Assembly (NCBI GenBank): GCA_027306995.1 | Contig: DAHUXS010000021.1 | Coordinates: 62,001-126,000 of the forward strand | Direction: 5' to 3' | Length of the DNA: 64,000 bases | Source of the DNA: Lysobacter sp. | Lineage (GTDB): Bacteria > Pseudomonadota > Gammaproteobacteria > Xanthomonadales > Xanthomonadaceae | Shown here: one piece after another, positions 1 through 64,000 of the stretch | Layout of the letters: every line of letters starts with the position of its first letter | Position numbering within the stretch: position 1 is the first letter of the stretch | Program-made: the position numbers and the translations under genes | The notes under the pieces: generated by a model | Database searches by the model: none | Seen by the model: the letters and a program-made list of their open reading frames with translations, nothing else | What the model was told of the DNA's origin: nothing

Positions 1-389
1 AGTTCCGCCGCTACGTGCTGCTCGCCTTCATGCCGGTGTTCTTCCTGTCCACCGGCCTGCGCACCCAGTGGGATGTCGGCGGCACCGCGGTCTTCGTCGC
101 GGCCGGCGTGCTGCTGGTCGCGTCGATCGGCGGCAAGCTGCTGGGCATCCGCATCGCCGGGAAACTCCTCGGCTGGTCGCGCAATGAAACATCGATCATC
201 GGCTGGCTGCTGCAGACCAAGGCGCTGATCATGATCATTTTCGTCAACGTATTGCTCGACAAGCAGCTGATCACCAACGAGACGTTCACCGCCCTGCTGC
301 TGATGGCGGTTGCCAGCACGATGCTGACCATCCCGATGGTCGCGCCGAAGCTGGCGCGCGATCCGCAACTGTCTTCGAAAGCGGCTTGA
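1..389 (+). CDS. Cation:proton antiporter, C-terminal part (5' end outside window)
   Basis: Inner-membrane monovalent cation/H+ exchanger of the Kef/Nha (CPA2-like) type, judged from the last ~128 residues only. The readable frame enters at base 3 and stops with TGA at 387-389. It holds several hydrophobic segments; FFLSTGLRTQWD resembles the conserved helix of CPA exchangers, followed by GGKLLG and the helix LLQTKALIMIIFVNVLL. No TrkA-N domain follows, so the protein is channel domain only at this end. Ion and direction cannot be judged. It converges on the serine hydrolase gene. Confidence 0.75.
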   Translation, partial: FRRYVLLAFMPVFFLSTGLRTQWDVGGTAVFVAAGVLLVASIGGKLLGIRIAGKLLGWSRNETSIIGWLLQTKALIMIIFVNVLLDKQLITNETFTALLLMAVASTMLTIPMVAPKLARDPQLSSKAA

Positions 390-410
390 TGCCGTGTCGT
401 GGCGATCGGG

Positions 411-1619
411 TCAACGCCCGGTCGCCATCGACTCCTCGATCGCGCTGAAGGCGGAATGCGCGCCGCTGGCAGCGTTCTCGACACCGGTGGCGAAATAGGC
501 AACGCCGGTGCCAGCCTGCGGATCGATCCACACGCCTGAAAGCAGGCCGTAAGCATTGCCGGAATGGCCGACGTGCAGGCGGCCATCGCTGAACAGGTCG
601 TCGCGACAGGATTTGCCGTCGCCGCTTGCGAGTTGTTGGGTGGCGTAGCCATAACTGCAGAAGAAACTGCCGCGCTGCGGTTCGTCCATTTCGCCGATGT
701 CGCCGTCGTGGCCGTCGTAGCGCCAGTGCGAGGACAGCATCGTCTGCAGCGATTTCGCGGTGAGGAACCGGGTCTTGCCGACGCGTCCTTCGTTCAACAG
801 CAACTGCCCGATTTTCGCCAGGTCCATCGCCGAGATGCGCAGGCCGCCCTGTGGCGAGAACAGCGTGCCGTTCTGCCCGGCGACCCACTTCGTGAGATCG
901 CAGCCGCCATCGCGCGCAGGAATGACCGGGCAATCCGGCGCTTTGCCATGGAGGTCGTCCTTCTGCGGTTTGCCCACGGCGTCATATAGCACGACGCCAC
1001 GCGCGATGGTCGCGGCATCGCAGCCCGACCAGTTGAAGCAGGCATGCAGTCCCAGCGGCTGCAGCACCAGGCGTTGCATCAGGCGATCGAAACGTTCGCC
1101 GCTGGCGCGCTCCATCACGCCGGCGACCATCGGGAAGTTGAGGTTGGTGTAGCGGAACCAGGTGCCGGGCGCATGCGCGCTGTCCCATGCCTTGGGATCG
1201 TTGGCGAGCGTGCGGATGTCCTCGCCCAGTGCGACATTCCAGTAGCCGGCATTGTCGGTCAGGCTGGAGGTATGCGACAGCAGCATGCGCAGGGTGATCG
1301 GCGTGTCCGGGAACGCGGGATTGCGCAGTATCCAGCCAAGCCGTTTCGAGACGTCATCGTCGAGATTCAATTTGCCTTGTTCGACCAGGCGCATCACACC
1401 GAGCGTGGTCACCAGCTTCGACACCGATGCGATGCGCGCGGGATCGTCAACGGTGATGCGGCGTTGTACGGCGACGTCGGCATAGCCTTTGGCATCGCGA
1501 ATCAGGATGTGTTGGCGATCGAAGGTGACGCGCACTTGCGCGACGGGTTCGGCGGCGAGCGCGCTCGTGCATGCAGCCGCGGCGAGCAGTGCCGGCAGGA
1601 TCAATCGCGCGTGCTTCAC
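411..1619 (-). CDS. Secreted serine hydrolase of the beta-lactamase (class C / EstB) fold
   Basis: A 402-residue exported protein of the beta-lactamase/transpeptidase-like family, which covers esterases, D-aminopeptidases and PBP-like enzymes; substrate not predictable. Visible motifs are SVSK (SxxK, with the nucleophile Ser), YTNLNF (YxN) and HSGNAYG (HxG near the C-terminus). I start at GTG 1619 because AGGAG precedes it at good spacing and a signal peptide (ILPALLAAAACTSALAAEP) follows at once; an in-frame ATG at 1679 would add 20 residues with no function and run into the upstream gene. Last gene of a four-gene minus-strand group (3536 to 411). Confidence 0.8.
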   Translation of the reverse strand: MKHARLILPALLAAAACTSALAAEPVAQVRVTFDRQHILIRDAKGYADVAVQRRITVDDPARIASVSKLVTTLGVMRLVEQGKLNLDDDVSKRLGWILRNPAFPDTPITLRMLLSHTSSLTDNAGYWNVALGEDIRTLANDPKAWDSAHAPGTWFRYTNLNFPMVAGVMERASGERFDRLMQRLVLQPLGLHACFNWSGCDAATIARGVVLYDAVGKPQKDDLHGKAPDCPVIPARDGGCDLTKWVAGQNGTLFSPQGGLRISAMDLAKIGQLLLNEGRVGKTRFLTAKSLQTMLSSHWRYDGHDGDIGEMDEPQRGSFFCSYGYATQQLASGDGKSCRDDLFSDGRLHVGHSGNAYGLLSGVWIDPQAGTGVAYFATGVENAASGAHSAFSAIEESMATGR

Positions 1620-1638
1620 GGGGCGCTCCTCATCGGGG

Positions 1639-1959
1639 TCATTCCCGATGATAAAGCGCGTCGTGGTAGGCGCGATCAAGTTCCTTCAGCTTGTCCTCGA
1701 ACGCGGTGCGCAGACCGATCGGCAGGCGGTCGATGTCTTCCGCGATGTATTGGCCGCGCAGTCGCTGGTAGGCGGCCTGGACCTCGGCCAGTGGCGCATT
1801 GGATGGCACCTCGAGGATCTCGAACCAGGGGCGCGGTACGGAATTGGCCTGTGGCGGCAACGTTGATGGCGATTCGCGCTTGAGGTTCGGCAACAGCACT
1901 GCGACCAGCCAGTAGCCGAACAGGAAACAGCCGACGACGATGGCGATGAGTTGGATCAT
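1639..1959 (-). CDS. Small single-pass membrane protein with a degenerate J-like domain
   Basis: A 106-residue protein with one N-terminal membrane helix (about residues 3-24) and a cytosolic tail from ~43 that reads like the start and end of a DnaJ J-domain (WFEILEVPSNAPLAEVQAAYQRL, then a second helix ending LDRAYHDALYHRE). The HPD tripeptide that stimulates DnaK is absent, so classic co-chaperone activity is unlikely. Its start overlaps the stop of the upstream membrane protein by four bases (ATGA), implying translational coupling. Function unknown. Confidence 0.65.
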   Translation of the reverse strand: MIQLIAIVVGCFLFGYWLVAVLLPNLKRESPSTLPPQANSVPRPWFEILEVPSNAPLAEVQAAYQRLRGQYIAEDIDRLPIGLRTAFEDKLKELDRAYHDALYHRE

Positions 1960-2672
1960 GCGGGAAGGCTCCGGGCGATGCGTTCGCGACGCGCCTGCAA
2001 ACCGGCTTGCAGTTCGCTGCCGGGATCGGCGAAGGACAGATCGATATCGGTGCGGGCGAGCAATTCGCGGCGCAACGACGCGCGGTCACGCACATTGCAA
2101 TGACGGGTGGCGAATTTCACCGGATCGCTGGCGAACGCATGATGCCGGCACAGGCGACGCAGGTAATTCACCGAGTAGGGAGGGCACAGCAGCGTTTCCG
2201 CGATTAGGCCCAGTGCCGCTTTCGCATCGAGTCCGAGTGCTGCGCGACGACGCCAGGCGAAAACGCCCATGGCCGCGGTGACGAGGTACGAGGCCAGCAA
2301 TTCCGCCAGCAGCAACGTTGGCGAACGATGGGCCAGTACGGTGACGGGAATCGCCACCAGCACGATCGCCCAGGCGAAGACGCAGCCGATGCGGAATGGC
2401 ATCAGCTGCGACAGGAAAGCATCGAGTCGCGCGCTGTCGTCGGCGTCATCGGTCTTTGTCCACGTTGCGCGGAACAGTGCGCGCTGCGGCACCAGCGGAT
2501 TGGGCAGGAAGAGATAACGTCCCGCGAGTTCGACGCCGGCGCTGGCGGAGACGTTCCAGCTCCGCCAGCGTTCGGCGATGGCGACTTCATCGTGGTACAG
2601 CAGCAGCGTGGAATCCTGGAGATAGAACAGCAGGATTCCGGCGACGAGCAGCCATTCGCCCGCGATCCACAT
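1956..2672 (-). CDS. Hypothetical membrane protein
   Basis: A 238-residue protein I do not recognise. It has a hydrophobic N-terminus (about residues 4-25), two further helices in the middle (about 95-135), and a basic, Arg-rich C-terminal half containing CPPYSVNYLRRLCRHH, which may be an unusual Cys/His cluster. Its stop overlaps the start of the J-like protein and it begins six bases after the DUF2167 gene stop, so the three are probably co-transcribed with the serine hydrolase. Possibly part of an envelope-stress module, but that rests on context only. Confidence 0.6.
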   Translation of the reverse strand: MWIAGEWLLVAGILLFYLQDSTLLLYHDEVAIAERWRSWNVSASAGVELAGRYLFLPNPLVPQRALFRATWTKTDDADDSARLDAFLSQLMPFRIGCVFAWAIVLVAIPVTVLAHRSPTLLLAELLASYLVTAAMGVFAWRRRAALGLDAKAALGLIAETLLCPPYSVNYLRRLCRHHAFASDPVKFATRHCNVRDRASLRRELLARTDIDLSFADPGSELQAGLQARRERIARSLPA

Positions 2673-2678
2673 CCGCGA

Positions 2679-3536
2679 TCAGGACTTGTCGCGCGAGAAG
2701 AAACGCTTGATCGCGGCGCCAGCAGCGGCAAACCCGACCAGGAGCAGTTTCCAGAACTTGACCAGCGCGATGCCGATGGTCGCGAAGAGTCCCTTCTTGG
2801 CGGCGATCGCGGCGGCACCGCCGGTCACCAGGGCGGCCAGCCCGATCTCCGCGACGTGGTCGCCGGCCTTAAACTGCGCATAGCGTTCGCCGTCGTTGAA
2901 GTCGTAACCCGGCAACAGGCCTTTGAATTCGTTGATCGATGCGGTCAGCGTTTCTGGATCGGCGAGCACGACCACGTTCATCACCCCGTGGCGGCCGAGC
3001 AGGCGGGTGTTGTAGTTGATCGTCTTGCCCTTGGTCTGTTCGTTCTCGCCGATGATCGCCCACTCAAGCCGGTGGGATTGCGGATCGTATTGCGGCTTGA
3101 AGCTCCAGCCGGTGGCGTGGATCGCGCCCCAGCCGCGCTTGCGACGTTCTTCGTTGCTGGCTTCGGTGCCTTCCTGCACCGACTTCAACAGCGCGTCGGC
3201 ATCGAGTTTCTCGTCGTCCTTCACGTAACCGATGGCATCGAACGAGAGCAGCGCGATCCAGTGCAGATCGTCGGGCGCCAGCGTGTAGAGCTCGCCCTCG
3301 CTGGGCGGGTTGTGCATGATTTCTTCGAGCTTGTGCGAATTGGCGCTGTCGAGGAAGCGATAGCCCTTCGGTACCTGCAGCGTGGCCTGGCCGCCCACCT
3401 TGGCCGTGGTTGGCCCGACTTGCCAGGCGAGCTGATCGACCGGATCGGTCTTGCCTGAAGCCTCATCGGCGAAAACCGGTGCGGCCAGCAATGCCAGTGC
3501 CAATGCAAGCAGCAGGCGCGTGCAACGTTGAATCAT
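2679..3536 (-). CDS. DUF2167 family membrane protein
   Basis: A 285-residue protein with a signal peptide (cleavage near FADEAS), a long periplasmic domain typical of DUF2167 (WQVGPTTAKVGGQATLQVP, GWSFKPQYDPQSHRLEW, NYNTRLLGRHGVMN) and two C-terminal hydrophobic segments ending in a basic KRFFSRDKS tail. The biochemical role of the family is unknown. It heads the four-gene minus-strand group that continues through two membrane proteins to the serine hydrolase. Confidence 0.8.
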   Translation of the reverse strand: MIQRCTRLLLALALALLAAPVFADEASGKTDPVDQLAWQVGPTTAKVGGQATLQVPKGYRFLDSANSHKLEEIMHNPPSEGELYTLAPDDLHWIALLSFDAIGYVKDDEKLDADALLKSVQEGTEASNEERRKRGWGAIHATGWSFKPQYDPQSHRLEWAIIGENEQTKGKTINYNTRLLGRHGVMNVVVLADPETLTASINEFKGLLPGYDFNDGERYAQFKAGDHVAEIGLAALVTGGAAAIAAKKGLFATIGIALVKFWKLLLVGFAAAGAAIKRFFSRDKS

Positions 3537-3563
3537 GTCCCCATCCCCTTGTTGATCGTGTGG

Positions 3564-5237
3564 TTATTTTCGGTCTTTCGCGCTTTTGTCGCGCGCTGCG
3601 CGGAATTCGGAATCCTGCGACCAGTTAGGCCATTCGCGTGAATTCGCCAGCTGCCAGCCCAGTGCGTACGCCACTTGCAGGTCGCGCGCGGCACCGGTCA
3701 CCGGCCATGACGCCTCCCACTGGTCGGCGGGCTGATGATAGCGATCGCGGGTGTATTCCGCACTCAACTTGCGACCCGCGGCGACGCCGCCATCGATCAT
3801 GTCGTCGCCGGCTTCGAACGACACCGCTGGGACGCCACGCTTGGCGAACGAGAAGTGATCGGAACGAAAGAACAGCCCCGCTTCCGGATGCGAGTCCGGG
3901 CTGTAGCTCATGTTCCACTGCTTGGCGGTGGCGATCAGGTCATCGAGGAGGTCGAGCTTGGCGCTGCCGGAGATCGTGAAGTCGCGGGTCGGCCCTTCCA
4001 TGTTCATGCCGTCGATGTTGATCACGCCGACAGTCTTGCCCAGCGGATACACCGGCTTGCTGGCGTAGTACTCGGAACCGAGCAGGCCTTTCTCCTCCGC
4101 AGTGACGAACAGGAAACCGAGCGAGCGCTGCGGTGCCGGTTTCGCCTTGGCGAATGCGCGTGCCAAGGCCAGCACGCCGGCGGTCCCGCTGGCGTTGTCG
4201 ACCGCGCCGTTGTAGATGCGATCGCCCTTGGCATCCGGCGCGCCGACGCCGAGGTGATCCCAGTGCGCGCTGTACATCACCATCTCGTCGGGATGGCTGC
4301 GACCGGGCACCATCGCGACCACGTTGTGCGACGTGATGACCTTCGAATCCACCGCGTACTTCGCCGAGAAACGTTCGCCCTTGAGTTCGACCGGCTTGAA
4401 GTCGCGCGTCTGCGCCTGTTTCTTCAGCGCATCGAAATCGAGGTCGGCGCGCTTGAACAGGTCGACCGCGACATCGCGCTGGATCCAGCCTTCCAGTTGC
4501 GGATGCGTTTCCTTCGGGTGATCGCGCACCACATCGAACATGGTGTTGGTATTGGAATTCTTCACCGTCGCCCAGCCATACGAAGCCGGCGCGGTTTCAT
4601 GCACCACCAGCACGCCGGCCGCGCCCTGGCGCGCGCCTTCCTCGAACTTGTAGGTCCAGCGGCCGTAGTAGGTCATGGCCTTGCCGCCAAAATCGCCGTG
4701 GCCGGTCTCGAAATCGGGATCGTTGACCAGCACCACCAGGACCTTGCCGCGCAGGTCGGCGCCCTTGAAATCGTCCCAGTTGCGCTCGGGGGCCTTGACG
4801 CCGTAACCGACGAAGACCAGCGGCGCATCGTGGATGTCGACGCGCTTCGATCCATCCAGCGCCGATCGGATCGCGATCTGTTCGCCCTGCGCCATCGCGA
4901 TCTGCCTGCCATCGGCATTCACCGACACCTGCGGTGAACCGGTGATTTCGGAACGCAGCAGCGGCACCGCCTGCGTCCAGCCGCGCTTGCCGTCTTTTTG
5001 CATCGTGCCGCCGGGCTTCAATCCACCGGCCTTGAGTTGCGCGATCAGCCAGTCGACGGTCTTGGTTTCGCCGGCAGTCGCCGGGCCGCGCCCTTCGAAT
5101 TCGTCCGAGGCAAGGACGCGAATGTCATTGGAAATCGATTTGGGATCGAAGGTCGGCGTGGCCTTCGGGCCATTGGCTGCGTGCGTGGGTGCAACGATGG
5201 CTGCGCACAGCGCGACTGCAAGGAATGAACGACGCAT
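3564..5237 (-). CDS. Secreted M28-family zinc aminopeptidase with PA domain
   Basis: A 557-residue exported metallopeptidase that releases N-terminal amino acids from peptides. The signal peptide ends near THAAN. A protease-associated (PA) insertion (roughly 140-290) precedes the catalytic core. All metal and catalytic positions are visible: SAHWDHLG (His), NGAVDNASG (bridging Asp), VTAEEKGLLGSE (catalytic Glu), INIDGMN (Asp) and FFRSDHFSF (His). Length fits M28 aminopeptidases with PA domains, which are abundant in Lysobacter-type scavengers. It probably has its own promoter in the gap before 5299. Confidence 0.9.
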   Translation of the reverse strand: MRRSFLAVALCAAIVAPTHAANGPKATPTFDPKSISNDIRVLASDEFEGRGPATAGETKTVDWLIAQLKAGGLKPGGTMQKDGKRGWTQAVPLLRSEITGSPQVSVNADGRQIAMAQGEQIAIRSALDGSKRVDIHDAPLVFVGYGVKAPERNWDDFKGADLRGKVLVVLVNDPDFETGHGDFGGKAMTYYGRWTYKFEEGARQGAAGVLVVHETAPASYGWATVKNSNTNTMFDVVRDHPKETHPQLEGWIQRDVAVDLFKRADLDFDALKKQAQTRDFKPVELKGERFSAKYAVDSKVITSHNVVAMVPGRSHPDEMVMYSAHWDHLGVGAPDAKGDRIYNGAVDNASGTAGVLALARAFAKAKPAPQRSLGFLFVTAEEKGLLGSEYYASKPVYPLGKTVGVINIDGMNMEGPTRDFTISGSAKLDLLDDLIATAKQWNMSYSPDSHPEAGLFFRSDHFSFAKRGVPAVSFEAGDDMIDGGVAAGRKLSAEYTRDRYHQPADQWEASWPVTGAARDLQVAYALGWQLANSREWPNWSQDSEFRAARDKSAKDRK

Positions 5238-5298
5238 CGGACATCACCGGGGGCGGGAAGCATTCGATGTTAGCAATGCCCGCCACCGCGGTGATGTT

Positions 5299-5318
5299 GC
5301 ATCGCGCCAGCGCGATGC
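5299..5318 (-). terminator. Hairpin after the small periplasmic protein gene
   Basis: Perfect 8-base inverted repeat GCATCGCG-CCAG-CGCGATGC, ten bases past the minus-strand stop at 5328. There is no T run on either side, so it may act as an mRNA 3'-end stabiliser or a weak terminator rather than a classic intrinsic terminator. Confidence 0.35.
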
Positions 5319-5327
5319 GCTCTGGTG

Positions 5328-5771
5328 TCAGTGCTTGCCGCCGGCTTCGCTGATGATGAAGCTGCCGAACGCGACGCCGAGCTCGACGCCCTTGCCCTTG
5401 CCGGACAGCGCCAGCGAGATCGGACCCTTGGTCACGACCTGGGCCTTCACAGCGTCGCCGGCCGCGGCGCTTGCTTCGGCCGTGGCATAGCCGCCGATCA
5501 CGTCGCGGATGTTGTGGACGCTGGAGAACTTGCCCTGGCCGTCGCGGATGTTGGATTTGCCGAAAGTCAGGCCGCCGCCCTTGGCTTCGATCTTCACCGG
5601 CAAGGTGCTGCCGTCGCTGCAGCGGACGATGCCGTTGCCTTCGGAATGCTTGTAGAAAGCCGACCAGCCCTTGAGGTTGAAACGCAGGTTGCAGCTGAGC
5701 TCGCCAGCGCTGGCGTTCTGCGCGAACAGCGCGGCCGCGGCGAATGCGGCGATGAAAAGAGTTTTGCGCAT
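5328..5771 (-). CDS. Small periplasmic protein, DUF992-like
   Basis: A 147-residue exported protein. The signal peptide MRKTLFIAAFAAAALFAQNASA is cleaved before GELSC. The mature part is Gly-rich beta-type sequence with two cysteines (ELSCNL and IVRCSDG) that could form a disulfide, and a C-terminal half rich in alternating hydrophobics. It resembles the DUF992 family in pattern, but I am not certain. I chose ATG 5771 because GGAAG lies nine bases upstream; the ATG six bases earlier would sit too close to it. Function unknown. Confidence 0.65.
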   Translation of the reverse strand: MRKTLFIAAFAAAALFAQNASAGELSCNLRFNLKGWSAFYKHSEGNGIVRCSDGSTLPVKIEAKGGGLTFGKSNIRDGQGKFSSVHNIRDVIGGYATAEASAAAGDAVKAQVVTKGPISLALSGKGKGVELGVAFGSFIISEAGGKH

Positions 5772-5871
5772 GGGCATTCTTCCGTGTGGCGCACCCTTGC
5801 GGTGCCCGCACACGTTAGACCATCGCGCCCTTAAGCGGGCGTGAGCGCAATGTCCGCGACGAAGGTGCGGT

Positions 5872-6108
5872 TCAGGTGCGGAAGTAGGGCTCGACCGTGC
5901 CCTTGATCTTCATCGTCATCGGCTGGCCGCGACGATCGAGTGCGCGTCCCATCGCCACGCGGATCCAGCCTTCGCTCACGCAATACTCTTCGACATTGGT
6001 GCGCTCGACGCCGTTGAAACGGATACCGATGCCGCGTTCCAGCAGATCGGGATCGTGGAACTTGCTGCGTGGGTCGTTGCTCAGGCGGTCGGGCGGGGCG
6101 TCGGTCAT
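5872..6108 (-). CDS. DUF3297 family protein
   Basis: A 78-residue cytosolic protein matching DUF3297 almost end to end: PPDRLSNDP, LLERGIGIRFNG, TNVEEYCVSEGW and a terminal KGTVEPYF. The family is small, highly conserved in proteobacteria and uncharacterised. The ATG at 6108 gives the family's normal N-terminus (MTDAPPDRLS); the longer frame upstream has no matching sequence. Divergent from rsmC. Confidence 0.85.
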   Translation of the reverse strand: MTDAPPDRLSNDPRSKFHDPDLLERGIGIRFNGVERTNVEEYCVSEGWIRVAMGRALDRRGQPMTMKIKGTVEPYFRT

Positions 6109-6182
6109 GGCGGTGCGGCGGTGTGGGCAATACGGGTGCAAAAGGATACGCCAGGCCCTGCTGCGGCACACTATGGCGATCC

Positions 6183-7208
6183 ATGAAAGACGATTCCGCC
6201 CTCCAGGCCCTGTGGCTGCCGCTCGACAGTGGCCGCATCGCGCTCCCCGCCGACGCTTCCGGCATGTTCCTCAACGCGCGAGCGCCGTTGCCGTCGCGCT
6301 GGCGTTCGCTGGCGTGCGTGCAACCGTTTCGGCCCGACTTCGATGCGCTGGTGCGTGCGGGCGGCGAGGCTCAAGCGTCCGACGACGACATCGCCGCCGG
6401 ATCGCAGTCGTTGGCGCTGCTGCTGGCGCCGCGGGCGCGTGCCTGGAGTCGGGCGTTGCTGGCGCGTGCCGCGATGTCGTGCGTGGCCGATGGCCAGGTG
6501 GTGGCCTGCGCCGCCAACGACGAAGGCGCGAAATCCATGGAAGCGGATTTCATGCGCCTGTTCGGCAGTGGCACCGTCTTGTCGAAGCACAAATGTCGCG
6601 TGGTCTGGGCATCGCCGCAGACGGTCGACGTCGCATTGATGGAAGAGTGGCTGCGCGCCGCCGAGCCGCGACAACGCGGCGATGGACTGTGGACGCAGGC
6701 CGGGGTGTTTTCCGCCGATGCCATCGACCCCGCCAGCGCATTGCTGATGACGCACCTGCCCGCCGATCTGTCCGGCACTGTCGCCGATTTCGGCGCCGGC
6801 ACCGGCGTGTTGTCGCGGCATGTGGTTCGCCATTGCCAACAAGTGCGCCGGGTCGATCTCTACGAAGCCGATCATCGTGCGCTGCAGCTGGCGCGGCGCA
6901 ATCTCGATGACGGCAATGCCGACATGCGCCTTCATTGGCATGACATCGCGACCGGCGTGCAGGAGCGTTTCGATGCCGTGGTGATGAATCCGCCGTTCCA
7001 TCTCACCGGCAAGCGCGGCATTCCCGAACTCGGCCAGCGTTTCATCGATGTCGCCGCCGATGCCCTGCAAGCGCGCGGGCAGCTGTGGATGGTGGCGAAT
7101 TCGCATCTTCCGTACGAAGAGGTGCTGGCGCGACGTTTTGCGCGCGTCGACGCGGTGGCGAAGCATGCCGGTTTCAAGGTGCTGCATGCGGCGGAGCCAC
7201 GGCGATGA
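6183..7208 (+). CDS. rsmC: 16S rRNA m2G1207 methyltransferase RsmC
   Basis: A 341-residue class I SAM-dependent methyltransferase that methylates guanine N2 at position 1207 of 16S rRNA in the 30S subunit. The N-terminal half is the degenerate, substrate-binding duplicate. The C-terminal catalytic half has the SAM-binding loop [12 protein letters not shown] (about residues 200-211) and the active-site motif NPPFH (about 268-272). Start at ATG 6183 gives the expected family length. Its TGA overlaps the ATG of rsuA (ATGA), coupling two rRNA-modifying enzymes that both act on the small-subunit RNA. Confidence 0.88.
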   Translation: MKDDSALQALWLPLDSGRIALPADASGMFLNARAPLPSRWRSLACVQPFRPDFDALVRAGGEAQASDDDIAAGSQSLALLLAPRARAWSRALLARAAMSCVADGQVVACAANDEGAKSMEADFMRLFGSGTVLSKHKCRVVWASPQTVDVALMEEWLRAAEPRQRGDGLWTQAGVFSADAIDPASALLMTHLPADLSGTVADFGAGTGVLSRHVVRHCQQVRRVDLYEADHRALQLARRNLDDGNADMRLHWHDIATGVQERFDAVVMNPPFHLTGKRGIPELGQRFIDVAADALQARGQLWMVANSHLPYEEVLARRFARVDAVAKHAGFKVLHAAEPRR

Positions 7209-7915
7209 GCAAGGTCAAGCTGTTGCGCTATCTCGCCAATCTCGGTTATGGCAGTCGACGCGACGTGTTGGCGCTGTTTGCGGACGGACGCATCGGCGAT
7301 GCCGCCAGCGAAGCCTTGTATGGCGATGACGTGCGCGCACACGACGACATCCGCATCGATGGCGAGCCGCTCGATCCGGCGCCGGGCCTGTTGCTGATGC
7401 TCAACAAGCCGACAGGCTATACCTGTTCGACCAAGGACCAGGGGCGCCTGATCTACGACCTGCTGCCGCGACGGTTCCGCCAGCGCGATCCGGTGGTGTC
7501 GCCGGTGGGGCGGCTCGATCGCGACACATCGGGTTTGCTGCTGATGACCGACGACGGCACCTTGCTGCACCGGATCATCGCGCCGAAGTCGAAACTGCCG
7601 AAGGTCTATCGCGCACGGTTGGCCAGCGATCTGCGCGGCGATGAAGGCGCCGTGTTCGCCAGCGGCACGTTGATGCTGGAAGGCGAAAAAACGCCACTGC
7701 TGCCGGCGGAGCTTGAAGTGCTGTCCGCGCGCGAGGCGCGACTCACGCTGCACGAAGGCCGCTACCACCAGGTGCGACGGATGTTCGCGGCGGTCGGCAA
7801 TCACGTCGATGCGCTGCATCGTGAGCGCATCGGCGGGCTCGATCTCGGCGACCTGCCCGAAGGTGAGTGGCGTCTGCTCAGCGAGGGTGAGCGCGAGGTG
7901 TTGTTTTCTCGGTAG
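7205..7915 (+). CDS. rsuA: 16S rRNA pseudouridine(516) synthase RsuA
   Basis: A 236-residue enzyme isomerising U516 of 16S rRNA. The N-terminal S4 RNA-binding domain covers about residues 1-60 (LLRYLANLGYGSRRDV). The catalytic domain has GRLDRDTSGLLLMT with the conserved catalytic Asp, and HEGRYHQVRRMFAAVG, characteristic of the RsuA/RluB/E/F branch. It overlaps rsmC by four bases. Assignment to RsuA over RluE or RluF rests on the S4 domain, length and the rsmC neighbour. Confidence 0.85.
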   Translation: MSKVKLLRYLANLGYGSRRDVLALFADGRIGDAASEALYGDDVRAHDDIRIDGEPLDPAPGLLLMLNKPTGYTCSTKDQGRLIYDLLPRRFRQRDPVVSPVGRLDRDTSGLLLMTDDGTLLHRIIAPKSKLPKVYRARLASDLRGDEGAVFASGTLMLEGEKTPLLPAELEVLSAREARLTLHEGRYHQVRRMFAAVGNHVDALHRERIGGLDLGDLPEGEWRLLSEGEREVLFSR

Positions 7916-8244
7916 ACGCGCACGCCGGCATTTTCGCCCGGCTGTGCGCCTGTCACGGTTATCCGCATCGCCGACACGCCGTGAACCCATCCATGGGGGC
8001 TCGACTCGGCATCCATGCCTCGTATGGTCGGTGATACGGACGAACCGCACAGGCGCCGCCGGTGGCGGGTTTTTCGCTTCTCTCTCAAAAAGCAACAACA
8101 CGCGCGCGGCCGCGGGTGTGCCAGTCCGGTGCGCGGGCATTGCGCCGCATGGATGCGGCGCATGAGCCTCCATGGATGGATTCACGGCGTCCCGCGCACC
8201 GGAGCTGGTCACCCGCGAAGCCAGCGCGTGCGATGCTTCTGCTC
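7916..8244. repeat. Gene-free 329-base gap with a nested palindromic repeat
   Basis: No coding signal is seen here. Two 27-base arms, 7976-8002 and 8164-8190, are inverted copies matching at 25 of 27 positions; each contains GTGAAYCCATCCATGG. Around the right arm lies a second perfect 12-base inverted repeat, CCGGTGCGCGGG at 8126-8137 with CCCGCGCACCGG at 8191-8202, enclosing a 9-base hairpin GCGCCGCAT-GG-ATGCGGCGC at 8142-8161. From memory, Xanthomonadaceae carry intergenic families of this kind; whether it is a REP-like or MITE-like unit needs a genome-wide copy count. Confidence 0.75.
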
Positions 8245-8799
8245 TTACTCGCGCAACAACTTCCGATAGCCCTCGACGCCCAGCGCCGTCACCGTCGCGA
8301 TATTGCGTTCGATGATCGCATCGGGGTCCGGATACGCTGACACCGCGCGATCGATGCTGGCCTCGTGCAACAGGTGCAGCACCGGCCACGGCGCGCGATT
8401 GGTGAGGTTGCTGGCGTCGTCGGGATCGGTCCCGGCGAACTGATACTGCGGATGGAAACTCGCCACCTGCAATTCGCCGTCCAGCGCCAGCGTTTCCACC
8501 AGTGCGTCGGCGTGTTCGAGGAAGTCGTTGTAATCGAGGAAATCCGCGAGCACCTGCGGATGCACCAGCAGCGTGGTGTCGATCGCCTCCGCCGGCGTGT
8601 CGCGCAACAGCAGCAACTCCTCGCCGAGCTGTTCCAGCAAGGCCGATTCGGTGCTGGCGTCGCTGACCACGATCCGCACCTGCTCCTTCACGTAGACCGC
8701 CTTGGCGAACGGGCACAGGTTCAGCCCGATCACCGCCTTTTCGATCCAGCCACGGATGTCGGCTTCGACAGCAGCGGTATCGATGTCTTCCACGGTCAT
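8245..8799 (-). CDS. DUF1415 family protein
   Basis: A 184-residue cytosolic protein of DUF1415, recognised by WIEKAVIGLNLCPFAKAV near the N-terminus (one conserved Cys) and TTLLVHPQVLADFLDYNDFL in the centre, plus FHPQYQFAGT. No activity is established for the family. Its ATG overlaps the stop of yajQ by one base, so the two are translated from one message with yajQ first. Confidence 0.85.
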   Translation of the reverse strand: MTVEDIDTAAVEADIRGWIEKAVIGLNLCPFAKAVYVKEQVRIVVSDASTESALLEQLGEELLLLRDTPAEAIDTTLLVHPQVLADFLDYNDFLEHADALVETLALDGELQVASFHPQYQFAGTDPDDASNLTNRAPWPVLHLLHEASIDRAVSAYPDPDAIIERNIATVTALGVEGYRKLLRE

Positions 8800-9281
8800 C
8801 AGTCGCGGAAATTGTCGAACTGCAGCGGACGCTCGAATTCCTGTCCGCGCAGCAACGCCATCACGCCCTGCAGGTCGTCGCGCTTCTTGCCGGTGATCCG
8901 CAGCTTATCGCCGTTGATCTGCGATTCGACCTTGATCTTGCTGTCCTTGATCGCGCCTTGCAGCTTCTTCGCCAATTCGCGTTCGATGCCCTGCTTGACC
9001 GCGATGGTCTGGCGCGCGCCGGCGACGTTGGTTTCGACGTCGCCCGGCTCCAGGCAGCGTGGGTCGATCTTCCGCGCGGTCAGGCGCGCGCGCAGGATGT
9101 CGCTCATCTGCTGCAGCTGGAATTCGCTGGGCGCCGACATGGCGATCGACTTGTCGTCGAGGGTGTATTTGGCGTCCACGCCCTTGAAGTCGAAGCGCGT
9201 CGACAGCTCGCGGTTGGCCTGGTCGACCGCATTGGTGAGTTCGTGGATGTCCACTTCGGACACGACGTCGAACGAGGGCAT
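8799..9281 (-). CDS. YajQ family nucleotide-binding protein
   Basis: A 160-residue protein of the YajQ/DUF520 family: two ferredoxin-like halves, opening MPSFDVVSEVD and carrying ELSTRFDFKG, KIKVESQINGDKLRITGKKRDDLQ and the terminal RPLQFDNFRD. Xanthomonas members bind cyclic di-GMP and influence virulence gene expression through a partner regulator; whether this one does is inference from family. Full length for the family. First gene of a two-gene unit with the DUF1415 gene. Confidence 0.92.
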   Translation of the reverse strand: MPSFDVVSEVDIHELTNAVDQANRELSTRFDFKGVDAKYTLDDKSIAMSAPSEFQLQQMSDILRARLTARKIDPRCLEPGDVETNVAGARQTIAVKQGIERELAKKLQGAIKDSKIKVESQINGDKLRITGKKRDDLQGVMALLRGQEFERPLQFDNFRD

Positions 9282-9342
9282 GGAACGCTCCTGAAAATCG
9301 ATGCATACAGATTACCAGCCGCACTGCCGATACCATCGCGAC

Positions 9343-9900
9343 ATGCCGTTCCTGCTCGTTCCGTTGTTGTTGCTCGCACTGGTCCTGCTGTGGGTCGTGC
9401 TGCTGCCGTTGTCGTTGCTGCAGCGTTATCGCTTCGGCAAGTCGCGGCGGCGGGTGTTGCCGTGGCTGGCCGGCCTCAATGCCTGGACGCTCCTGCTGTC
9501 GCTGGCCACCTTCCTGATCGGTGCGGCGCTGGCGCAACGCTGGCTGGACGATGCCTTCGCCGCGGCCTGTGGCGGACTGGCGCTGGGGTTTGCGCTCGGC
9601 CTGGTCAACCTGTGGACGGCGCGCCTGGAATGGGAAGGCCACCATTTGCACGTCCAACCGCATGCCCTGGTCTCCCTGTTGCTGACTCTGCTGGTCGCCG
9701 GCCGCCTCGCCATCGGGATCTGGCAGCTGTTCAAGTACGGAGTCACCCTGCATCCCCGGGTGATGGACGGTCCCTGGCTGCTGCGGCCGGACAGCCTGTT
9801 CGCCTTCGGCGGGCTGCTGCTTGGCCACTACTTCGCCTGGAGCTGGGCGCTGCGCGCACGGCTGCGGCACGGTCTGCGGCGTCACCATCGTCAAATTTGA
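9343..9900 (+). CDS. Integral membrane protein, DUF1453-like
   Basis: A 185-residue protein with about five membrane helices, starting with the strongly hydrophobic LLVPLLLLALVLLWVVLL and containing a basic loop RYRFGKSRRR. It resembles Xanthomonadaceae proteins placed in DUF1453, but that is from memory. The ATG at 9343 is preferred over one at 9301 because the hydrophobic helix begins at once; neither has a clear ribosome-binding site. Divergent from yajQ and upstream of the PDH genes. Function unknown. Confidence 0.6.
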   Translation: MPFLLVPLLLLALVLLWVVLLPLSLLQRYRFGKSRRRVLPWLAGLNAWTLLLSLATFLIGAALAQRWLDDAFAAACGGLALGFALGLVNLWTARLEWEGHHLHVQPHALVSLLLTLLVAGRLAIGIWQLFKYGVTLHPRVMDGPWLLRPDSLFAFGGLLLGHYFAWSWALRARLRHGLRRHHRQI

Positions 9901-9913
9901 CCCGGGGTATATT

Positions 9914-9931
9914 CGAAAATCACGGTTTTCG
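9914..9931. promoter_or_regulatory. Inverted repeat in the aceF leader region
   Basis: CGAAAA-TCACGG-TTTTCG, a 6-base palindrome with a 6-base spacer, lies 57 bases before the aceF start; TATATT sits just upstream at 9908-9913 and could be a -10 element, though I see no good -35. It could be an operator for a pyruvate dehydrogenase regulator or a leader hairpin. Weak evidence. Confidence 0.35.
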
Positions 9932-9987
9932 TTTGTCCGAGGGCCGGAAATGTGGCCAAATTGGGGTTCCACTGCCCGGAGTGCGTC

Positions 9988-11388
9988 ATGGCCGATCTCA
10001 AGGAATCCCGCGTCCCCGATATCGGCGACTACCACGACATCCCCGTCATCGAATTGCTGGTGAAGGTCGGCGATACCGTGGCCAAGGACGAAGGGCTGGT
10101 CACGCTGGAGTCCGACAAGGCCACGATGGAAGTGCCGGCGGAGTTCGCGGGCGTCATCAAGGAACTGCGCGTCAAGCTCGGCGACAGCGTGTCGCAGGGC
10201 GCGGTGGTCGCAGTGATCGAAGCGCAGGGTGCGGGTGAGCCGCCGCGTGCGGAACCGGTCGCGAAGGCCGAAGTCGCCAGCGCGGAAACCGGCGCCAAGG
10301 TGCAGCCGGTCGATGTGCCGGCGACGTCCGACAAGCTGACGCAGGAATCGATCGCCAGCAACGAAGTCGCGGCGCCGCGCCCGCCGCAGCCCCAGCACGC
10401 TTCCGGGGCCGGCCTGCCGCCCGTACGTTTCGATGCCGATGCGGTGATGCCCGACAAGGCGCCGTATGCGAGTCCGGTGGTCCGCCTGTACGCGCGGGAG
10501 CTCGGCGTCGACCTGTTGCAGGTCAAGGGCAGCGGCGACAAGGGCCGCATCGTTCGCGAGGATGTTCAGTCCTTCGTGAAGTCGGCGCTGGCCGGTGGTG
10601 GCGCGACCCAGGCGGCAGCGGGTGGCGGTGGCGGCAGCGGTCTCAACCTGTTGCCGTGGCCCAAGGTCGATTTCACCAAGTTCGGCGAGATCGAAACCAA
10701 GCCGCTGTCGCGTATCCAGAAGATTTCCGGCGCCAACCTCGCCCGCAACTGGGCGATGATCCCTCACGTCACCCAGTTCGATCGCGCCGACATCAGCTCG
10801 CTCGAGGAACTGCGCGTCGCCCTCAACAACGAGAACGCCAAGGCGATCGCCGCGGGCAAGGCCGGCAAGGTGACGATGCTCGCCTTCCTGATCAAGGCCT
10901 GCGTCGCCGCGCTCAAGAAGTATCCGACCTTCAACGCCTCGCTCGACGGCGACAACCTGGTGTTGAAGAAGTATTTCCATATCGGTTTCGCCGCCGACAC
11001 GCCGAACGGACTCGTCGTTCCGGTGCTGCGCGACGCCGACCAGAAGGGCGTAATGCAGATCGCGCAGGAGATGGGCGAACTCGCCGCGCTGGCGCGCGAC
11101 GGCAAGCTCAAGCCCGACCAGATGCAGGGCGGTTGCTTCACCATCAGCTCGCTTGGTGGCATCGGCGGTACCGCGTTCACTCCGATCATCAATGCGCCGG
11201 AAGTGGCGATCCTCGGCGTCTCGAAGTCGGAGATGCAGCCGGTGTGGGACGGCAAGGCCTTCCAGCCGGCGATGATGTTGCCGCTGTCGCTCAGCTACGA
11301 CCATCGCGTGATCGACGGCGCGCTGGCCGCGCGTTTCACCTCGTATCTGGCGCAAGTGCTGGCGGACATGCGCCGCGCCATGCTCTGA
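9988..11388 (+). CDS. aceF: Pyruvate dehydrogenase E2 (dihydrolipoyllysine acetyltransferase)
   Basis: A 466-residue core enzyme of the pyruvate dehydrogenase complex, transferring acetyl groups from lipoyl-lysine to CoA. Order: one lipoyl domain (about 1-80, modified Lys in ESDKATME), an Ala/Pro-rich linker, a peripheral subunit-binding domain (YASPVVRLYARELGVD, about 155-190), a Gly-rich linker, and the catalytic domain ending with YDHRVIDGA (catalytic His and Asp near residue 439). One lipoyl domain is fewer than the three of E. coli. ATG 9988 follows GGAG at eight bases; a GTG at 9952 would add 12 residues before the lipoyl fold. No E1 gene is adjacent. Confidence 0.92.
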   Translation: MADLKESRVPDIGDYHDIPVIELLVKVGDTVAKDEGLVTLESDKATMEVPAEFAGVIKELRVKLGDSVSQGAVVAVIEAQGAGEPPRAEPVAKAEVASAETGAKVQPVDVPATSDKLTQESIASNEVAAPRPPQPQHASGAGLPPVRFDADAVMPDKAPYASPVVRLYARELGVDLLQVKGSGDKGRIVREDVQSFVKSALAGGGATQAAAGGGGGSGLNLLPWPKVDFTKFGEIETKPLSRIQKISGANLARNWAMIPHVTQFDRADISSLEELRVALNNENAKAIAAGKAGKVTMLAFLIKACVAALKKYPTFNASLDGDNLVLKKYFHIGFAADTPNGLVVPVLRDADQKGVMQIAQEMGELAALARDGKLKPDQMQGGCFTISSLGGIGGTAFTPIINAPEVAILGVSKSEMQPVWDGKAFQPAMMLPLSLSYDHRVIDGALAARFTSYLAQVLADMRRAML

Positions 11389-11400
11389 CCGGCCAAAGGC

Positions 11401-12579
11401 ATGCCCGAGGCCCCGCCGCTGCGCGACCGACTGCACGACACCGGTGATCGCGTGCGCGAAGTTGCTGGCGATGCGGCGTCGCGCAGCTGGGCCGACCTAC
11501 AGCCACTGTTCGATTATCGCGTCGTCCACGCCGGCGGTTTCGACATCACCATCGGCGGGCTGGTCGGTGCGCTGCTGGCGCTGCTGATCGGGTTCACCCT
11601 GTCGCGCTACCTGCAGCGCGTGCTCAAGCGTTTCGGCGAACAGCAGCATGGGGTGAGCGAACGCGCCACCATCTACACGCTGTCGCGCGTCATCCACTAC
11701 GTCCTGCTGATCACCGCGTTCCTGGTCGCGCTCAACATGCTCGGCATTCCGCTAGGCAAGTTCACGGTGTTCGCCGGCGCGCTGGCGGTCGGTCTCGGTT
11801 TCGGCCTGCAGGCGATCTTCAGCAATTTCATTTCCGGACTGATCCTGCTGTTCGACCGCTCGCTCAAGGTCGGCGATTTCGTCGAACTCGACAAGGACGT
11901 GCGCGGTACCGTGCGGTCGGTGAACATCCGCGCGACCCGAATCACCACCAACGACAACATCGACGTGCTGGTGCCCAACTCGGAATTCATCAACGGCCGC
12001 GTGGTCAACTGGACGCATGGCTCGGTGAATCGCCGCATCCGCGTGCCGTTCGCGGTGAGCTATGGCGCCGACAAGGAACTGGTGAAGAAGGCGGCGCTCG
12101 AAGCCGCCGCCAACGTGCCGTTCACCCTCGCGCTGGAAGGGCCGCAGGCACCGCAGGTGTGGCTGGTCGATTTCGGCGAAAGCGCGTTCCAGTTCATGCT
12201 CACCGTGTGGCTGACCGAAGACGCCGCGCGTCGCAACGTGGCGATTCGCGCCGCCTATCTGTGGGAACTCGATACCGCGCTGAAGAAGTACGCGATCGAG
12301 CGCCCGTTCCCGCAGCGCGACCTCCACGTGCGCAGCCTGTTCGGCCTCGAAAATGCCGATGCGATCCGCGCGCTGCATGGCGAAGCGATCGAGGCGACGC
12401 CGCCGTCGTTGTTGCACGAGGATCTCGCGCCGGTCGAGCGCGAGGCATTGGCGCGCAATGACGCGCAGGTGGATGCCGAACGCGGCATTCGCGAGGATCG
12501 CGCCCGCGCCGCGCGCGAAAGCACACGACAAACACCAGACCCAAAACTTCCCAGGGAGAACCGCGATGGCCGAGATTGA
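11401..12579 (+). CDS. MscS-type mechanosensitive channel inside the PDH gene group
   Basis: A 392-residue inner-membrane channel of the small-conductance mechanosensitive family. Three membrane helices lie at about 45-150; the pore helix carries the Gly/Ala pattern [21 protein letters not shown], and the conserved beta domain follows with [13 protein letters not shown] and [21 protein letters not shown]. The C-terminal ~60 residues are charged and Arg-rich. It starts 12 bases after aceF and its last 14 bases overlap the start of lpdA, so it is co-transcribed with two PDH subunits. A link between osmotic gating and pyruvate metabolism is unexplained. Confidence 0.9.
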
Positions 12580-14338
12580 AGTGAAGGTGCCGGATATCGG
12601 TGGCCACGATGGCGTGCCAGTCATTGAATTGCTGGTGAAGCCCGGCGATACCGTTGCGAAAGACCAGGGCCTGGTCACGCTGGAATCCGACAAGGCGACG
12701 ATGGAAGTGCCGTCGAGCGCAGCCGGCGTCGTCAAGGCGTTGAAGGTGAAGTTGAACGACGCGGTGTCGACCGGCGACGTCATCGCCATTATCGAATCGG
12801 AAGCCGCCGCTTCCGCACCGGCGCCCGCACCAGCCGCGGCGACACCTCCGCCCGCTGCGCCCGTGCCGGCTCCCGCCGCCGCAGCCCCTGCGAAACAAGC
12901 CGCCCCCGCACCGACGACCCATCATTCCTATGACTGCGATGTCGTTGTGATCGGCGCCGGTCCCGGTGGTTATACCGCCGCCTTCCGCGCCGCCGATCTC
13001 GGGTTGAAGACGGTGTTGGTCGAACGCTATGCCTCGCTTGGCGGCGTCTGCCTCAACGTCGGCTGCATTCCCTCGAAGGCCTTGCTGCACGCCGCGGAAG
13101 TGATCGACGAGGTCGCGCATGCCAATGCCTACGGCATCACTTTCGACGCGCCCAAGATCGACCTCGACAAGTTGCGTGGCTACAAGGAATCGGTGGTCGG
13201 CCAGCTCACCAAGGGTCTGTCCGGCATGGCGAAGCAGCGCAAGGTGCAGACCCTGCAGGGCACCGCGACCTTCGCATCGCCCAACACGCTGTCGATCGTC
13301 GATGCCGACGGCAAGACGCAGTCGCTGTCGTTCGCCCACGCCATCATCGCTGCCGGTTCGCAGGCGGTGAAGTTGCCGGGCTTCCCGTGGGACGACAAGC
13401 GCGTGATGGATTCCACCGACGCGCTCGATCTCGCCGACGTGCCGAAGAAGTTGCTGGTGGTCGGCGGCGGCATCATCGGCCTGGAAATGGCGACGGTCTA
13501 TCGCGGCCTCGGCAGTGAAGTCACCGTGGTCGAATTCATGCCGCAGCTGATCCCGGGCGCCGATCCCGATCTCGTCCGTCCGCTCGCCGCGCGCCTCAAG
13601 GCGCAGGGCGTCGCCGTGCATCTCAAGACCAAGGTCACCGATGCCAAGGCCGGCAAGAAGGGCATCGAGTGCACCTTCGAAGGCGAGAGCATTCCCGAAA
13701 CCAAGCTGTTCGATCGAGTGCTGGTGGCGGTCGGGCGCAGCGCCAACGGCGGCAAGCTCGCCTGCGAGAAAGCCGGCGTCACTGTCGGCGAGCGTGGCCT
13801 GATTCCGGTCGACGCGCAGATGCGCACCAACGTGCCGCACATCTTCGCGATCGGCGACCTGGTCGGCCAGCCGATGCTGGCGCACAAGGCCACGCACGAG
13901 GGCAAGCTCGCCGCCGAAGTGATCGCCGGCGAGAAGAAGGAATGGGTCGCACGCGTGATCCCGAGCGTCGCCTATACCGATCCGGAAATCGCCTGGGTCG
14001 GCGTCAGCGAAACCGAGGCCAAGGCCAAGGGATTGAAGGTCGGCATCGGCAAGTTCCCGTGGGCAGCGTCGGGTCGCGCCATCGGCCTCGGTCGCACCGA
14101 GGGCTTCACCAAGCTGGTCTTCGATGAGGCCACGCATCGCGTGATCGGCGGCGGAATTGTTGGAGTGCACGCGGGCGAACTGATCAGCGAAGTCGCGCTG
14201 GCGATCGAGATGGGTTGCGAGGTCGAGGACATCGGACACACCATCCATCCGCATCCCACGCTGTCGGAATCGGTGGGCATGGCCGCCGAGGTTTACGACG
14301 GCACGATCACGGATCTCTACATTCCGAAGAAAAAATAA
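12566..14338 (+). CDS. lpdA: Dihydrolipoyl dehydrogenase (E3) with N-terminal lipoyl domain
   Basis: A 590-residue flavoprotein reoxidising dihydrolipoamide with NAD+. Order: lipoyl domain (about 1-80, Lys in ESDKATME), an Ala/Pro linker (about 83-118), FAD-binding [14 protein letters not shown], redox-active disulfide [16 protein letters not shown]-binding [12 protein letters not shown], and the C-terminal His-Glu dyad [10 protein letters not shown] lipoyl-E3 is known in Neisseria and xanthomonads. ATG 12566 is set by AGGGAGAA ten bases upstream and by the normal lipoyl-domain N-terminus, although it lies inside the 3' end of the channel gene. Confidence 0.94.
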
Positions 14339-14366
14339 ACAAACAAGCAAGCAAAGGGGAACATCG

Positions 14367-15650
14367 ATGCGTGTGCGCCTGATTGCAATGGTGCTGGCCG
14401 TGGCCAGCGCCGCTTTGTCTGCTTCGGCTTTCGCAGCCGATACCGTGGTCGTCACCGCCGCAAAGATGATCGATGTCGCCAGCGGGCGCGTCGTCGATCG
14501 TCCGCAGGTCATTGTCACCGATGGCCGCATCATCGCCGTCGGCCACCAGGGCGATGCCGTGCCGGCCGACGCGCGCCACATCGATCTGGGTGCGCGCACG
14601 CTGTTGCCGGGCCTCATCGACATGCATGTCCATCTCACCAGCGATCCCACCATCAGCGGCTATCGCGGCCTCGAGTTCACCGACAACTTCTGGACGGTGG
14701 TCGGGGTGGCCAACGCGAAGAAGACGGTGGAGGCGGGCTTCACCACCGTGCGCAACGTCGGTTCCAGCAACTATGACGACGTCGCGCTGAAGCAGGCGAT
14801 CGAGCATGGCTACGTGCCCGGTCCGCGCATCGTTCCCGCCACGTATGCGATCGGCGCGACCGGCGGCCACTGCGATTCCACCGAATTCCCGCCGTCCATG
14901 CAGGTGCCGAATCCGGCCGTCGCCGATGGCCCGGAGGCGATCCGCGCCACCGTGCGCAAGCTGCGCAAATACGGCGCGGAAGTCATCAAGTTCTGCGGCA
15001 CCGGTGGCGTGTTGTCCAAGACCGATACCGTCGGGGGCCAGCAATATTCATTGGAGGAAATGAAGGCGCTGGTTGACGAGGCGCACCAGCTCGGCCTGCG
15101 GGTCGCGGTGCATGCCCACGGCACTGCCGGCATCAACGACGCGATCCGCGCCGGCGCCGACACCATCGAGCACTGCAGCCTGGCCGATACCGAATCGTTC
15201 AAGTTGGCCAAGCAGCACGGCACCTGGTTCTCGATGGATGTCTACAACGACGACTACATCCTCAGCGAAGGCGCCAAGAACGGCGTGTTCGCGGAATCGC
15301 TGGAGAAGGAGCGCGCGATCGGCCGCAAGCAGCGCGAGACCTTCAAGGCGGCGCATGCCGCCGGAGTGAAGATGGTGTTCGGCAGCGATGGTGGCGTGTA
15401 CCCCAACGGCGACAACGGCAAGCAGTTCGCGACGATGGTGCAGTGGGGCATGGCGCCGATCGAGGCGATCCGGGCCGCCACGGTCAATGCCGCCGAAGCG
15501 CTGGGGCGTGCGAACGATGTCGGCGCGATCGCGGTCGGGCGTTACGGCGACATGATCGCCGTCGACGGCAATCCGCTGGATGATGTCGGCCTGCTCCAGC
15601 ACGTCGCCTTCGTGATGAAGGGCGGCCAGGTGGTGAAGCAGGCGCAGTAG
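14367..15650 (+). CDS. Secreted amidohydrolase (imidazolonepropionase / prolidase-like)
   Basis: A 427-residue exported metal-dependent hydrolase of the amidohydrolase superfamily. The signal peptide is cleaved near SAFAAD. Metal ligands are all visible: DMHVHLTSD (HxH), EVIKFCGTGG (bridging Lys), VAVHAHGT, TIEHCS and FGSDGGVYPNGDNG (catalytic Asp). This group includes enzymes that hydrolyse Xaa-Pro or Xaa-Arg/Lys dipeptides, so a periplasmic dipeptidase is plausible; imidazolonepropionase itself is unlikely because of the signal peptide. It follows lpdA by 28 bases, perhaps read through. Confidence 0.82.
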   Translation: MRVRLIAMVLAVASAALSASAFAADTVVVTAAKMIDVASGRVVDRPQVIVTDGRIIAVGHQGDAVPADARHIDLGARTLLPGLIDMHVHLTSDPTISGYRGLEFTDNFWTVVGVANAKKTVEAGFTTVRNVGSSNYDDVALKQAIEHGYVPGPRIVPATYAIGATGGHCDSTEFPPSMQVPNPAVADGPEAIRATVRKLRKYGAEVIKFCGTGGVLSKTDTVGGQQYSLEEMKALVDEAHQLGLRVAVHAHGTAGINDAIRAGADTIEHCSLADTESFKLAKQHGTWFSMDVYNDDYILSEGAKNGVFAESLEKERAIGRKQRETFKAAHAAGVKMVFGSDGGVYPNGDNGKQFATMVQWGMAPIEAIRAATVNAAEALGRANDVGAIAVGRYGDMIAVDGNPLDDVGLLQHVAFVMKGGQVVKQAQ

Positions 15651-15681
15651 GCCCGGCTTCCGGAATCGTTGCTGCCAAAAC

Positions 15682-15705
15682 AAACGGCCCCTTGCGGGGC
15701 CGTTT
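15682..15705. terminator. Bidirectional hairpin between convergent genes
   Basis: AAACGGCCCC-TTGC-GGGGCCGTTT is a perfect 10-base stem between the amidohydrolase stop (15650) and the minus-strand stop at 15735. On the minus strand it is followed by a T-rich tract (GTTTGTTTTGG), so it fits best as an intrinsic terminator for the small Cys-repeat protein gene and may also serve the plus strand. Confidence 0.7.
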
Positions 15706-15734
15706 GCGTCACATCCCTATGGTGCGGCTCGGAA

Positions 15735-16037
15735 TTACTTCTTGTCCGGGCACTTGGCGAACTTGCCCTTGGCGTCGCGGCAACGTTCGGCCTTCGGCTT
15801 GGCGGTGGCGCACTTCTCGAACTTGCCGTGGGCATCGCGGCAATGGACGGCAGCAGCCTTCTTGGCCGGGGTTGCCGGAGTGGCGGCAGTCGCCGGGGTG
15901 GCCGGAGCAGCCTTGGCGGCAGGGGCGGCCTTGGCAGCCGGGGCCGCCTTGGTGGCCGGGGCAGCGGTCTGCGCGAAGGACGCGGTGCTGGCCAGGGCAA
16001 GGGCGGCGGCCAGGGAAAGGGCAGAGAGCAGACGCAT
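15735..16037 (-). CDS. Small secreted Ala/Pro/Lys-rich protein with a twin Cys motif
   Basis: A 100-residue exported protein. The signal peptide MRLLSALSLAAALALASTASFA is followed by a low-complexity AAPAAK/ATPAT tract (about 23-60) and then two copies of the pattern CRDAxGKFxKC (HCRDAHGKFEKC and RCRDAKGKFAKC), ending CPDKK. The linker looks histone-H1-like, but the signal peptide argues for an envelope location. The Cys pairs might form disulfides or bind a metal. ATG 16037 has AGAGG eight bases upstream. I do not know a function. Confidence 0.6.
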   Translation of the reverse strand: MRLLSALSLAAALALASTASFAQTAAPATKAAPAAKAAPAAKAAPATPATAATPATPAKKAAAVHCRDAHGKFEKCATAKPKAERCRDAKGKFAKCPDKK

Positions 16038-16167
16038 GGCAAAACCTCTGTAAGGTGGTTGGTAGGCGGAGTCTAGGCCAGCAGCGGGCGTCATGAGTAC
16101 GTCCGCAGGATGACGGTTTGTTCATCCTTCCGCGACGGCCGCCACATGGGGATGAATGGGCCTTTGG

Positions 16168-17485
<1,318 letters not shown>

Positions 17486-17517
17486 TCCACCGCTTCATCT
17501 TCCAATCAACCTCGTAA

Positions 17518-17814
<297 letters not shown>

Positions 17815-17822
17815 TTCCGATC

Positions 17823-17880
17823 GCGCGCGCGGCTTCGGCCGTTCGCGCGCCGGCAACACGCGCCGCGGCAGCCGCCGCGG
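17823..17880 (+). other. Twin GC hairpins between atpE and atpF
   Basis: First hairpin: GCGCGCG-CGGC-TTCG-GCCG-(TT)-CGCGCGC, with a UUCG tetraloop, 17823-17850. Second: CCGCGGC-AGCC-GCCGCGG, 17863-17880. Neither has a T run. Their placement directly after the subunit c gene suggests 3'-end stabilisation of atpE mRNA or partial termination, which would help raise c over the other subunits. Confidence 0.6.
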
Positions 17881-17908
17881 TGCGCATCGACGAAATGCAG
17901 AGCAAACC

Positions 17909-18382
17909 ATGAACCCGTCACTGATGACATTTCTGGGCCAGATGCTTTCCTTCGGGATCCTCATCTGGTTCACCGTCAAGTTCATCTGGCCGCCGTTGAC
18001 CAAGGCCATCGAAGACCGCCAGCACAAGATCGCTGAAGGTCTCGCCGCCGCCGACAACGCGCAGAAGAACCTCGCGGACGCCCAGGACAAGGTCAACGAA
18101 GAGCTCAAGGCCGCGCGCGTCAAGGCCAACGAGATCATCGACCAGGCCCACCAGCGCGCCAACCAGATCGTCGACGCCGCCAAGGCCGAGGCGATCGAGG
18201 AAGGCAACCGCCAGAAGGCGTTGATCGAAGCCGATATCGCTGCGTCCGCCAACCGTGCCCGCGAGGACCTGCGCAAGCAGGTGTCGTCGCTGGCCGTCAG
18301 CGGTGCCGAGAAGCTGCTCCGTCGCGAGATCGATCCGGCCGCCCACAAGGCGCTGCTGGACGAGCTGGCCGCCGAGATCTGA
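17909..18382 (+). CDS. atpF: ATP synthase Fo subunit b
   Basis: A 157-residue peripheral stalk subunit: one N-terminal membrane helix (about 5-27, [20 protein letters not shown]), then a long Ala/Glu/Lys-rich helix that dimerises as a right-handed coiled coil, ending near the delta-binding region. Length matches the E. coli protein. It follows the hairpin-rich gap after atpE and ends seven bases before atpH. Confidence 0.95.
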
Positions 18383-18389
18383 GGACCGC

Positions 18390-18917
18390 ATGAGCCAGTC
18401 CATGACGCTCGCAAGGCCCTACGCCCGCGCCGCCTACACTGCGGCGCGCGATGCCGGCCAGACCGCGCAGTGGTCGCAGGCGCTCGCGTTCTCCGCGCGC
18501 GTTGCCGGCGATCCGCAGGCTGCCCGCGTGCTCGGCGATCCGCGCCTATCGCGCGAGGACGCCGTGCGCCTGGTCGCGCCGGAAGCCGCGCCGGAAACCG
18601 TGCGCAACTTCCTCGGCCTGCTCGCTGCCAATGGCCGCCTTGCCGTGCTGCCGGAAATCGCCGGCCTGTTCGAGCAGGCGCGCGCCGAGGCCGAGCACAT
18701 CGTGCGCGCCACGATCACCTCCGCTTCGGAGATGAGCGCCGGCGAACTCGACGCGTTGAAGGCTGCGCTCAAGCGCCGCTTCGGTCGCGAGGTCGAAGTG
18801 CAGACGGCGGTCGATCCGGCGCTGATCGGTGGCGCGGTGATCGATGCCGGTGAAGTGGTGATCGACGGTTCGCTGCGCGGCAAGCTGCAGCGGCTGCAGA
18901 CCGCGCTCGCCGGCTGA
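18390..18917 (+). CDS. atpH: ATP synthase F1 subunit delta
   Basis: A 175-residue subunit joining F1 to the peripheral stalk. It opens with TLARPYARAAYTAARD and ends with VIDGSLRGKLQRLQTALAG, both typical. The ATG at 18390 is preceded directly by GAGGACC overlapping the atpF stop region, which settles the start over longer in-frame alternatives. Confidence 0.95.
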   Translation: MSQSMTLARPYARAAYTAARDAGQTAQWSQALAFSARVAGDPQAARVLGDPRLSREDAVRLVAPEAAPETVRNFLGLLAANGRLAVLPEIAGLFEQARAEAEHIVRATITSASEMSAGELDALKAALKRRFGREVEVQTAVDPALIGGAVIDAGEVVIDGSLRGKLQRLQTALAG

Positions 18918-18968
18918 TACAGAAATTCAAATCAAACGCCGGCCACGGTCGGCACACAGGAATAGACG

Positions 18969-20519
18969 ATGGCAACCACGACGCTCAACCCGTCCGAAAT
19001 CAGCGAACTGATCAAGAACCGCATCGAGCAGGTGAAGCTGGGCGCCGAGGCGCGCAACGAAGGCACCGTGACCAGCGTGTCCGACGGCATCGTGCGCATC
19101 TACGGCCTGGCCGACGCCATGCAGGGCGAAATGATCGAACTGCCGGAGAACACCTACGCGCTGGCGCTGAACCTCGAGCGCGACTCGGTGGGCGCGGTGG
19201 TGCTGGGTGACTACGAGCACCTGCGCGAAGGCGACGTGGCCAAGACCACCGGCCGCATCCTGGAAGTGCCGACGGGTCCGGAAATGCTCGGTCGCGTGGT
19301 GAACGCGCTGGGCCAGCCGATCGACGGCAAGGGTCCGATCAACGCCAAGACCTCGGCGCCGGTCGAAACCATCGCCCCGGGCGTGATCTGGCGCAAGTCG
19401 GTCGACCAGCCGGTGCAGACCGGTTACAAGTCGGTCGACAGCATGATCCCGATCGGTCGCGGCCAGCGCGAACTGATCATCGGCGACCGCCAGACCGGCA
19501 AGACCGCGCTCGCGATCGACTCGATCATCAATCAGAAGAATTCCGGCATCAAGTGCATCTACGTCGCGATCGGCCAGAAGAATTCGACCATCGCGAACAT
19601 CGTGCGCAAGCTGGAAGAAAACGGCGCGATGGCCTACACCACCGTTGTCGCCGCTTCGGCGTCCGAGTCGGCCGCGATGCAGTACATCGCCGCCTACTCC
19701 GGCTGCACCATGGGCGAATACTTCCGTGACCGCGGCGAAGACGCGCTGATCGTGTACGACGATCTGTCGAAGCAGGCCGTGGCCTACCGCCAGATCTCGC
19801 TGCTGCTGAAGCGTCCGCCGGGCCGCGAAGCCTATCCGGGTGACGTGTTCTATCTCCACAGCCGCCTGCTCGAGCGCGCCGCGCGCGTCTCGGCCGACTA
19901 CGTCGAGAAGTTCACCAACGGCGAAGTGAAGGGCAAGACCGGTTCGCTGACGGCGCTGCCGATCATCGAAACCCAGGCCGGCGACGTCTCGGCGTTCGTG
20001 CCGACCAACGTGATCTCGATCACCGACGGCCAGATCTTCCTGGAAACCGACCTCTTCAACGCCGGTATCCGTCCGGCCGTGAACGCCGGCATCTCGGTGT
20101 CGCGCGTGGGTGGTTCGGCCCAGACCAAGATCATGAAGAAGCTGTCGGGCGGCATCCGCATCGCGCTCGCCCAGTACCGTGAGCTGGCTGCGTTCGCGCA
20201 GTTCGCTTCCGACCTCGACGACGCCACCCGCAAGCAGCTGGAACGCGGCCAGCGCGTGACCGAGCTGATGAAGCAGAAGCAGTACGCCCCGATGTCGGTG
20301 GCGCAGCAGGCGCTGTCGATCTACGCGGTCGACAAGGGCTACATGGACGACGTGCCGGTCAACAAGATCGGCGCGTTCGAAGAAGGCCTGCAGGCGCACT
20401 TCGCCAACACCCAGGGTGAACTGGTGAAGAAGATCGACACCAGCGGCGACTGGAACGACGACATCGAAGCGGCGTTCAAGCGCGGCATCGAAGACTTCAA
20501 GAAGACCGGCACCTGGTAA
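18969..20519 (+). CDS. atpA: ATP synthase F1 subunit alpha
   Basis: A 516-residue non-catalytic nucleotide-binding subunit. The P-loop is GDRQTGKT (about 170-177), with [16 protein letters not shown] as Walker B region and the arginine-finger region around [10 protein letters not shown]. Full length and colinear with the family. It begins 51 bases after atpH. Confidence 0.98.
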
Positions 20520-20533
20520 TCGGGACATAGACG

Positions 20534-22856
<2,323 letters not shown>

Positions 22857-22865
22857 GGAATCGAC

Positions 22866-23288
22866 ATGGCAACCATCCGTTGCGACATCGTCAGTGCCGA
22901 AGCCGAGATCTACAGCGGCGAGGCGACCCTGGTCGTCGCTACCGGCGAAGTCGGCGAGCTCGGCATCGCGCCGCGCCATGCGCCGCTGATCACGCGCCTG
23001 AAGCCGGGCAAGGTCGTGGTGACCACGCCCGATGGCGAGCAGCTCGATTTCGCCATCGGTGGCGGCATCCTCGAGGTGCAGCCGACCGTGGTGACGGTGC
23101 TGGCCGATACCGCGATCCGCGCCGAGAACATCGACGAAGCCAAGGTCCGTGCGGCCAAGGAAGAAGCCGAGCGCATCCTCGCCAACCGTGGCGAAGCGAT
23201 GGACATCGCCGAGGCGCAGAAGCACCTGGCCGAAGCCATGGCGCAACTGCAGGCGATCGAACGCCTGCGCAAGAACCTCAAGCACTGA
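22866..23288 (+). CDS. atpC: ATP synthase F1 subunit epsilon
   Basis: A 140-residue subunit at the foot of the central stalk: an N-terminal beta-sandwich (about 1-85, with [13 protein letters not shown]) and a C-terminal two-helix part ([19 protein letters not shown]) that can inhibit hydrolysis. It closes the operon, 26 bases before a terminator. Confidence 0.96.
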
Positions 23289-23313
23289 CGCGCAATCGTC
23301 GCGCTTGATCGAG

Positions 23314-23339
23314 AACGCCGGCCCCGTGCCGGCGTTTTT
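23314..23339 (+). terminator. Intrinsic terminator of the atp operon
   Basis: AACGCCGGC-CCCGT-GCCGGCGTT, a 9-base stem, followed by TTTG TTTGG on the plus strand. It also lies just past the stop of the convergent GtrA-like gene and could act for both. Confidence 0.8.
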
Positions 23340-23349
23340 GTTTGGACAA

Positions 23350-23775
23350 TCAATCCGTGTCGGGAGTTGCTGTTTCGACGATGCGCGGCGGTTTGTGTTT
23401 GTAGATCCAGTGCCGCGACAGGAAAAAGCCGATCGTGCCGCAGAGGAAATCGACGAAGGGCTTGCCGATTGCCACGCCGTGGAAGTCGCTTTGCTGGTCC
23501 ACGATGCGCAGCAGCCAGGTGTCGAGGATGGTGGTGAGGATCCACATCACCGCATAACGCGCGAACTGGCGGCGGCCGATGCCGCTGTTCTCCGAGGCGA
23601 ATGTGTGGGTGCCGTTGATCCAGAAGCCGAGGCCGGCGCCGGCCATGCGACCGATGACGTTGGCCGGCTCGATCGGCATCAGCCACGCGCGCAGGGCGAG
23701 GGTGACGAGATAGTCGACGGCCCATTCGAGGATGCCGACCAGTGTGTACTTGCTGGCGTGTTTGATCAGGGTCAA
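23350..23775 (-). CDS. GtrA-like membrane protein
   Basis: A small (about 141-residue) four-helix membrane protein of the GtrA/DPMS-like family, thought to flip polyprenyl-linked sugars or help glycan modification. Evidence is topology plus KYTLVGILEWAVDYLVTLAL at the start, NVIGRMAGAGLGFWING (the conserved N...NF/W motif) and GFFLSRHWIYKHKPPR at the end. No ATG is available close by; I use TTG 23775 with low certainty. Divergent from glmU, convergent with the atp operon. Confidence 0.7.
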   Translation of the reverse strand: MTLIKHASKYTLVGILEWAVDYLVTLALRAWLMPIEPANVIGRMAGAGLGFWINGTHTFASENSGIGRRQFARYAVMWILTTILDTWLLRIVDQQSDFHGVAIGKPFVDFLCGTIGFFLSRHWIYKHKPPRIVETATPDTD

Positions 23776-23848
23776 GGCGGGTCGTTGCGGGATGACTGGG
23801 CGCAGGTTAGCAGCTGGGTAGAATGTCCGGACGAATCCGGAGGATGCA

Positions 23849-25222
23849 ATGAACGAAGTGCCGCTCCATGTCGTGATCTTGGCCGCGGGCGAAGGCAAGC
23901 GGATGAAGTCCGATACGCCCAAGGTGCTGCAGAAGGTCGCCGGCCGGCCGATGCTGGCACACGTGATCGCGACCGCGCGTGCATTGCAGCCGGCGGGCAT
24001 CCACGTGGTGTACGGCCACGGTGGCGACCAGGTGCGTGCGGCCTTCGCCGACCAGACCGACCTGCAATGGGCGGAGCAGGCGCAGCAACTCGGCACCGGC
24101 CATGCGGTGATGCAGGCGATGCCGCAGGTGCCCGACGATGCGCGCGTGCTGGTGCTGTACGGCGATGCACCGTTGTTCCGTACCGAGACCTTGCAGCATT
24201 TGCTCGCGCAACGCGGACGACTGGCGGGACTGGTCGCCGATCTTGAAGATCCCACCGGCTACGGTCGCATCATCCGCGATGCCGAAGGCCGCATCGGCGC
24301 AATCGTCGAGGAGAAGGACGCCAGTCCCGAGCAGAAGCGCATCCAGACGGTGAACGTCGGCGTGATTGCCGCGGACGCCAGCGAGCTGCGTGGCTGGCTG
24401 GGCCAACTCTCCAACAGCAATGCGCAGAACGAGTATTACCTGACCGACGTCTTCGCCAAGGCCGCGGCCGATTTCAGCGCGGCGGAAATGGTGCATGTCG
24501 ACGATCCCGCGGAGACCGAAGGCGCCAACGATCCCTGGCAGTTGTGCCAGCTCGAACGCGTCTACCAGCGTCGCGCCGTGCGTGCGCTGTGCGTGCAGGG
24601 CATGCGCTTCGCCGATGTCGCCCGGGTGGACGTGCGCGGTACGGTGGAATGCGGTCGCGATGTCGAGGTCGACGTCGACGTGGTGTTTGAGGGCAAGGTC
24701 AAGCTCGGCAACCGGGTCAAGATCGGCCCGTTCGTGCGCCTGAAGGACGTCGAACTCGCCGACGGGACCGAAGTGCGCGCGCATTGCGACCTGGAAGGCG
24801 CGAGGACCGAAGGCACCGTGCACATCGGTCCGTTCGCGCGCCTGCGCCCGGGCACGGTCCTGGCCAATGGCGTGCACGTCGGCAATTTCGTCGAGACCAA
24901 GAACGCGGTGCTCGGCGTCGGCAGCAAGGCCAACCACCTGACCTATCTCGGCGATGCCAGGATCGGTGCAGGTGTCAACGTCGGCGCCGGCACGATTACC
25001 TGCAACTACGACGGCGTGAACAAGTCGACGACCACGATCAATGATGGCGCTTTCATCGGCTCGAACAGTTCGCTGGTCGCGCCGGTCACCATCGGCAAGG
25101 ACGCGACCATCGGCGCGGGATCTGTCATCACCACCGATGCGCCGGAGGGTGAACTCACCGTCGCGCGCGGCCGCCAGACCACACTCCATGGCTGGAAGCG
25201 GCCGGTAAAGAAGTCGCCGTAA
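23849..25222 (+). CDS. glmU: Bifunctional GlmU: GlcN-1-P acetyltransferase / UDP-GlcNAc pyrophosphorylase
   Basis: A 457-residue cytosolic enzyme for the last two steps to UDP-GlcNAc, precursor of peptidoglycan and LPS. The uridyltransferase domain (about 1-230) starts with the nucleotide signature [18 protein letters not shown]. The C-terminal part is a left-handed beta-helix of hexapeptide repeats with the acetyltransferase residues around [11 protein letters not shown] and CNYDG. Full family length. glmS, the first enzyme of the same pathway, lies 8 kb downstream. Confidence 0.96.
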
Positions 25223-25231
25223 CGCGCGCGA

Positions 25232-26539
25232 TCAGTCCGACAGGGTGAGGCTCACCATGAGCCCGCCACCCTCGCGATTGGCAAGACTGAGGCTGCCGCC
25301 GTGCGCTTCGGCGATTTCGCGCGCCAACGCCAGGCCCAGGCCGGTGCCGTTGCGCTTGGTCGAATAGAACGGCAGCAGGGCTTGCGAGATCACGGTGTCG
25401 CTCATGCCCTTGCCGCGATCGAGCACGTCGAGTCGCCAGCCCGTGGGCAGGCGCCGCAGGTCGAGTGAGACCTCTTCATCCGGTCCGCCGGCTTCGTGTG
25501 CGTTCTTCAAAAGGTTGAGCAACGCCTGTTCCAGCTGGATGCGGTCGGCCATCAGGAAACTGTCGCGGTGCATGCCGTCCCAGCGGAAGCCGAACTGTTC
25601 CTGCAGTCCGTGCAGCATGTCGCCGCAAGGCACGGCTTCGCGCCGTGGCGCCGGCAGCTTGGCGAAGCGCGCATAGCCGCGGATGAACTCCTCGAGGTGG
25701 CGGGCGCGCTCCTCGATCACCCGCAAGGCATCGGGCAGGCGCGTGGTCTGGTTGATCCGCAGCATCTCACCGGCGGAATGGGCGAGCGAAGCGATCGGCG
25801 CCAGCGAATTGTTGAGCTCGTGGCTGATGACGCGGATCACCTTCTTCCAGGTCTGCACTTCCTGGCGGCGCAGTTCGGCGGTGAGCTGGCGCAGCAGGAA
25901 CAATTCGTGCGGGCGCCCGTTGAGGCGGAAGCGTCGTCGCGAGAGATGGATGATGTCGTCGTCTTCGTCGTCGCCCAGCGCGAACAGTGCGTCGCCGTTC
26001 TGCGCGATCGCGTTGCGCAATGCCACCGGCGTGTCCGCGATCAATTCGTCGAACGAGCGTCCTTCCAGCCTGCGGCCGTCGCCGAGCAATTTGCGGGCGG
26101 AAAGATTGCCGAGCACGATGCGCTTGGTGGCGTCGATCAGGACGATCGCGACCGGGGTGTTCTGGACGACGGTATCGAGCAGCAATTCGCGCTGCACCAG
26201 TGCTTGGCGCTGCTCGCGCACGGTGTGTCCAAGCAGGTTGTGGGCGGCGACCAGTTCGCTCACTTCGTCGTTGTGCGGCCAGTTCAGGCCGAAGCTGAAA
26301 TCGCCATCGCGGAAACTGTCGACACTGCCGCCGAGCGCACGATACAACGATTGCAGCCGCGCGTTGAGCCGGCGCAGGTGCAGCAGCATGATGACGAGAA
26401 CGACCAGTCCCGCGACGAATGCCAGCCACGCGCGCTGCGTTTCCAGTTGCATGGCAAGCGCGACCATGATCGCGACAACGGCGTAGGCGGACACCAGAAT
26501 GCCCACGCGGTGTTGCCACAGGATGCTGCGCTTGGCCAC
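25232..26539 (-). CDS. NtrY-like sensor histidine kinase
   Basis: A 435-residue membrane kinase: two N-terminal helices (about 12-50), a linker with HAMP-like character, a PAS domain (about 115-210), phospho-acceptor His in RVISHELNNSLAPI, and a HATPase domain with DRGKGMSD and GTGLGLALAREIAEAHGG. It begins one base after the stop of its response regulator gene, which makes the pair almost certain. The absence of a sizeable periplasmic loop suggests it senses a membrane or cytosolic signal. Confidence 0.9.
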   Translation of the reverse strand: MAKRSILWQHRVGILVSAYAVVAIMVALAMQLETQRAWLAFVAGLVVLVIMLLHLRRLNARLQSLYRALGGSVDSFRDGDFSFGLNWPHNDEVSELVAAHNLLGHTVREQRQALVQRELLLDTVVQNTPVAIVLIDATKRIVLGNLSARKLLGDGRRLEGRSFDELIADTPVALRNAIAQNGDALFALGDDEDDDIIHLSRRRFRLNGRPHELFLLRQLTAELRRQEVQTWKKVIRVISHELNNSLAPIASLAHSAGEMLRINQTTRLPDALRVIEERARHLEEFIRGYARFAKLPAPRREAVPCGDMLHGLQEQFGFRWDGMHRDSFLMADRIQLEQALLNLLKNAHEAGGPDEEVSLDLRRLPTGWRLDVLDRGKGMSDTVISQALLPFYSTKRNGTGLGLALAREIAEAHGGSLSLANREGGGLMVSLTLSD

Positions 26540-26540
26540 G

Positions 26541-27869
26541 TCAGCGCCTCGGGATGCCGAGCCGCTCCATGCGGCGATACAGCGATTGACGGGTCAAGCC
26601 GAGCTCCGCTGCGGCTTGTGCGATCACACCGTGGTGGTCGCGCAGCGCGCGCACGATTTCGTCGGCGGGGACTTCCTGCGCGTCGACCACGTTGTCGGCT
26701 TCCGGAAGATCGAGGGCGGCGGCGTCCACCACCTGGTTCGTCGACAGCAACCCGGCGCGCTGCATGATGTTGCGCAGTTCGCGGACATTGCCCGGCCAGC
26801 GATGGCGCAGCAATGCGCGTTCGGCGTCGGCTGAAAGCATGCGGTCGGCACCGAGGAAATGGCGCGCCAGCGGCAGGATGTCGGCAGGTCGCGCCGCCAG
26901 TGGCGACAGGCGCAATTCGATCGTGTTGAGGCGATAGTAGAGGTCTTCACGGAAACTGCCGTCGCGGATCTTCGCCGGCAGGTCGGCATTGGTCGCGCTC
27001 AGCACGCGCACGTCGACGCTGCGCTCGCGGGTGCTGCCGAGACGGGTGAAGCGTCCGGTTTCGAGCACGCGCAACAAGCGCGTCTGTCCCGCGGCGGGCA
27101 GGGTGCCGATTTCGTCGAGGAACAGGGTGCCGCCGTCGGCCGCTTCGAAGCGCCCTTCGCGCGCCTTGTTGGCACCGGTATAGGCGCCGGCTTCGGCGCC
27201 GAACAGTTCGGCCTCGATCAGTTCGCTCGGCAACGCGCCGCAATTCACCGCGACGAACGGGCCGCTGCGGCCGGAATTGGCATGGAGGATTTCCGCGATC
27301 TTTTCCTTGCCGCTGCCGTTGGGGCCGGTGATGAGCACGGGAAAGGGCGAACGCGCGACCTGCACCGCCAGGCTCAACACGCGCTCGGTGGCGTCGTCGG
27401 CGTAGACCACGCCACGCAGGTCGTGCTCGCGCGACAGCGAGGCGCGGCGTTCGCGGGCGACACGCGCGGAACGCGCGAGTTCGCGCCGCGCTTCCGACAG
27501 TTCCAGCAGGTTGTTGATCGTCGCCAGCAATTTGTGGTCGTCCCACGGCTTGCCGACGTAATCGGCGGCGCCACCCTTGATCAGCTCCACCGCACGTTCG
27601 AGCTCGGTCCACGCCGTCAGCAGGACGATCGGGACATCGGGCCATTGCGCGTGCAGGCGCTGGAACAACTCAGCGCCTTCGTCGCCGGAGGTCGTGTCGG
27701 CATCGAAGTTCATGTCCTGGATCACCAGGTCGATGTCACCGCGCATCATCCGCGCGATGCCGGCATCGGGCGTGGTGGCGCCGACGGTGTCGATTCCGTG
27801 GAGGGCAAACAGCAACTCCAGCGCGGTAATCACGCTGGAGTTGTCGTCGATGACGAGGACGGTGGCCAT
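26541..27869 (-). CDS. NtrC-type sigma-54-dependent response regulator
   Basis: A 442-residue transcription activator. Receiver domain about 1-125, with phospho-acceptor Asp52 in VIQDMNFD and Lys in YVGKPWDD. AAA+ domain about 150-380, with P-loop GPNGSGKE, sigma-54 contact loop GAYTGA (Phe to Tyr variant of GAFTGA) and Walker B GTLFLDEIG. A C-terminal Fis-type helix-turn-helix (AAAELGLTRQSLYRRMERLG) binds DNA. A sigma-54 promoter at 33054-33068 heads the same gene cluster and is its best candidate target. Confidence 0.93.
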   Translation of the reverse strand: MATVLVIDDNSSVITALELLFALHGIDTVGATTPDAGIARMMRGDIDLVIQDMNFDADTTSGDEGAELFQRLHAQWPDVPIVLLTAWTELERAVELIKGGAADYVGKPWDDHKLLATINNLLELSEARRELARSARVARERRASLSREHDLRGVVYADDATERVLSLAVQVARSPFPVLITGPNGSGKEKIAEILHANSGRSGPFVAVNCGALPSELIEAELFGAEAGAYTGANKAREGRFEAADGGTLFLDEIGTLPAAGQTRLLRVLETGRFTRLGSTRERSVDVRVLSATNADLPAKIRDGSFREDLYYRLNTIELRLSPLAARPADILPLARHFLGADRMLSADAERALLRHRWPGNVRELRNIMQRAGLLSTNQVVDAAALDLPEADNVVDAQEVPADEIVRALRDHHGVIAQAAAELGLTRQSLYRRMERLGIPRR

Positions 27870-27879
27870 AGCGAAAGCA

Positions 27880-27906
27880 GACGGGGTACGGTTGTATCGT
27901 ACCGTC
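27880..27906. promoter_or_regulatory. Inverted repeat between NTF2-like and response regulator genes
   Basis: GGTACG-GTTGTAT-CGTACC (27885-27903) is a perfect 6-base palindrome, extended by GAC/GTC after a two-base bulge. It starts exactly at the stop of the upstream gene and ends ten bases before the regulator's ATG. With no T run it could be an attenuating hairpin, an mRNA processing site or an operator controlling regulator levels. Confidence 0.45.
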
Positions 27907-28385
27907 TATTTCCCGTCCTTCAGTGGTCGATGGGCAAAGCTGACGATGCGGGTTGCCTTCCATTGCCCGCCGTCACGACGCCAGATGTGCAGGAAGCGCG
28001 CTTCACCGACGCATTTTCCGGTGGCGATTTCGCAAAAACGATGGGCACCGAGTTCGATGGCGCCATAGCCCTCGATCTTGTCGGTTTGCAGCGAACCAGG
28101 AACCAGCTCGCGCCGCACTTTGCCGCAGATGTTGTCGTGCACTGCCTTCGTCAGGGCGTCCGCACCGAGCATCAATCCGCCCTGGTCGTGGTAGAACTCG
28201 ACATCGTCGGCGAGCAGTCCGCGGAATGTCTTCAGGTCACAGGCGTTGTAAGCATCGAACAACTGGCGGTCGAGGCCGGACACGACGGCATACAGCGGGT
28301 AGTCGGCATCCTTCGGACCGGAATCTGCGGCTTGGATCGCGGTAGACGATGCAAGCAGCAGGGCGATGGCGACAATTTTTCGCAT
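27906..28385 (-). CDS. Exported NTF2-like (DUF4440/SnoaL-type) protein
   Basis: A 159-residue protein with a signal peptide (MRKIVAIALLLASSTAIQAAD) and one NTF2-like cone domain: ALLADDVEFYHDQGGLMLG-type core (DDVEFYHDQGG), a Cys in FRGLLADD context, and the C-terminal strand HIWRRDGGQWKATRIVSF. Such proteins are binding or catalytic scaffolds with varied ligands. Encoded between the ABC permeases and the response regulator, it may bind the exported or sensed compound; that is inference. Confidence 0.75.
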   Translation of the reverse strand: MRKIVAIALLLASSTAIQAADSGPKDADYPLYAVVSGLDRQLFDAYNACDLKTFRGLLADDVEFYHDQGGLMLGADALTKAVHDNICGKVRRELVPGSLQTDKIEGYGAIELGAHRFCEIATGKCVGEARFLHIWRRDGGQWKATRIVSFAHRPLKDGK

Positions 28386-28437
28386 GGGAGATTCCCGATC
28401 GTGAGGATGGAGGCGGGTGTTGCAGTGAATGGCGAGG

Positions 28438-29661
28438 TCAGACGCTGCGGGTCGCGGTCGCCGGCGGGATCGATGCCGCGCGCATTGCCGGCCACAACAC
28501 CGCGAGTTGCCCGAGCAACCACAGCACCACTGCGCCGATCGGCAGGTAGGGCCAGGGCAGGCGCGGCAGTTCGTATTGCGCCATCAGCAACTGGTTGATG
28601 CCGAATGCCAACGTCATGCCGAGGATCACGCCACCCGTGACGATCAGGAAATTCTCGGTCTGGAAGTAGCGCAGGATATCGCCTTTCGTTGCACCCAGCG
28701 CGCGGCGCACGCCGATTTGCTTGGTGCGCTGCTGCACCCAGAAGCTCGCCAGGCCGACGATGCCGAATGCCGTCACCATCAGCAGTACCAGCGTCACTGC
28801 CGACAGCAGCCAGATCATCGCCTTCTGTTGTGCGTAGTAGTCGTCGCGCAACTCCCCGAAGGTTTTCTGGTCGCCGATGATGCGGTGCGCGTCGTTCTTC
28901 TGCAGCGCGGCGACGGCGGCCTTCAGCACTTCGCCCCGATTGACGCCCGGCTTGGTTCGGATGATGTACGACACCATCGTGAATGGCATGCGGAACGGGA
29001 GCAGCGCGGAATACTGTGCGCTTTCCGCGCTGGGATCGCGGCCCGGGCGTTGCAGGCGATCGACGATGCCGACGATCGGGATCGGCGTCGAATCAAGGTA
29101 CAGCGATTTCCCCAGCGCGTCGCTGTCCGGGAACATCCGCTTGGCGAAGGCTTCGGTGATGATGAGCGCGCGCGGCATCGCCGACGATTGGGCCGCGATA
29201 TCCGGAATGTCGAGATACTCCTCGGGGTTGAAGTTGCGGCCACGGATGATGTGCGTGCCGAAGGTGCGCAGCATGTCATCGTCGCCCATGTATAGGGTGG
29301 CGTTGTCGCCACGGCTTCCGCCATCCGCCGTGTGGGCGAAACTGCTGTTCCACGAGCCGTTCTGCAATGGAGTCTGGTTGATCAGCGCCACCGATTCCAC
29401 GCCGGGAATGGCGCGGATCGCTTCCTTGTCGGTGCGACTCAATGCCAGCGCATTGGCATCGTTGCCGATGCCGGAGACCTGCAGCAAGGACAACGACGAT
29501 TCATCGATACCCAGCGGGGAATTGATGGCATCGACGCGCAGGCGTACCAGGTTGATGGCGTTGCAGAGGATGGCGCAGGTGAGCGCGACTTCCAGCATCA
29601 GGATGAAGACGGCCGACTTGTGCCGCGTCAGCGTCGAGAGGATCGGTCGGATCTGGTTCAT
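28438..29661 (-). CDS. MacB/FtsX-type ABC permease, second copy
   Basis: A 407-residue inner-membrane permease with one N-terminal helix (about 16-40), a periplasmic MacB-PCD domain (about 45-270), and three C-terminal FtsX helices ending near ATATRSV. The TM-proximal motif RRALGATKGDILRYF is the coupling-helix region. It differs clearly from the other permease next to it; together they would make a heterodimer. Starts 15 bases after that gene. Confidence 0.88.
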   Translation of the reverse strand: MNQIRPILSTLTRHKSAVFILMLEVALTCAILCNAINLVRLRVDAINSPLGIDESSLSLLQVSGIGNDANALALSRTDKEAIRAIPGVESVALINQTPLQNGSWNSSFAHTADGGSRGDNATLYMGDDDMLRTFGTHIIRGRNFNPEEYLDIPDIAAQSSAMPRALIITEAFAKRMFPDSDALGKSLYLDSTPIPIVGIVDRLQRPGRDPSAESAQYSALLPFRMPFTMVSYIIRTKPGVNRGEVLKAAVAALQKNDAHRIIGDQKTFGELRDDYYAQQKAMIWLLSAVTLVLLMVTAFGIVGLASFWVQQRTKQIGVRRALGATKGDILRYFQTENFLIVTGGVILGMTLAFGINQLLMAQYELPRLPWPYLPIGAVVLWLLGQLAVLWPAMRAASIPPATATRSV

Positions 29662-29676
29662 GTCATGTCCTCGCGC

Positions 29677-30972
29677 TTACTGCGTCTTGAGCTGGATGGC
29701 GGGGGTGATGCGCATCGCACGGAAGGCCGGGAGCAATCCCGCCAGCAGCGTGGCGACGATGCCGAGCACGATGGTGAGCGCGAGCAACGCCGGATCGAGA
29801 TGGATGATTCCCGCGTAGCCGCTCGGTTGGTGGCGCACGGCCCACAGGCCGAGCAGCGACAACAGCAATCCGCCGATGCTGCCGACCAGGCCGATCACGC
29901 CGGCTTCCATCAGGAACTGGATGAAGATGTCGCGACGGGTCGCGCCCAGCGCGCGGCGCACACCGATCTCGCCCTGTTTGCGCAGGAATTTCGCCATCAG
30001 CAAGCCGACCACGTTGACCAGGCACACCACCAGGAAGCCCAGTGCCAACCACAGTTGCAGATGTGCGTCGGACGGCACGATCTTGCGATAGTCCAGCCAC
30101 TCCGTCACGTTGCGCAGACGCACGTTCGGCGGGCGGCTATAGCGACCGGCGGCGCGTTGCTGTTCGGAATAATTGGCCAGGTAGGCTTTGTAGGCCGTGG
30201 CTTCCGCCGGTGATTCCAGTTGCACCCAGTACTGCAGCCAAGTGCACGCCGCGTTGAGCGAGGTGCTTTCGTCGTTCGCGGCCTTGTAACAATTCATGTT
30301 GCCGCTGATGCCGAGCTTGAGATCGCGGGACGTGCTGTACGGGATGTAGACCTGCTCGGTGCCGCCATAGCGCTGGTTGTTGACGTCGTAATAGCGCGGG
30401 TCCGGGCGCCAGTGGCCAGCGATGCCGATCACGGTAAACGGCGTGCCGTCGATGCGGATGGTCTTGCCGACGCTATTGGTGCCGCCGAAGACTTTTTCGT
30501 TGAACGATTCCGACAGCACCGCCACGCGTGCGCGCGTTGTGTCGTCGTTGGCGTTCCAGACGTGGCCATAGCGGATCGGCACCAGGAACATCGGGAAGAA
30601 ATCGGCAGTGGCGTAGCGCATGCTCACGCTCATCGGCGCTTGTGTACCAACTTCGAGCGCGGCCTCGCCACCATTGGTGATGACCTGTGCCTTGGCGCGA
30701 TGCTGCGCCAGCAGGGTTTCGGCATCGAAACGCGAGACGTCTTCCGGCGGTTCGTTGTCGCTGTTCCTGGCGTCGGCCGGGTACATGTCGAGCTGCACGC
30801 GGAACAGCTTGTCGCTCTTTTGCGGGATGGGGTCGCGCGACAGCGTCTTGAACACGGTGAGCGTGGTCATGGTCGCGCCGATGCCGACTGCCAGCGTCAG
30901 CACCATCAGCACGGTGAGTGCACGGTTCTGGCGCAGGCTGCGCCAGGCAAGGCTGAAGTAGTAGGCGAGCAT
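29677..30972 (-). CDS. MacB/FtsX-type ABC permease, first copy
   Basis: A 431-residue permease with the same plan: N-terminal helix in SLRQNRALTVLMVLTLAVGIG, a periplasmic domain with many aromatic residues, and RRALGATRRDIFIQFLMEAG before the last helices. ATG 30972 is chosen because it lies one base after the ATPase gene stop and begins the classic MLAYYFSLAWRSLR N-terminus; a longer in-frame start would run through the ATPase gene. Confidence 0.88.
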   Translation of the reverse strand: MLAYYFSLAWRSLRQNRALTVLMVLTLAVGIGATMTTLTVFKTLSRDPIPQKSDKLFRVQLDMYPADARNSDNEPPEDVSRFDAETLLAQHRAKAQVITNGGEAALEVGTQAPMSVSMRYATADFFPMFLVPIRYGHVWNANDDTTRARVAVLSESFNEKVFGGTNSVGKTIRIDGTPFTVIGIAGHWRPDPRYYDVNNQRYGGTEQVYIPYSTSRDLKLGISGNMNCYKAANDESTSLNAACTWLQYWVQLESPAEATAYKAYLANYSEQQRAAGRYSRPPNVRLRNVTEWLDYRKIVPSDAHLQLWLALGFLVVCLVNVVGLLMAKFLRKQGEIGVRRALGATRRDIFIQFLMEAGVIGLVGSIGGLLLSLLGLWAVRHQPSGYAGIIHLDPALLALTIVLGIVATLLAGLLPAFRAMRITPAIQLKTQ

Positions 30973-30973
30973 G

Positions 30974-31693
<720 letters not shown>

Positions 31694-31735
31694 GGCGGTT
31701 TCCTCGGGCGGATGTTCGGGATCGGTGGGCGTTTT

Positions 31736-33010
31736 TCAGTGAATCCGGATGTGTTCGTTGTTGCCGAAGTCCTCGGCCCCGGAGATGACGACCTTGTCGC
31801 CCTCCTGCAGGCCAGACACGATTTCGATGGAATCGATGCTGGCGGCGCCGACCTTGACCGGATGGCGCGATGCGGTCGAGCCGTCCATCAGCCATGCCTG
31901 CGTGCTCGATTGGTCGAGCGCGGGGCCGCGTTCGGCCATCAGCACGTTGCGGCGGGTGTCGAGCAGGATGCGTGCGGACAGGCGTTGGCTCTGGCGCAGG
32001 CCGGGCGGTTGTTGGCCTTCGGCGAAGCGCAGGCGCGCGCTCACCTCGCCGTTCACCACTTCCGGCGACACCGCGATGACGTTGGCAGCATAGGTCTTGT
32101 TGTTGCCGCTGAGTTGCGCCGGCATGCCGATGGCGAGATCGCGGGCGAAACTTTCCGGAACCTTGATCTCGACGTCGAAGCGCGACAGGTCGACCACACT
32201 CAGCACCGCGGCATTGGTCTGCAGGTTGGAACGCGGCTGCACGAAGACCTGGCCAACTTGCCCATCGAAGGGCGCGCGGATCTTCAGCGCATCGACCTGG
32301 CGGCGCAGTTCGGTCACCACCGAACGCTGGCGGTCGGCAAGGAGATGCTTGTTGCGCGCGTCCAGCGATGCGCTGGCGCCCTGCAGCTTGAAGTTGCGTT
32401 GAGCGGTCGACAGGCCGAGCTCGGCCTTCTTCATCGTGTCCTGGGCAGTGGCAAGGGTGATCTGCGGGAGTGCGCCGCCCTCGTAGCCACGCTGGTAGCG
32501 CTGCAGGTCGCGGGTCGCCGTGGTGTTGTCGATCTGGGCCTGGTCGAGCGCCTTCTGCGCGTTCGATCGCGCCAGCTGCGCGTCGAGCGTTGCGCGGCCG
32601 GCATCGGCTTCCATGCTCGCCAGCGTCGATTCTTCCTGCGCCAGTTTCGAGCGCAGCTCCGGGCTGTCGATCTCGGCGAGGACGTCGCCTTCCTTCACCG
32701 CATCGCCGGCGACCACGTGCAGGTTCACCGTACCGCCGGCGATTGCGTAGAGGCTCGGGCTGTTCGATGCGATCACCCGGCCTTCGGCGGCGATGTCGCG
32801 CACCAGGTCGCCGCGCTTGACGGTGGTGATGCGCACGCGCGATGCGTCGACCGAACGGCCACCGGCCAGCCAGTTCATGCCGACCCAGCCGATCAGCGCG
32901 AGCAGGGCGATCGCGGCCACCGCGATCACGACGATGCGTTTGCGGCGTGCGGGCGAAGGGCGGTCGGCGTTGAGCCGGGTGTCCTGGGCGGAGGTGTCGC
33001 GAATGGCCAT
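31736..33010 (-). CDS. HlyD/MacA-type periplasmic adaptor
   Basis: A 424-residue membrane-fusion protein linking the ABC permeases to an outer-membrane channel. One N-terminal membrane anchor (about 24-48, [20 protein letters not shown]), a split lipoyl/barrel-sandwich domain, a long alpha-hairpin (about 100-200, Ala/Gln-rich coiled coil), and a beta-barrel part. First gene of the cluster. No Shine-Dalgarno is visible before ATG 33010, which lies about 32 bases after the predicted sigma-54 start site. No TolC-type gene is in the window. Confidence 0.88.
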
Positions 33011-33053
33011 GGTGTGTGGATGATGAAAATGAAGAAATCGTCATCCTCCTTAC

Positions 33054-33068
33054 GCAAGCTGCGTGCCA
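33054..33068 (-). promoter_or_regulatory. Sigma-54 (-24/-12) promoter of the ABC efflux / two-component cluster
   Basis: On the minus strand the sequence is TGGCACG-CAGC-TTGC, identical to the sigma-54 consensus TGGCACG-N4-TTGC. Predicted transcription start is near 33042, 32 bases before the adaptor ATG. The cluster it heads ends with a gene for a sigma-54-dependent activator. Confidence 0.88.
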
Positions 33069-33110
33069 ACGCCAAGCCATTGATCCGATTGGCTGAATGC
33101 TGCCTTTCGC

Positions 33111-33144
33111 GTGTCCAAGCCGGTGTCCGGACGTCCGCGGACAC
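33111..33144. promoter_or_regulatory. Candidate enhancer dyad for the sigma-54 activator
   Basis: GTGTCC (33123-33128) and GGACAC (33139-33144) form an inverted repeat around GGACGTCC; another GTGTCC half-site lies at 33111-33116. The dyad centre is about 91 bases upstream of the predicted sigma-54 start site, a normal enhancer distance. It also covers the place of the glmS -35 element, whose -10 is TAGAAT at 33159-33164, so binding could affect glmS too. Confidence 0.55.
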
Positions 33145-33193
33145 TCGCCGCGGCCCGGTAGAATGGGCGCTTTCCAGGAGAGGTGCGGAATCC

Positions 33194-35026
33194 ATGTGTG
33201 GAATCGTCGGTGCGATCGCCAGCCGTGACGTGGTCCCGGTGCTGGTCGAAGGCCTGAAGCGGCTGGAATACCGCGGTTACGATTCTTCCGGCATCGCCGT
33301 GGTCGAACGCGACAGCGTGCGCCGCGTGCGCCGCACCGGCCGCGTCATGGAGATGGAACAGGCGGCAATCGCCGAATCGTTCAACGCGCCGATCGGCATC
33401 GGCCACACGCGTTGGGCAACGCATGGCGGCGTGACCGAACTCAATGCGCACCCGATGGTCAGCCACGGCGACCTTGCGCTGGTGCACAACGGCATCATCG
33501 AGAACCACGAGGCGCAACGCGAACGCCTGCGCGGACTTGGCTACGAATTCACTTCGCAGACCGATACCGAAGTGATCGCCCACCTCGTCCATCACTACCA
33601 GTCGACCGGACTGTCCCTGCTGCTGGCGGTGCAGAAGGCGGTAAAGGAACTGGAAGGTGCTTACGCGATCGCGGTGATCGATCGTCGCACGCCCGACACC
33701 ATGGTCGCCGCCCGCATGGGGTGCCCGCTGCTGGTCGGCCTTGGCGAAGGCGAGAACTTCATCGCCTCCGACGTCTCGGCGATCATCCAGGCGACGCGCC
33801 GGGTGATCTTCCTCGAGGAAGGCGACACCGCCGAACTGCATCGCGACGGCGTGCGTGTGTTCGACAGCCACGACCACGAAGTGCAGCGCGACATCCACAT
33901 GTCCGATGTCTCGCTGGCGTCGCTCGAACTCGGCCCGTACCGCCACTTCATGCAGAAGGAAATCCACGAGCAGCCGCGCGCGCTGGCCGACACCGTGGAA
34001 GGCGTGATCGATGCCGGTGGTTTCGACCTCGGGCTGTTCGGCGACAACGCAGCGGACGTGTTCGCCGGTGTCGATTCGGTGCAGATCCTCGCCTGCGGCA
34101 CCAGTTATTACGCCGGCATGGTCGCGCGCTACTGGATCGAGTCGCTTGCGGGCATTCCGTGCGCGGTTGATATCGCCAGCGAATACCGTTATCGCGACAT
34201 CGTCGCCAACCCGAAGCAGTTGGTCGTGACGATCTCGCAGTCGGGCGAAACCCTCGACACCATGGAAGCGCTGAAGTACGCCAAGCAGCACGGCATGCTG
34301 CGCACGCTGTCGATCTGCAACGTGCCAGAAAGCGCGATTCCGCGCGCCAGCAAGCTGGTGTTCTACACCCGTGCCGGCGCCGAAATCGGCGTCGCTTCGA
34401 CCAAGGCCTTCACCACCCAACTCGCGGCGCTGTTCATCCTGGCCGCCGCATTGACCAAGCATGGTGGTCGACTCGATGCCGCGCGCGAACAGCAGTTGAT
34501 CGAGGAATTGCGCCACCTGCCGGGCAACGTCCAGTTCGCGCTCAATCTCGAACCGCAGATCGCTGCCTGGGCGGAGCGTTTCGCCCCGAAGCAGAACGCG
34601 CTGTTCCTCGGCCGTGGCGTGTTCTATCCTATCGCACTGGAAGGCGCGCTCAAGCTCAAGGAAATCACCTACATCCACGCCGAGGCCTATCCGGCCGGCG
34701 AGCTCAAGCACGGTCCGCTGGCGCTGGTCGACAAGGACATGCCGGTGGTCGTCACCGCATCCAACGACGCCTTGCTGGAGAAGGTGAAGTCGAACATCCA
34801 GGAAGTGCGCGCGCGTGGCGGCGAGATGTTCGTGTTCGCCGATGCCGATACCCACTTCGAGGAATCGGAAGGCGTCCACGTGATCCGCACGCCGCGCCAT
34901 GGCGGCATGCTGACGCCGGTGGTGCATGCGATCCCGATGCAGTTGTTGGCGTATCACACCGCATTGGCGCGTGGCACCGACGTCGACAAGCCGCGAAACC
35001 TGGCGAAATCGGTGACGGTCGAATAA
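33194..35026 (+). CDS. glmS: Glutamine:fructose-6-phosphate aminotransferase
   Basis: A 610-residue cytosolic enzyme making glucosamine-6-phosphate. The N-terminal glutaminase uses Cys2 exposed after Met removal (MCGIVGAIA), with GYDSSGIA and GHTRWATHG. Two SIS domains follow (ACGTSYYAG and [10 protein letters not shown]; then the second from about 460), and the C-terminus ends [11 protein letters not shown] as in the family. ATG 33194 is fixed by AGGAGAGG upstream and the obligatory MCG start; the frame is open far upstream by chance. No glmS ribozyme-like leader fits in the short gap. Confidence 0.96.
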
Positions 35027-35036
35027 CGCAGTACGC

Positions 35037-35927
35037 TCAGGGATCGAGCGACAAGCGCATCTGCATCTGCTGCGATTCGCCGGGGGCCAATACCTGTACC
35101 CCGGCCATCGCCAGGTCGGCCTCATCGAGATTGAACGCATCGATCGCGTGGCCGACGGGCTCGACGCAGAAGCAGTCGTCGTCGCTCGGCGCGTACACAT
35201 GCAGTCGTGAGATGGCGGGTGACGCCGTCAGGCGCAAGCGATAACCGAGCGAAGGCTGCTCGATGACCGCGGTGCCGACCCAGCCATCGAAACTGCAGTC
35301 CATCCCGCTGCGATGGAGGGTCCGACGATCAAGCTGCATGTCCTCGGTGATGGCCACGCGTCCGGTTGGAGCAGGGTCGATCGGGAGGACTCCGGAATCA
35401 AGCGCCACCTCGGCCTCAACGTCTGCAAACAGCCGGGTTGCGGCATCGCAGGGGAAGCAGGGGTGCAGGCCAATCCCGCAAGGCATCGCTTCATGGCCGC
35501 TGTTGCGCACGACAAGTGAAATCGTCAGTCCGTCGTCATCCAGTTCAAAGGTCTGTGTTGCCGTGAACGGCCATGGCCACGCGTCTGCGTGATGAGCACA
35601 TGCGAGGGTGAGTGCGGCATCCGTGCTTGTATCGACTTGCCAGGGCGTGCGCCAGACGAAACCGTGCAGCGGTGTCGGGTGCGGCCCAATCGGCGGGAGC
35701 ACGACCTCGCGCCCGCGGAAGACAAAACGACCGCCACGCAGGCGACCGAAAAACGGCGCCACCGGGAAACACGCCGTTTCCAGCACGTCACCTGCTTCCG
35801 TGGAAGTCGAACGCAGCAGTGGCAGCCAGCCCCCGTTGCGTTCAATCTCGCAATGCGTCAGCGCGCCGCCAAGTTCGGGGCGCACTATCGCGCGCCATTT
35901 GCCGCAGTGCAGGGCGATCTCCGCCAT
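35037..35927 (-). CDS. Aldose 1-epimerase family protein
   Basis: A 296-residue sugar mutarotase-like protein interconverting alpha and beta anomers, most likely of galactose. Catalytic candidates are His in GIGLHPCFPCD and Glu in CFCVEPVGHAIDAFN. No signal peptide, so it acts in the cytosol. It begins one base after the GH27 gene stop, so it is last in the receptor-GH27-epimerase operon and would convert alpha-anomer released by the retaining glycosidase. Confidence 0.85.
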   Translation of the reverse strand: MAEIALHCGKWRAIVRPELGGALTHCEIERNGGWLPLLRSTSTEAGDVLETACFPVAPFFGRLRGGRFVFRGREVVLPPIGPHPTPLHGFVWRTPWQVDTSTDAALTLACAHHADAWPWPFTATQTFELDDDGLTISLVVRNSGHEAMPCGIGLHPCFPCDAATRLFADVEAEVALDSGVLPIDPAPTGRVAITEDMQLDRRTLHRSGMDCSFDGWVGTAVIEQPSLGYRLRLTASPAISRLHVYAPSDDDCFCVEPVGHAIDAFNLDEADLAMAGVQVLAPGESQQMQMRLSLDP

Positions 35928-35928
35928 T

Positions 35929-37077
35929 TCAATGCAACGGCGTGACCTTCAGGAGAACGACACCATGCCGCGATGGCGTCGCTTCGAGCTTGTCATTGAC
36001 GACACCCAAGTCGCGCTTCGCCCACAGATCGCGCACGCTTGCCTTGCGTGGCAGTCCGAGCTCCTTGAGGGTGATGCTGCCCGCCAGTTCGCGCTCGCTG
36101 GTGCTGAAGAAACCCACGGCGTAGCTGCCATCCGCCAGCGGCTTCAGCCAGATCGACATCGGTCCGGCTTGCTTGATCCGTCGCGCCTGCTTGCCCAATG
36201 CATCCTGGTCGATGGCGAGGACTTCGCGGTTGGTGAGCACGCCAAGGGTCTCGTCATCCATGCTGACGAGATCGTTGCCGGCGATCAGCGGCGCCGCGAG
36301 CATGCTCCAGAGACTGATGTGGAAGCGGTTTTCCTCGAGCGTGAGGTCGCCATTGCCGACTTCGAGCATGTCCGGATCGTTCCAGTGGCCGGGACCCGCG
36401 TACTGTTCCAGTCCGGATTGTGCGAAGCCACGATGCGCAATGCTCTCGAACGAAGCCGAAATGTCTTCCGTGGTGCGCCACAGGTTGCCGCCGACCGATG
36501 CGCCCCAGGTCCACACGCCACCCCAGCCGTACTGACACAGGCTGTAAACGATCGGACGGTCGGTCCTGCGCAGCGCGTCGTGCATCTTCGCGTACAGGCG
36601 TGGCATGTCTTCGATCTTGTAGAGCTTGCGCGCACCGCACCAGTCGTACTTGAGATAGTCGACGCCCCAGGAGGCGAACATCTTCGCGTCCTGTTCCTCG
36701 TGGTCGAGGCTGCCGGGACGTCCCATGCAGGTGGTGGGCCCGGGGGAGGAATAGATGCCGAATTTCAGGCCCTTGCCATGGATGTAATCGCCCAGCGCCT
36801 TCATGTCCGGGAATTTGTCGCTCGGATGCAGCACGCCGCTGGCATCGCGTTGGCCTTGCCAGCAATCGTCGATGGTCAGGTACACGTAGCCGGCATCGCG
36901 CATGCCATTGCTCGCCATTTCGTCGGCGGTGCGCCGGATCAGCTTGTCGCTGATCCGGCAATTGAACTGGTTCCAGCTGTTCCAGCCCATTGGCGGTGTC
37001 CGCGCAAGATCGCTGTCACCCGCGGATGCGGCGGGTGACAGCAGGGCCAGGAACAGGATCGCAAGCAGGATACGCAT
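35929..37077 (-). CDS. Secreted GH27 alpha-galactosidase (or alpha-N-acetylgalactosaminidase)
   Basis: A 382-residue exported glycoside hydrolase of family 27. Signal peptide to about 19; N-terminus of the mature enzyme is PPMGWNSWNQF, the family hallmark. Asp145 in YLKYDWCG is the nucleophile and the Asp in LWRTTEDI the acid/base. TIDDCWQ and C-terminal beta domain also present. GH27 holds both alpha-galactosidases and alpha-GalNAcases; the residues that split them lie in a loop I cannot assign safely. It follows the TonB receptor by seven bases. Confidence 0.92.
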   Translation of the reverse strand: MRILLAILFLALLSPAASAGDSDLARTPPMGWNSWNQFNCRISDKLIRRTADEMASNGMRDAGYVYLTIDDCWQGQRDASGVLHPSDKFPDMKALGDYIHGKGLKFGIYSSPGPTTCMGRPGSLDHEEQDAKMFASWGVDYLKYDWCGARKLYKIEDMPRLYAKMHDALRRTDRPIVYSLCQYGWGGVWTWGASVGGNLWRTTEDISASFESIAHRGFAQSGLEQYAGPGHWNDPDMLEVGNGDLTLEENRFHISLWSMLAAPLIAGNDLVSMDDETLGVLTNREVLAIDQDALGKQARRIKQAGPMSIWLKPLADGSYAVGFFSTSERELAGSITLKELGLPRKASVRDLWAKRDLGVVNDKLEATPSRHGVVLLKVTPLH

Positions 37078-37084
37078 GGCGTGC

Positions 37085-40000
37085 TCAGTGGAACTCGTAG
37101 CGGAACACCAGGTAGGTGGTCCGTGGCGCTTGATATTGCGATGGGGTGTACCAGTTGTTCAACTTCGTGACCCCGCCGTTTGCGTAGTCGTAGTCACTGT
37201 AACCGTTGTTGCGGTTGGTAAGCGCACGCGCGTTCGTGAGGTTCTGCACGCTCAGGTCGATGCTGAACTTGTTGTGCGTGCCGATGTTGCGGTCGTAGCC
37301 GAGGCTGGCATCGAGTTGCCACAGCCACGGCAGGCGACCGCTGGTGCCGGCGGGAGTAATCTTGCCGGGACTGTTGACGTCGCAGTAATGGCCGTAGGCG
37401 CCCCACTGGTATGAGTAGCTGTTCTCATCGGGGTTGAGGCCGTAGCAGGTGAGCGGTTCGCCCGATTGCACGTTCAGCACCGCACCCACGCGCAGGCCGT
37501 TCCTGAAGTAATACACGCCCGATGCCGTGATCTTGTGGCGCACGTCGTCCACCAGGTTTCCGTATGCACCAAAGGTGTTGTCGGGGATGTAGTAGAGGTC
37601 GTTCTGGCCGATGTAACCCGAGCCGTAGCCGCCACCTTCCTGTATGGACAGGTAGCCGTTGTCGTTGCCGAACGAACGCGTCCAGGTGTAGCTCAAGCCG
37701 AGGTACCACGGCTCCTCCGCGCTGCGTGCATGGTTGAGGTCGAACGTGACGTGGAAATACCTGTGCTTGGGTTTGGGCAGGCCGAACGCCGAGGCCGGAA
37801 TCGTCATCGAAGCCAGTGAGCCGTCGCCGCGGAAATCACGGAGCACCGTGACATCCTCTCCCGGATTCAGCACGAAGCAATTGCCCGGATCGGTGTAGTT
37901 CGGGTAGCCGTGCGATTGCGCCCATTGTTCGATGCCGACCGACCAGCAGGTCGTGTTGATCACCCGCTTGAGTTGCGAATAGCCGAAATCGACCTGTCCA
38001 GTCCAGCTTCGACCAAGGCGCTTTTGTGCGTACAACTGCAGCTCGGTCACGGAAGGCGCCTTGAGGTTGGTGGTCGCCACCTCGTAGTCCTTGGCCGGAA
38101 TGCCGTTCTGGCCCGGGTAGGTATAGTCCGGGCCGAGCTGGGTCAGACCGGTCGGTGCCTTGGTCACCGGGTCCATGCCGGTGTAGGTGTACCACTTCGA
38201 TTCCGTGAGATTCGCGCTGGCAACGCCGAAGGCGAAGTCCGCGGGCATCGACAACGAGTAACGACCAATGTTGGCGCCGACCTTGAAGCTGGAATCGCCC
38301 TTCACGTCCCAGGACACGCCGAGGCGCGGCGATAGTGTCGGGAACGAGAACAGCGAACCGTTGCGCGCATTGTGATTGATGAAGCGGTCGAAGCGCAGGC
38401 CGCCGTACGCCACCACCTTGTCGGACACGTTCCAGTAATCCTCGAGGTAGGCGCCCTCGTTGATCGAATACATCTGGCCGAACTGGTGGTTGAAGTCCCA
38501 TTGCACGTAGTTGCCGGCGGGAATCGTCGCGCCATTGAGTGCGGTGAACGAAGTCGATGCCGTCTTGTAGGTGTAGATGCCGGCGAACACCGAATGCCAG
38601 TCCTGCTGCACGAAATGGGTATAGCGTTCGGCGCCGAAGCGGATCTTGTGATCGCCGATATGCCAGGTCACGTCGCCCTTGTAGCCGCGCCGCCAGTAGT
38701 CGGTGGGCAGGAAGTTGGTCTGGCGATCCTGGATGCCGATGTTGGTGTACGTCGACTGGCCGGTGAGCGTCTGCACATAGGGCGGATTATCCGTCCCGTA
38801 GCCGCGGTCCTGGATCCGACCGAGGAATCCACCCATCAGACGCACTTCGAGATTGTCGGTGATGTTCCAGTGGTAGTTGCCGATCAGGAAGCGCTCGCGC
38901 GTGGGCGCCGGCTGCGACACCGACGACAGCTTGCCGACATTGGTCGAATAGGTTCCCTTGAGCAGGTAGCTCCAGCTGGCGCTGTTGCTGCGCTTGTCCG
39001 ATGCGATCAGGTTGAGGGTCTGATCGCTGGTGATGTTCCAGGTCAGGTTGAGCATGATGCTCTTGTTCTTGCTCTTCGATTCCGTGTAGCGGCTCTGGCT
39101 GTAGCCGTAATTCAAATAAGATGGCGTGTCGCCGAACAGGCCGAAGGCGAACAGCTTGTCCTTCACGATCGCGCCCGATGCCCATAGGTAATGCGTCACG
39201 GCGGCATCAGTGTGGTTGTGGCTGGCGTAGCTGACGTAGTTGCCGTTACCGTCCTTGAAGTCCTTGGGTTGCGGCCTCAGCGTGCTGGAAGTCGGCGGGG
39301 TGTAATACAGGGAGTAGCCGGCCTTGAAGTCGTTGCTGCCTTGCCGCACCGTCTGCGACATCACGCCACCGGTGGCATTGGTCCACGATGCGCCGAAACT
39401 GCCGGCGAGCACCTCGGTGTTGGCGATCGCTTCGCGCGGCAACTGGCTGAGGGCGCCGAGTGAGCTCTTGTCGTTGGTGATGTCGAATTCGTTGAGGTAG
39501 TAGCGGTTTTCAGCAGGCGTCGCGCCGGCCAGCTGCACCAGGCCGGTTCCGTGGCGGTCGTAGCGCACGTTCGAGCGCAGCAGGGCGATGCTTTCCGGGT
39601 TTGCGGCCGCCGACAGGGGCAACTCGTTGACCAGCTCGCGACTGTAGCTGCTCGACATTTCCGGAGTCGTGGTGTCGATCGTGATTGTGCTGGTCGCCGC
39701 TTTGCCGGTCACGACGACCTTGCCGAGGTTGCCGCCGTTGTCCGTCGCCGCTTCCACGTTGGCGACGGCGCTATCGCTGTTCGGCTTGACGATGACATCG
39801 CGCGTGATGGTCTTGCCGTCCAGGGTCACCGTGACCACGTAATGGCCAGGATTGAGGCCCGATGCACGATAGCGGCCCTGCGCATCGAGCTGCAGTTCGC
39901 GCCTCAGGCCCGTATCCGGGCTGGTGAGCACCACTTGCGTCTTGCCGTTGTTGGCTGGGACCGCGCCATAGAGGCCACCGGTGATCGATTGCGCGGCGAC

Positions 40001-40090
40001 GTCATGCGCCATCGACAAACCGACGATCAGGCCGACGGCCAACAGTGATTTGCGCAAGGTCCGGTTGCGTGATGCATGCGTCGTGTTCAT
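37085..40090 (-). CDS. TonB-dependent outer-membrane receptor, Oar-like (first)
   Basis: A 1001-residue receptor importing a carbohydrate across the outer membrane. Signal peptide to about residue 34 (AHDVAAQS), a carboxypeptidase-regulatory-like domain (about 35-110), plug domain beginning near KVVVTGKAATSTI, then a 22-strand barrel rich in aromatic residues. Unusually it ends FRYEFH: one His after the expected terminal Phe. It heads an operon with GH27 and the epimerase, with a candidate operator overlapping its promoter. Confidence 0.9.
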   Translation of the reverse strand: MNTTHASRNRTLRKSLLAVGLIVGLSMAHDVAAQSITGGLYGAVPANNGKTQVVLTSPDTGLRRELQLDAQGRYRASGLNPGHYVVTVTLDGKTITRDVIVKPNSDSAVANVEAATDNGGNLGKVVVTGKAATSTITIDTTTPEMSSSYSRELVNELPLSAAANPESIALLRSNVRYDRHGTGLVQLAGATPAENRYYLNEFDITNDKSSLGALSQLPREAIANTEVLAGSFGASWTNATGGVMSQTVRQGSNDFKAGYSLYYTPPTSSTLRPQPKDFKDGNGNYVSYASHNHTDAAVTHYLWASGAIVKDKLFAFGLFGDTPSYLNYGYSQSRYTESKSKNKSIMLNLTWNITSDQTLNLIASDKRSNSASWSYLLKGTYSTNVGKLSSVSQPAPTRERFLIGNYHWNITDNLEVRLMGGFLGRIQDRGYGTDNPPYVQTLTGQSTYTNIGIQDRQTNFLPTDYWRRGYKGDVTWHIGDHKIRFGAERYTHFVQQDWHSVFAGIYTYKTASTSFTALNGATIPAGNYVQWDFNHQFGQMYSINEGAYLEDYWNVSDKVVAYGGLRFDRFINHNARNGSLFSFPTLSPRLGVSWDVKGDSSFKVGANIGRYSLSMPADFAFGVASANLTESKWYTYTGMDPVTKAPTGLTQLGPDYTYPGQNGIPAKDYEVATTNLKAPSVTELQLYAQKRLGRSWTGQVDFGYSQLKRVINTTCWSVGIEQWAQSHGYPNYTDPGNCFVLNPGEDVTVLRDFRGDGSLASMTIPASAFGLPKPKHRYFHVTFDLNHARSAEEPWYLGLSYTWTRSFGNDNGYLSIQEGGGYGSGYIGQNDLYYIPDNTFGAYGNLVDDVRHKITASGVYYFRNGLRVGAVLNVQSGEPLTCYGLNPDENSYSYQWGAYGHYCDVNSPGKITPAGTSGRLPWLWQLDASLGYDRNIGTHNKFSIDLSVQNLTNARALTNRNNGYSDYDYANGGVTKLNNWYTPSQYQAPRTTYLVFRYEFH

Positions 40091-40106
40091 GTGGCTTCCC
40101 TAAAAA

Positions 40107-40123
40107 GTCATATAAATCATATA
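40107..40123 (-). promoter_or_regulatory. Candidate GntR-regulator site in the GH27 operon promoter
   Basis: On the minus strand TTATATGATTTATATGA, a direct repeat of TTATATGA. It matches 13 of 17 bases of TTGTATGATAAATATGC at 41115-41131 before dgoD. It overlaps the likely -10 (TATATG; -35 TTGCGT, 18-base spacing) of the receptor gene, so binding would block transcription. AGGGA follows as ribosome-binding site before ATG 40090. Confidence 0.55.
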
Positions 40124-40288
40124 AACGATAATCAGGGCGCAACGCAACAATCAAGACCGGAGCGGCAGTTTTCGACAATAAAAATCGTGAATGCGGCGCG
40201 TGGCCAACAAAGCGCAAGATGGTCCTGTGGCCGGCTTTCGATTGAAGCCGGTTTCAGCGCAAGTTCGTGCAACTACTGGCTTTCGATT

Positions 40289-41026
40289 TCAGCCCTTTGC
40301 GCCGCGACGCGCCCGCGGTTTGTTCGCGGGCGTGTTGTCGATCAACTGCATCACTTCGCTCAGCAATGCTTCCATCGCACGGAAAGCACGCACGCCATCG
40401 CCGGCGGCGATCGCGGTGTAAACGCGGCGATGATCGGGCAAGTTGGCGCGTGCCACGCCCTTGGCGCGATTGGTTCGCGGGATCGAGAAACGCAATGCGG
40501 TCGCAACCAGGTCGCGCAGCTGCGCATAGAGGCGGTTGCCGCTCGCGCGCAGGATCGCGACATGGAACGCGATGTCGGATTCGAGGGGATCGTCATCGCC
40601 ATATTCGGCGGCGTGCATGCGTTCCAGTGCGTCCTCGATGGCCTGCAACGCGGCTGCATCGGCCAGGTGCGCCGCGAGCATCGCGGCGCGCGGCTCGATG
40701 GCGAGGCGCATCTGGGTGAATTCCGCAAGAAGCTGCGGCGAAAACTTGCGTTCCAGCGTCCAGCGCAGGACATCGGGATCCAGCAGGTTCCACTGCGCTT
40801 CCGGCTCGACGATCGTGCCGCGGCGCGGGCGGGCGCTGAGCAGGCCCTTGGCCGTCAGCATCTTCACGGCTTCGCGCAACACGCTGCGGCTCGCCTGGAG
40901 TTCAATGCAGAGCTGCGCTTCGGTCGGGAAGGGACGATCCGGTCCGTAGACCCCGGTGACGATCGCAACGCCCAATGTTTCGACCAGTCGCCGTGTCAGG
41001 TTGTTGCTGTTCGCGCTGCGCGTCAT
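40289..41026 (-). CDS. FadR-subfamily GntR transcription regulator
   Basis: A 245-residue regulator with an N-terminal winged helix (about 12-75: PFPTEAQLCIELQASRSVLREAVKMLTAKGLL) and an all-helical FCD ligand domain (about 95-230; metal-type His/Asp positions such as DIAFHVAIL and DHRRVYTAI). FadR-type regulators near dgoD usually sense sugar acids or their lactones. Divergent from dgoD and downstream of the GH27 operon start; two copies of a shared motif at 40107 and 41115 are its likely sites. Confidence 0.88.
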   Translation of the reverse strand: MTRSANSNNLTRRLVETLGVAIVTGVYGPDRPFPTEAQLCIELQASRSVLREAVKMLTAKGLLSARPRRGTIVEPEAQWNLLDPDVLRWTLERKFSPQLLAEFTQMRLAIEPRAAMLAAHLADAAALQAIEDALERMHAAEYGDDDPLESDIAFHVAILRASGNRLYAQLRDLVATALRFSIPRTNRAKGVARANLPDHRRVYTAIAAGDGVRAFRAMEALLSEVMQLIDNTPANKPRARRGAKG

Positions 41027-41114
41027 CTGGGTGCCGTGTGTGGAGCGGGTTGCAATCGTTCCGGAGTCAGGATTCTGCCAGATCCGCCCTATGCCGCGAT
41101 GGTTTTGAATTATT

Positions 41115-41131
41115 TTGTATGATAAATATGC
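41115..41131 (+). promoter_or_regulatory. Candidate GntR-regulator site before dgoD
   Basis: TTGTATGATAAATATGC; the core TTGTATGATAA is one base off the TNGTNNNACNA pattern typical of FadR-type regulators. It lies 36 bases before the dgoD start, in the divergent gap with the regulator gene, and contains the best -10 (TATGAT) of that gap. Shares 13 of 17 bases with the site at 40107. Confidence 0.55.
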
Positions 41132-41166
41132 TCGCGTGAACCGCGCCCCTGCGCGAAGAGGAACCC

Positions 41167-42312
41167 ATGGGCAAGATTGCTCGCATCGAAACCTTCCGCA
41201 CGCCGCCGCGCTGGCTCTTCGTTCGCATTGAAACGGAATCCGGTGCGGTCGGGTGGGGCGAGGCCAGCCTCGAAGGTCATGCCGAAGCGGTGGAAGGCGC
41301 GTTCGCCGCGCTGCGTGATCGTTTCATTGGCGCGGATGCCGCGAACATCGAGGACATCTGGCAGACCGCGTACCGGCTTGGCTTCTATCGTGGCGGGCCG
41401 GTATTGATGTCGGCGCTGTCGGGACTCGACCAGGCCTTGTGGGACATCAAGGGGCGCACGCTTGGCGTTCCGGTCTGGCAATTGCTGGGTGGGCGCGTGC
41501 GCGATCGCGTTCCGGTCTATGCATGGATCGGCGGCGACCGTCCTTCCGAAGTCGAACATGCCGCGCGGGAACGCATGCGCCAGGGCTTCAAGGCAGTGAA
41601 GATGAACGCCACCGAAGACATCGACTGGTTGCCCAGTCCGCGTGCCTTCGACGACGTGCTCGAACGTGTCGCCGTGGTGCGCGATCTCGGACTCGACGTC
41701 GCTCTCGATTTCCACGGGCGCGTGCACAAACCGGCTGCGCGCCAGCTCGCGCGTTTGCTCGAGCCGCTGCAACCCTTGTTCATCGAGGAACCGTTGCTGG
41801 GGGAACATCCGGAAGCGATCCGCCAGTTCGCGCAATCGACGTCGTTGCCGGTCGCGCTCGGGGAGCGCCTCTACAGCCGCTGGGACTTCAAGCCGTTCTT
41901 CGAGGCTGCAGCAGTCGATGTCATCCAGCCGGACTTGAGCCATGCCGGCGGGATCTCCGAATGCCGGCGCATCGCCGCGCAGGCGGAAACCTACGATGTC
42001 GCGTTGGCGCCGCATTGCCCACTCGGGCCGATCGCACTGGCGGCCTGCATGCAGGTCGGACTGGCGTCGCCCAATCTCGCGATCCAGGAAATGTCACTCG
42101 GGATCCACTACAACACCGATGGCTACGACCTGCTGACTTATTTGCGCAATCCGCAGGTATTCGCGATCGGTGATGGCATGGTCGATGCACTCGTTGGCCC
42201 GGGGCTCGGCATCGAGATCGACGAGGCCCGCGTGCGCGAAGCCGCGCGCACGGGCCACGTCTGGCGCAATCCGGTCTGGCGCGGCGCCGACGGCAGCATC
42301 CGCGAATGGTGA
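41167..42312 (+). CDS. dgoD: D-galactonate dehydratase
   Basis: A 381-residue enolase-superfamily enzyme converting D-galactonate to 2-keto-3-deoxygalactonate (De Ley-Doudoroff route). Metal ligands are the Asp in VALDFHGR and the Glu in FIEEPLLG and VALGERLYS; the catalytic His is in LAPHCPLGP. YHGRVH-type residues and AWIGGDRP also match the DgoD branch. AGAGGA precedes ATG. The family also contains other acid-sugar dehydratases, so substrate is strongly suggested rather than proven. Co-directional with GH35, 36 bases apart. Confidence 0.88.
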   Translation: MGKIARIETFRTPPRWLFVRIETESGAVGWGEASLEGHAEAVEGAFAALRDRFIGADAANIEDIWQTAYRLGFYRGGPVLMSALSGLDQALWDIKGRTLGVPVWQLLGGRVRDRVPVYAWIGGDRPSEVEHAARERMRQGFKAVKMNATEDIDWLPSPRAFDDVLERVAVVRDLGLDVALDFHGRVHKPAARQLARLLEPLQPLFIEEPLLGEHPEAIRQFAQSTSLPVALGERLYSRWDFKPFFEAAAVDVIQPDLSHAGGISECRRIAAQAETYDVALAPHCPLGPIALAACMQVGLASPNLAIQEMSLGIHYNTDGYDLLTYLRNPQVFAIGDGMVDALVGPGLGIEIDEARVREAARTGHVWRNPVWRGADGSIREW

Positions 42313-42347
42313 ACAACAATCGAACTCATGGATTTACGGGAGCACAC

Positions 42348-44189
42348 ATGAAACTTCGTACCTGCGCATTGGCATTGGGAATGCTCGCGGCGACTTCCGC
42401 ATACGCCGATACCCCGGCACGGCACCACACGTTCGCCGTCGAAGGCGATCATTTCGCGCTGGACGGCAAGCCGTTCGTGATTCGCGCCGGCGAGCTGCAC
42501 TATGCGCGCGTGCCACGTGCGTACTGGCGTGCACGCATGAAGATGGCGAAGGCATTGGGCCTCAACACCATCACCACCTATGTGTTCTGGAACCTGCACG
42601 AACGCCAGCCCGGGCAGTGGGACTTCAGTGGCGATCTCGACATCGCCGCGTTCGTGAAGATGGCGCAGGAAGAAGGCCTCTACGTCGTCCTCCGACCTGG
42701 CCCTTACATCTGCAGCGAATGGGATTTCGGCGGTTATCCGGCATGGCTGCTCAAGACGCCCGGCCTGCGCGTGCGCAGCCTCGATCCGCGTTTCATGCAG
42801 GCGGGCGGCAATTACCTGAAGCACGTCGGCGAACAGCTGGCACCGCTGACCGTGTCGCGCGGCGGTCCGATCATCATGGTGCAGGTGGAGAACGAATACG
42901 GATCGTTCGGCAACGACCATGACTACATGGCGGCGGTGAAGCAGCAGGTCATCGACGCCGGCTTCGACGCGCAGTTCTTCCATGCCGATGGCCCGGGCCG
43001 CTCGCTGTTCGATGGCGGTGGGTTGCCCGGCCTGCCCGGCGTGCTGAATTTCACTGGCGGGCCGAAGGATGCCGACGAGGCGTTCAAGTGGTTCGCGACA
43101 TACAGTCCCGGCGCGCCACGCATGGTGGGCGAATACTGGGCCGGCTGGTTCGACCACTGGGGCGAGAAGCACCACACCACCGATCCGGCGAACGAAGCCG
43201 CCTTCATCGACTGGCTGCTCGCGCGCGACATCTCCTTCAACCTCTACATGTTCAACGGCGGCACCAGCTTCGGCTATACCGCCGGCGCCAACTATGCGAA
43301 GGATCCGGCCTACCAGCCGGACACCACCAGCTACGACTACGACGCGCCGGTCGATGAGGCGGGACGCGTCACGCCGAAGTTCCGGTTGCTGCGCGATGCG
43401 ATCGCGAAGCATCTGCCCGCAGGCGAAACGCTGCCGGCGATTCCCGACAACCCGGTGATGATCGCGATTCCACGCTTCGAGTTGAACGAGTCGGTGTCGC
43501 TGCTGTCGGCACTGCCCGTGCTCGCGAAACCGGTTGAATCGGAATATCCGAAGACGATGGAAGAGCTTGGCCAGGACTTCGGCTACGTGTTGTATCGCCA
43601 CCGCATGGACAAGTCGCAGACCGCGGTGCTCGATGTCGGAGAGGCGCGCGATCGCGTCACCGTGATGGCCGATGGCAAACCACTCGCGACGCTGTATCGC
43701 GGCGCCAGCCAGCACAAGACCGCACCGCTCGCCTTGGCGCAAGGGCAGACGCTTGATCTGCTGGTCGAGAACATGGGTCGCATCAACTTCGGCGCCAAAT
43801 TGGTCGACGAACGCAAAGGCCTCGTTCGCGGCGTCGAACTCGGCGATGACGAACTCTCGAAGTGGCAGATGTATTCCCTGCCGTTGCGCGACTTGTCAGG
43901 CCTGAAGTTCGGCAAGGCCAATCCGGCACCGGGCCCGATGTTCTGGCGTGGTCATTTCGCCTTGTCCAGGATCGGCGACACCTTCATCGACATGCGCGGT
44001 TGGAGCCGCGGGCAGGTGTGGGTCAATGGACATCACCTCGGCCGCTACTGGAAGGTCGGGCCGCAACAAAGCCTCTACCTGCCGGGCGTGTGGCTGCATC
44101 CGGGCAAGAACGAAATCATCGTGCTCGACGACGAGCCCGGAACCGTCCGCAGCGTGCAGGGCGTGACGGATCCGGTGTTCGGGACTTGA
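42348..44189 (+). CDS. Secreted GH35 beta-galactosidase
   Basis: A 613-residue exported retaining beta-galactosidase. Signal peptide MKLRTCALALGMLAATSAYA. The TIM barrel has acid/base Glu183 in VENEYGSFG and nucleophile Glu262 in VGEYWAGW; C-terminal beta domains (GQVWVNGHHLGRYW) complete the family plan. ATG 42348 has GGGAG upstream; an ATG at 42306 would overlap the dgoD stop and spoil the signal peptide. Product galactose could feed dgoD after oxidation by enzymes not encoded here. Confidence 0.92.
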   Translation: MKLRTCALALGMLAATSAYADTPARHHTFAVEGDHFALDGKPFVIRAGELHYARVPRAYWRARMKMAKALGLNTITTYVFWNLHERQPGQWDFSGDLDIAAFVKMAQEEGLYVVLRPGPYICSEWDFGGYPAWLLKTPGLRVRSLDPRFMQAGGNYLKHVGEQLAPLTVSRGGPIIMVQVENEYGSFGNDHDYMAAVKQQVIDAGFDAQFFHADGPGRSLFDGGGLPGLPGVLNFTGGPKDADEAFKWFATYSPGAPRMVGEYWAGWFDHWGEKHHTTDPANEAAFIDWLLARDISFNLYMFNGGTSFGYTAGANYAKDPAYQPDTTSYDYDAPVDEAGRVTPKFRLLRDAIAKHLPAGETLPAIPDNPVMIAIPRFELNESVSLLSALPVLAKPVESEYPKTMEELGQDFGYVLYRHRMDKSQTAVLDVGEARDRVTVMADGKPLATLYRGASQHKTAPLALAQGQTLDLLVENMGRINFGAKLVDERKGLVRGVELGDDELSKWQMYSLPLRDLSGLKFGKANPAPGPMFWRGHFALSRIGDTFIDMRGWSRGQVWVNGHHLGRYWKVGPQQSLYLPGVWLHPGKNEIIVLDDEPGTVRSVQGVTDPVFGT

Positions 44190-44195
44190 CGATGC

Positions 44196-45560
44196 TCAAT
44201 AGCGGTCGGTGAAAGCAAAGATCGGCTTGCGATCCTTCCACTTGCCCTCGGTGAAGTCGGGGAACTCCAGCGTCCGGTAGCCTTCCGCGACCGACTGTTC
44301 CGACAGTGGCGTGATCGCACTCCACGCCACTGCATCGTAGATGTCGATGGGCATCGGTGCGTCGGCCTTCAACGCCTCGATGAAGGCGTTGACCACGAAC
44401 CAGTCCATCCCGCCGTGGCCGGCGCCGGCAGCATCGGCGGAGTAGCGCTTCCACAGGGGATGGTCGTACTGGTTGAAGTATTTCTGCGTGCTTTCCCACT
44501 GGTCGTCCGGGCTCGTGCCCTCGAGGTAGAGCGATTTGTTGACATCCATCCACAGTCCGTCGGTGCCCTGGACGCGGAAACCGAGCGAGTAGGGTCGCGG
44601 CAGTGAGGTGTCGTGCTGGAGCAGGATGGTTTCGCCGTTTTCGCAACGCAGGGTGGTCGTCACCACGTCACCTAGCTTGAACTTGATCCTGGCATTGGGA
44701 TGGTCGGGGCCGCCCTTGGGGTTCTTGACGATGTAGTCGTGGAGCCCGCGCGACTTGCTGGCGAAACTGTTGATGTGGGTGAAGCGGTTGCCGCGATGGA
44801 TATTGGCATACATCGCGCACGGGCCAATGCCGTGGCTGGGATAGAGATCGCCGTTGCGATCGATCGAATGCTGGGTGCGCCATTGCGCCTCCGAGAATGC
44901 CTTGGCGCCGAATTCGACGCCGCTGCCACCAGGGTCGGCCGGATTGCCGGAAGTGAACTTCACCCCGCGCAGGTCGTGTTGGTATCCGGCCTGCAGGTGG
45001 ACCAACTCGCCGAACAGGCCGGCACGCACCATTTGCAGGATCGCCATCACGTCGCGCCGGAAGCAGACGTTCTCCAGCAGCATGTAGGGCGTGCCCGTGC
45101 GTTGCTGGGTGCGCAGCACGTCCCAGTGGTCCTGCAGGGTGATGCCCGCGACCACTTCCGAAGCCACCGCGATCTTCGCTTCCATGGCCGCGATCGCCAT
45201 CGGTGCATGCCATTCCCACGGCGTGCAGATGAATACCGCATCGATGTCCTTGCGAGCGAGCAGCGCCTTCCAGGCATTGATATCGCCATTGCCGCCGTAC
45301 ACCTTCGGATTCGGGCGTCCGTTCCTGGCGATGATTTTCAATGCGCCGTCGAGCATGGCCTGCTGGGTGTCGGCGATCGCCACCACTTCGACGTCATTGC
45401 GCCGGCTCAACAGGCCCAGGTGCCCCTGTCCACGCAGTCCGGTGCCGATCATGGCCACGCGCAGGCGGTCGCGCGAACGGGCAAATGCTGGCGTGAATGC
45501 TGTTGCAGTGGTGGCGACGCCAGCAGCGGCGGTGGAGATCAGGAATTCACGTCGATTCAT
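44196..45560 (-). CDS. GH109-type (NAD-dependent) alpha-N-acetylgalactosaminidase
   Basis: A 454-residue Gfo/Idh/MocA-fold protein. The N-terminus NRREFLISTAAAGVA is a Tat signal, so it is exported folded with its cofactor. The NAD-binding motif is VAMIGTGLRGQGHLG. YPSHGIGPCAMY, HGGMDWFVVNAFIEA and AWSAITPLSEQSVAEG match what I recall of the GH109 alpha-GalNAcase family. That family removes terminal alpha-GalNAc, e.g. from blood group A. Some relatives are plain oxidoreductases, so activity needs a test. Its start overlaps the sulfotransferase stop by four bases. Confidence 0.82.
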   Translation of the reverse strand: MNRREFLISTAAAGVATTATAFTPAFARSRDRLRVAMIGTGLRGQGHLGLLSRRNDVEVVAIADTQQAMLDGALKIIARNGRPNPKVYGGNGDINAWKALLARKDIDAVFICTPWEWHAPMAIAAMEAKIAVASEVVAGITLQDHWDVLRTQQRTGTPYMLLENVCFRRDVMAILQMVRAGLFGELVHLQAGYQHDLRGVKFTSGNPADPGGSGVEFGAKAFSEAQWRTQHSIDRNGDLYPSHGIGPCAMYANIHRGNRFTHINSFASKSRGLHDYIVKNPKGGPDHPNARIKFKLGDVVTTTLRCENGETILLQHDTSLPRPYSLGFRVQGTDGLWMDVNKSLYLEGTSPDDQWESTQKYFNQYDHPLWKRYSADAAGAGHGGMDWFVVNAFIEALKADAPMPIDIYDAVAWSAITPLSEQSVAEGYRTLEFPDFTEGKWKDRKPIFAFTDRY

Positions 45561-47551
45561 GATGACGTCTCGGATGAGTGGTCATGCACGGGCCGAGTGG
45601 CATCCAGTGCATCTTTCAGTGGTTTGAGCCATTCCGCATAGTGCTGCCATTGTTCGAGGCCATCCCGATACAACGGCTGGCGCACCTGCGCGGCACTGGC
45701 GGTGCGGACCGCTCGAGTGTTCTGGTGGAAATTCAGGCATTGCGGCTCGAATGGCAGCCCGCAATAGTCCAGCAGCCGTCGCACTTCGGGTTCGAAATCG
45801 TCGATCAAGGATTCGTAGGACACATGGTGCACGCGCCCGGGCAATACTTCGTCGAAATGCGTCACCAATTCGACGTAGTCGCGATAGTAGTGCCCGATGT
45901 CGGAAAGGTCGTAACTGAAAGCGGCACCATTGGCGAACCATTGCTTGAATACCGAAAAGCCGCAGGCCATCGGATCGCGGCGCACATCGATGATCTTCGC
46001 GTTCGGCAGGGTCAGCTGGATCAGCGCGACATGGGCGAAGTTGGACGGCATCTTGTCTGTGAACAGCGGCGCATCCGTGCGACGGTAGTCACGGGCACGC
46101 TCCAGGTAATGCTCGCCGATCCGGCGGCACTCGTCGACGCCCAGCGCGGCGACTGCATCGTGGTACGACTGCCCCCTGCTGGACAGCCGATGCGCGATGG
46201 CGCCCATCGCAGGCAGTTCGGAAGTCCCTTCGACTTGCGAGTGGCTGGCGAGAATCTGTTCGACCAGAGTCGAGCCGGAGCGCGGCAGGCTGACGATGAA
46301 GACCGGATCGCGTGCGGTGCTGCCCCAGCCAGATCGTGCCCGGAAGAACTCCGGCGTATAGACCTGCTTCGCATGCTGCATGTTGGCCGTGTCGGCAGCC
46401 GCATCGTGGGGCCGTTGTCGGCGACGCACGGCGTTGCCCTGTGCGTAATGATGAAAGGATTTGGCATAGTCGCCACGATCCTCGAATGCCTTGCCCAGAC
46501 TGAATTCGATGGGGGCGCGCTGCTTGTCATCCAGCGTCGGTCGCTGCAATTGCGTGTCCATGGCGACGATATCGGCATCATCGAAGCGGTGGGTCTTGAG
46601 GTTCGCCAATTCCCACCACGCTTCACCCAGGTCCGGAGACTGCGCCACTGCAGTACGTAGGGCTTCCACCGCCTCGTCTTGCCGACCCGCGTATTTCAAC
46701 GCGTTGCCCAGGGTTCGCCAGACCCGTGAGCGACCCTCGCGCTGTCGCGCCAGCGATTCGAGCAGGACGATGGCGCCATCGTGATCGCCCAGTTCGTGGA
46801 GCAATTCCGCCCTCAGAAGGCGGGTGGCGGCATTGTCGGGATCTTCGCGCAGCAGCATCTCGGTTTCGACCAATGCCTCGCGCGGCATTTTCAGTTGTTG
46901 CAATGCCAATGCCAGGTCGAATCGCGCGGCAAGGAAGCCAGGCATCTGGCGCAGGCATTGCTGCAGCATCCTGGCGGCGTCCTCATGCGCGTTTGCCTCG
47001 CGCGCCAGGCAGGCCATCAGGCGCAATGCAAGCGGATCACCGGGTTTGTGTCGCAAATGTTCGCGCAGCAGAGCTTCAGCTTCGGGAAATCGGCCGTCAT
47101 CCACCGCTGCGGAAGCACGCAGCAGAAGAGGATCGCGCAGGCAATATTGCATTTGCGAAGCCGCCAGTGCCGCGGCGCGCGAGTTGCCATGTTGCGCGTG
47201 CAGGTCCGCCAGCACACGCCAGGCCTGTGCCAGATCCGGGTTCAACTCGGTAGCGCTCTGCAAGGCGTCAACGGCTTCGTGATAGCGTCCAGCCCTGCCA
47301 AGCGCCACGCCGGTTTCGTAATGTGCTTCCGCGAATCGTGGGTGCGTCTCGAGCAGGTGTTGCAGGACAGCCAACGCTTCTGTCGTGTGGCCGAGCCTAT
47401 TGTGCGCAGCAGCCAGCAACAGTCGCGCAAAGGGATGCTCGGGATGCGTGCCAAGGATGTTTTGCACCTGCGCCTGGGCCTGCCCGGGATCCGTGGGCAA
47501 CAGGTGCGCGACCCGCGCCAGCGCTTCTTCAATGGTGTCGTCTTGCGGCAT
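45557..47551 (-). CDS. TPR-repeat sulfotransferase family protein
   Basis: A 664-residue cytosolic-type protein. About residues 1-330 are tetratricopeptide repeats (many A..L..YxxA patterns); about 380-640 is a sulfotransferase domain with the PAPS-binding loop FIVSLPRSGSTLVEQ and the second motif IIDVRRDPMACGFSVF. Such proteins are often found beside TonB receptors in xanthomonads and caulobacters; role unknown. It lacks a signal peptide. It overlaps the GH109 gene by four bases and lies after a terminator that follows the second receptor. Confidence 0.85.
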   Translation of the reverse strand: MPQDDTIEEALARVAHLLPTDPGQAQAQVQNILGTHPEHPFARLLLAAAHNRLGHTTEALAVLQHLLETHPRFAEAHYETGVALGRAGRYHEAVDALQSATELNPDLAQAWRVLADLHAQHGNSRAAALAASQMQYCLRDPLLLRASAAVDDGRFPEAEALLREHLRHKPGDPLALRLMACLAREANAHEDAARMLQQCLRQMPGFLAARFDLALALQQLKMPREALVETEMLLREDPDNAATRLLRAELLHELGDHDGAIVLLESLARQREGRSRVWRTLGNALKYAGRQDEAVEALRTAVAQSPDLGEAWWELANLKTHRFDDADIVAMDTQLQRPTLDDKQRAPIEFSLGKAFEDRGDYAKSFHHYAQGNAVRRRQRPHDAAADTANMQHAKQVYTPEFFRARSGWGSTARDPVFIVSLPRSGSTLVEQILASHSQVEGTSELPAMGAIAHRLSSRGQSYHDAVAALGVDECRRIGEHYLERARDYRRTDAPLFTDKMPSNFAHVALIQLTLPNAKIIDVRRDPMACGFSVFKQWFANGAAFSYDLSDIGHYYRDYVELVTHFDEVLPGRVHHVSYESLIDDFEPEVRRLLDYCGLPFEPQCLNFHQNTRAVRTASAAQVRQPLYRDGLEQWQHYAEWLKPLKDALDATRPVHDHSSETSS

Positions 47552-47584
47552 GGAACCTAAGATATCCCGATCCCGGAAAGTAAA

Positions 47585-47617
47585 ACGCCTACCGGCGAAA
47601 GATGCGCCGGCAGGCGT
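47585..47617 (-). terminator. Terminator after the second TonB receptor gene
   Basis: Minus strand: ACGCCT-G-CCGGCG-loop-CGCCGG-T-AGGCGT followed by TTTTAC. Two 6-base stem blocks with one mismatch and a 7-base loop. It separates GH31-receptor from the downstream sulfotransferase-GH109 pair, which would then rely on partial read-through or an unseen promoter. Confidence 0.75.
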
Positions 47618-47634
47618 GGTTGGCGTGAACGCCG

Positions 47635-50600
47635 TCAGAACTCGTAGCGCACCGAGAACTGCACGTAACGCGGTGCCTGGTGGCTGTCCTGGTTGGGATC
47701 GAGGGGGCCGAGATAGTTCGGGCTGGGGCCGTACACGGCATGTCCGCCATAGGTCAGAAGCTTGGCGGCATCGGGGTCGGTGGGCAGGACCTTGGTGCCA
47801 TCCGGGCGGGTCACGGTCTGCGTATACCCACCCTGCGCCGCGTCCGAGGGCGACAGACGGATGTCGTGGTATTGATTCTTGCTGACCAGGCCGTGGCGAT
47901 TGAACAGGTTGAACACGTTCATGCGGAACGACAATCGCTTGTGCGCCCAGTTCGGGATGTATGCCACCGATAGATCGAAGTTCCAGAACAACGGAACATG
48001 ACCCGCCGAGCCTGTGGGGTGCAGGGTGGGTGCGAACGAGGTATACGCATAGGTATAGCCGTCAGTGGTGGTGTACGTGGTGTTATATGGCCGGTCGTGA
48101 CAGAAATGGGTGGAGACACCGCTGGCGTAGGTTTGCAACGCTGCGTAGTCAACCGGATTGGCCGCGTTATACGCCGCACCGGTATAGGTATACCCATGTG
48201 CGATGTCATCGGCTGTGTAAGGCGCGGCACCCAGACAGGACAGTTTTGCCCCGGATTGCACGATAAGGTTGCCACCGAATTCGAACTGGTCGCCCCACGG
48301 CTTCACATACCCATAAAGTTTGATGGTGTGTTTGCGGCTGCTAGGCAGGTCGCCATAGGCGCCGATGTCGACGATCGGATAGTTGAAGTTGATGCCTTGC
48401 CCGACCGTTGCGCCACCACCACTGTATTTGTTGGTCGTACCGACAGAATTACCCAGGGCATTGCCGTAGGAGGAATTGGCAACACCCTCGGCATTGCCGT
48501 AGCTGCGCGACCACACATAGTTGGCGCTCAGATACCACCATTTGGTCTCCTTCTCCAGACTCAGTTCCATCGACTGATAATGACGCTTGTAGTGTTGCAG
48601 ACCGGTGCCCATGCCCAGTGAGCTGTTGGGCAAGGTGGCATTGATCACCTTGCCATCGAGGCTTGGATCCAACTTGACGGCAACCACCGGATCCTGGCCC
48701 GGATTGACGAAGATGCACCGTGCCTGACCTCTGCTGGTTGCGGTGGCGGCCGTGTAGTCGGGGTAACCGTGCGTGTTCATCCACTGCACCAGCGCGCCGT
48801 ATGTGGAGCCGCCGTAACAGTAGTTGTCCACGCCATCAATCACATTGCGGCGGGTAGCCTTCAGCCCGAGGGTCCAGTCATGGCCGACTGCCCACTGCGC
48901 ACCCAGGATCAATTCGTCCTGGCCCATCGGCTTGAGCTTCTGCGACACGACTGTTCTCGGATCTTGCGGCGGATTGGTCGAGAAGTTCCATGCCGTGACC
49001 CCGTTGACCAGGCCATCGTTCCAGGAGGAGCCTCCGGCATCGACCACGTCGAAAGGCAACGGCGCCGACAACCCCGTCGGCGCGTAGGTCTTGGGATCGA
49101 CGCCGGCATAGGTATAGAACGAGGTGGTGTAGAAATTGTAGCGGGCGTTGGTGATGGCAAGAATGCCCGCGGCGGGGATGTAGTAACGGCCAAGGGTGCC
49201 GTACAGCTTGAAACTGGAATCGCCCTTCACGTCCCAGGAGAAGCCCAGGCGTGGCGACCATTGCGCATTGGCACGAATGAAGACGTGACCATGCTGGTCG
49301 TGGTTGTCGAAGGATTCCTTGCGGATGCCGCCGTACAACAGGAAATTTTTGGTGATATGCCAGTTGTCGTCGAGGTAGATGGCGTTGTTCTTCGAGCGGA
49401 AGGTGCCCGCGCCTTCGTCATCCACGAGCTTTTGCACCAGATTGTTGCCGTATTTGCCCAGCCCGCCGAACGTGCCGTAGGAATAAAGATAGTCGAATGC
49501 CTGGCCGTTGGCATCCGGTGTCACGTAGTTGTACCAGGCGCCACCGTCGAAGTTGGGTTGAATGGAGTTGGACGTAATCTTTTCCGAGTCCCAGCCGAAC
49601 TTGAGCTCGTGGTTGCCAATATGCCAGCCGCCATCCACGCGGAAGGCCGTGCGGATGTCCTTCTCGGCCGTTCCCACCGGCTTGTACCAGTAGGAGTAGC
49701 TGGGATCGTTCACCGCGCAGCCCGGGTAGATATAGGGACCCAAGCCCCCGGGACTGGCGCTGATCTGGACTAAAGGACACTTGGAGTAGGTCGGCTCCTT
49801 GCGGTAGTTGCCGTTGGTGTAGTCCAGCTTGCCGGCCTGCGCGGACAGGGTGAAGTTGTCACCGAACCAGCCGGTGTATTTCAGTACGCCCATCCTGCCG
49901 CCGCCGGTGAAATCGTTACTGTCGACGAAGGTCAGGTTCTTTTTCGTGTACGGGTTGATCGGAAGCAGATTTGCGCCGATATCACGCTGGTATGCGTCGG
50001 TCTTGATATTGACCTTGGCGTTGATGCCGGTGAATTCGAGGTGGTGATTGTTGGTGATGTTCCAGTCGAGCTTCACCAGTTCCTGCGGTGTTTTGTCCCG
50101 ATAGGTGGTGGCCGACGTATTCCCGTACACCTTGGTCACGTCGCCTTTGCCCTGGTACAGCGCGAAGAAGAACAGCTTGTCCTTGATGATGGGGCCGCTG
50201 GCATAAATGTTGTATTTCAGGTAGTCGACGGAGTCGTCCTTGTTGCCGGTCTGCACGCGACCATTGTTGAAGTCGAGCTCGCGAAACGACCTGTTGATGA
50301 CTTGCTTTTCGTGCAACGCGTTCGGCGTGTAGTACACCGCGGCACCGTAGTGCCACTCGTTGGTGCCGCGCTTGGTGATCTGGCCGAGCACGCCGCCCAA
50401 CGAGCGACCGTACTCAGCGCCATAGCCGCCGGTCTTGATCTGCGCTTCGCCTACGGCCTCATACGGAATGTCGAAGTACGACATCAACGAGCGCGGGTTG
50501 GTGACGTCGAAGCCGTTGACGTAGTAGCCATTTTCAGCGACCGAGGAGCCGCCGATCGACACCAGCTTGCCGTAGGCCGAGGGGCCTTCGACCACGCCGG

Positions 50601-51081
50601 GAGCAAGCATCGCCACCGAACTGATTTCGCGCTCCACCGGCAGCTTCAACAGTTGTTTGGCGGTCAGCACCGTGGCGTTTTCCACCGAGGACACGTCGAT
50701 CTTGGCTTTCCCACCCGTGACGACGACATTGCCAAGTTCCCCCGATTTGGATGAGGCAGCCTGCTTGACTGCGAAATCGACGCTGGCGCCGGTACCGACA
50801 AAGACATGGGTAGTGCGCGTGACGCCGCCCGAGGTCACCTTGTAGTCGCCCGGTTGCAGCTGGTCGAGCGAGTAACGTCCCTGGCTGTCCGCGTTCACGC
50901 TGCGCGTGAACCCGGTGCCGGTGTCCTGGATGATGACTTTGGCATTGGCCTCCGTCGTGCCATTGATCGAGCCGACAGCAGACTGTGCTTGCACCTGCGT
51001 CGCGAGGCACACGCCCAAAGCCATCGCGAGAGCCGAATGCTTCAATGGGGCGGCGCGGAATTTTGTAGTTGTATTTTTCAT
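47635..51081 (-). CDS. TonB-dependent outer-membrane receptor, Oar-like (second)
   Basis: A 1148-residue receptor. Signal peptide ends near TQVQAQS; a carboxypeptidase-regulatory-like domain (about 28-105), plug from NVVVTGGKAKIDVSS, and a long barrel ending in the canonical QFSVRYEF. Larger than the first receptor, with extra extracellular loops. ATG 51081 is supported by GGAAGG nine bases upstream; an ATG 57 bases earlier (51138) would overlap the GH31 gene. Probably imports products of the GH31 enzyme encoded just upstream. Confidence 0.9.
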   Translation of the reverse strand: MKNTTTKFRAAPLKHSALAMALGVCLATQVQAQSAVGSINGTTEANAKVIIQDTGTGFTRSVNADSQGRYSLDQLQPGDYKVTSGGVTRTTHVFVGTGASVDFAVKQAASSKSGELGNVVVTGGKAKIDVSSVENATVLTAKQLLKLPVEREISSVAMLAPGVVEGPSAYGKLVSIGGSSVAENGYYVNGFDVTNPRSLMSYFDIPYEAVGEAQIKTGGYGAEYGRSLGGVLGQITKRGTNEWHYGAAVYYTPNALHEKQVINRSFRELDFNNGRVQTGNKDDSVDYLKYNIYASGPIIKDKLFFFALYQGKGDVTKVYGNTSATTYRDKTPQELVKLDWNITNNHHLEFTGINAKVNIKTDAYQRDIGANLLPINPYTKKNLTFVDSNDFTGGGRMGVLKYTGWFGDNFTLSAQAGKLDYTNGNYRKEPTYSKCPLVQISASPGGLGPYIYPGCAVNDPSYSYWYKPVGTAEKDIRTAFRVDGGWHIGNHELKFGWDSEKITSNSIQPNFDGGAWYNYVTPDANGQAFDYLYSYGTFGGLGKYGNNLVQKLVDDEGAGTFRSKNNAIYLDDNWHITKNFLLYGGIRKESFDNHDQHGHVFIRANAQWSPRLGFSWDVKGDSSFKLYGTLGRYYIPAAGILAITNARYNFYTTSFYTYAGVDPKTYAPTGLSAPLPFDVVDAGGSSWNDGLVNGVTAWNFSTNPPQDPRTVVSQKLKPMGQDELILGAQWAVGHDWTLGLKATRRNVIDGVDNYCYGGSTYGALVQWMNTHGYPDYTAATATSRGQARCIFVNPGQDPVVAVKLDPSLDGKVINATLPNSSLGMGTGLQHYKRHYQSMELSLEKETKWWYLSANYVWSRSYGNAEGVANSSYGNALGNSVGTTNKYSGGGATVGQGINFNYPIVDIGAYGDLPSSRKHTIKLYGYVKPWGDQFEFGGNLIVQSGAKLSCLGAAPYTADDIAHGYTYTGAAYNAANPVDYAALQTYASGVSTHFCHDRPYNTTYTTTDGYTYAYTSFAPTLHPTGSAGHVPLFWNFDLSVAYIPNWAHKRLSFRMNVFNLFNRHGLVSKNQYHDIRLSPSDAAQGGYTQTVTRPDGTKVLPTDPDAAKLLTYGGHAVYGPSPNYLGPLDPNQDSHQAPRYVQFSVRYEF

Positions 51082-51115
51082 CAGCGAACTTCCTTCCGGG
51101 GATTGGAAACGAGAC

Positions 51116-54100
51116 TCAGGGGGAAACGATTGCGGCACTGTCGCCCTGCTGGCCGATCAGCAAGGCATTGGCCCAGTTGCCGCAGACCTTGGGCGATTGC
51201 GCGCCGAGCGTGCGCAGGCTCAGGGTGTGGGCGCCGCGGATGTCGAGTTCGGGTTTGACCACGCCCGGCGCCTTCACCACGCCGCTGTCGTAGAGCAGGC
51301 GACCGTCGCTCCACACCTGGAAGCGCAGGCTGCCGGCATCGCGACAGCTGTCGTCGACGCCGAGGTCGGCGCGCAACAAACGCCAACCGCCATCGAGTTT
51401 CAGGTCGATGCGACTGCTGGCGCCAACACCAAGACCATGCTGGAAGCGCAGGCCGTTCATCTGCAGCGGCGACTTGCCGTCGTGGGCGTGGTCGCGCGCA
51501 ACGCTGTTCGCCAGCTTTGCCGGCACTGGCAGTTCGGAGAGATAGCGTTGCTGTTCTGGGCGATCGCTGGCCTGGTGCTCGAGGATGTGGAAGGTCGACA
51601 GCGTGATCGGGCCGACGTCGCGCGGTTGCAGGGCATCGTAGGCACGCGTGTTGTCGCCGCCCGCCGCGGCCAGCACCATCGGATCGGTGTTGCTGGCGTT
51701 GTCGCCTTCGGGGTTCTGCACGCTCAGCACGCGGAAGCGCAGCAGGCGTCCGGCGTGCGGCGCGAATTCGATCTTCTGTGTGCCTTGCAACAGCTTGAGC
51801 TGGCCGCGCGCGATCGGTTCACCCCATTCGCCGTTGCTGTCGGCCATGTAGATCTCGTAGTCGCGGATCTGGCCGTACTTCCAGTTCTTGTCGTTGCGCG
51901 GCGCCAGTTCGATGCCGTCGATCAACTTGCGCTCGCCGAAACCGATGGTCCATTCGTGCGCGCCGGTGTGGATCGCCTGGTTGCGCACGGTGCGGAACCA
52001 GGTGCCGGCATCGTCGTCGAAGGCGTTTTCCAGCGCGTGTCCGGGTTCTTCGGCCGGACGATTGACCACCACCATGCTGTCGGCGGGCAAGGCGCGACCC
52101 AGTGCCGGAGCGCTCGGGAACACGTCGTCGGCAGGCGCGGCTGCAGTCGGGATATCGAGGCGGATATCGTGCGCGCTGCGGATGTCGAACGCGGCCGTGC
52201 GGACATGCACGCTGCCATGGCGATCGTTGCCATCGAAGGTCCAGCCCTCGTTCGCCGTTGCCAGCGCCTTTTGATCGGCGAGGAAAGGCAGTGTGCGGCC
52301 ATCGATCTGCACGGCATTGGGACGCTGGCGACTCAACACGCGCAACGCATAACGACGCTGCGGCAATTGGCCGGCGTACTGGCCTTTCACGCCATCGAGA
52401 TGCACGCGGACTTCGCCGCTGCCCTGTGCCGGCGCCTGCACGGTGATCGTCTGCTCGCTCGATTCACCCTGCTGGTAGCGGCGCGTGTTGCCGTCGTCCT
52501 CGTACAGCGTGTAGAGCGATTCGCCTTGCGGGTAGAGGTCGAACGTCACTTCGTCGAGCGGCTTTTCGCCGTCGAACAGCATCTCCGGATACATCGGCAG
52601 GATCGCGCCGGCGCGCACGAAGATCGGCAGCGTCTTCAGTTCCACCTGGCGATCGATCTGCATGCCTTGCGCGGGCGCGCTCACCTGGCGGCCATCCCAG
52701 TAATCGATCCAGCGGCCCTGCGGCAGGTGGATGTCGCGACGCCAGCCGCGGCTCGCGGCCTGGCTGCGGTAGACCGGTGCGACCAGCAACTCGCGACCGA
52801 GCAGGAATTCGTATTTGTGCGCTTCGGTCAGCGCCTGCGGATCCTGCGGGTTGTCCCACATCAGCCCGCGCACGATCGGCGCGCCGCTGGTTTCCGCTTC
52901 GCGCGTCAGTCCGTACATGTACGGCGTCAGGCGCATCTTCAGCTTGAGGTAGTCGCGATTGATGCTGCGATACGGTTCGTCGAACGCCCACGGATGCTTG
53001 CGTTCGTTTGCCGACCAGCCCGACATGCCCATCAACACGGGGGTGAAGCTCTTCCACTGCAGGTCGCGGGTGAAGGTTTCCGGGCTGCCGCCGAAGATGC
53101 CGTCGACATCGCCGGTCGCATACGCGTAACCGGACAACCCCGAACCGATGAGTGTCGGAATGTGCCAGCGGATGTAGTCCCAGCTGCCGCTCTGGTCGCC
53201 GGTCCACGCCACCGCGTAGCGCTGGATGCCGGTCCAGCCCATCACCGTCCATAGGAACGGACGCGAATCGGAATTGTTGAGGATGCCGTCGTAGGCGGAG
53301 TGGTTCGCATCCATCGCGAACTGGTAGCCCTTGCCTGTCCAGGCAACGTCGAGCTTCTGCACGCGAGTGCCGGCGGTGCCGACTTCCCACGCGATCTTGG
53401 CGACGCCGTTTTCCGTCCACAGCCCGGTGCGGAACCCGTATTTCTTCAAACCTTGCACCGTCTTCGGCAGGTCGGTGTAACCGCAGCCATAACCGTCGTT
53501 GGGCAGGATCCAGCCGCCCGGCATGTCGTTCTCGCGATATTTCTTGGCGACGCTGTCGATGACATCGGGCGTGGTGCCGGTCGGACCATCGCTCCAGCCG
53601 GCGGGCACGGTGCCGGGCTTCTTCTTGTTGTCGCCGTCGTTGTAGCAATCGGCATCGCCGTAGGACAGCGCCCAACGCGGCAGCATCTTCGCGCGGCCGG
53701 TCAGCGCTGTGTAGCGATCGAGCAATGCATGGAGATCGGCGCCGACGAAGTAGTAGGCATCGAAACGATCTTCCTTGTGCAGCAGCGTCGTCGCATCGGA
53801 CTGGCGCAGATCGTAATTGCCGTCGCTCCAGGTGTTGCGCAACATGCCCCAGCCGCGCGAGCTCAGCAGCATCGGCGCGGGGCTTGGGCGATCCCCTTCC
53901 TCCCAACCACCGGAATAGGAGATCGGCAGTTCGCGACCCTTGAACTCGAAACGACCGTTCTGCTGGCCGCCGCCGAAGAAACGTTCGCCGGCATCGCTGG
54001 ACAGCACTTGTACGCTCTGGTCTTTCGCGAGATCGAGCGGTTGCAGTTCGTGCCACAGCGCGGTCGCCTTGCCGCCTTCGATGCGATCAAGCGACAGCCG

Positions 54101-54508
54101 TAGCGGATGGCGTTGCACATGCAGCACCAGCGCATCGGTGCGGATGCGGATCTCGTTGGTGTCCTGTTCGAGCGTTGCAGTGGTCTTGGTCGCGGCTTGC
54201 GGCATCACGATCGGCGTCGCCTTGTCGCCCGACGGCGACAGCAGGCCGTTGCGTCCGGCCTGGACGCGGATCAAGTCGGCACGCAGGACATCGATGCGCA
54301 GGCGGGCGCCGCTGGCGGTGGTGATCTCCCATGCGGATCCGGCGTCATTGCCGGTGGCGGGTGCGACTGCACGAAGATCGCCGACGGCATCGGCCAGGGC
54401 CGGCTGGCCAATCGCCAGCAACGACACCGCCATGGCGACCGCCAGTCCGTTCTTGCGTAGTGCGTGACTCGACAAACCGACCCCCGAAGTACCGTTTGTA
54501 AGCGGCAT
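51116..54508 (-). CDS. Secreted GH31 glycosidase with two galactose-binding-type C-terminal domains
   Basis: A 1130-residue exported enzyme: Ala-rich signal peptide (about 22-45), N-terminal beta-sandwich, GH31 barrel, proximal beta domain, DUF5110-like part, then a discoidin/CBM32-like module (about 805-950) and an NPCBM/CBM51-like module (about 957-1130). Asp387 in KLDVAWTG and Asp438 in WTGDQSG are the likely nucleophile and acid/base. Resemblance to the GH31 branch with alpha-GalNAcases (KLDVAW, TGDVDGIFGGSPETF) and the adjacent aga genes suggest alpha-N-acetylgalactosaminidase; alpha-galactosidase or glucosidase remain possible. Start at 54508 is uncertain. Confidence 0.85.
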   Translation of the reverse strand: MPLTNGTSGVGLSSHALRKNGLAVAMAVSLLAIGQPALADAVGDLRAVAPATGNDAGSAWEITTASGARLRIDVLRADLIRVQAGRNGLLSPSGDKATPIVMPQAATKTTATLEQDTNEIRIRTDALVLHVQRHPLRLSLDRIEGGKATALWHELQPLDLAKDQSVQVLSSDAGERFFGGGQQNGRFEFKGRELPISYSGGWEEGDRPSPAPMLLSSRGWGMLRNTWSDGNYDLRQSDATTLLHKEDRFDAYYFVGADLHALLDRYTALTGRAKMLPRWALSYGDADCYNDGDNKKKPGTVPAGWSDGPTGTTPDVIDSVAKKYRENDMPGGWILPNDGYGCGYTDLPKTVQGLKKYGFRTGLWTENGVAKIAWEVGTAGTRVQKLDVAWTGKGYQFAMDANHSAYDGILNNSDSRPFLWTVMGWTGIQRYAVAWTGDQSGSWDYIRWHIPTLIGSGLSGYAYATGDVDGIFGGSPETFTRDLQWKSFTPVLMGMSGWSANERKHPWAFDEPYRSINRDYLKLKMRLTPYMYGLTREAETSGAPIVRGLMWDNPQDPQALTEAHKYEFLLGRELLVAPVYRSQAASRGWRRDIHLPQGRWIDYWDGRQVSAPAQGMQIDRQVELKTLPIFVRAGAILPMYPEMLFDGEKPLDEVTFDLYPQGESLYTLYEDDGNTRRYQQGESSEQTITVQAPAQGSGEVRVHLDGVKGQYAGQLPQRRYALRVLSRQRPNAVQIDGRTLPFLADQKALATANEGWTFDGNDRHGSVHVRTAAFDIRSAHDIRLDIPTAAAPADDVFPSAPALGRALPADSMVVVNRPAEEPGHALENAFDDDAGTWFRTVRNQAIHTGAHEWTIGFGERKLIDGIELAPRNDKNWKYGQIRDYEIYMADSNGEWGEPIARGQLKLLQGTQKIEFAPHAGRLLRFRVLSVQNPEGDNASNTDPMVLAAAGGDNTRAYDALQPRDVGPITLSTFHILEHQASDRPEQQRYLSELPVPAKLANSVARDHAHDGKSPLQMNGLRFQHGLGVGASSRIDLKLDGGWRLLRADLGVDDSCRDAGSLRFQVWSDGRLLYDSGVVKAPGVVKPELDIRGAHTLSLRTLGAQSPKVCGNWANALLIGQQGDSAAIVSP

Positions 54509-54525
54509 GTGAAAGCGATGGGCCG

Positions 54526-54555
54526 ACTCTAGGGCAGTATTTTTCGAAAAGTCAA
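54526..54555 (-). promoter_or_regulatory. Promoter of the GH31-receptor operon
   Basis: Minus strand: TTGACT (54555-54550), 18-base spacer containing TTTCGAAA, then TAGAGT (54531-54526). Start of transcription would be close to the ATG at 54508, leaving a very short leader and weak ribosome-binding sequence. Confidence 0.5.
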
Positions 54556-54739
54556 CAAAAATGAAAATAAAGTGCAAGATTAATGCGGTAATCGAAAGAT
54601 AAGGTAAGCCTATGGTTTCGGAATCGCGCATTCAGGATGTAAAGAGAACCCTTGAGCGTTGTGAGCTTGTGCTTGGCAGGGGAGGATCGATAACAAAACA
54701 GAAACTTTCTATTTATTTTCGATATTTGACATTTCGAAA
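54542..54739. promoter_or_regulatory. Paired TTTCGAAA sites in the divergent GH31 / agaS gap (candidate AgaR operators)
   Basis: TTTCGAAA occurs at 54542-54549 and 54732-54739. On the strand of each flanking gene it directly follows TTGAC (54555-54550 minus; 54726-54731 plus TTGACA) and is preceded by TTTATTTTC, so the two promoters are near-duplicates read outward. A further CGAAAG lies at 54593-54598. As I recall, enteric AgaR sites are built of TTTCRTTT-like repeats; agaR is encoded four genes away. The rest of this 271-base gap is AT-rich with no gene seen. Confidence 0.55.
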
Positions 54740-54779
54740 GAAAATGGCCATCGTTGCCCGGTCCCCTCAGGCTCCAACC

Positions 54780-55934
54780 ATGCACGCAACTCCGCTTTCA
54801 GACGCGACGACCTGGCAGCAGTTGGGCGGCGGCCATACCCACGCGGAAATCGCCCAGCAGCCGGCGTTGTGGGACGAACTCGCCAACATCCTCGAACGCG
54901 AACAGGCAGCGCTCACGGCATTCCTTGGCGACTGGTTGAGTGATCCGCGGAACCGCGTGATCTTCACCGGCGCTGGCAGTTCCGGTTTCGTTGCCGAGAT
55001 GGTCGCCGACCGCGTCAATGCGCAATGGCCGGCGGACGTGCGTGCGATCCACACGACTTCCTTGCTGACGCATCCCGACGATTACCTGATGCGCGATCGC
55101 CCGACGCTGCTGGTGTCGTTCGGCCGCAGCGGTTCGAGTCCGGAAAGCGTCGCTGCCGTCGACCTGGTGCGCGACAAGGTCGCGACCACGCGTTTCCTCG
55201 ACATCACCTGCAATGCCGAAGGCGAACTCGCGCGTCGTGGTCGCGGTCGCGACGATACCTTCACCTTGCTGATGCCGGCGGCGAGTTGCGATCGGGCGTT
55301 CGCGATGACCAGCAGCCTCACCTGCATGTTGCTGGCCGCGCTTGCGACGTTCGATGCCGCGCCGTGGCCGCAGCGTCTCGCCCAGTTGCGCGCGGTCGCC
55401 GCGCTCGGACAGGAAGCGCTGGGGCAGTGGGAAAACGTGCTCGCGCAACTTGCTGCGAAACCGCATGCGCGCGTGATCTATCTTGGCAGCGGCCCGCTCG
55501 AAGGCTGGTCGCGGGAAGCCGCGCTCAAGTTGCTGGAACTCACCGCCGGTCGCGTGCCGGCATTCGCGAATACACCGCTGGGGTTCCGCCACGGTCCGAA
55601 GTCGCTGCTCGACGGCGAGACGCTGGTGGTGGTCGCACGCAGCGCGCAGCCGCTCGCACGACGTTACGAACGCGATTTGCTCGACGAATTGCGCCGCGAT
55701 GGCGTGGCCGGACAGGTGTTGTCGATCGGTCCGATGATCGACGGCGATGCCGATGACCTGGCCTTGCGCGTGCCGGAGTTGCCCGACGCGTGGCTGGCGC
55801 CGGTCTGGCTGACGTTCGCGCAGCGCTATGCATTGCGGCGTTCGACCGCGCTCGGGTTCACGCCAGACAATCCGTTCCCGGACGGCACGGTCAATCGCGT
55901 CGTGCAGGGCGTGACCATCCATCGCCATGGCTGA
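54780..55934 (+). CDS. agaS: AgaS: galactosamine-6-phosphate deaminase/isomerase
   Basis: A 384-residue SIS-domain enzyme converting galactosamine-6-phosphate to tagatose-6-phosphate plus ammonia. Strong resemblance to E. coli AgaS: VIFTGAGSSGFVAEMVAD, LLVSFGRSGSSPESVAA, MTSSLTCMLLA, FRHGPKSLLDGETLVVV and the terminal GTVNRVVQGVTIH. ATG 54780 gives the family N-terminus; the frame is open upstream into the regulatory gap. First gene of agaS-kinase-agaZ-agaR. Confidence 0.93.
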   Translation: MHATPLSDATTWQQLGGGHTHAEIAQQPALWDELANILEREQAALTAFLGDWLSDPRNRVIFTGAGSSGFVAEMVADRVNAQWPADVRAIHTTSLLTHPDDYLMRDRPTLLVSFGRSGSSPESVAAVDLVRDKVATTRFLDITCNAEGELARRGRGRDDTFTLLMPAASCDRAFAMTSSLTCMLLAALATFDAAPWPQRLAQLRAVAALGQEALGQWENVLAQLAAKPHARVIYLGSGPLEGWSREAALKLLELTAGRVPAFANTPLGFRHGPKSLLDGETLVVVARSAQPLARRYERDLLDELRRDGVAGQVLSIGPMIDGDADDLALRVPELPDAWLAPVWLTFAQRYALRRSTALGFTPDNPFPDGTVNRVVQGVTIHRHG

Positions 55935-56880
55935 GCCGGTCGGCGAGCGCGGCATGCATCTCTGGTACGGCGTCGATGTCGGCGGCACCAAGATTGAGCT
56001 CGTCGCCTGTGATGACGCGTTGGAGGTCGTGCATCGCCAACGGGTGACGACGCCGACGCAGGACTATCCGGCCTTCCTCGATGCCGTCGCGACGCTGGTG
56101 GCGAATGCCGACGCGGAACTCGGGCGGCACTGCGATGCCATTGGCATCGGCCTGCCGGGCGTGGTCGATCGCGAAAGTGGATTGGGTTTCAGCGTGAATA
56201 TCCCGGCGATCACCGGCAAACCGGTCGTCGCGGATTTGCGCGCGCGCCTGCAGCGACCGCTGTGCATCGGCAACGATCTGCAATGCTTTGCCATCTCCGA
56301 AGCGAACGGCGGTGCTGCGGCCGGCTATCCGACGATGATCGGCGCCATCCTCGGCACCGGCGCCGGCGGCGGCTATTGCATCGATGGGCGACTGGTGTCC
56401 GGATACAACGGCCTCGGCGTCGAATGGGGGCACTGGACGGTGCCGGCGACGCTGGTCGCGAAATACGGATTGCCGATCCACGACTGCGCCTGCGGCTTGC
56501 AAGGCTGCGTCGAATGCTATGTCTCCGGAACCGGACTGGCACGACTGCATCGCCATCTGGGCGGCGACGCGGCCGACGCCGGTGCGGTGATCGCGGCGGC
56601 ACGGTCGGGCGATGCGGCGGCGACGCGTGCACTGGCAATCCATCTCGACGTGCTCGGTCATGCGCTGGCCGATGTGGTGAAAGCTTTCGATCCGCATGTG
56701 ATCGTGCTCGGTGGTGGACTGTCGAAACTGGAATCGCTGTATCGCGATCTTCCGACGGCGATCGCCACGCATCTTTTCCGCAATACCCGGGTTCCGCCGA
56801 TCCTGCCGCCGGTGTTCGGCGATGCCGGCGGTGCCCGCGGCGCCGCGTTACTGGCGCGCCAGCATGGCGTGCTGCCGTGA
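55927..56880 (+). CDS. ROK-family sugar kinase, probable GalNAc/GlcNAc kinase
   Basis: A 317-residue kinase. ATP loop VDVGGTKIEL near the N-terminus, catalytic Asp in CIGNDLQCF, and the ROK zinc motif in CACGLQGCVECYVSG. It resembles NagK (N-acetylhexosamine kinase). Position between agaS and agaZ points to phosphorylation of N-acetylgalactosamine or galactosamine after uptake without a PTS. It overlaps agaS by eight bases if ATG 55927 is used; ATG 55954 is the alternative. Confidence 0.82.
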   Translation: MAEPVGERGMHLWYGVDVGGTKIELVACDDALEVVHRQRVTTPTQDYPAFLDAVATLVANADAELGRHCDAIGIGLPGVVDRESGLGFSVNIPAITGKPVVADLRARLQRPLCIGNDLQCFAISEANGGAAAGYPTMIGAILGTGAGGGYCIDGRLVSGYNGLGVEWGHWTVPATLVAKYGLPIHDCACGLQGCVECYVSGTGLARLHRHLGGDAADAGAVIAAARSGDAAATRALAIHLDVLGHALADVVKAFDPHVIVLGGGLSKLESLYRDLPTAIATHLFRNTRVPPILPPVFGDAGGARGAALLARQHGVLP

Positions 56881-56910
56881 ATCCACCCACAGAACCGTTC
56901 GGAGCCTGAC

Positions 56911-58212
56911 GTGTCCCTTCTTCAGTCCATCATCGACGCACATCGCGCTGGCGAAGCGGTCGGCATCTGCAGCGTCTGCTGCAGCAACGACCAGGTGCTG
57001 CTCGCCGCGATGGATGTCGCCAGCGAATACGGCACACCCTTGCTGGTCGAAGCAACGTCGAACCAGGTCGACCAGTTCGGCGGCTACACCGGGATGACGC
57101 CGGTGCAGTTCCGCGAATACCTGCTGGAACTTGCGCGCAGGCATGGCTTCCCGCGCGAGCGCTTGATCCTCGGCGGCGACCATCTCGGTCCCAATGCCTG
57201 GCAGAAATTGCCGGCCGCGGAGGCGATGGCGCATGCGCAGGAACTGATCCGCGCCTATGTCGCCGCCGGTTTCGAGAAGATCCATCTCGATTGCAGCATG
57301 TCCTGCGCCGATGATCCGGTGCCGTTGCCCGACGAGATCGTCGCCGAGCGTTCGGCATTGCTCGCGCGCATCGCCGAAACGACGGCCGCGAACGCCGGAT
57401 TGCCGCCGCCGGTCTACGTGATCGGCACCGAAGTGCCGACGCCGGGTGGCGAGGCATCGCTGGATGCCGGCTTGCAGGTGACGACGCCGCAGGCGGCGGC
57501 CAAGACGCTGGATATCCATCGGCAGGCGTTCTCCGCGCCCGACCTTGAAGCCGCGTGGCAGCGCGTCATCGCGATGGTGGTGCAGCCGGGCGTCGATTTC
57601 GATCATAGCGATGTCCATCACTACGATCCGCAAGCGGCGAAAGAATTGTCGCGCTTCCTCGAGGCGCAACCGCGCATCGTCTTCGAGGCGCATTCCACCG
57701 ATTACCAGACGGAAAGCTCGCTGCACGCGCTGGTGCGTGATCATTTCGCCATCCTCAAGGTCGGCCCGGCCGCGACCTTCGCCTATCGCGAAGCCCTGTT
57801 CGCGCTGGCGGCGATGGAGGACGCGCTGGTGCCGGAGGCCGAACGCTCGAATCTCGTGGCCGTGCTCGACGACGTCATGGTGCGCAATCCGAAACACTGG
57901 CAGCAGCACTACCACGGCGGTGCCCACCAGCTGCAGCTGCTGCGCAAATACGCACTGAGCGACCGTTGCCGTTATTACTGGGGCGATCCCGCGGTGCAGG
58001 TAGCTGTCGATACGCTGGTCGCCAACCTGCGTCGCCAGGTGCCGCCGAAGATGCTGGTCAGCCAGGTTTTGCCGGAGCAGGCACGCGCGCTGTTCGAAGA
58101 CCGCCTGCAGGACGATCCGCTGGCACTGGTGCGCGACAAGGTTGCCGGGCGGCTGGGCGAATATGCCCGCGCCTGTGCCCGTAATCGCGCCGCAGCGCGC
58201 GTGGCAGGATAA
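56911..58212 (+). CDS. agaZ: AgaZ/KbaZ/GatZ family protein (tagatose-6-phosphate kinase or aldolase partner)
   Basis: A 433-residue protein of the GatZ/KbaZ family: SVCCSNDQVLLAAMDVA, GGDHLGPNAWQ, KIHLDCSMSCADDP, VYVIGTEVPTPGG and VFEAHSTDYQT. Traditionally called the non-catalytic subunit of tagatose-1,6-bisphosphate aldolase; comparative work on Shewanella aga pathways proposed that AgaZ is tagatose-6-phosphate kinase. No catalytic KbaY/AgaY gene lies nearby, which favours a role other than aldolase chaperone here. Confidence 0.88.
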   Translation: MSLLQSIIDAHRAGEAVGICSVCCSNDQVLLAAMDVASEYGTPLLVEATSNQVDQFGGYTGMTPVQFREYLLELARRHGFPRERLILGGDHLGPNAWQKLPAAEAMAHAQELIRAYVAAGFEKIHLDCSMSCADDPVPLPDEIVAERSALLARIAETTAANAGLPPPVYVIGTEVPTPGGEASLDAGLQVTTPQAAAKTLDIHRQAFSAPDLEAAWQRVIAMVVQPGVDFDHSDVHHYDPQAAKELSRFLEAQPRIVFEAHSTDYQTESSLHALVRDHFAILKVGPAATFAYREALFALAAMEDALVPEAERSNLVAVLDDVMVRNPKHWQQHYHGGAHQLQLLRKYALSDRCRYYWGDPAVQVAVDTLVANLRRQVPPKMLVSQVLPEQARALFEDRLQDDPLALVRDKVAGRLGEYARACARNRAAARVAG

Positions 58213-58221
58213 TCTCAAGTC

Positions 58222-59019
58222 ATGCAGTCAACGCCGCCCGTCATGCGCAATACCCGACGCCGCAGGGAACAGATCCTCCAGTCGCTGGTCGAGCATGGCA
58301 GCGTCCATGTCGCCGATCTGGTCGAGCGCTTCGACGTGTCGTCGGTCACCATCCGCAGCGACCTCACCCACATCGAATCGCAGGGGCTGGCCACGCGCAC
58401 GCATGGCGGCGCGACCCTGGTCCGCACGCCGCCGCAGGAACAGGACATCCACGAGAAGGATGTGCTGAACCATCCGATCAAGGACGCCATCGGCGTGCAC
58501 GCGGCGCAGCTGGTCAAGCCCGGCGACAACATCATCATCGATTCCGGTTCGACCACGATGATGCTGGCGCATCACCTGCGCGATCACCACGATCTGATCG
58601 TGATGACCAACGGCCTCAACATCGCCTGGGAACTTGCGAATGCACCTGGCGTGGAATTGCGCCTGACCGGTGGGCTGCTGCGCAAGCAGGCGTTGTCGCT
58701 GCAGGGCGCGCAGGCCGAAGCCAGCCTCAATTCCTATGGCTTCGACACCTTGTTCCTCGGCGTCGACGGGTTCGACCTGCAATTCGGCCTGACCACCCAC
58801 GACGAAGCCGAAGCCAACCTCAACCACCGCATGGTCGAGCGCGCGCGCAAGGTGGTGGTGCTGACCGATGCATCGAAGTTCGGGCGCGTCAGCCTGCATC
58901 GCATCGCCCGGCTCGACCAGGTCCACACCGTCATCACCGACGGCAGCATCAGCAGCGAATACAGCGAGGGCCTGCAGCGCCTCGGGATTGAATTGATCGT
59001 GGTGGACGCGGGCGCCTAG
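58222..59019 (+). CDS. agaR: AgaR: DeoR-family repressor of aga genes
   Basis: A 265-residue regulator with a DeoR helix-turn-helix (about 10-65: RRREQILQSLVEHGSVHVADL, VSSVTIRSDLTHIE) and a DeoRC sugar-phosphate sensor (about 85-245: IIIDSGSTTMMLAHHL, TGGLLRKQALSLQG, FLGVDGFD). Last gene of the aga group, ten bases after agaZ, consistent with local autoregulation through the divergent promoter at 54509-54779. The stop codon shares a CTAG with the convergent msrC-type gene. Confidence 0.88.
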   Translation: MQSTPPVMRNTRRRREQILQSLVEHGSVHVADLVERFDVSSVTIRSDLTHIESQGLATRTHGGATLVRTPPQEQDIHEKDVLNHPIKDAIGVHAAQLVKPGDNIIIDSGSTTMMLAHHLRDHHDLIVMTNGLNIAWELANAPGVELRLTGGLLRKQALSLQGAQAEASLNSYGFDTLFLGVDGFDLQFGLTTHDEAEANLNHRMVERARKVVVLTDASKFGRVSLHRIARLDQVHTVITDGSISSEYSEGLQRLGIELIVVDAGA

Positions 59020-59507
59020 GCCAGCGACTTCACGAAGACCGCGGCGATCGCTTCCAGCCCGCGCTGGTCTTCCTCATCGAAGCGCGCCGGTTCCGGGCTG
59101 TCGAGGTCGAACACGCCGATCAGCGATCCGTCGTTCGCGACCAGCGGCACGACGAGTTCCGAACGCGAAGCCGAATCGCAGGCGATGTGGCCGGGGAAGG
59201 CGTGCACGTCTTCCACGCGCTGTGTGGTGCGGGTACGCGCGGCGGCACCGCAGACGCCCTTGTCGAGCGGAATGCGCACGCAGGCCGGCAGGCCCTGGAA
59301 CGGACCGACGACAAGTTCGGTGCCGTCGTAGAGATAGAAGCCGACCCAGTTGAGCGCGGGCAACGCGTTGTAGACCAATGCCGACAGATTCGCAGCGTTG
59401 GCGATACGGTCGCGCTCGTCGTGGAGCAGGGCTTCGGCCTGCTCCAGCAGCTGCGCGTACTGTTCCGGCTTGCTGCCGGCGAGGGTGGCGGTGGTGAACA
59501 TCGGCAC
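59016..59507 (-). CDS. msrC: Free methionine-(R)-sulfoxide reductase (GAF domain)
   Basis: A 163-residue cytosolic enzyme reducing free Met-R-sulfoxide. It is a single GAF domain with the three conserved Cys of the family: LPACVRI, GVCGAAA and HIACDSASRSE, and the signature VEDVHAFPGHIACD. Full length. It ends in the same CTAG as agaR, so the two convergent genes overlap by four bases. Two near starts (59507 and 59501) cannot be told apart. Confidence 0.9.
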   Translation of the reverse strand: MPMFTTATLAGSKPEQYAQLLEQAEALLHDERDRIANAANLSALVYNALPALNWVGFYLYDGTELVVGPFQGLPACVRIPLDKGVCGAAARTRTTQRVEDVHAFPGHIACDSASRSELVVPLVANDGSLIGVFDLDSPEPARFDEEDQRGLEAIAAVFVKSLA

Positions 59508-59543
59508 AGTTTATCGCAGTCGACTTCTGGCGATAATGAAAGA

Positions 59544-60179
59544 ATGAACGCGCTCCCCCGTAATTGTTATGTGACCGGTACCGATACCGGCATCGGCAAG
59601 ACGCATGCCTCGGCGTGGCTGCTGCGCCAGCTCGCGCGGGAAGGTCGCCGCGTCGTCGGCATGAAGCCGGTCGCCAGTGGTTGCGCGTGGCGCGATGGCG
59701 AATGGCGCAGCGAGGATGCCGAAGCGCTGATCGCAGCATCGAATGTCGAGGCGCCCTATGCCGACGTCAACCCGTATGCGCTGGAGCTGCCGTTGGCGCC
59801 GGAGCTCGCCGCGCGCGATGCCGGCGTCGTCATCGATCCGATCAATCTCGTGGCTGCGCATTTCCGCTTGTCGCGGATCGCCGATGGCGTGGTCGTCGAA
59901 GGCGTTGGCGGTTGGCTGGCGCCATTGATGCCGCAGCTGGAGCAATCGGAGCTGGTGCGTTCGCTCAACCTGCCGGTGGTGATGGTGGTCGGCCTGCGCC
60001 TCGGTTGCGTGCACCAGGCGCGTGCGACCGCGCGCGCGATCCTCGCCGACGGTTGCGACCTGGTCGGCTGGATCGGGAACAGCATCGATCCCGCGATGTC
60101 GCATCGCGAAGACAACATCGCCATCCTCGATCGCGTGTTGCCGGTGCCGCGACTCGCCGTCCTGGAATGGGAAGGTTGA
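59544..60179 (+). CDS. bioD: Dethiobiotin synthetase
   Basis: A 211-residue ATP-dependent enzyme closing the ureido ring in biotin synthesis. P-loop GTDTGIGKTHAS, KPVASGC (substrate Lys), and VEGVGGWLAPL as the Gly-rich loop before the Mg site. Other biotin genes are not in the window. AAAGA upstream is a weak ribosome-binding site for ATG 59544. Confidence 0.93.
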   Translation: MNALPRNCYVTGTDTGIGKTHASAWLLRQLAREGRRVVGMKPVASGCAWRDGEWRSEDAEALIAASNVEAPYADVNPYALELPLAPELAARDAGVVIDPINLVAAHFRLSRIADGVVVEGVGGWLAPLMPQLEQSELVRSLNLPVVMVVGLRLGCVHQARATARAILADGCDLVGWIGNSIDPAMSHREDNIAILDRVLPVPRLAVLEWEG

Positions 60180-60187
60180 GCGACACG

Positions 60188-61003
60188 ATGAGGCATCCGC
60201 CGATCGGGCACCTGCTGCGCGAATGGCGCGGACTGCGCCGCCTCAGCCAGCTCGACCTCGCGCTGGAATCGGGCATCTCCACCCGTCATCTCAGCTACAT
60301 CGAAACCGGCAAGGCGCAGGCGGGCCGTGGCGTGCTCGCGCGGATCGCCGACGTGCTGGCGATGCCGTTGCGCGAACGCAATGCCTTGATGGTCGCCGCC
60401 GGTTACGCCCCGCATTACGCCGAAACCGCGTTCGATGCACCGGCGCTGGACATGATGCGACGCGCGGTCGGACTGATCGTCGCCCACCAGGAACCGTATC
60501 CGGCCTTCGTGCTCGATCGTTACTGGAACGTGCTGCAGGTCAACGACGGCGCGATCCGCATCAATGATCTGGTGATGTCGGGACGCCAGAGTCCGCACGG
60601 CAACATCCTCCATCAGGTGTTCGACCCCGCGGACATCCGTGCCTTCATCGTCAACTGGGAAGAGGTCGCGGAAAAATTCATTCGCCACCTCCACCAGGAA
60701 ATCGCCGCTTCACCGGGCGATGGCAGGGGGCAGGCCCTGCTCGAGGACATCCTGCGTTATCCCGGCGTGCCCAAGGATTGGCAGCATCGCGGTGCCCTTG
60801 GCGCGCCGTCGCCGATCCTGACGATGACCTTCCGCAGCAGTCGCGGCGAGCTCAGCTTCTTCGAAACCATCACCACCTTCTCGACGCCTCGCAACGTGAC
60901 GCTGGACGAGATGCGTATCGATTGCGCCTTTCCCGCCGACGATCACACCGCTGCCGTTTGCGCAGCGCTTGCCGCCGAGGCACGGGCGGCGAACGGGCAC
61001 TGA
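60188..61003 (+). CDS. XRE-family regulator with MmyB-like ligand domain
   Basis: A 271-residue regulator: helix-turn-helix about 6-62 (LLREWRGLRRLSQLDLALESGISTRHLS shows the fold; key part SQLDLALESGIS), then a MmyB-like PAS-type domain (about 100-265: PAFVLDRYWNVLQVN, ILTMTFRSSRGELSFFETITTFSTP). Related actinobacterial proteins bind fatty acids. It follows bioD by eight bases, but a regulatory link to biotin or acyl metabolism is guesswork. Confidence 0.85.
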   Translation: MRHPPIGHLLREWRGLRRLSQLDLALESGISTRHLSYIETGKAQAGRGVLARIADVLAMPLRERNALMVAAGYAPHYAETAFDAPALDMMRRAVGLIVAHQEPYPAFVLDRYWNVLQVNDGAIRINDLVMSGRQSPHGNILHQVFDPADIRAFIVNWEEVAEKFIRHLHQEIAASPGDGRGQALLEDILRYPGVPKDWQHRGALGAPSPILTMTFRSSRGELSFFETITTFSTPRNVTLDEMRIDCAFPADDHTAAVCAALAAEARAANGH

Positions 61004-61030
61004 TCGCGGCAATGACTTCGGGACATAAAA

Positions 61031-61054
61031 AAAGCCCGGCCGAAGCCGGGCTTT
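61031..61054 (-). terminator. Intrinsic terminator of the phasin gene
   Basis: Minus strand AAAGCCCGGC-TTCG-GCCGGGCTTT followed by a TTTT-rich run; 10-base stem with UUCG tetraloop. It also lies 28 bases past the MmyB-type regulator stop and could work on the plus strand more weakly. Confidence 0.88.
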
Positions 61055-61085
61055 CCACAACCACGAGGTAAAGCGTGAAGCGGTA

Positions 61086-61481
61086 TTACTTGCGGCGACC
61101 GGCGGTCTTGGCGACCTTCTCGACCTGCTCGGTGGCCTTCTTGGTGGCCTGCTCGAACTGACCCTTGGCGATCTGGCCGATGGTCTCGTTGGTCTTGACG
61201 GTGGACTCGTAGGCTTCCTGGCCGGCAACAACCGAGCGCTCAATGTTCTCGCGGGCGATCTGGACGCCGGCCGGAACGACTTCGCGCAGACCGTTGAGGT
61301 CACGGACGTCGAGCAGCTGGTTGAAGTAGGCGAAAGCGGCGCCGGTGTTTTCTTCGAAAGCGGCGAGCTGCAGGCCGAACACGTGCTCGACGTTCTGCAG
61401 GGCGAGGCGGTTGATGTGCGCGGCAGTCTCAGCGTACTGGCGCGTGTTCGCGGCGAACTGGTCGTTGAACTGCTGGTACAT
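61086..61481 (-). CDS. Phasin family protein
   Basis: A 131-residue mostly helical protein of the phasin family (phasins coat polyhydroxyalkanoate granules): QFAANTRQYAETAAHINRLAL, VEHVFGLQLAAFEEN, followed by an Ala/Lys-rich tail ending KVAKTAGRRK. The basic tail resembles DNA-binding phasins. ATG 61481 has GGAG seven bases upstream. No PHA synthase in the window. Strong promoter and terminator suggest high expression. Confidence 0.88.
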   Translation of the reverse strand: MYQQFNDQFAANTRQYAETAAHINRLALQNVEHVFGLQLAAFEENTGAAFAYFNQLLDVRDLNGLREVVPAGVQIARENIERSVVAGQEAYESTVKTNETIGQIAKGQFEQATKKATEQVEKVAKTAGRRK

Positions 61482-61527
61482 GGTGATGCTCCGTATGAAA
61501 CCGGCGGAATGCCGATTTGTGCGTCGC

Positions 61528-61556
61528 AGCATAACCCGGATTTTTGTGCAATGCAA
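61528..61556 (-). promoter_or_regulatory. Phasin gene promoter
   Basis: Minus strand TTGCAT (61556-61551), 17-base spacer, TATGCT (61533-61528). Places the transcript start about 40 bases before the ATG at 61481. Confidence 0.65.
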
Positions 61557-61583
61557 CAAGAGCCGGAAAGATTTCTAAACGGT

Positions 61584-61943
61584 TCAGTTTTGGCCGGTGT
61601 AGCGACAGCCCGAGGTGCAGGTCTCATGGACCACGACCTCGGCCAGCAGGGGCAGCTGCGGCTTCAGGCGGTCCCAGATCCAGATGGCCAGGCGTTCGCT
61701 GGTCGGGTTCTCGAGGCCGGGGATGTCGTTGAGGTAGTGGTGGTCCAGCTGGTCGTACAGGGGCCGGAAAGCGGTCTTGATGTCGGCGAAGTCCATCACC
61801 CAGCCGGTGTCCGCGCCGGGTTCGCCGCGCACGCGCAGTTCGACCCGGAAGCTGTGGCCATGCAGGCGCGCGCACTTGTGGCCTTCCGGCACGTTGGGCA
61901 GGCGGTGTGCGGCTTCGAGGGTGAAGATTTTGAAGATATCCAT
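61584..61943 (-). CDS. queD: 6-carboxy-5,6,7,8-tetrahydropterin synthase
   Basis: A 119-residue enzyme of queuosine biosynthesis, converting dihydroneopterin triphosphate. Zinc His residues in EAAHRL and LHGHSF, catalytic Cys in KCARLHGH, and [13 protein letters not shown] at the C-terminus (Glu/Cys region). ATG 61943 ([14 protein letters not shown]) is preferred to 61952. Other que genes are absent here. Confidence 0.92.
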
Positions 61944-62035
61944 GCGGCGCATATTGTCGCAGGTATTCCCGCTGCGACCTGATTGGTCCGGGTGTTGCCG
62001 GCTGAATCGGTCCGGTCATCGGAGATACGCTTTGT

Positions 62036-62581
62036 ATGCTGGGCTTGGGCCAACCCGGGACGATCGCGATGCGCCAGAACGCCAATGCCGGTTCATCAAT
62101 CGGAAGCACCGCCGGAACCTTGATCCTCGTCGCCGCGGCGATGGGGGCGATCGACCTCGCCATTGCGGCGATCTACTGGAATCTCCCGCTGGAACGCATC
62201 CTGCGCTCCGTCGCGCGCTGGTTCGTCGACATCAGGTCGATGGCGCCATTGGCGGCGGCGGTGACGGGCGCCTTCGTGCAGTTGGCGATGATGTTGCTGA
62301 TGATCCTTGGGGCGGTCCCGTTGGGCCGCTTGTTCGAATCCGGAAAGCCCGCGGTCCGCATCGCGATGCTCGGCCTGCTCTATGGCGGCGCCTTCTACAT
62401 CTTCCAGTTCCATGTCCTGTTGCCGATCTTCCATCCGCTGCCCGATCTGGGACTGCGCTGGGAGCTGGCGTGCATCGCCGATTACGCGCTGTTGCTGGGA
62501 CCGTGCGCGCTCTCCCTGGTTCATCTTCTGGCCCGGCCATCACCAATGCCCCGCGGGCACATCATGGCCGCGCCTGCTTGA
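62036..62581 (+). CDS. Hypothetical four-helix membrane protein
   Basis: A 181-residue protein not recognised. Four membrane helices at about 28-50, 70-95, 105-130 and 142-165, with His/Pro-rich stretches (FQFHVLLPIFHPLPDLG). The real start may be ATG 62069 (MRQNANAG). Followed by the isoaspartyl dipeptidase gene after about 30 bases, possibly co-transcribed. Confidence 0.55.
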   Translation: MLGLGQPGTIAMRQNANAGSSIGSTAGTLILVAAAMGAIDLAIAAIYWNLPLERILRSVARWFVDIRSMAPLAAAVTGAFVQLAMMLLMILGAVPLGRLFESGKPAVRIAMLGLLYGGAFYIFQFHVLLPIFHPLPDLGLRWELACIADYALLLGPCALSLVHLLARPSPMPRGHIMAAPA

Positions 62582-62612
62582 CGGTTTCCGGCCACCCCCG
62601 CACGCTGCGGTG

Positions 62613-63791
62613 ATGGCCAATTCGCTGCTGTTGCTCCGTAATGCCGATGTGTATGCGCCCGATGCGCTCGGACCTCGCCATCTGTTGATCGGAGGCGGCA
62701 AGGTGTTGTGGATGGGCGAGAGCGAGCCGGCACTGCCGGCGGCGCTGGAGGTCGAGACGCTCGATCTCGCGGGTTTGCGCCTGATTCCCGGTTTGATCGA
62801 TGGCCATGTCCATGTCACTGGCGGGGGCGGCGAAGCCGGATTCGCCAGCCGGGTGCCGGCGCCGTCGCTGTCGCGCTACACCACGGCCGGGGTGACTTCA
62901 GTGGTGGGATTGCTGGGGACGGATGACGCCGCGCGCGGGACTGCGGAATTGCTGGCGCAGGTGTATGCCTTGCGCGAGTCGGGATTGTCGGCGTGGGGGT
63001 ATTGCGGCGGCTACCACTTCCCGCCGACCACGCTGACCGGCACGGTGCGCGGCGACATCGCCTTCGCCGAACCGTTGATCGGCGTCGGTGAAGTGGCGAT
63101 CAGCGATCATCGTTCCAGCCAGCCAACGCTCGACGAAGTCTTGCGGCTGGCCTCCGAAGCGCACGTGGCCGGCCTGATGACCGGCAAGGCCGGCATCGTC
63201 CACCTGCATCTCGGCGATGGCGTGCGTGGCCTGGAACTGGTGAGGCAGGCGCTCGACACCAGCGAATTGCCGCCGCGGGTATTCCAGCCGACGCACGTGA
63301 ATCGCAGGAAGGCCCTGTTCGAGGAATCGCTGGCGTTGGCCCAGCGCGGCTGCCATGTCGACATCACCGCCTTCCCGGTCGAGGAGGGCGAGGACGCGTG
63401 GCCCGCCGACGAGGCCTTGCTGCGTTATCTCGCCAGCGGTGCGCCAGCGGAACGGGTCAGCATCAGTTCCGATGCTGGCGGTTGCCTGCCCTGCTTCGAT
63501 GGCGAGGGACGCGTCTGTGGCATGGACGTCGGTCATTCCGGCGCGTTGCTGGAAACGTTGAATGCATTACTGGCGCGCGGCCTGCCCCTCGAGCAGGCAT
63601 TGCCGGCCTTCACCCGCAATCCGGCGGCGTTGCTGCGCCTGCGCGGCAAGGGCACGATTGCGGTCGATGGCGATGCCGATCTGGTCGTGCTGGATGGCGC
63701 CGGCGCGGCGCATCACGTCTTGCTCGGCGGCGTTTTCCACGTGCGCGCGGGCGTGGCGGTGGTGCGTGGTATGTTCGAACATCAACACTGA
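62613..63791 (+). CDS. iadA: Isoaspartyl (beta-aspartyl) dipeptidase
   Basis: A 392-residue amidohydrolase-superfamily enzyme cleaving beta-aspartyl dipeptides. Metal pair His65/His67 in IDGHVHVTGGGG, substrate loop AISDHRSSQPT, LHLGDG, PTHVNR and catalytic Asp in SSDAGG. Where E. coli IadA has the carbamylated bridging Lys162 (GVKCAIS), this protein has Glu160 (GVGEVAIS). The next gene is a cyanophycinase, so beta-Asp-Arg is the likely substrate. Start ATG 62613; no clear ribosome-binding site. Confidence 0.88.
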   Translation: MANSLLLLRNADVYAPDALGPRHLLIGGGKVLWMGESEPALPAALEVETLDLAGLRLIPGLIDGHVHVTGGGGEAGFASRVPAPSLSRYTTAGVTSVVGLLGTDDAARGTAELLAQVYALRESGLSAWGYCGGYHFPPTTLTGTVRGDIAFAEPLIGVGEVAISDHRSSQPTLDEVLRLASEAHVAGLMTGKAGIVHLHLGDGVRGLELVRQALDTSELPPRVFQPTHVNRRKALFEESLALAQRGCHVDITAFPVEEGEDAWPADEALLRYLASGAPAERVSISSDAGGCLPCFDGEGRVCGMDVGHSGALLETLNALLARGLPLEQALPAFTRNPAALLRLRGKGTIAVDGDADLVVLDGAGAAHHVLLGGVFHVRAGVAVVRGMFEHQH

Positions 63792-63808
63792 GGGGGAAAT
63801 CGCAGCAC

Positions 63809-64000
63809 ATGTGTCCCAGCAAGGTCGCCGATGGCGCGCAGCGTGGTTGGATCGTTCCCATTGGCGGTGCGGAGGACAAGGAAAGCGACATGCGCGTGCT
63901 GCGCAGGTTCTTCGAGTTGTGTGGCGGCAAGGGTGCGGAAATCGCGGTGATTCCCACCGCCAGCCGTCTCAATGAGACCGGCGGGCGCTACGAACAGATC
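63809..64000 (+). CDS. cphB: Cyanophycinase, N-terminal part (3' end outside window)
   Basis: First 64 residues of a serine peptidase of family S51: IVPIGGAEDKESD and ELCGGKGAEIAVIPTASRL are typical of cyanophycinase, which cuts the Asp-Arg polymer cyanophycin to beta-Asp-Arg dipeptides. AGGGGGA precedes the ATG and the gene starts 17 bases after iadA. The catalytic Ser lies beyond the window. Confidence 0.85.
   Translation, partial: MCPSKVADGAQRGWIVPIGGAEDKESDMRVLRRFFELCGGKGAEIAVIPTASRLNETGGRYEQI

Follow-up and report, generated by a model that had tools for sequence, protein, structure and literature searches.

The block at positions 35037–59019 is best explained, on balance and with good confidence, as two adjacent catabolic units: a GalNAc unit linked to the repressor AgaR and a galactose unit linked to a GntR regulator. 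The window is the whole 64 kb stretch of DNA that was analysed (contig C11, positions 62001–126000, genome of 2.83 Mb). In the aga core (44196–59019), the genes agaS-agaK-agaZ-agaR are divergent from those encoding GH31, a TonB-dependent receptor, a TPR-sulfotransferase and GH109. The galactose unit (35037–44189) comprises the GntR gene, dgoD-GH35 and a receptor-GH27-epimerase run. This explanation is built on gene identities, synteny, motif positions and the absence of a class II aldolase. The first-pass annotation had described a galactose/GalNAc utilisation region, and this description holds: Pfam and NCBIfam scans of the block proteins found every family it named, each where it had been placed. 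The system is mostly of a known kind, with some unusual parts, and the aga gene set is widespread. The glmS gene (33230–35026) directly precedes the block, and no tRNA gene was found in the window. The aga core contains the following features:

44196–45560, minus strand: GH109 alpha-N-acetylgalactosaminidase with an RRxFL twin-arginine-like N-terminus (PF21252, 273 bits; PDB 2ixa, 510 bits)
45557–47551, minus strand: TPR protein with a C-terminal protein-tyrosine-sulfotransferase-like domain and no signal-like segment (PF13469, 158 bits; profile comparison with the PDB)
47585–47617, minus strand: terminator-like hairpin separating receptor 2 from the TPR-sulfotransferase (13 pairs, 10 of them G-C, T-rich tail)
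47635–51138, minus strand: Oar-type TonB-dependent receptor 2 (PF25183, 83 bits; Plug)
51116–54433 (listed ORF to 54631), minus strand: GH31 relative of alpha-N-acetylgalactosaminidases that carries F5/8C (CBM32-like) and NPCBM domains (PDB 6m76/7f7q/7f7r; Pfam domains)
54542–54555, minus strand: AgaR operator-like site TTGACTTTTCGAAA, one of two exact genome matches
54726–54739, plus strand: AgaR operator-like site TTGACATTTCGAAA (motif scan and genome-wide exact match)
54780–55934 (listed ORF from 54612), plus strand: AgaS galactosamine-6-phosphate deaminase/isomerase (TIGR02815, 408 bits, below the cut-off of 529; SIS domain)
55927–56880, plus strand: ROK kinase, probable GalNAc kinase AgaK (PF00480, 238 bits)
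56911–58212, plus strand: AgaZ, predicted tagatose-6-phosphate 4-epimerase (TIGR02810, 602 bits, above the cut-off of 569; GatZ active-site residues)
58222–59019, plus strand: AgaR repressor, DeoR family (NF040755, 328.8 bits, above the cut-off of 260)

The listed ORFs of GH31 and AgaS overlap at their starts. Coding bias, homologue lengths and the sequence itself place the starts near 54433 and 54780, respectively, and about 350 bp of divergent promoter region then lie between them. Both exact TTGACWTTTCGAAA sites of the genome are located between GH31 and agaS, and AgaR would repress from this intergenic region. The TTGACT within the site at 54542–54555 doubles as the first hexamer of the sole promoter-like site in 35000–54900, where the promoter scan returned fewer sites than expected (one against 4.5). 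Control of the galactose unit by AgaR was rejected, as neither a strong motif site nor an exact site is present there. AgaR control of the GlcNAc cluster was likewise rejected on exact sites, none of which lies outside this intergenic region; five further sites differ from the motif by two mismatches.

The GH31 enzyme named in the first-pass annotation is present and is, further, closest to an alpha-GalNAcase. Its top three PDB matches (6m76, 7f7q and 7f7r) represent one GH31 alpha-N-acetylgalactosaminidase, which we take to be that of Enterococcus faecalis; they score 376–379 bits over residues 96–775, and the next GH31 scores 179 bits. The similarity extends across the whole catalytic part, and the nucleophile and the acid/base aspartate both align; the two aspartates presumed to be catalytic agree with the alignment numbering. 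In contrast to the E. faecalis enzyme, the window enzyme is a Gram-negative protein carrying F5/8C and NPCBM domains. It is thus a predicted alpha-N-acetylgalactosaminidase relative, and an alpha-glucosidase is disfavoured by the PDB comparison. GH109 contains both the C-terminal domain PF21252 and the Gfo/Idh NAD fold PF01408, and its N-terminus resembles the twin-arginine motif. The scores listed here for GH109 and, below, for GH27 bear out the earlier assignment of both.

We propose that GH31 and GH109, if exported as predicted, free GalNAc from alpha linkages, the probable source being O-glycoproteins or glycopeptides of the Tn type. Such a glycoprotein is a guess, and a better one than galactosaminogalactan, which the first-pass annotation had offered among its candidates. 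GH114 and GH135 are galactosaminogalactan enzymes, and the Pfam scan reported no endo-enzyme of these types among the block proteins, so that this substrate finds no support in the block. The locus suggests that many environmental bacteria carry GH31 alpha-GalNAcases, which are possibly of use for deglycosylating Tn-type glycoproteins.

Receptor 2 would import GalNAc or small glycans over the outer membrane. AgaK would then phosphorylate GalNAc; the nearest named NCBIfam family of this ROK protein is the GlcNAc kinase (292 bits, below the cut-off of 380). There is no deacetylase in the locus. The genome contains a single NagA over the cut-off, on contig C16 in a separate GlcNAc cluster, and this lone clear NagA may deacetylate GalNAc-6-phosphate; in E. 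coli, NagA substitutes for AgaA (PMC12118421). AgaS would convert the product into tagatose-6-phosphate, and the earlier placing of AgaS and AgaZ in galactosamine-6-phosphate catabolism is upheld. No inner-membrane GalNAc permease was found in the block, and an MFS protein from the relatives' locus L030, taken as AgaP query, gives only partial matches of 25–27% in the window's own genome. Among the 80 relatives' loci, 44 show an MFS cluster, of which one member was typed. The genome encodes three PfkB proteins, of which two were typed, and a route by a kinase and a class I aldolase is conceivable.

The final step is predicted to be the C4 epimerisation of tagatose-6-phosphate to fructose-6-phosphate by AgaZ. 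A 2015 paper is said to describe an Agrobacterium epimerase of the PF08013 family. E. coli GatZ and KbaZ are C4 epimerases in vivo, with named metal and base residues (PMC11907403). AgaZ of the window has matches to all seven GatZ active-site residues (Cys20, Glu44, Asp87, His88, Glu171, His257 and Lys279). In an alignment of 54 AgaZ sequences (53 relatives' loci and the window), six of the seven are present in all 54 and the seventh in 50, with four gaps. Since AgaZ keeps these residues, it is probably a tagatose-6-phosphate epimerase. The window genome differs from the GatZ/KbaZ systems of PMC11907403 in that no GatY/KbaY partner was found in it. The E. coli tagatose-bisphosphate ending needs a class II aldolase. 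No match to PF01116 was found in the window's own genome. AgaZ is encoded in 73 of the 297 sampled Lysobacteraceae genomes, and none of the 73 has a class II aldolase over the cut-off, although fragments of 20–22 bits occur in two of them. Such an aldolase passes the cut-off in only three of the 297 genomes; being rare overall, its absence shows no statistical association with AgaZ (Fisher P = 1), and the force of the argument is logical only. A role as non-catalytic aldolase subunit was rejected, as there is no partner in the own genome nor, over the cut-off, in the 73 AgaZ genomes.

Alternatively, AgaZ could be a tagatose-6-phosphate kinase, with a class I aldolase splitting tagatose-1,6-bisphosphate. 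We consider this improbable. The kinase role was proposed and is still repeated in the literature (PMC4694137, PMC12118421); a 2025 GalNAc review routes tagatose-6-phosphate via a kinase and a bisphosphate aldolase. Against it stand the retained GatZ active-site residues, the C4 epimerase activity of GatZ and KbaZ (PMC11907403) and a kinase survey that reports no such activity detectable for AgaZ or GatZ and an aldolase-type barrel (PMC1079889). The locus makes this unsettled textbook step testable, with AgaZ as a candidate for the epimerase that would end the GalNAc pathway.

The galactose unit contains the following features:

35037–35927, minus strand: aldose 1-epimerase (mutarotase-like), third in the receptor-GH27-epimerase run (PF01263, 129 bits)
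35929–37077, minus strand: GH27 predicted alpha-galactosidase with an N-terminal signal-like segment (PF16499, 226 bits; PDB 6f4c)
37085–40090, minus strand: Oar-type TonB-dependent receptor 1 (PF25183, 42 bits; CarboxypepD_reg at the cut-off)
40108–40125, plus strand: GntR operator-like sequence with two TCATATAAA copies, upstream of receptor 1 (WTCATAYAAA)
40289–41026, minus strand: GntR/FCD (FadR-type) regulator, probably DgoR-like (PF07729, PF00392)
41114–41123, minus strand: the other GntR operator-like site, in the gntR–dgoD interval (WTCATAYAAA; equivalent before dgoD in locus L166)
41167–42312, plus strand: DgoD D-galactonate dehydratase (NF010624, 572 bits, above the cut-off of 311)
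42306–44189, plus strand: GH35 beta-galactosidase (PF01301, 378 bits; PDB beta-galactosidases, 569 bits)

The best PDB relative of GH27 is the alpha-galactosidase 6f4c (322 bits), and GH27 lacks the Ser/Ala pair, presumably the mark of alpha-GalNAc-type GH27 enzymes. Receptor 1 would take up galactosides, GH35 and GH27 would free galactose, and the epimerase would provide the correct anomer. Degradation would proceed by the De Ley-Doudoroff route through a dehydrogenase, lactonase, DgoD, DgoK and DgoA. This set is present, with dgoK, the lactonase gene, dgoA, an SDR gene and a symporter gene clustered on another contig, C13; the dehydrogenase is a generic SDR and the weaker step. The unit looks separately controlled, to judge from its regulator and motifs. 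The GntR protein has an orthologue of 86% identity within the dgo cluster of a relative (genome G289). WTCATAYAAA sites number two in 64 kb against 0.04 expected, located before receptor 1 and dgoD, but the motif was picked after inspecting these same promoters and the expected count therefore overstates it. The motif is absent from the C13 cluster.

The separation of the two units is also reflected in relatives. The strong GH31 match is accompanied by AgaZ in 50 of 50 Lysobacteraceae genomes, at a distance of no more than 9 kb in 48. Within 80 GH31 loci with 10 kb flanks, AgaR is found in 55, AgaS in 54, AgaZ and ROK in 53 each and GH109 in 48; 22 loci have no aga gene within reach. The corresponding counts are six for GH35, one for DgoD (L026, same genus) and zero for GH27. 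Lysobacteraceae and Burkholderiales share much of the aga core layout, mostly without the galactose genes beside it. None of the titles or abstract openings found in open-licence PMC searches describes such a locus in Lysobacteraceae.

The first-pass annotation had read the block as one locus for a single glycan with alpha-GalNAc, alpha-Gal and beta-Gal (mucin, blood-group type or galactosaminogalactan), to which an E. coli tagatose-bisphosphate aldolase ending can be joined. All activities adjoin in the window, and in G289 GH35 and DgoD adjoin the aga core, as does a galactose gene set resembling the C13 cluster. Core-1 glycans carry beta-Gal on alpha-GalNAc. In four Pelomonas/Paucibacter loci (L060, L061, L069 and L076) a GH35 gene of 41–56% identity comes after GH109 in the same orientation, so that the beta-galactosidase may have a part in GalNAc release. 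The reading is nevertheless weakened by the low counts of GH35, DgoD and GH27 beside the core, by operator-like motifs that divide an AgaR part from a GntR part, by a genome that lacks the class II aldolase and by a block in which no endo-acting GalNAc-polymer hydrolase was reported. In addition, in Lysobacter silvestris (L046; genome G046, of the window's genus) and in G269 (L025 and L167) the core lies beside glmS with no GH35, GH27, DgoD or GH109 between. We regard a single-glycan locus as unlikely. A reading that we hold somewhat more possible, if tentatively, is that the aga core scavenges bacterial or arthropod surface glycans or recycles GalNAc polymers, and does not serve animal mucin. 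The named carriers include Lysobacter, Stenotrophomonas, Massilia, Janthinobacterium and Undibacterium, which are mostly environmental bacteria. Against this, sequence features do not separate glycan sources, and the characterised relatives were assayed on mucins and blood-group glycans (PMC11992087).

The two-unit arrangement has known counterparts for its GalNAc part. Leyn et al. reportedly described in 2012 a Shewanella-type proteobacterial aga pathway without a PTS. This non-PTS pathway is cited from Leyn et al. 2012 in PMC4694137 and PMC12118421, and its linkage of AgaS, kinase, AgaZ and AgaR is found in the window. Kinase-based GalNAc entry and an outer-membrane receptor in the same locus are further shared. 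The window locus differs in having no permease or deacetylase gene, in its GH31 and GH109 alpha-GalNAcases and in the TPR-sulfotransferase beside the receptor, and its genome has no class II aldolase. The system would work like the Bacteroides thetaiotaomicron PUL BT4240-50 (PMC11992087), in which GH109, a beta-galactosidase and a GalNAc kinase are grouped with outer-membrane uptake genes. In comparison, no SusD and no M60-like peptidase were found among the scanned window proteins, GH35 stands in place of GH2, a ROK kinase in place of the APH-type kinase, and the GH31 alpha-GalNAcase lies inside the locus, whereas that of B. thetaiotaomicron is BT3169.

The gene at 45557–47551 (minus strand), encoding TPR and Sulfotransfer_3 domains, was overlooked in the first reading. 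Protein-tyrosine sulfotransferases make up the top seven of the 18 PDB profile matches of its sulfotransferase domain (E from 3.3e-20 to 1.2e-14), with 8w5z, 5wri and 3ap1 as closest solved relatives. Unlike these, the window protein is bacterial, has no signal-like segment and is fused to an N-terminal TPR half. An AlphaFold model of the protein, built from two sequences, gave pLDDT below 50 for residues 380–664 and was set aside. The hairpin at 47585–47617 has the strongest stem among the 16 terminator-like sites of the region (16.1 expected; fold z of -5.1). Because of this hairpin after receptor 2, co-transcription from GH31 to GH109 is uncertain, a single GH31-receptor-sulfotransferase-GH109 operon is doubtful, and GH109 and the sulfotransferase may or may not be on the GH31 transcript.

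A cytoplasmic tyrosine-type enzyme that serves the neighbouring TonB receptor, sulfating it or a surface partner for uptake in Lysobacteraceae, is conceivable but a long shot; such an enzyme would share its build, a TPR substrate arm with a catalytic domain, with O-GlcNAc transferase. In the open-licence PMC papers found by searching, no title or abstract opening connects TonB receptors with TPR-sulfotransferases, and no function of the pair was stated. The two form a recurrent pair, to which the locus draws attention: they are neighbours in all 30 of the top-scoring loci examined. Adjacency to a TonB receptor is no general rule for TPR-sulfotransferases: among 20 hand-picked distant paralogues, a receptor was detected next door in three and one gene off in two, and of their ten typed neighbours six are peptidases of the M4 or M28 family.

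Pfam and NCBIfam scans of the ORFs in the block 35037-59019 found genes for an aldose epimerase, GH27, two Oar-type receptors, a GntR/FCD regulator, DgoD, GH35, GH109, GH31, AgaS, a ROK kinase, AgaZ and AgaR, all where the first-pass annotation had placed them. One gene was missing from that list. It encodes a TPR and Sulfotransfer_3 protein, has the same orientation as its two neighbours, receptor 2 and GH109, and shares four bases with the GH109 gene. The 83 bp gap between receptor 2 and this gene contains a hairpin of 13 pairs, followed on the coding strand by a T-rich tail.

45557-47551, minus strand, TPR-sulfotransferase gene
47585-47617, strong terminator-like hairpin in the 83 bp gap (terminator scan)

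The fold of this hairpin is 5.1 standard deviations below shuffles, and its stem is the strongest of a scan in which terminator-like sites in 35000-54900 numbered 16 against 16.1 by chance. A single transcript of GH31, receptor 2, sulfotransferase and GH109 is thus uncertain. The window corresponds to C11:62001-126000 of a 2.83 Mb genome with a completeness of 99.98%. The locus is of a known kind, newly resolved; judging from its sequence, it would hold two alpha-GalNAcases, a pathway that probably ends with an epimerase, and a single pair of genes that lacks an explanation.

In a phmmer search against the PDB, the top matches of the GH31 product were one GH31 alpha-N-acetylgalactosaminidase (6m76, 7f7q, 7f7r; 376-379 bits, residues 96-775); the next GH31 reached 179 bits, with its best stretch at 452-781. 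The positions of the catalytic aspartates align between the GH31 product and this alpha-N-acetylgalactosaminidase. The assignments of GH109 and GH27 were also supported, the nearest PDB relative of the former being 2ixa (510 bits) and the nearest relative of the latter an alpha-galactosidase. The best PDB relatives and the aligned GH31 aspartates make it likely that GH31 and GH109 are both alpha-GalNAcases. According to PMC11992087, blood group A and small products are the preferred substrates of the B. theta GH109 enzyme, and its GH31 enzyme acts on mucin only when this is desialylated. These differing preferences give a reason for keeping both enzymes. Mucin may be one of several candidate substrates of the locus. 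The earlier suggestion of galactosaminogalactan finds no support in the block proteins scanned with Pfam.

The E. coli-type schemes require the class II aldolase KbaY/GatY. No class II aldolase was found in the window's genome, which removes the aldolase partner of AgaZ. Among 297 sampled Lysobacteraceae genomes, AgaZ is present in 73 and a PF01116 match in five, three of them over the cut-off. None of these three contains AgaZ, and two AgaZ genomes hold PF01116 fragments of 20-22 bits. AgaZ and the aldolase show no association (Fisher P = 1), the aldolase being simply rare in the sample. The window's genome encodes three PfkB proteins; of the two typed, one is fructokinase-like and one ribokinase-like, both below the cut-off. 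Six of the GatZ C4-epimerase residues named in PMC11907403 are kept in 54 of 54 AgaZ sequences, and Cys20 in 50, with four gaps. The same paper reports that E. coli GatZ and KbaZ support the epimerisation of fructose-6-P to tagatose-6-P, and the reverse reaction is cited there. In a 2025 review, AgaZ is still given as a proposed kinase and aldolase subunit (PMC12118421). The missing partner, the kept residues and the E. coli activities (PMC11907403) point to AgaZ as the probable last step, a predicted epimerase yielding fructose-6-P.

Deacetylase and permease genes are absent from the block. The one NagA over the cut-off is encoded on another contig, C16, in a GlcNAc-type cluster with SIS, GntR, HAD, LacI, MFS, glucokinase, receptor and GH20 genes. 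The MFS protein of this cluster is over the gluP cut-off and below the NagP cut-off. The MFS transporter found in relatives has weak partial matches at most in the window's genome.

A scan of the genome collection with the GH31 query confirmed 148 loci, of which 80 were kept and compared by tblastn and gene clustering. The recurring layout is MFS transporter, amidohydrolase, agaR, agaZ, ROK and agaS, divergent from GH31, TonB receptor and GH109. AgaR was found in 55 loci, AgaS in 54, AgaZ and ROK in 53 each, GH109 in 48, and the amidohydrolase and MFS clusters (one member of each typed) in 45 and 44; these counts are lower bounds, because no flank exceeded 10 kb and some of the contigs were short. 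Matches to agaR, agaZ, agaS and ROK were all absent within the flanks of 22 loci, 20 of which fall among the 28 most distant (L077-L104). Going by record titles, the locus is carried by Lysobacteraceae, by Oxalobacteraceae and other Burkholderiales, and by Rheinheimera and Shewanella. A strong GH31 match occurs in 50 of the 297 Lysobacteraceae genomes, although one match is split in two and another is truncated where its contig ends. All 50 genomes contain AgaZ, at most 9 kb away in 48; this count overlaps with that of the 80 loci, several of which are contigs of these same genomes. Within the genus of the window, GH31 is present in 5 of 17 sampled genomes. A DUF5077-DUF3472 protein is encoded near GH31 and the receptor in 19 of the 80 loci (one member typed; for example L027:20077-21342). 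In Rudaea (L052), a 77% identical GH31 stands beside rearranged, more divergent aga genes (AgaZ 51%, AgaS 37%). The aga locus in a record titled Bacillus subtilis SK7B5 (L048) resembles that of Stenotrophomonas (GH31 75%), and this assembly is probably mislabelled or contaminated.

The block had been read as dismantling one glycan. The genes do adjoin, but the operator-like motifs are separate, and within the flanks DgoD accompanies the core in 1 of the 80 loci and GH27 in none. The block probably consists of two units, each with its own regulator. At the end of the aga region lies glmS (33230-35026), 12.6 kb from receptor 2; in L. silvestris (L046) and the sampled genome G269 (L025, L167) it directly follows the receptor that comes after GH31. 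In another genome, G289 (L026, L166), receptor 2 is followed by TPR-sulfotransferase, GH35, SDR and DgoD, and then by a symporter, lactonase, GntR (86% identical to that of the window), DgoK and a KDPG/KHG-type aldolase. This set is a De Ley-Doudoroff cluster. The window's genome has GntR, DgoD and GH35 inside the block, and on contig C13 DgoK, lactonase and a DgoA that exceeds its family cut-off, together with an SDR, a LysR regulator and a symporter that shares 72% identity with the G289 one. Given the G289 cluster and the C13 gene set, the accessory unit seems to belong to a galactose route. A clean split into two units is counted against by GH35, which occurs in 6 of the 80 loci; in four Pelomonas and Paucibacter aga loci among these (L060, L061, L069, L076), it follows GH109 on the same strand. 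Beyond the dgo cluster of G289 (L166:8463-19499) are GH3, a sugar transporter, a xylose-isomerase-like barrel, an FGGY kinase, GH95 and another GH31-like gene.

Motifs were searched in the AgaS-GH31 intergenic regions of the window and 52 loci (53 in all), some flanking coding bases included. The commonest 10-mer, TCGAAAGAAA, is present in 35 of them, and expectation maximisation returned TATTTGACATTTCGAAAG. The genome contains two perfect TTGACWTTTCGAAA sites, both between agaS and GH31, and none in the galactose unit (35037-44189); with two mismatches, five further sites appear, and the reversed control pattern yields four. One of the perfect sites shares bases with the first hexamer of the sole promoter-like match in 35000-54900, where such matches are rarer than chance (1 vs 4.5). 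The only two WTCATAYAAA sites in the 64 kb precede receptor 1 and dgoD; the expected count of 0.04 is too kind, since the motif was picked after inspection. G289 has one TCATAYAAA, upstream of dgoD, and WTCATAYAAA is absent from the C13 cluster.

The window's genome encodes two Sulfotransfer_3 proteins, and the second likewise adjoins a receptor (L001:7180-11690). A search of the 297 genomes gave matches in 263, TPR-only similarity counted in. In all of the best 30 loci (L105-L134, the window's own included), a TonB receptor is directly adjacent on the same strand. The receptor is L001-like in 27 of these 30, for which reason the sulfotransferase and the L001-like receptor are probably one old pair; it is of the receptor 2 type in three (the window, G289 and the genome G249). 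One TPR-sulfotransferase subfamily is found with two quite different receptor types. Among 20 hand-picked distant paralogues, our own receptor profiles placed a receptor adjacent in three and one gene away in two. Typing of ten neighbours of distant paralogues with Pfam gave one receptor and six M4 or M28 peptidases. With a profile of 14 sulfotransferase domains, protein-tyrosine sulfotransferases occupied the top seven of 18 PDB rows, with a best E of 3.3e-20, followed by CurM. At L139, L142, L144, L145, L148 and L155, a peptidase with PPC domains (M4 in five, M28 in one), presumably secreted, adjoins the distant TPR-sulfotransferase or lies one small gene off.
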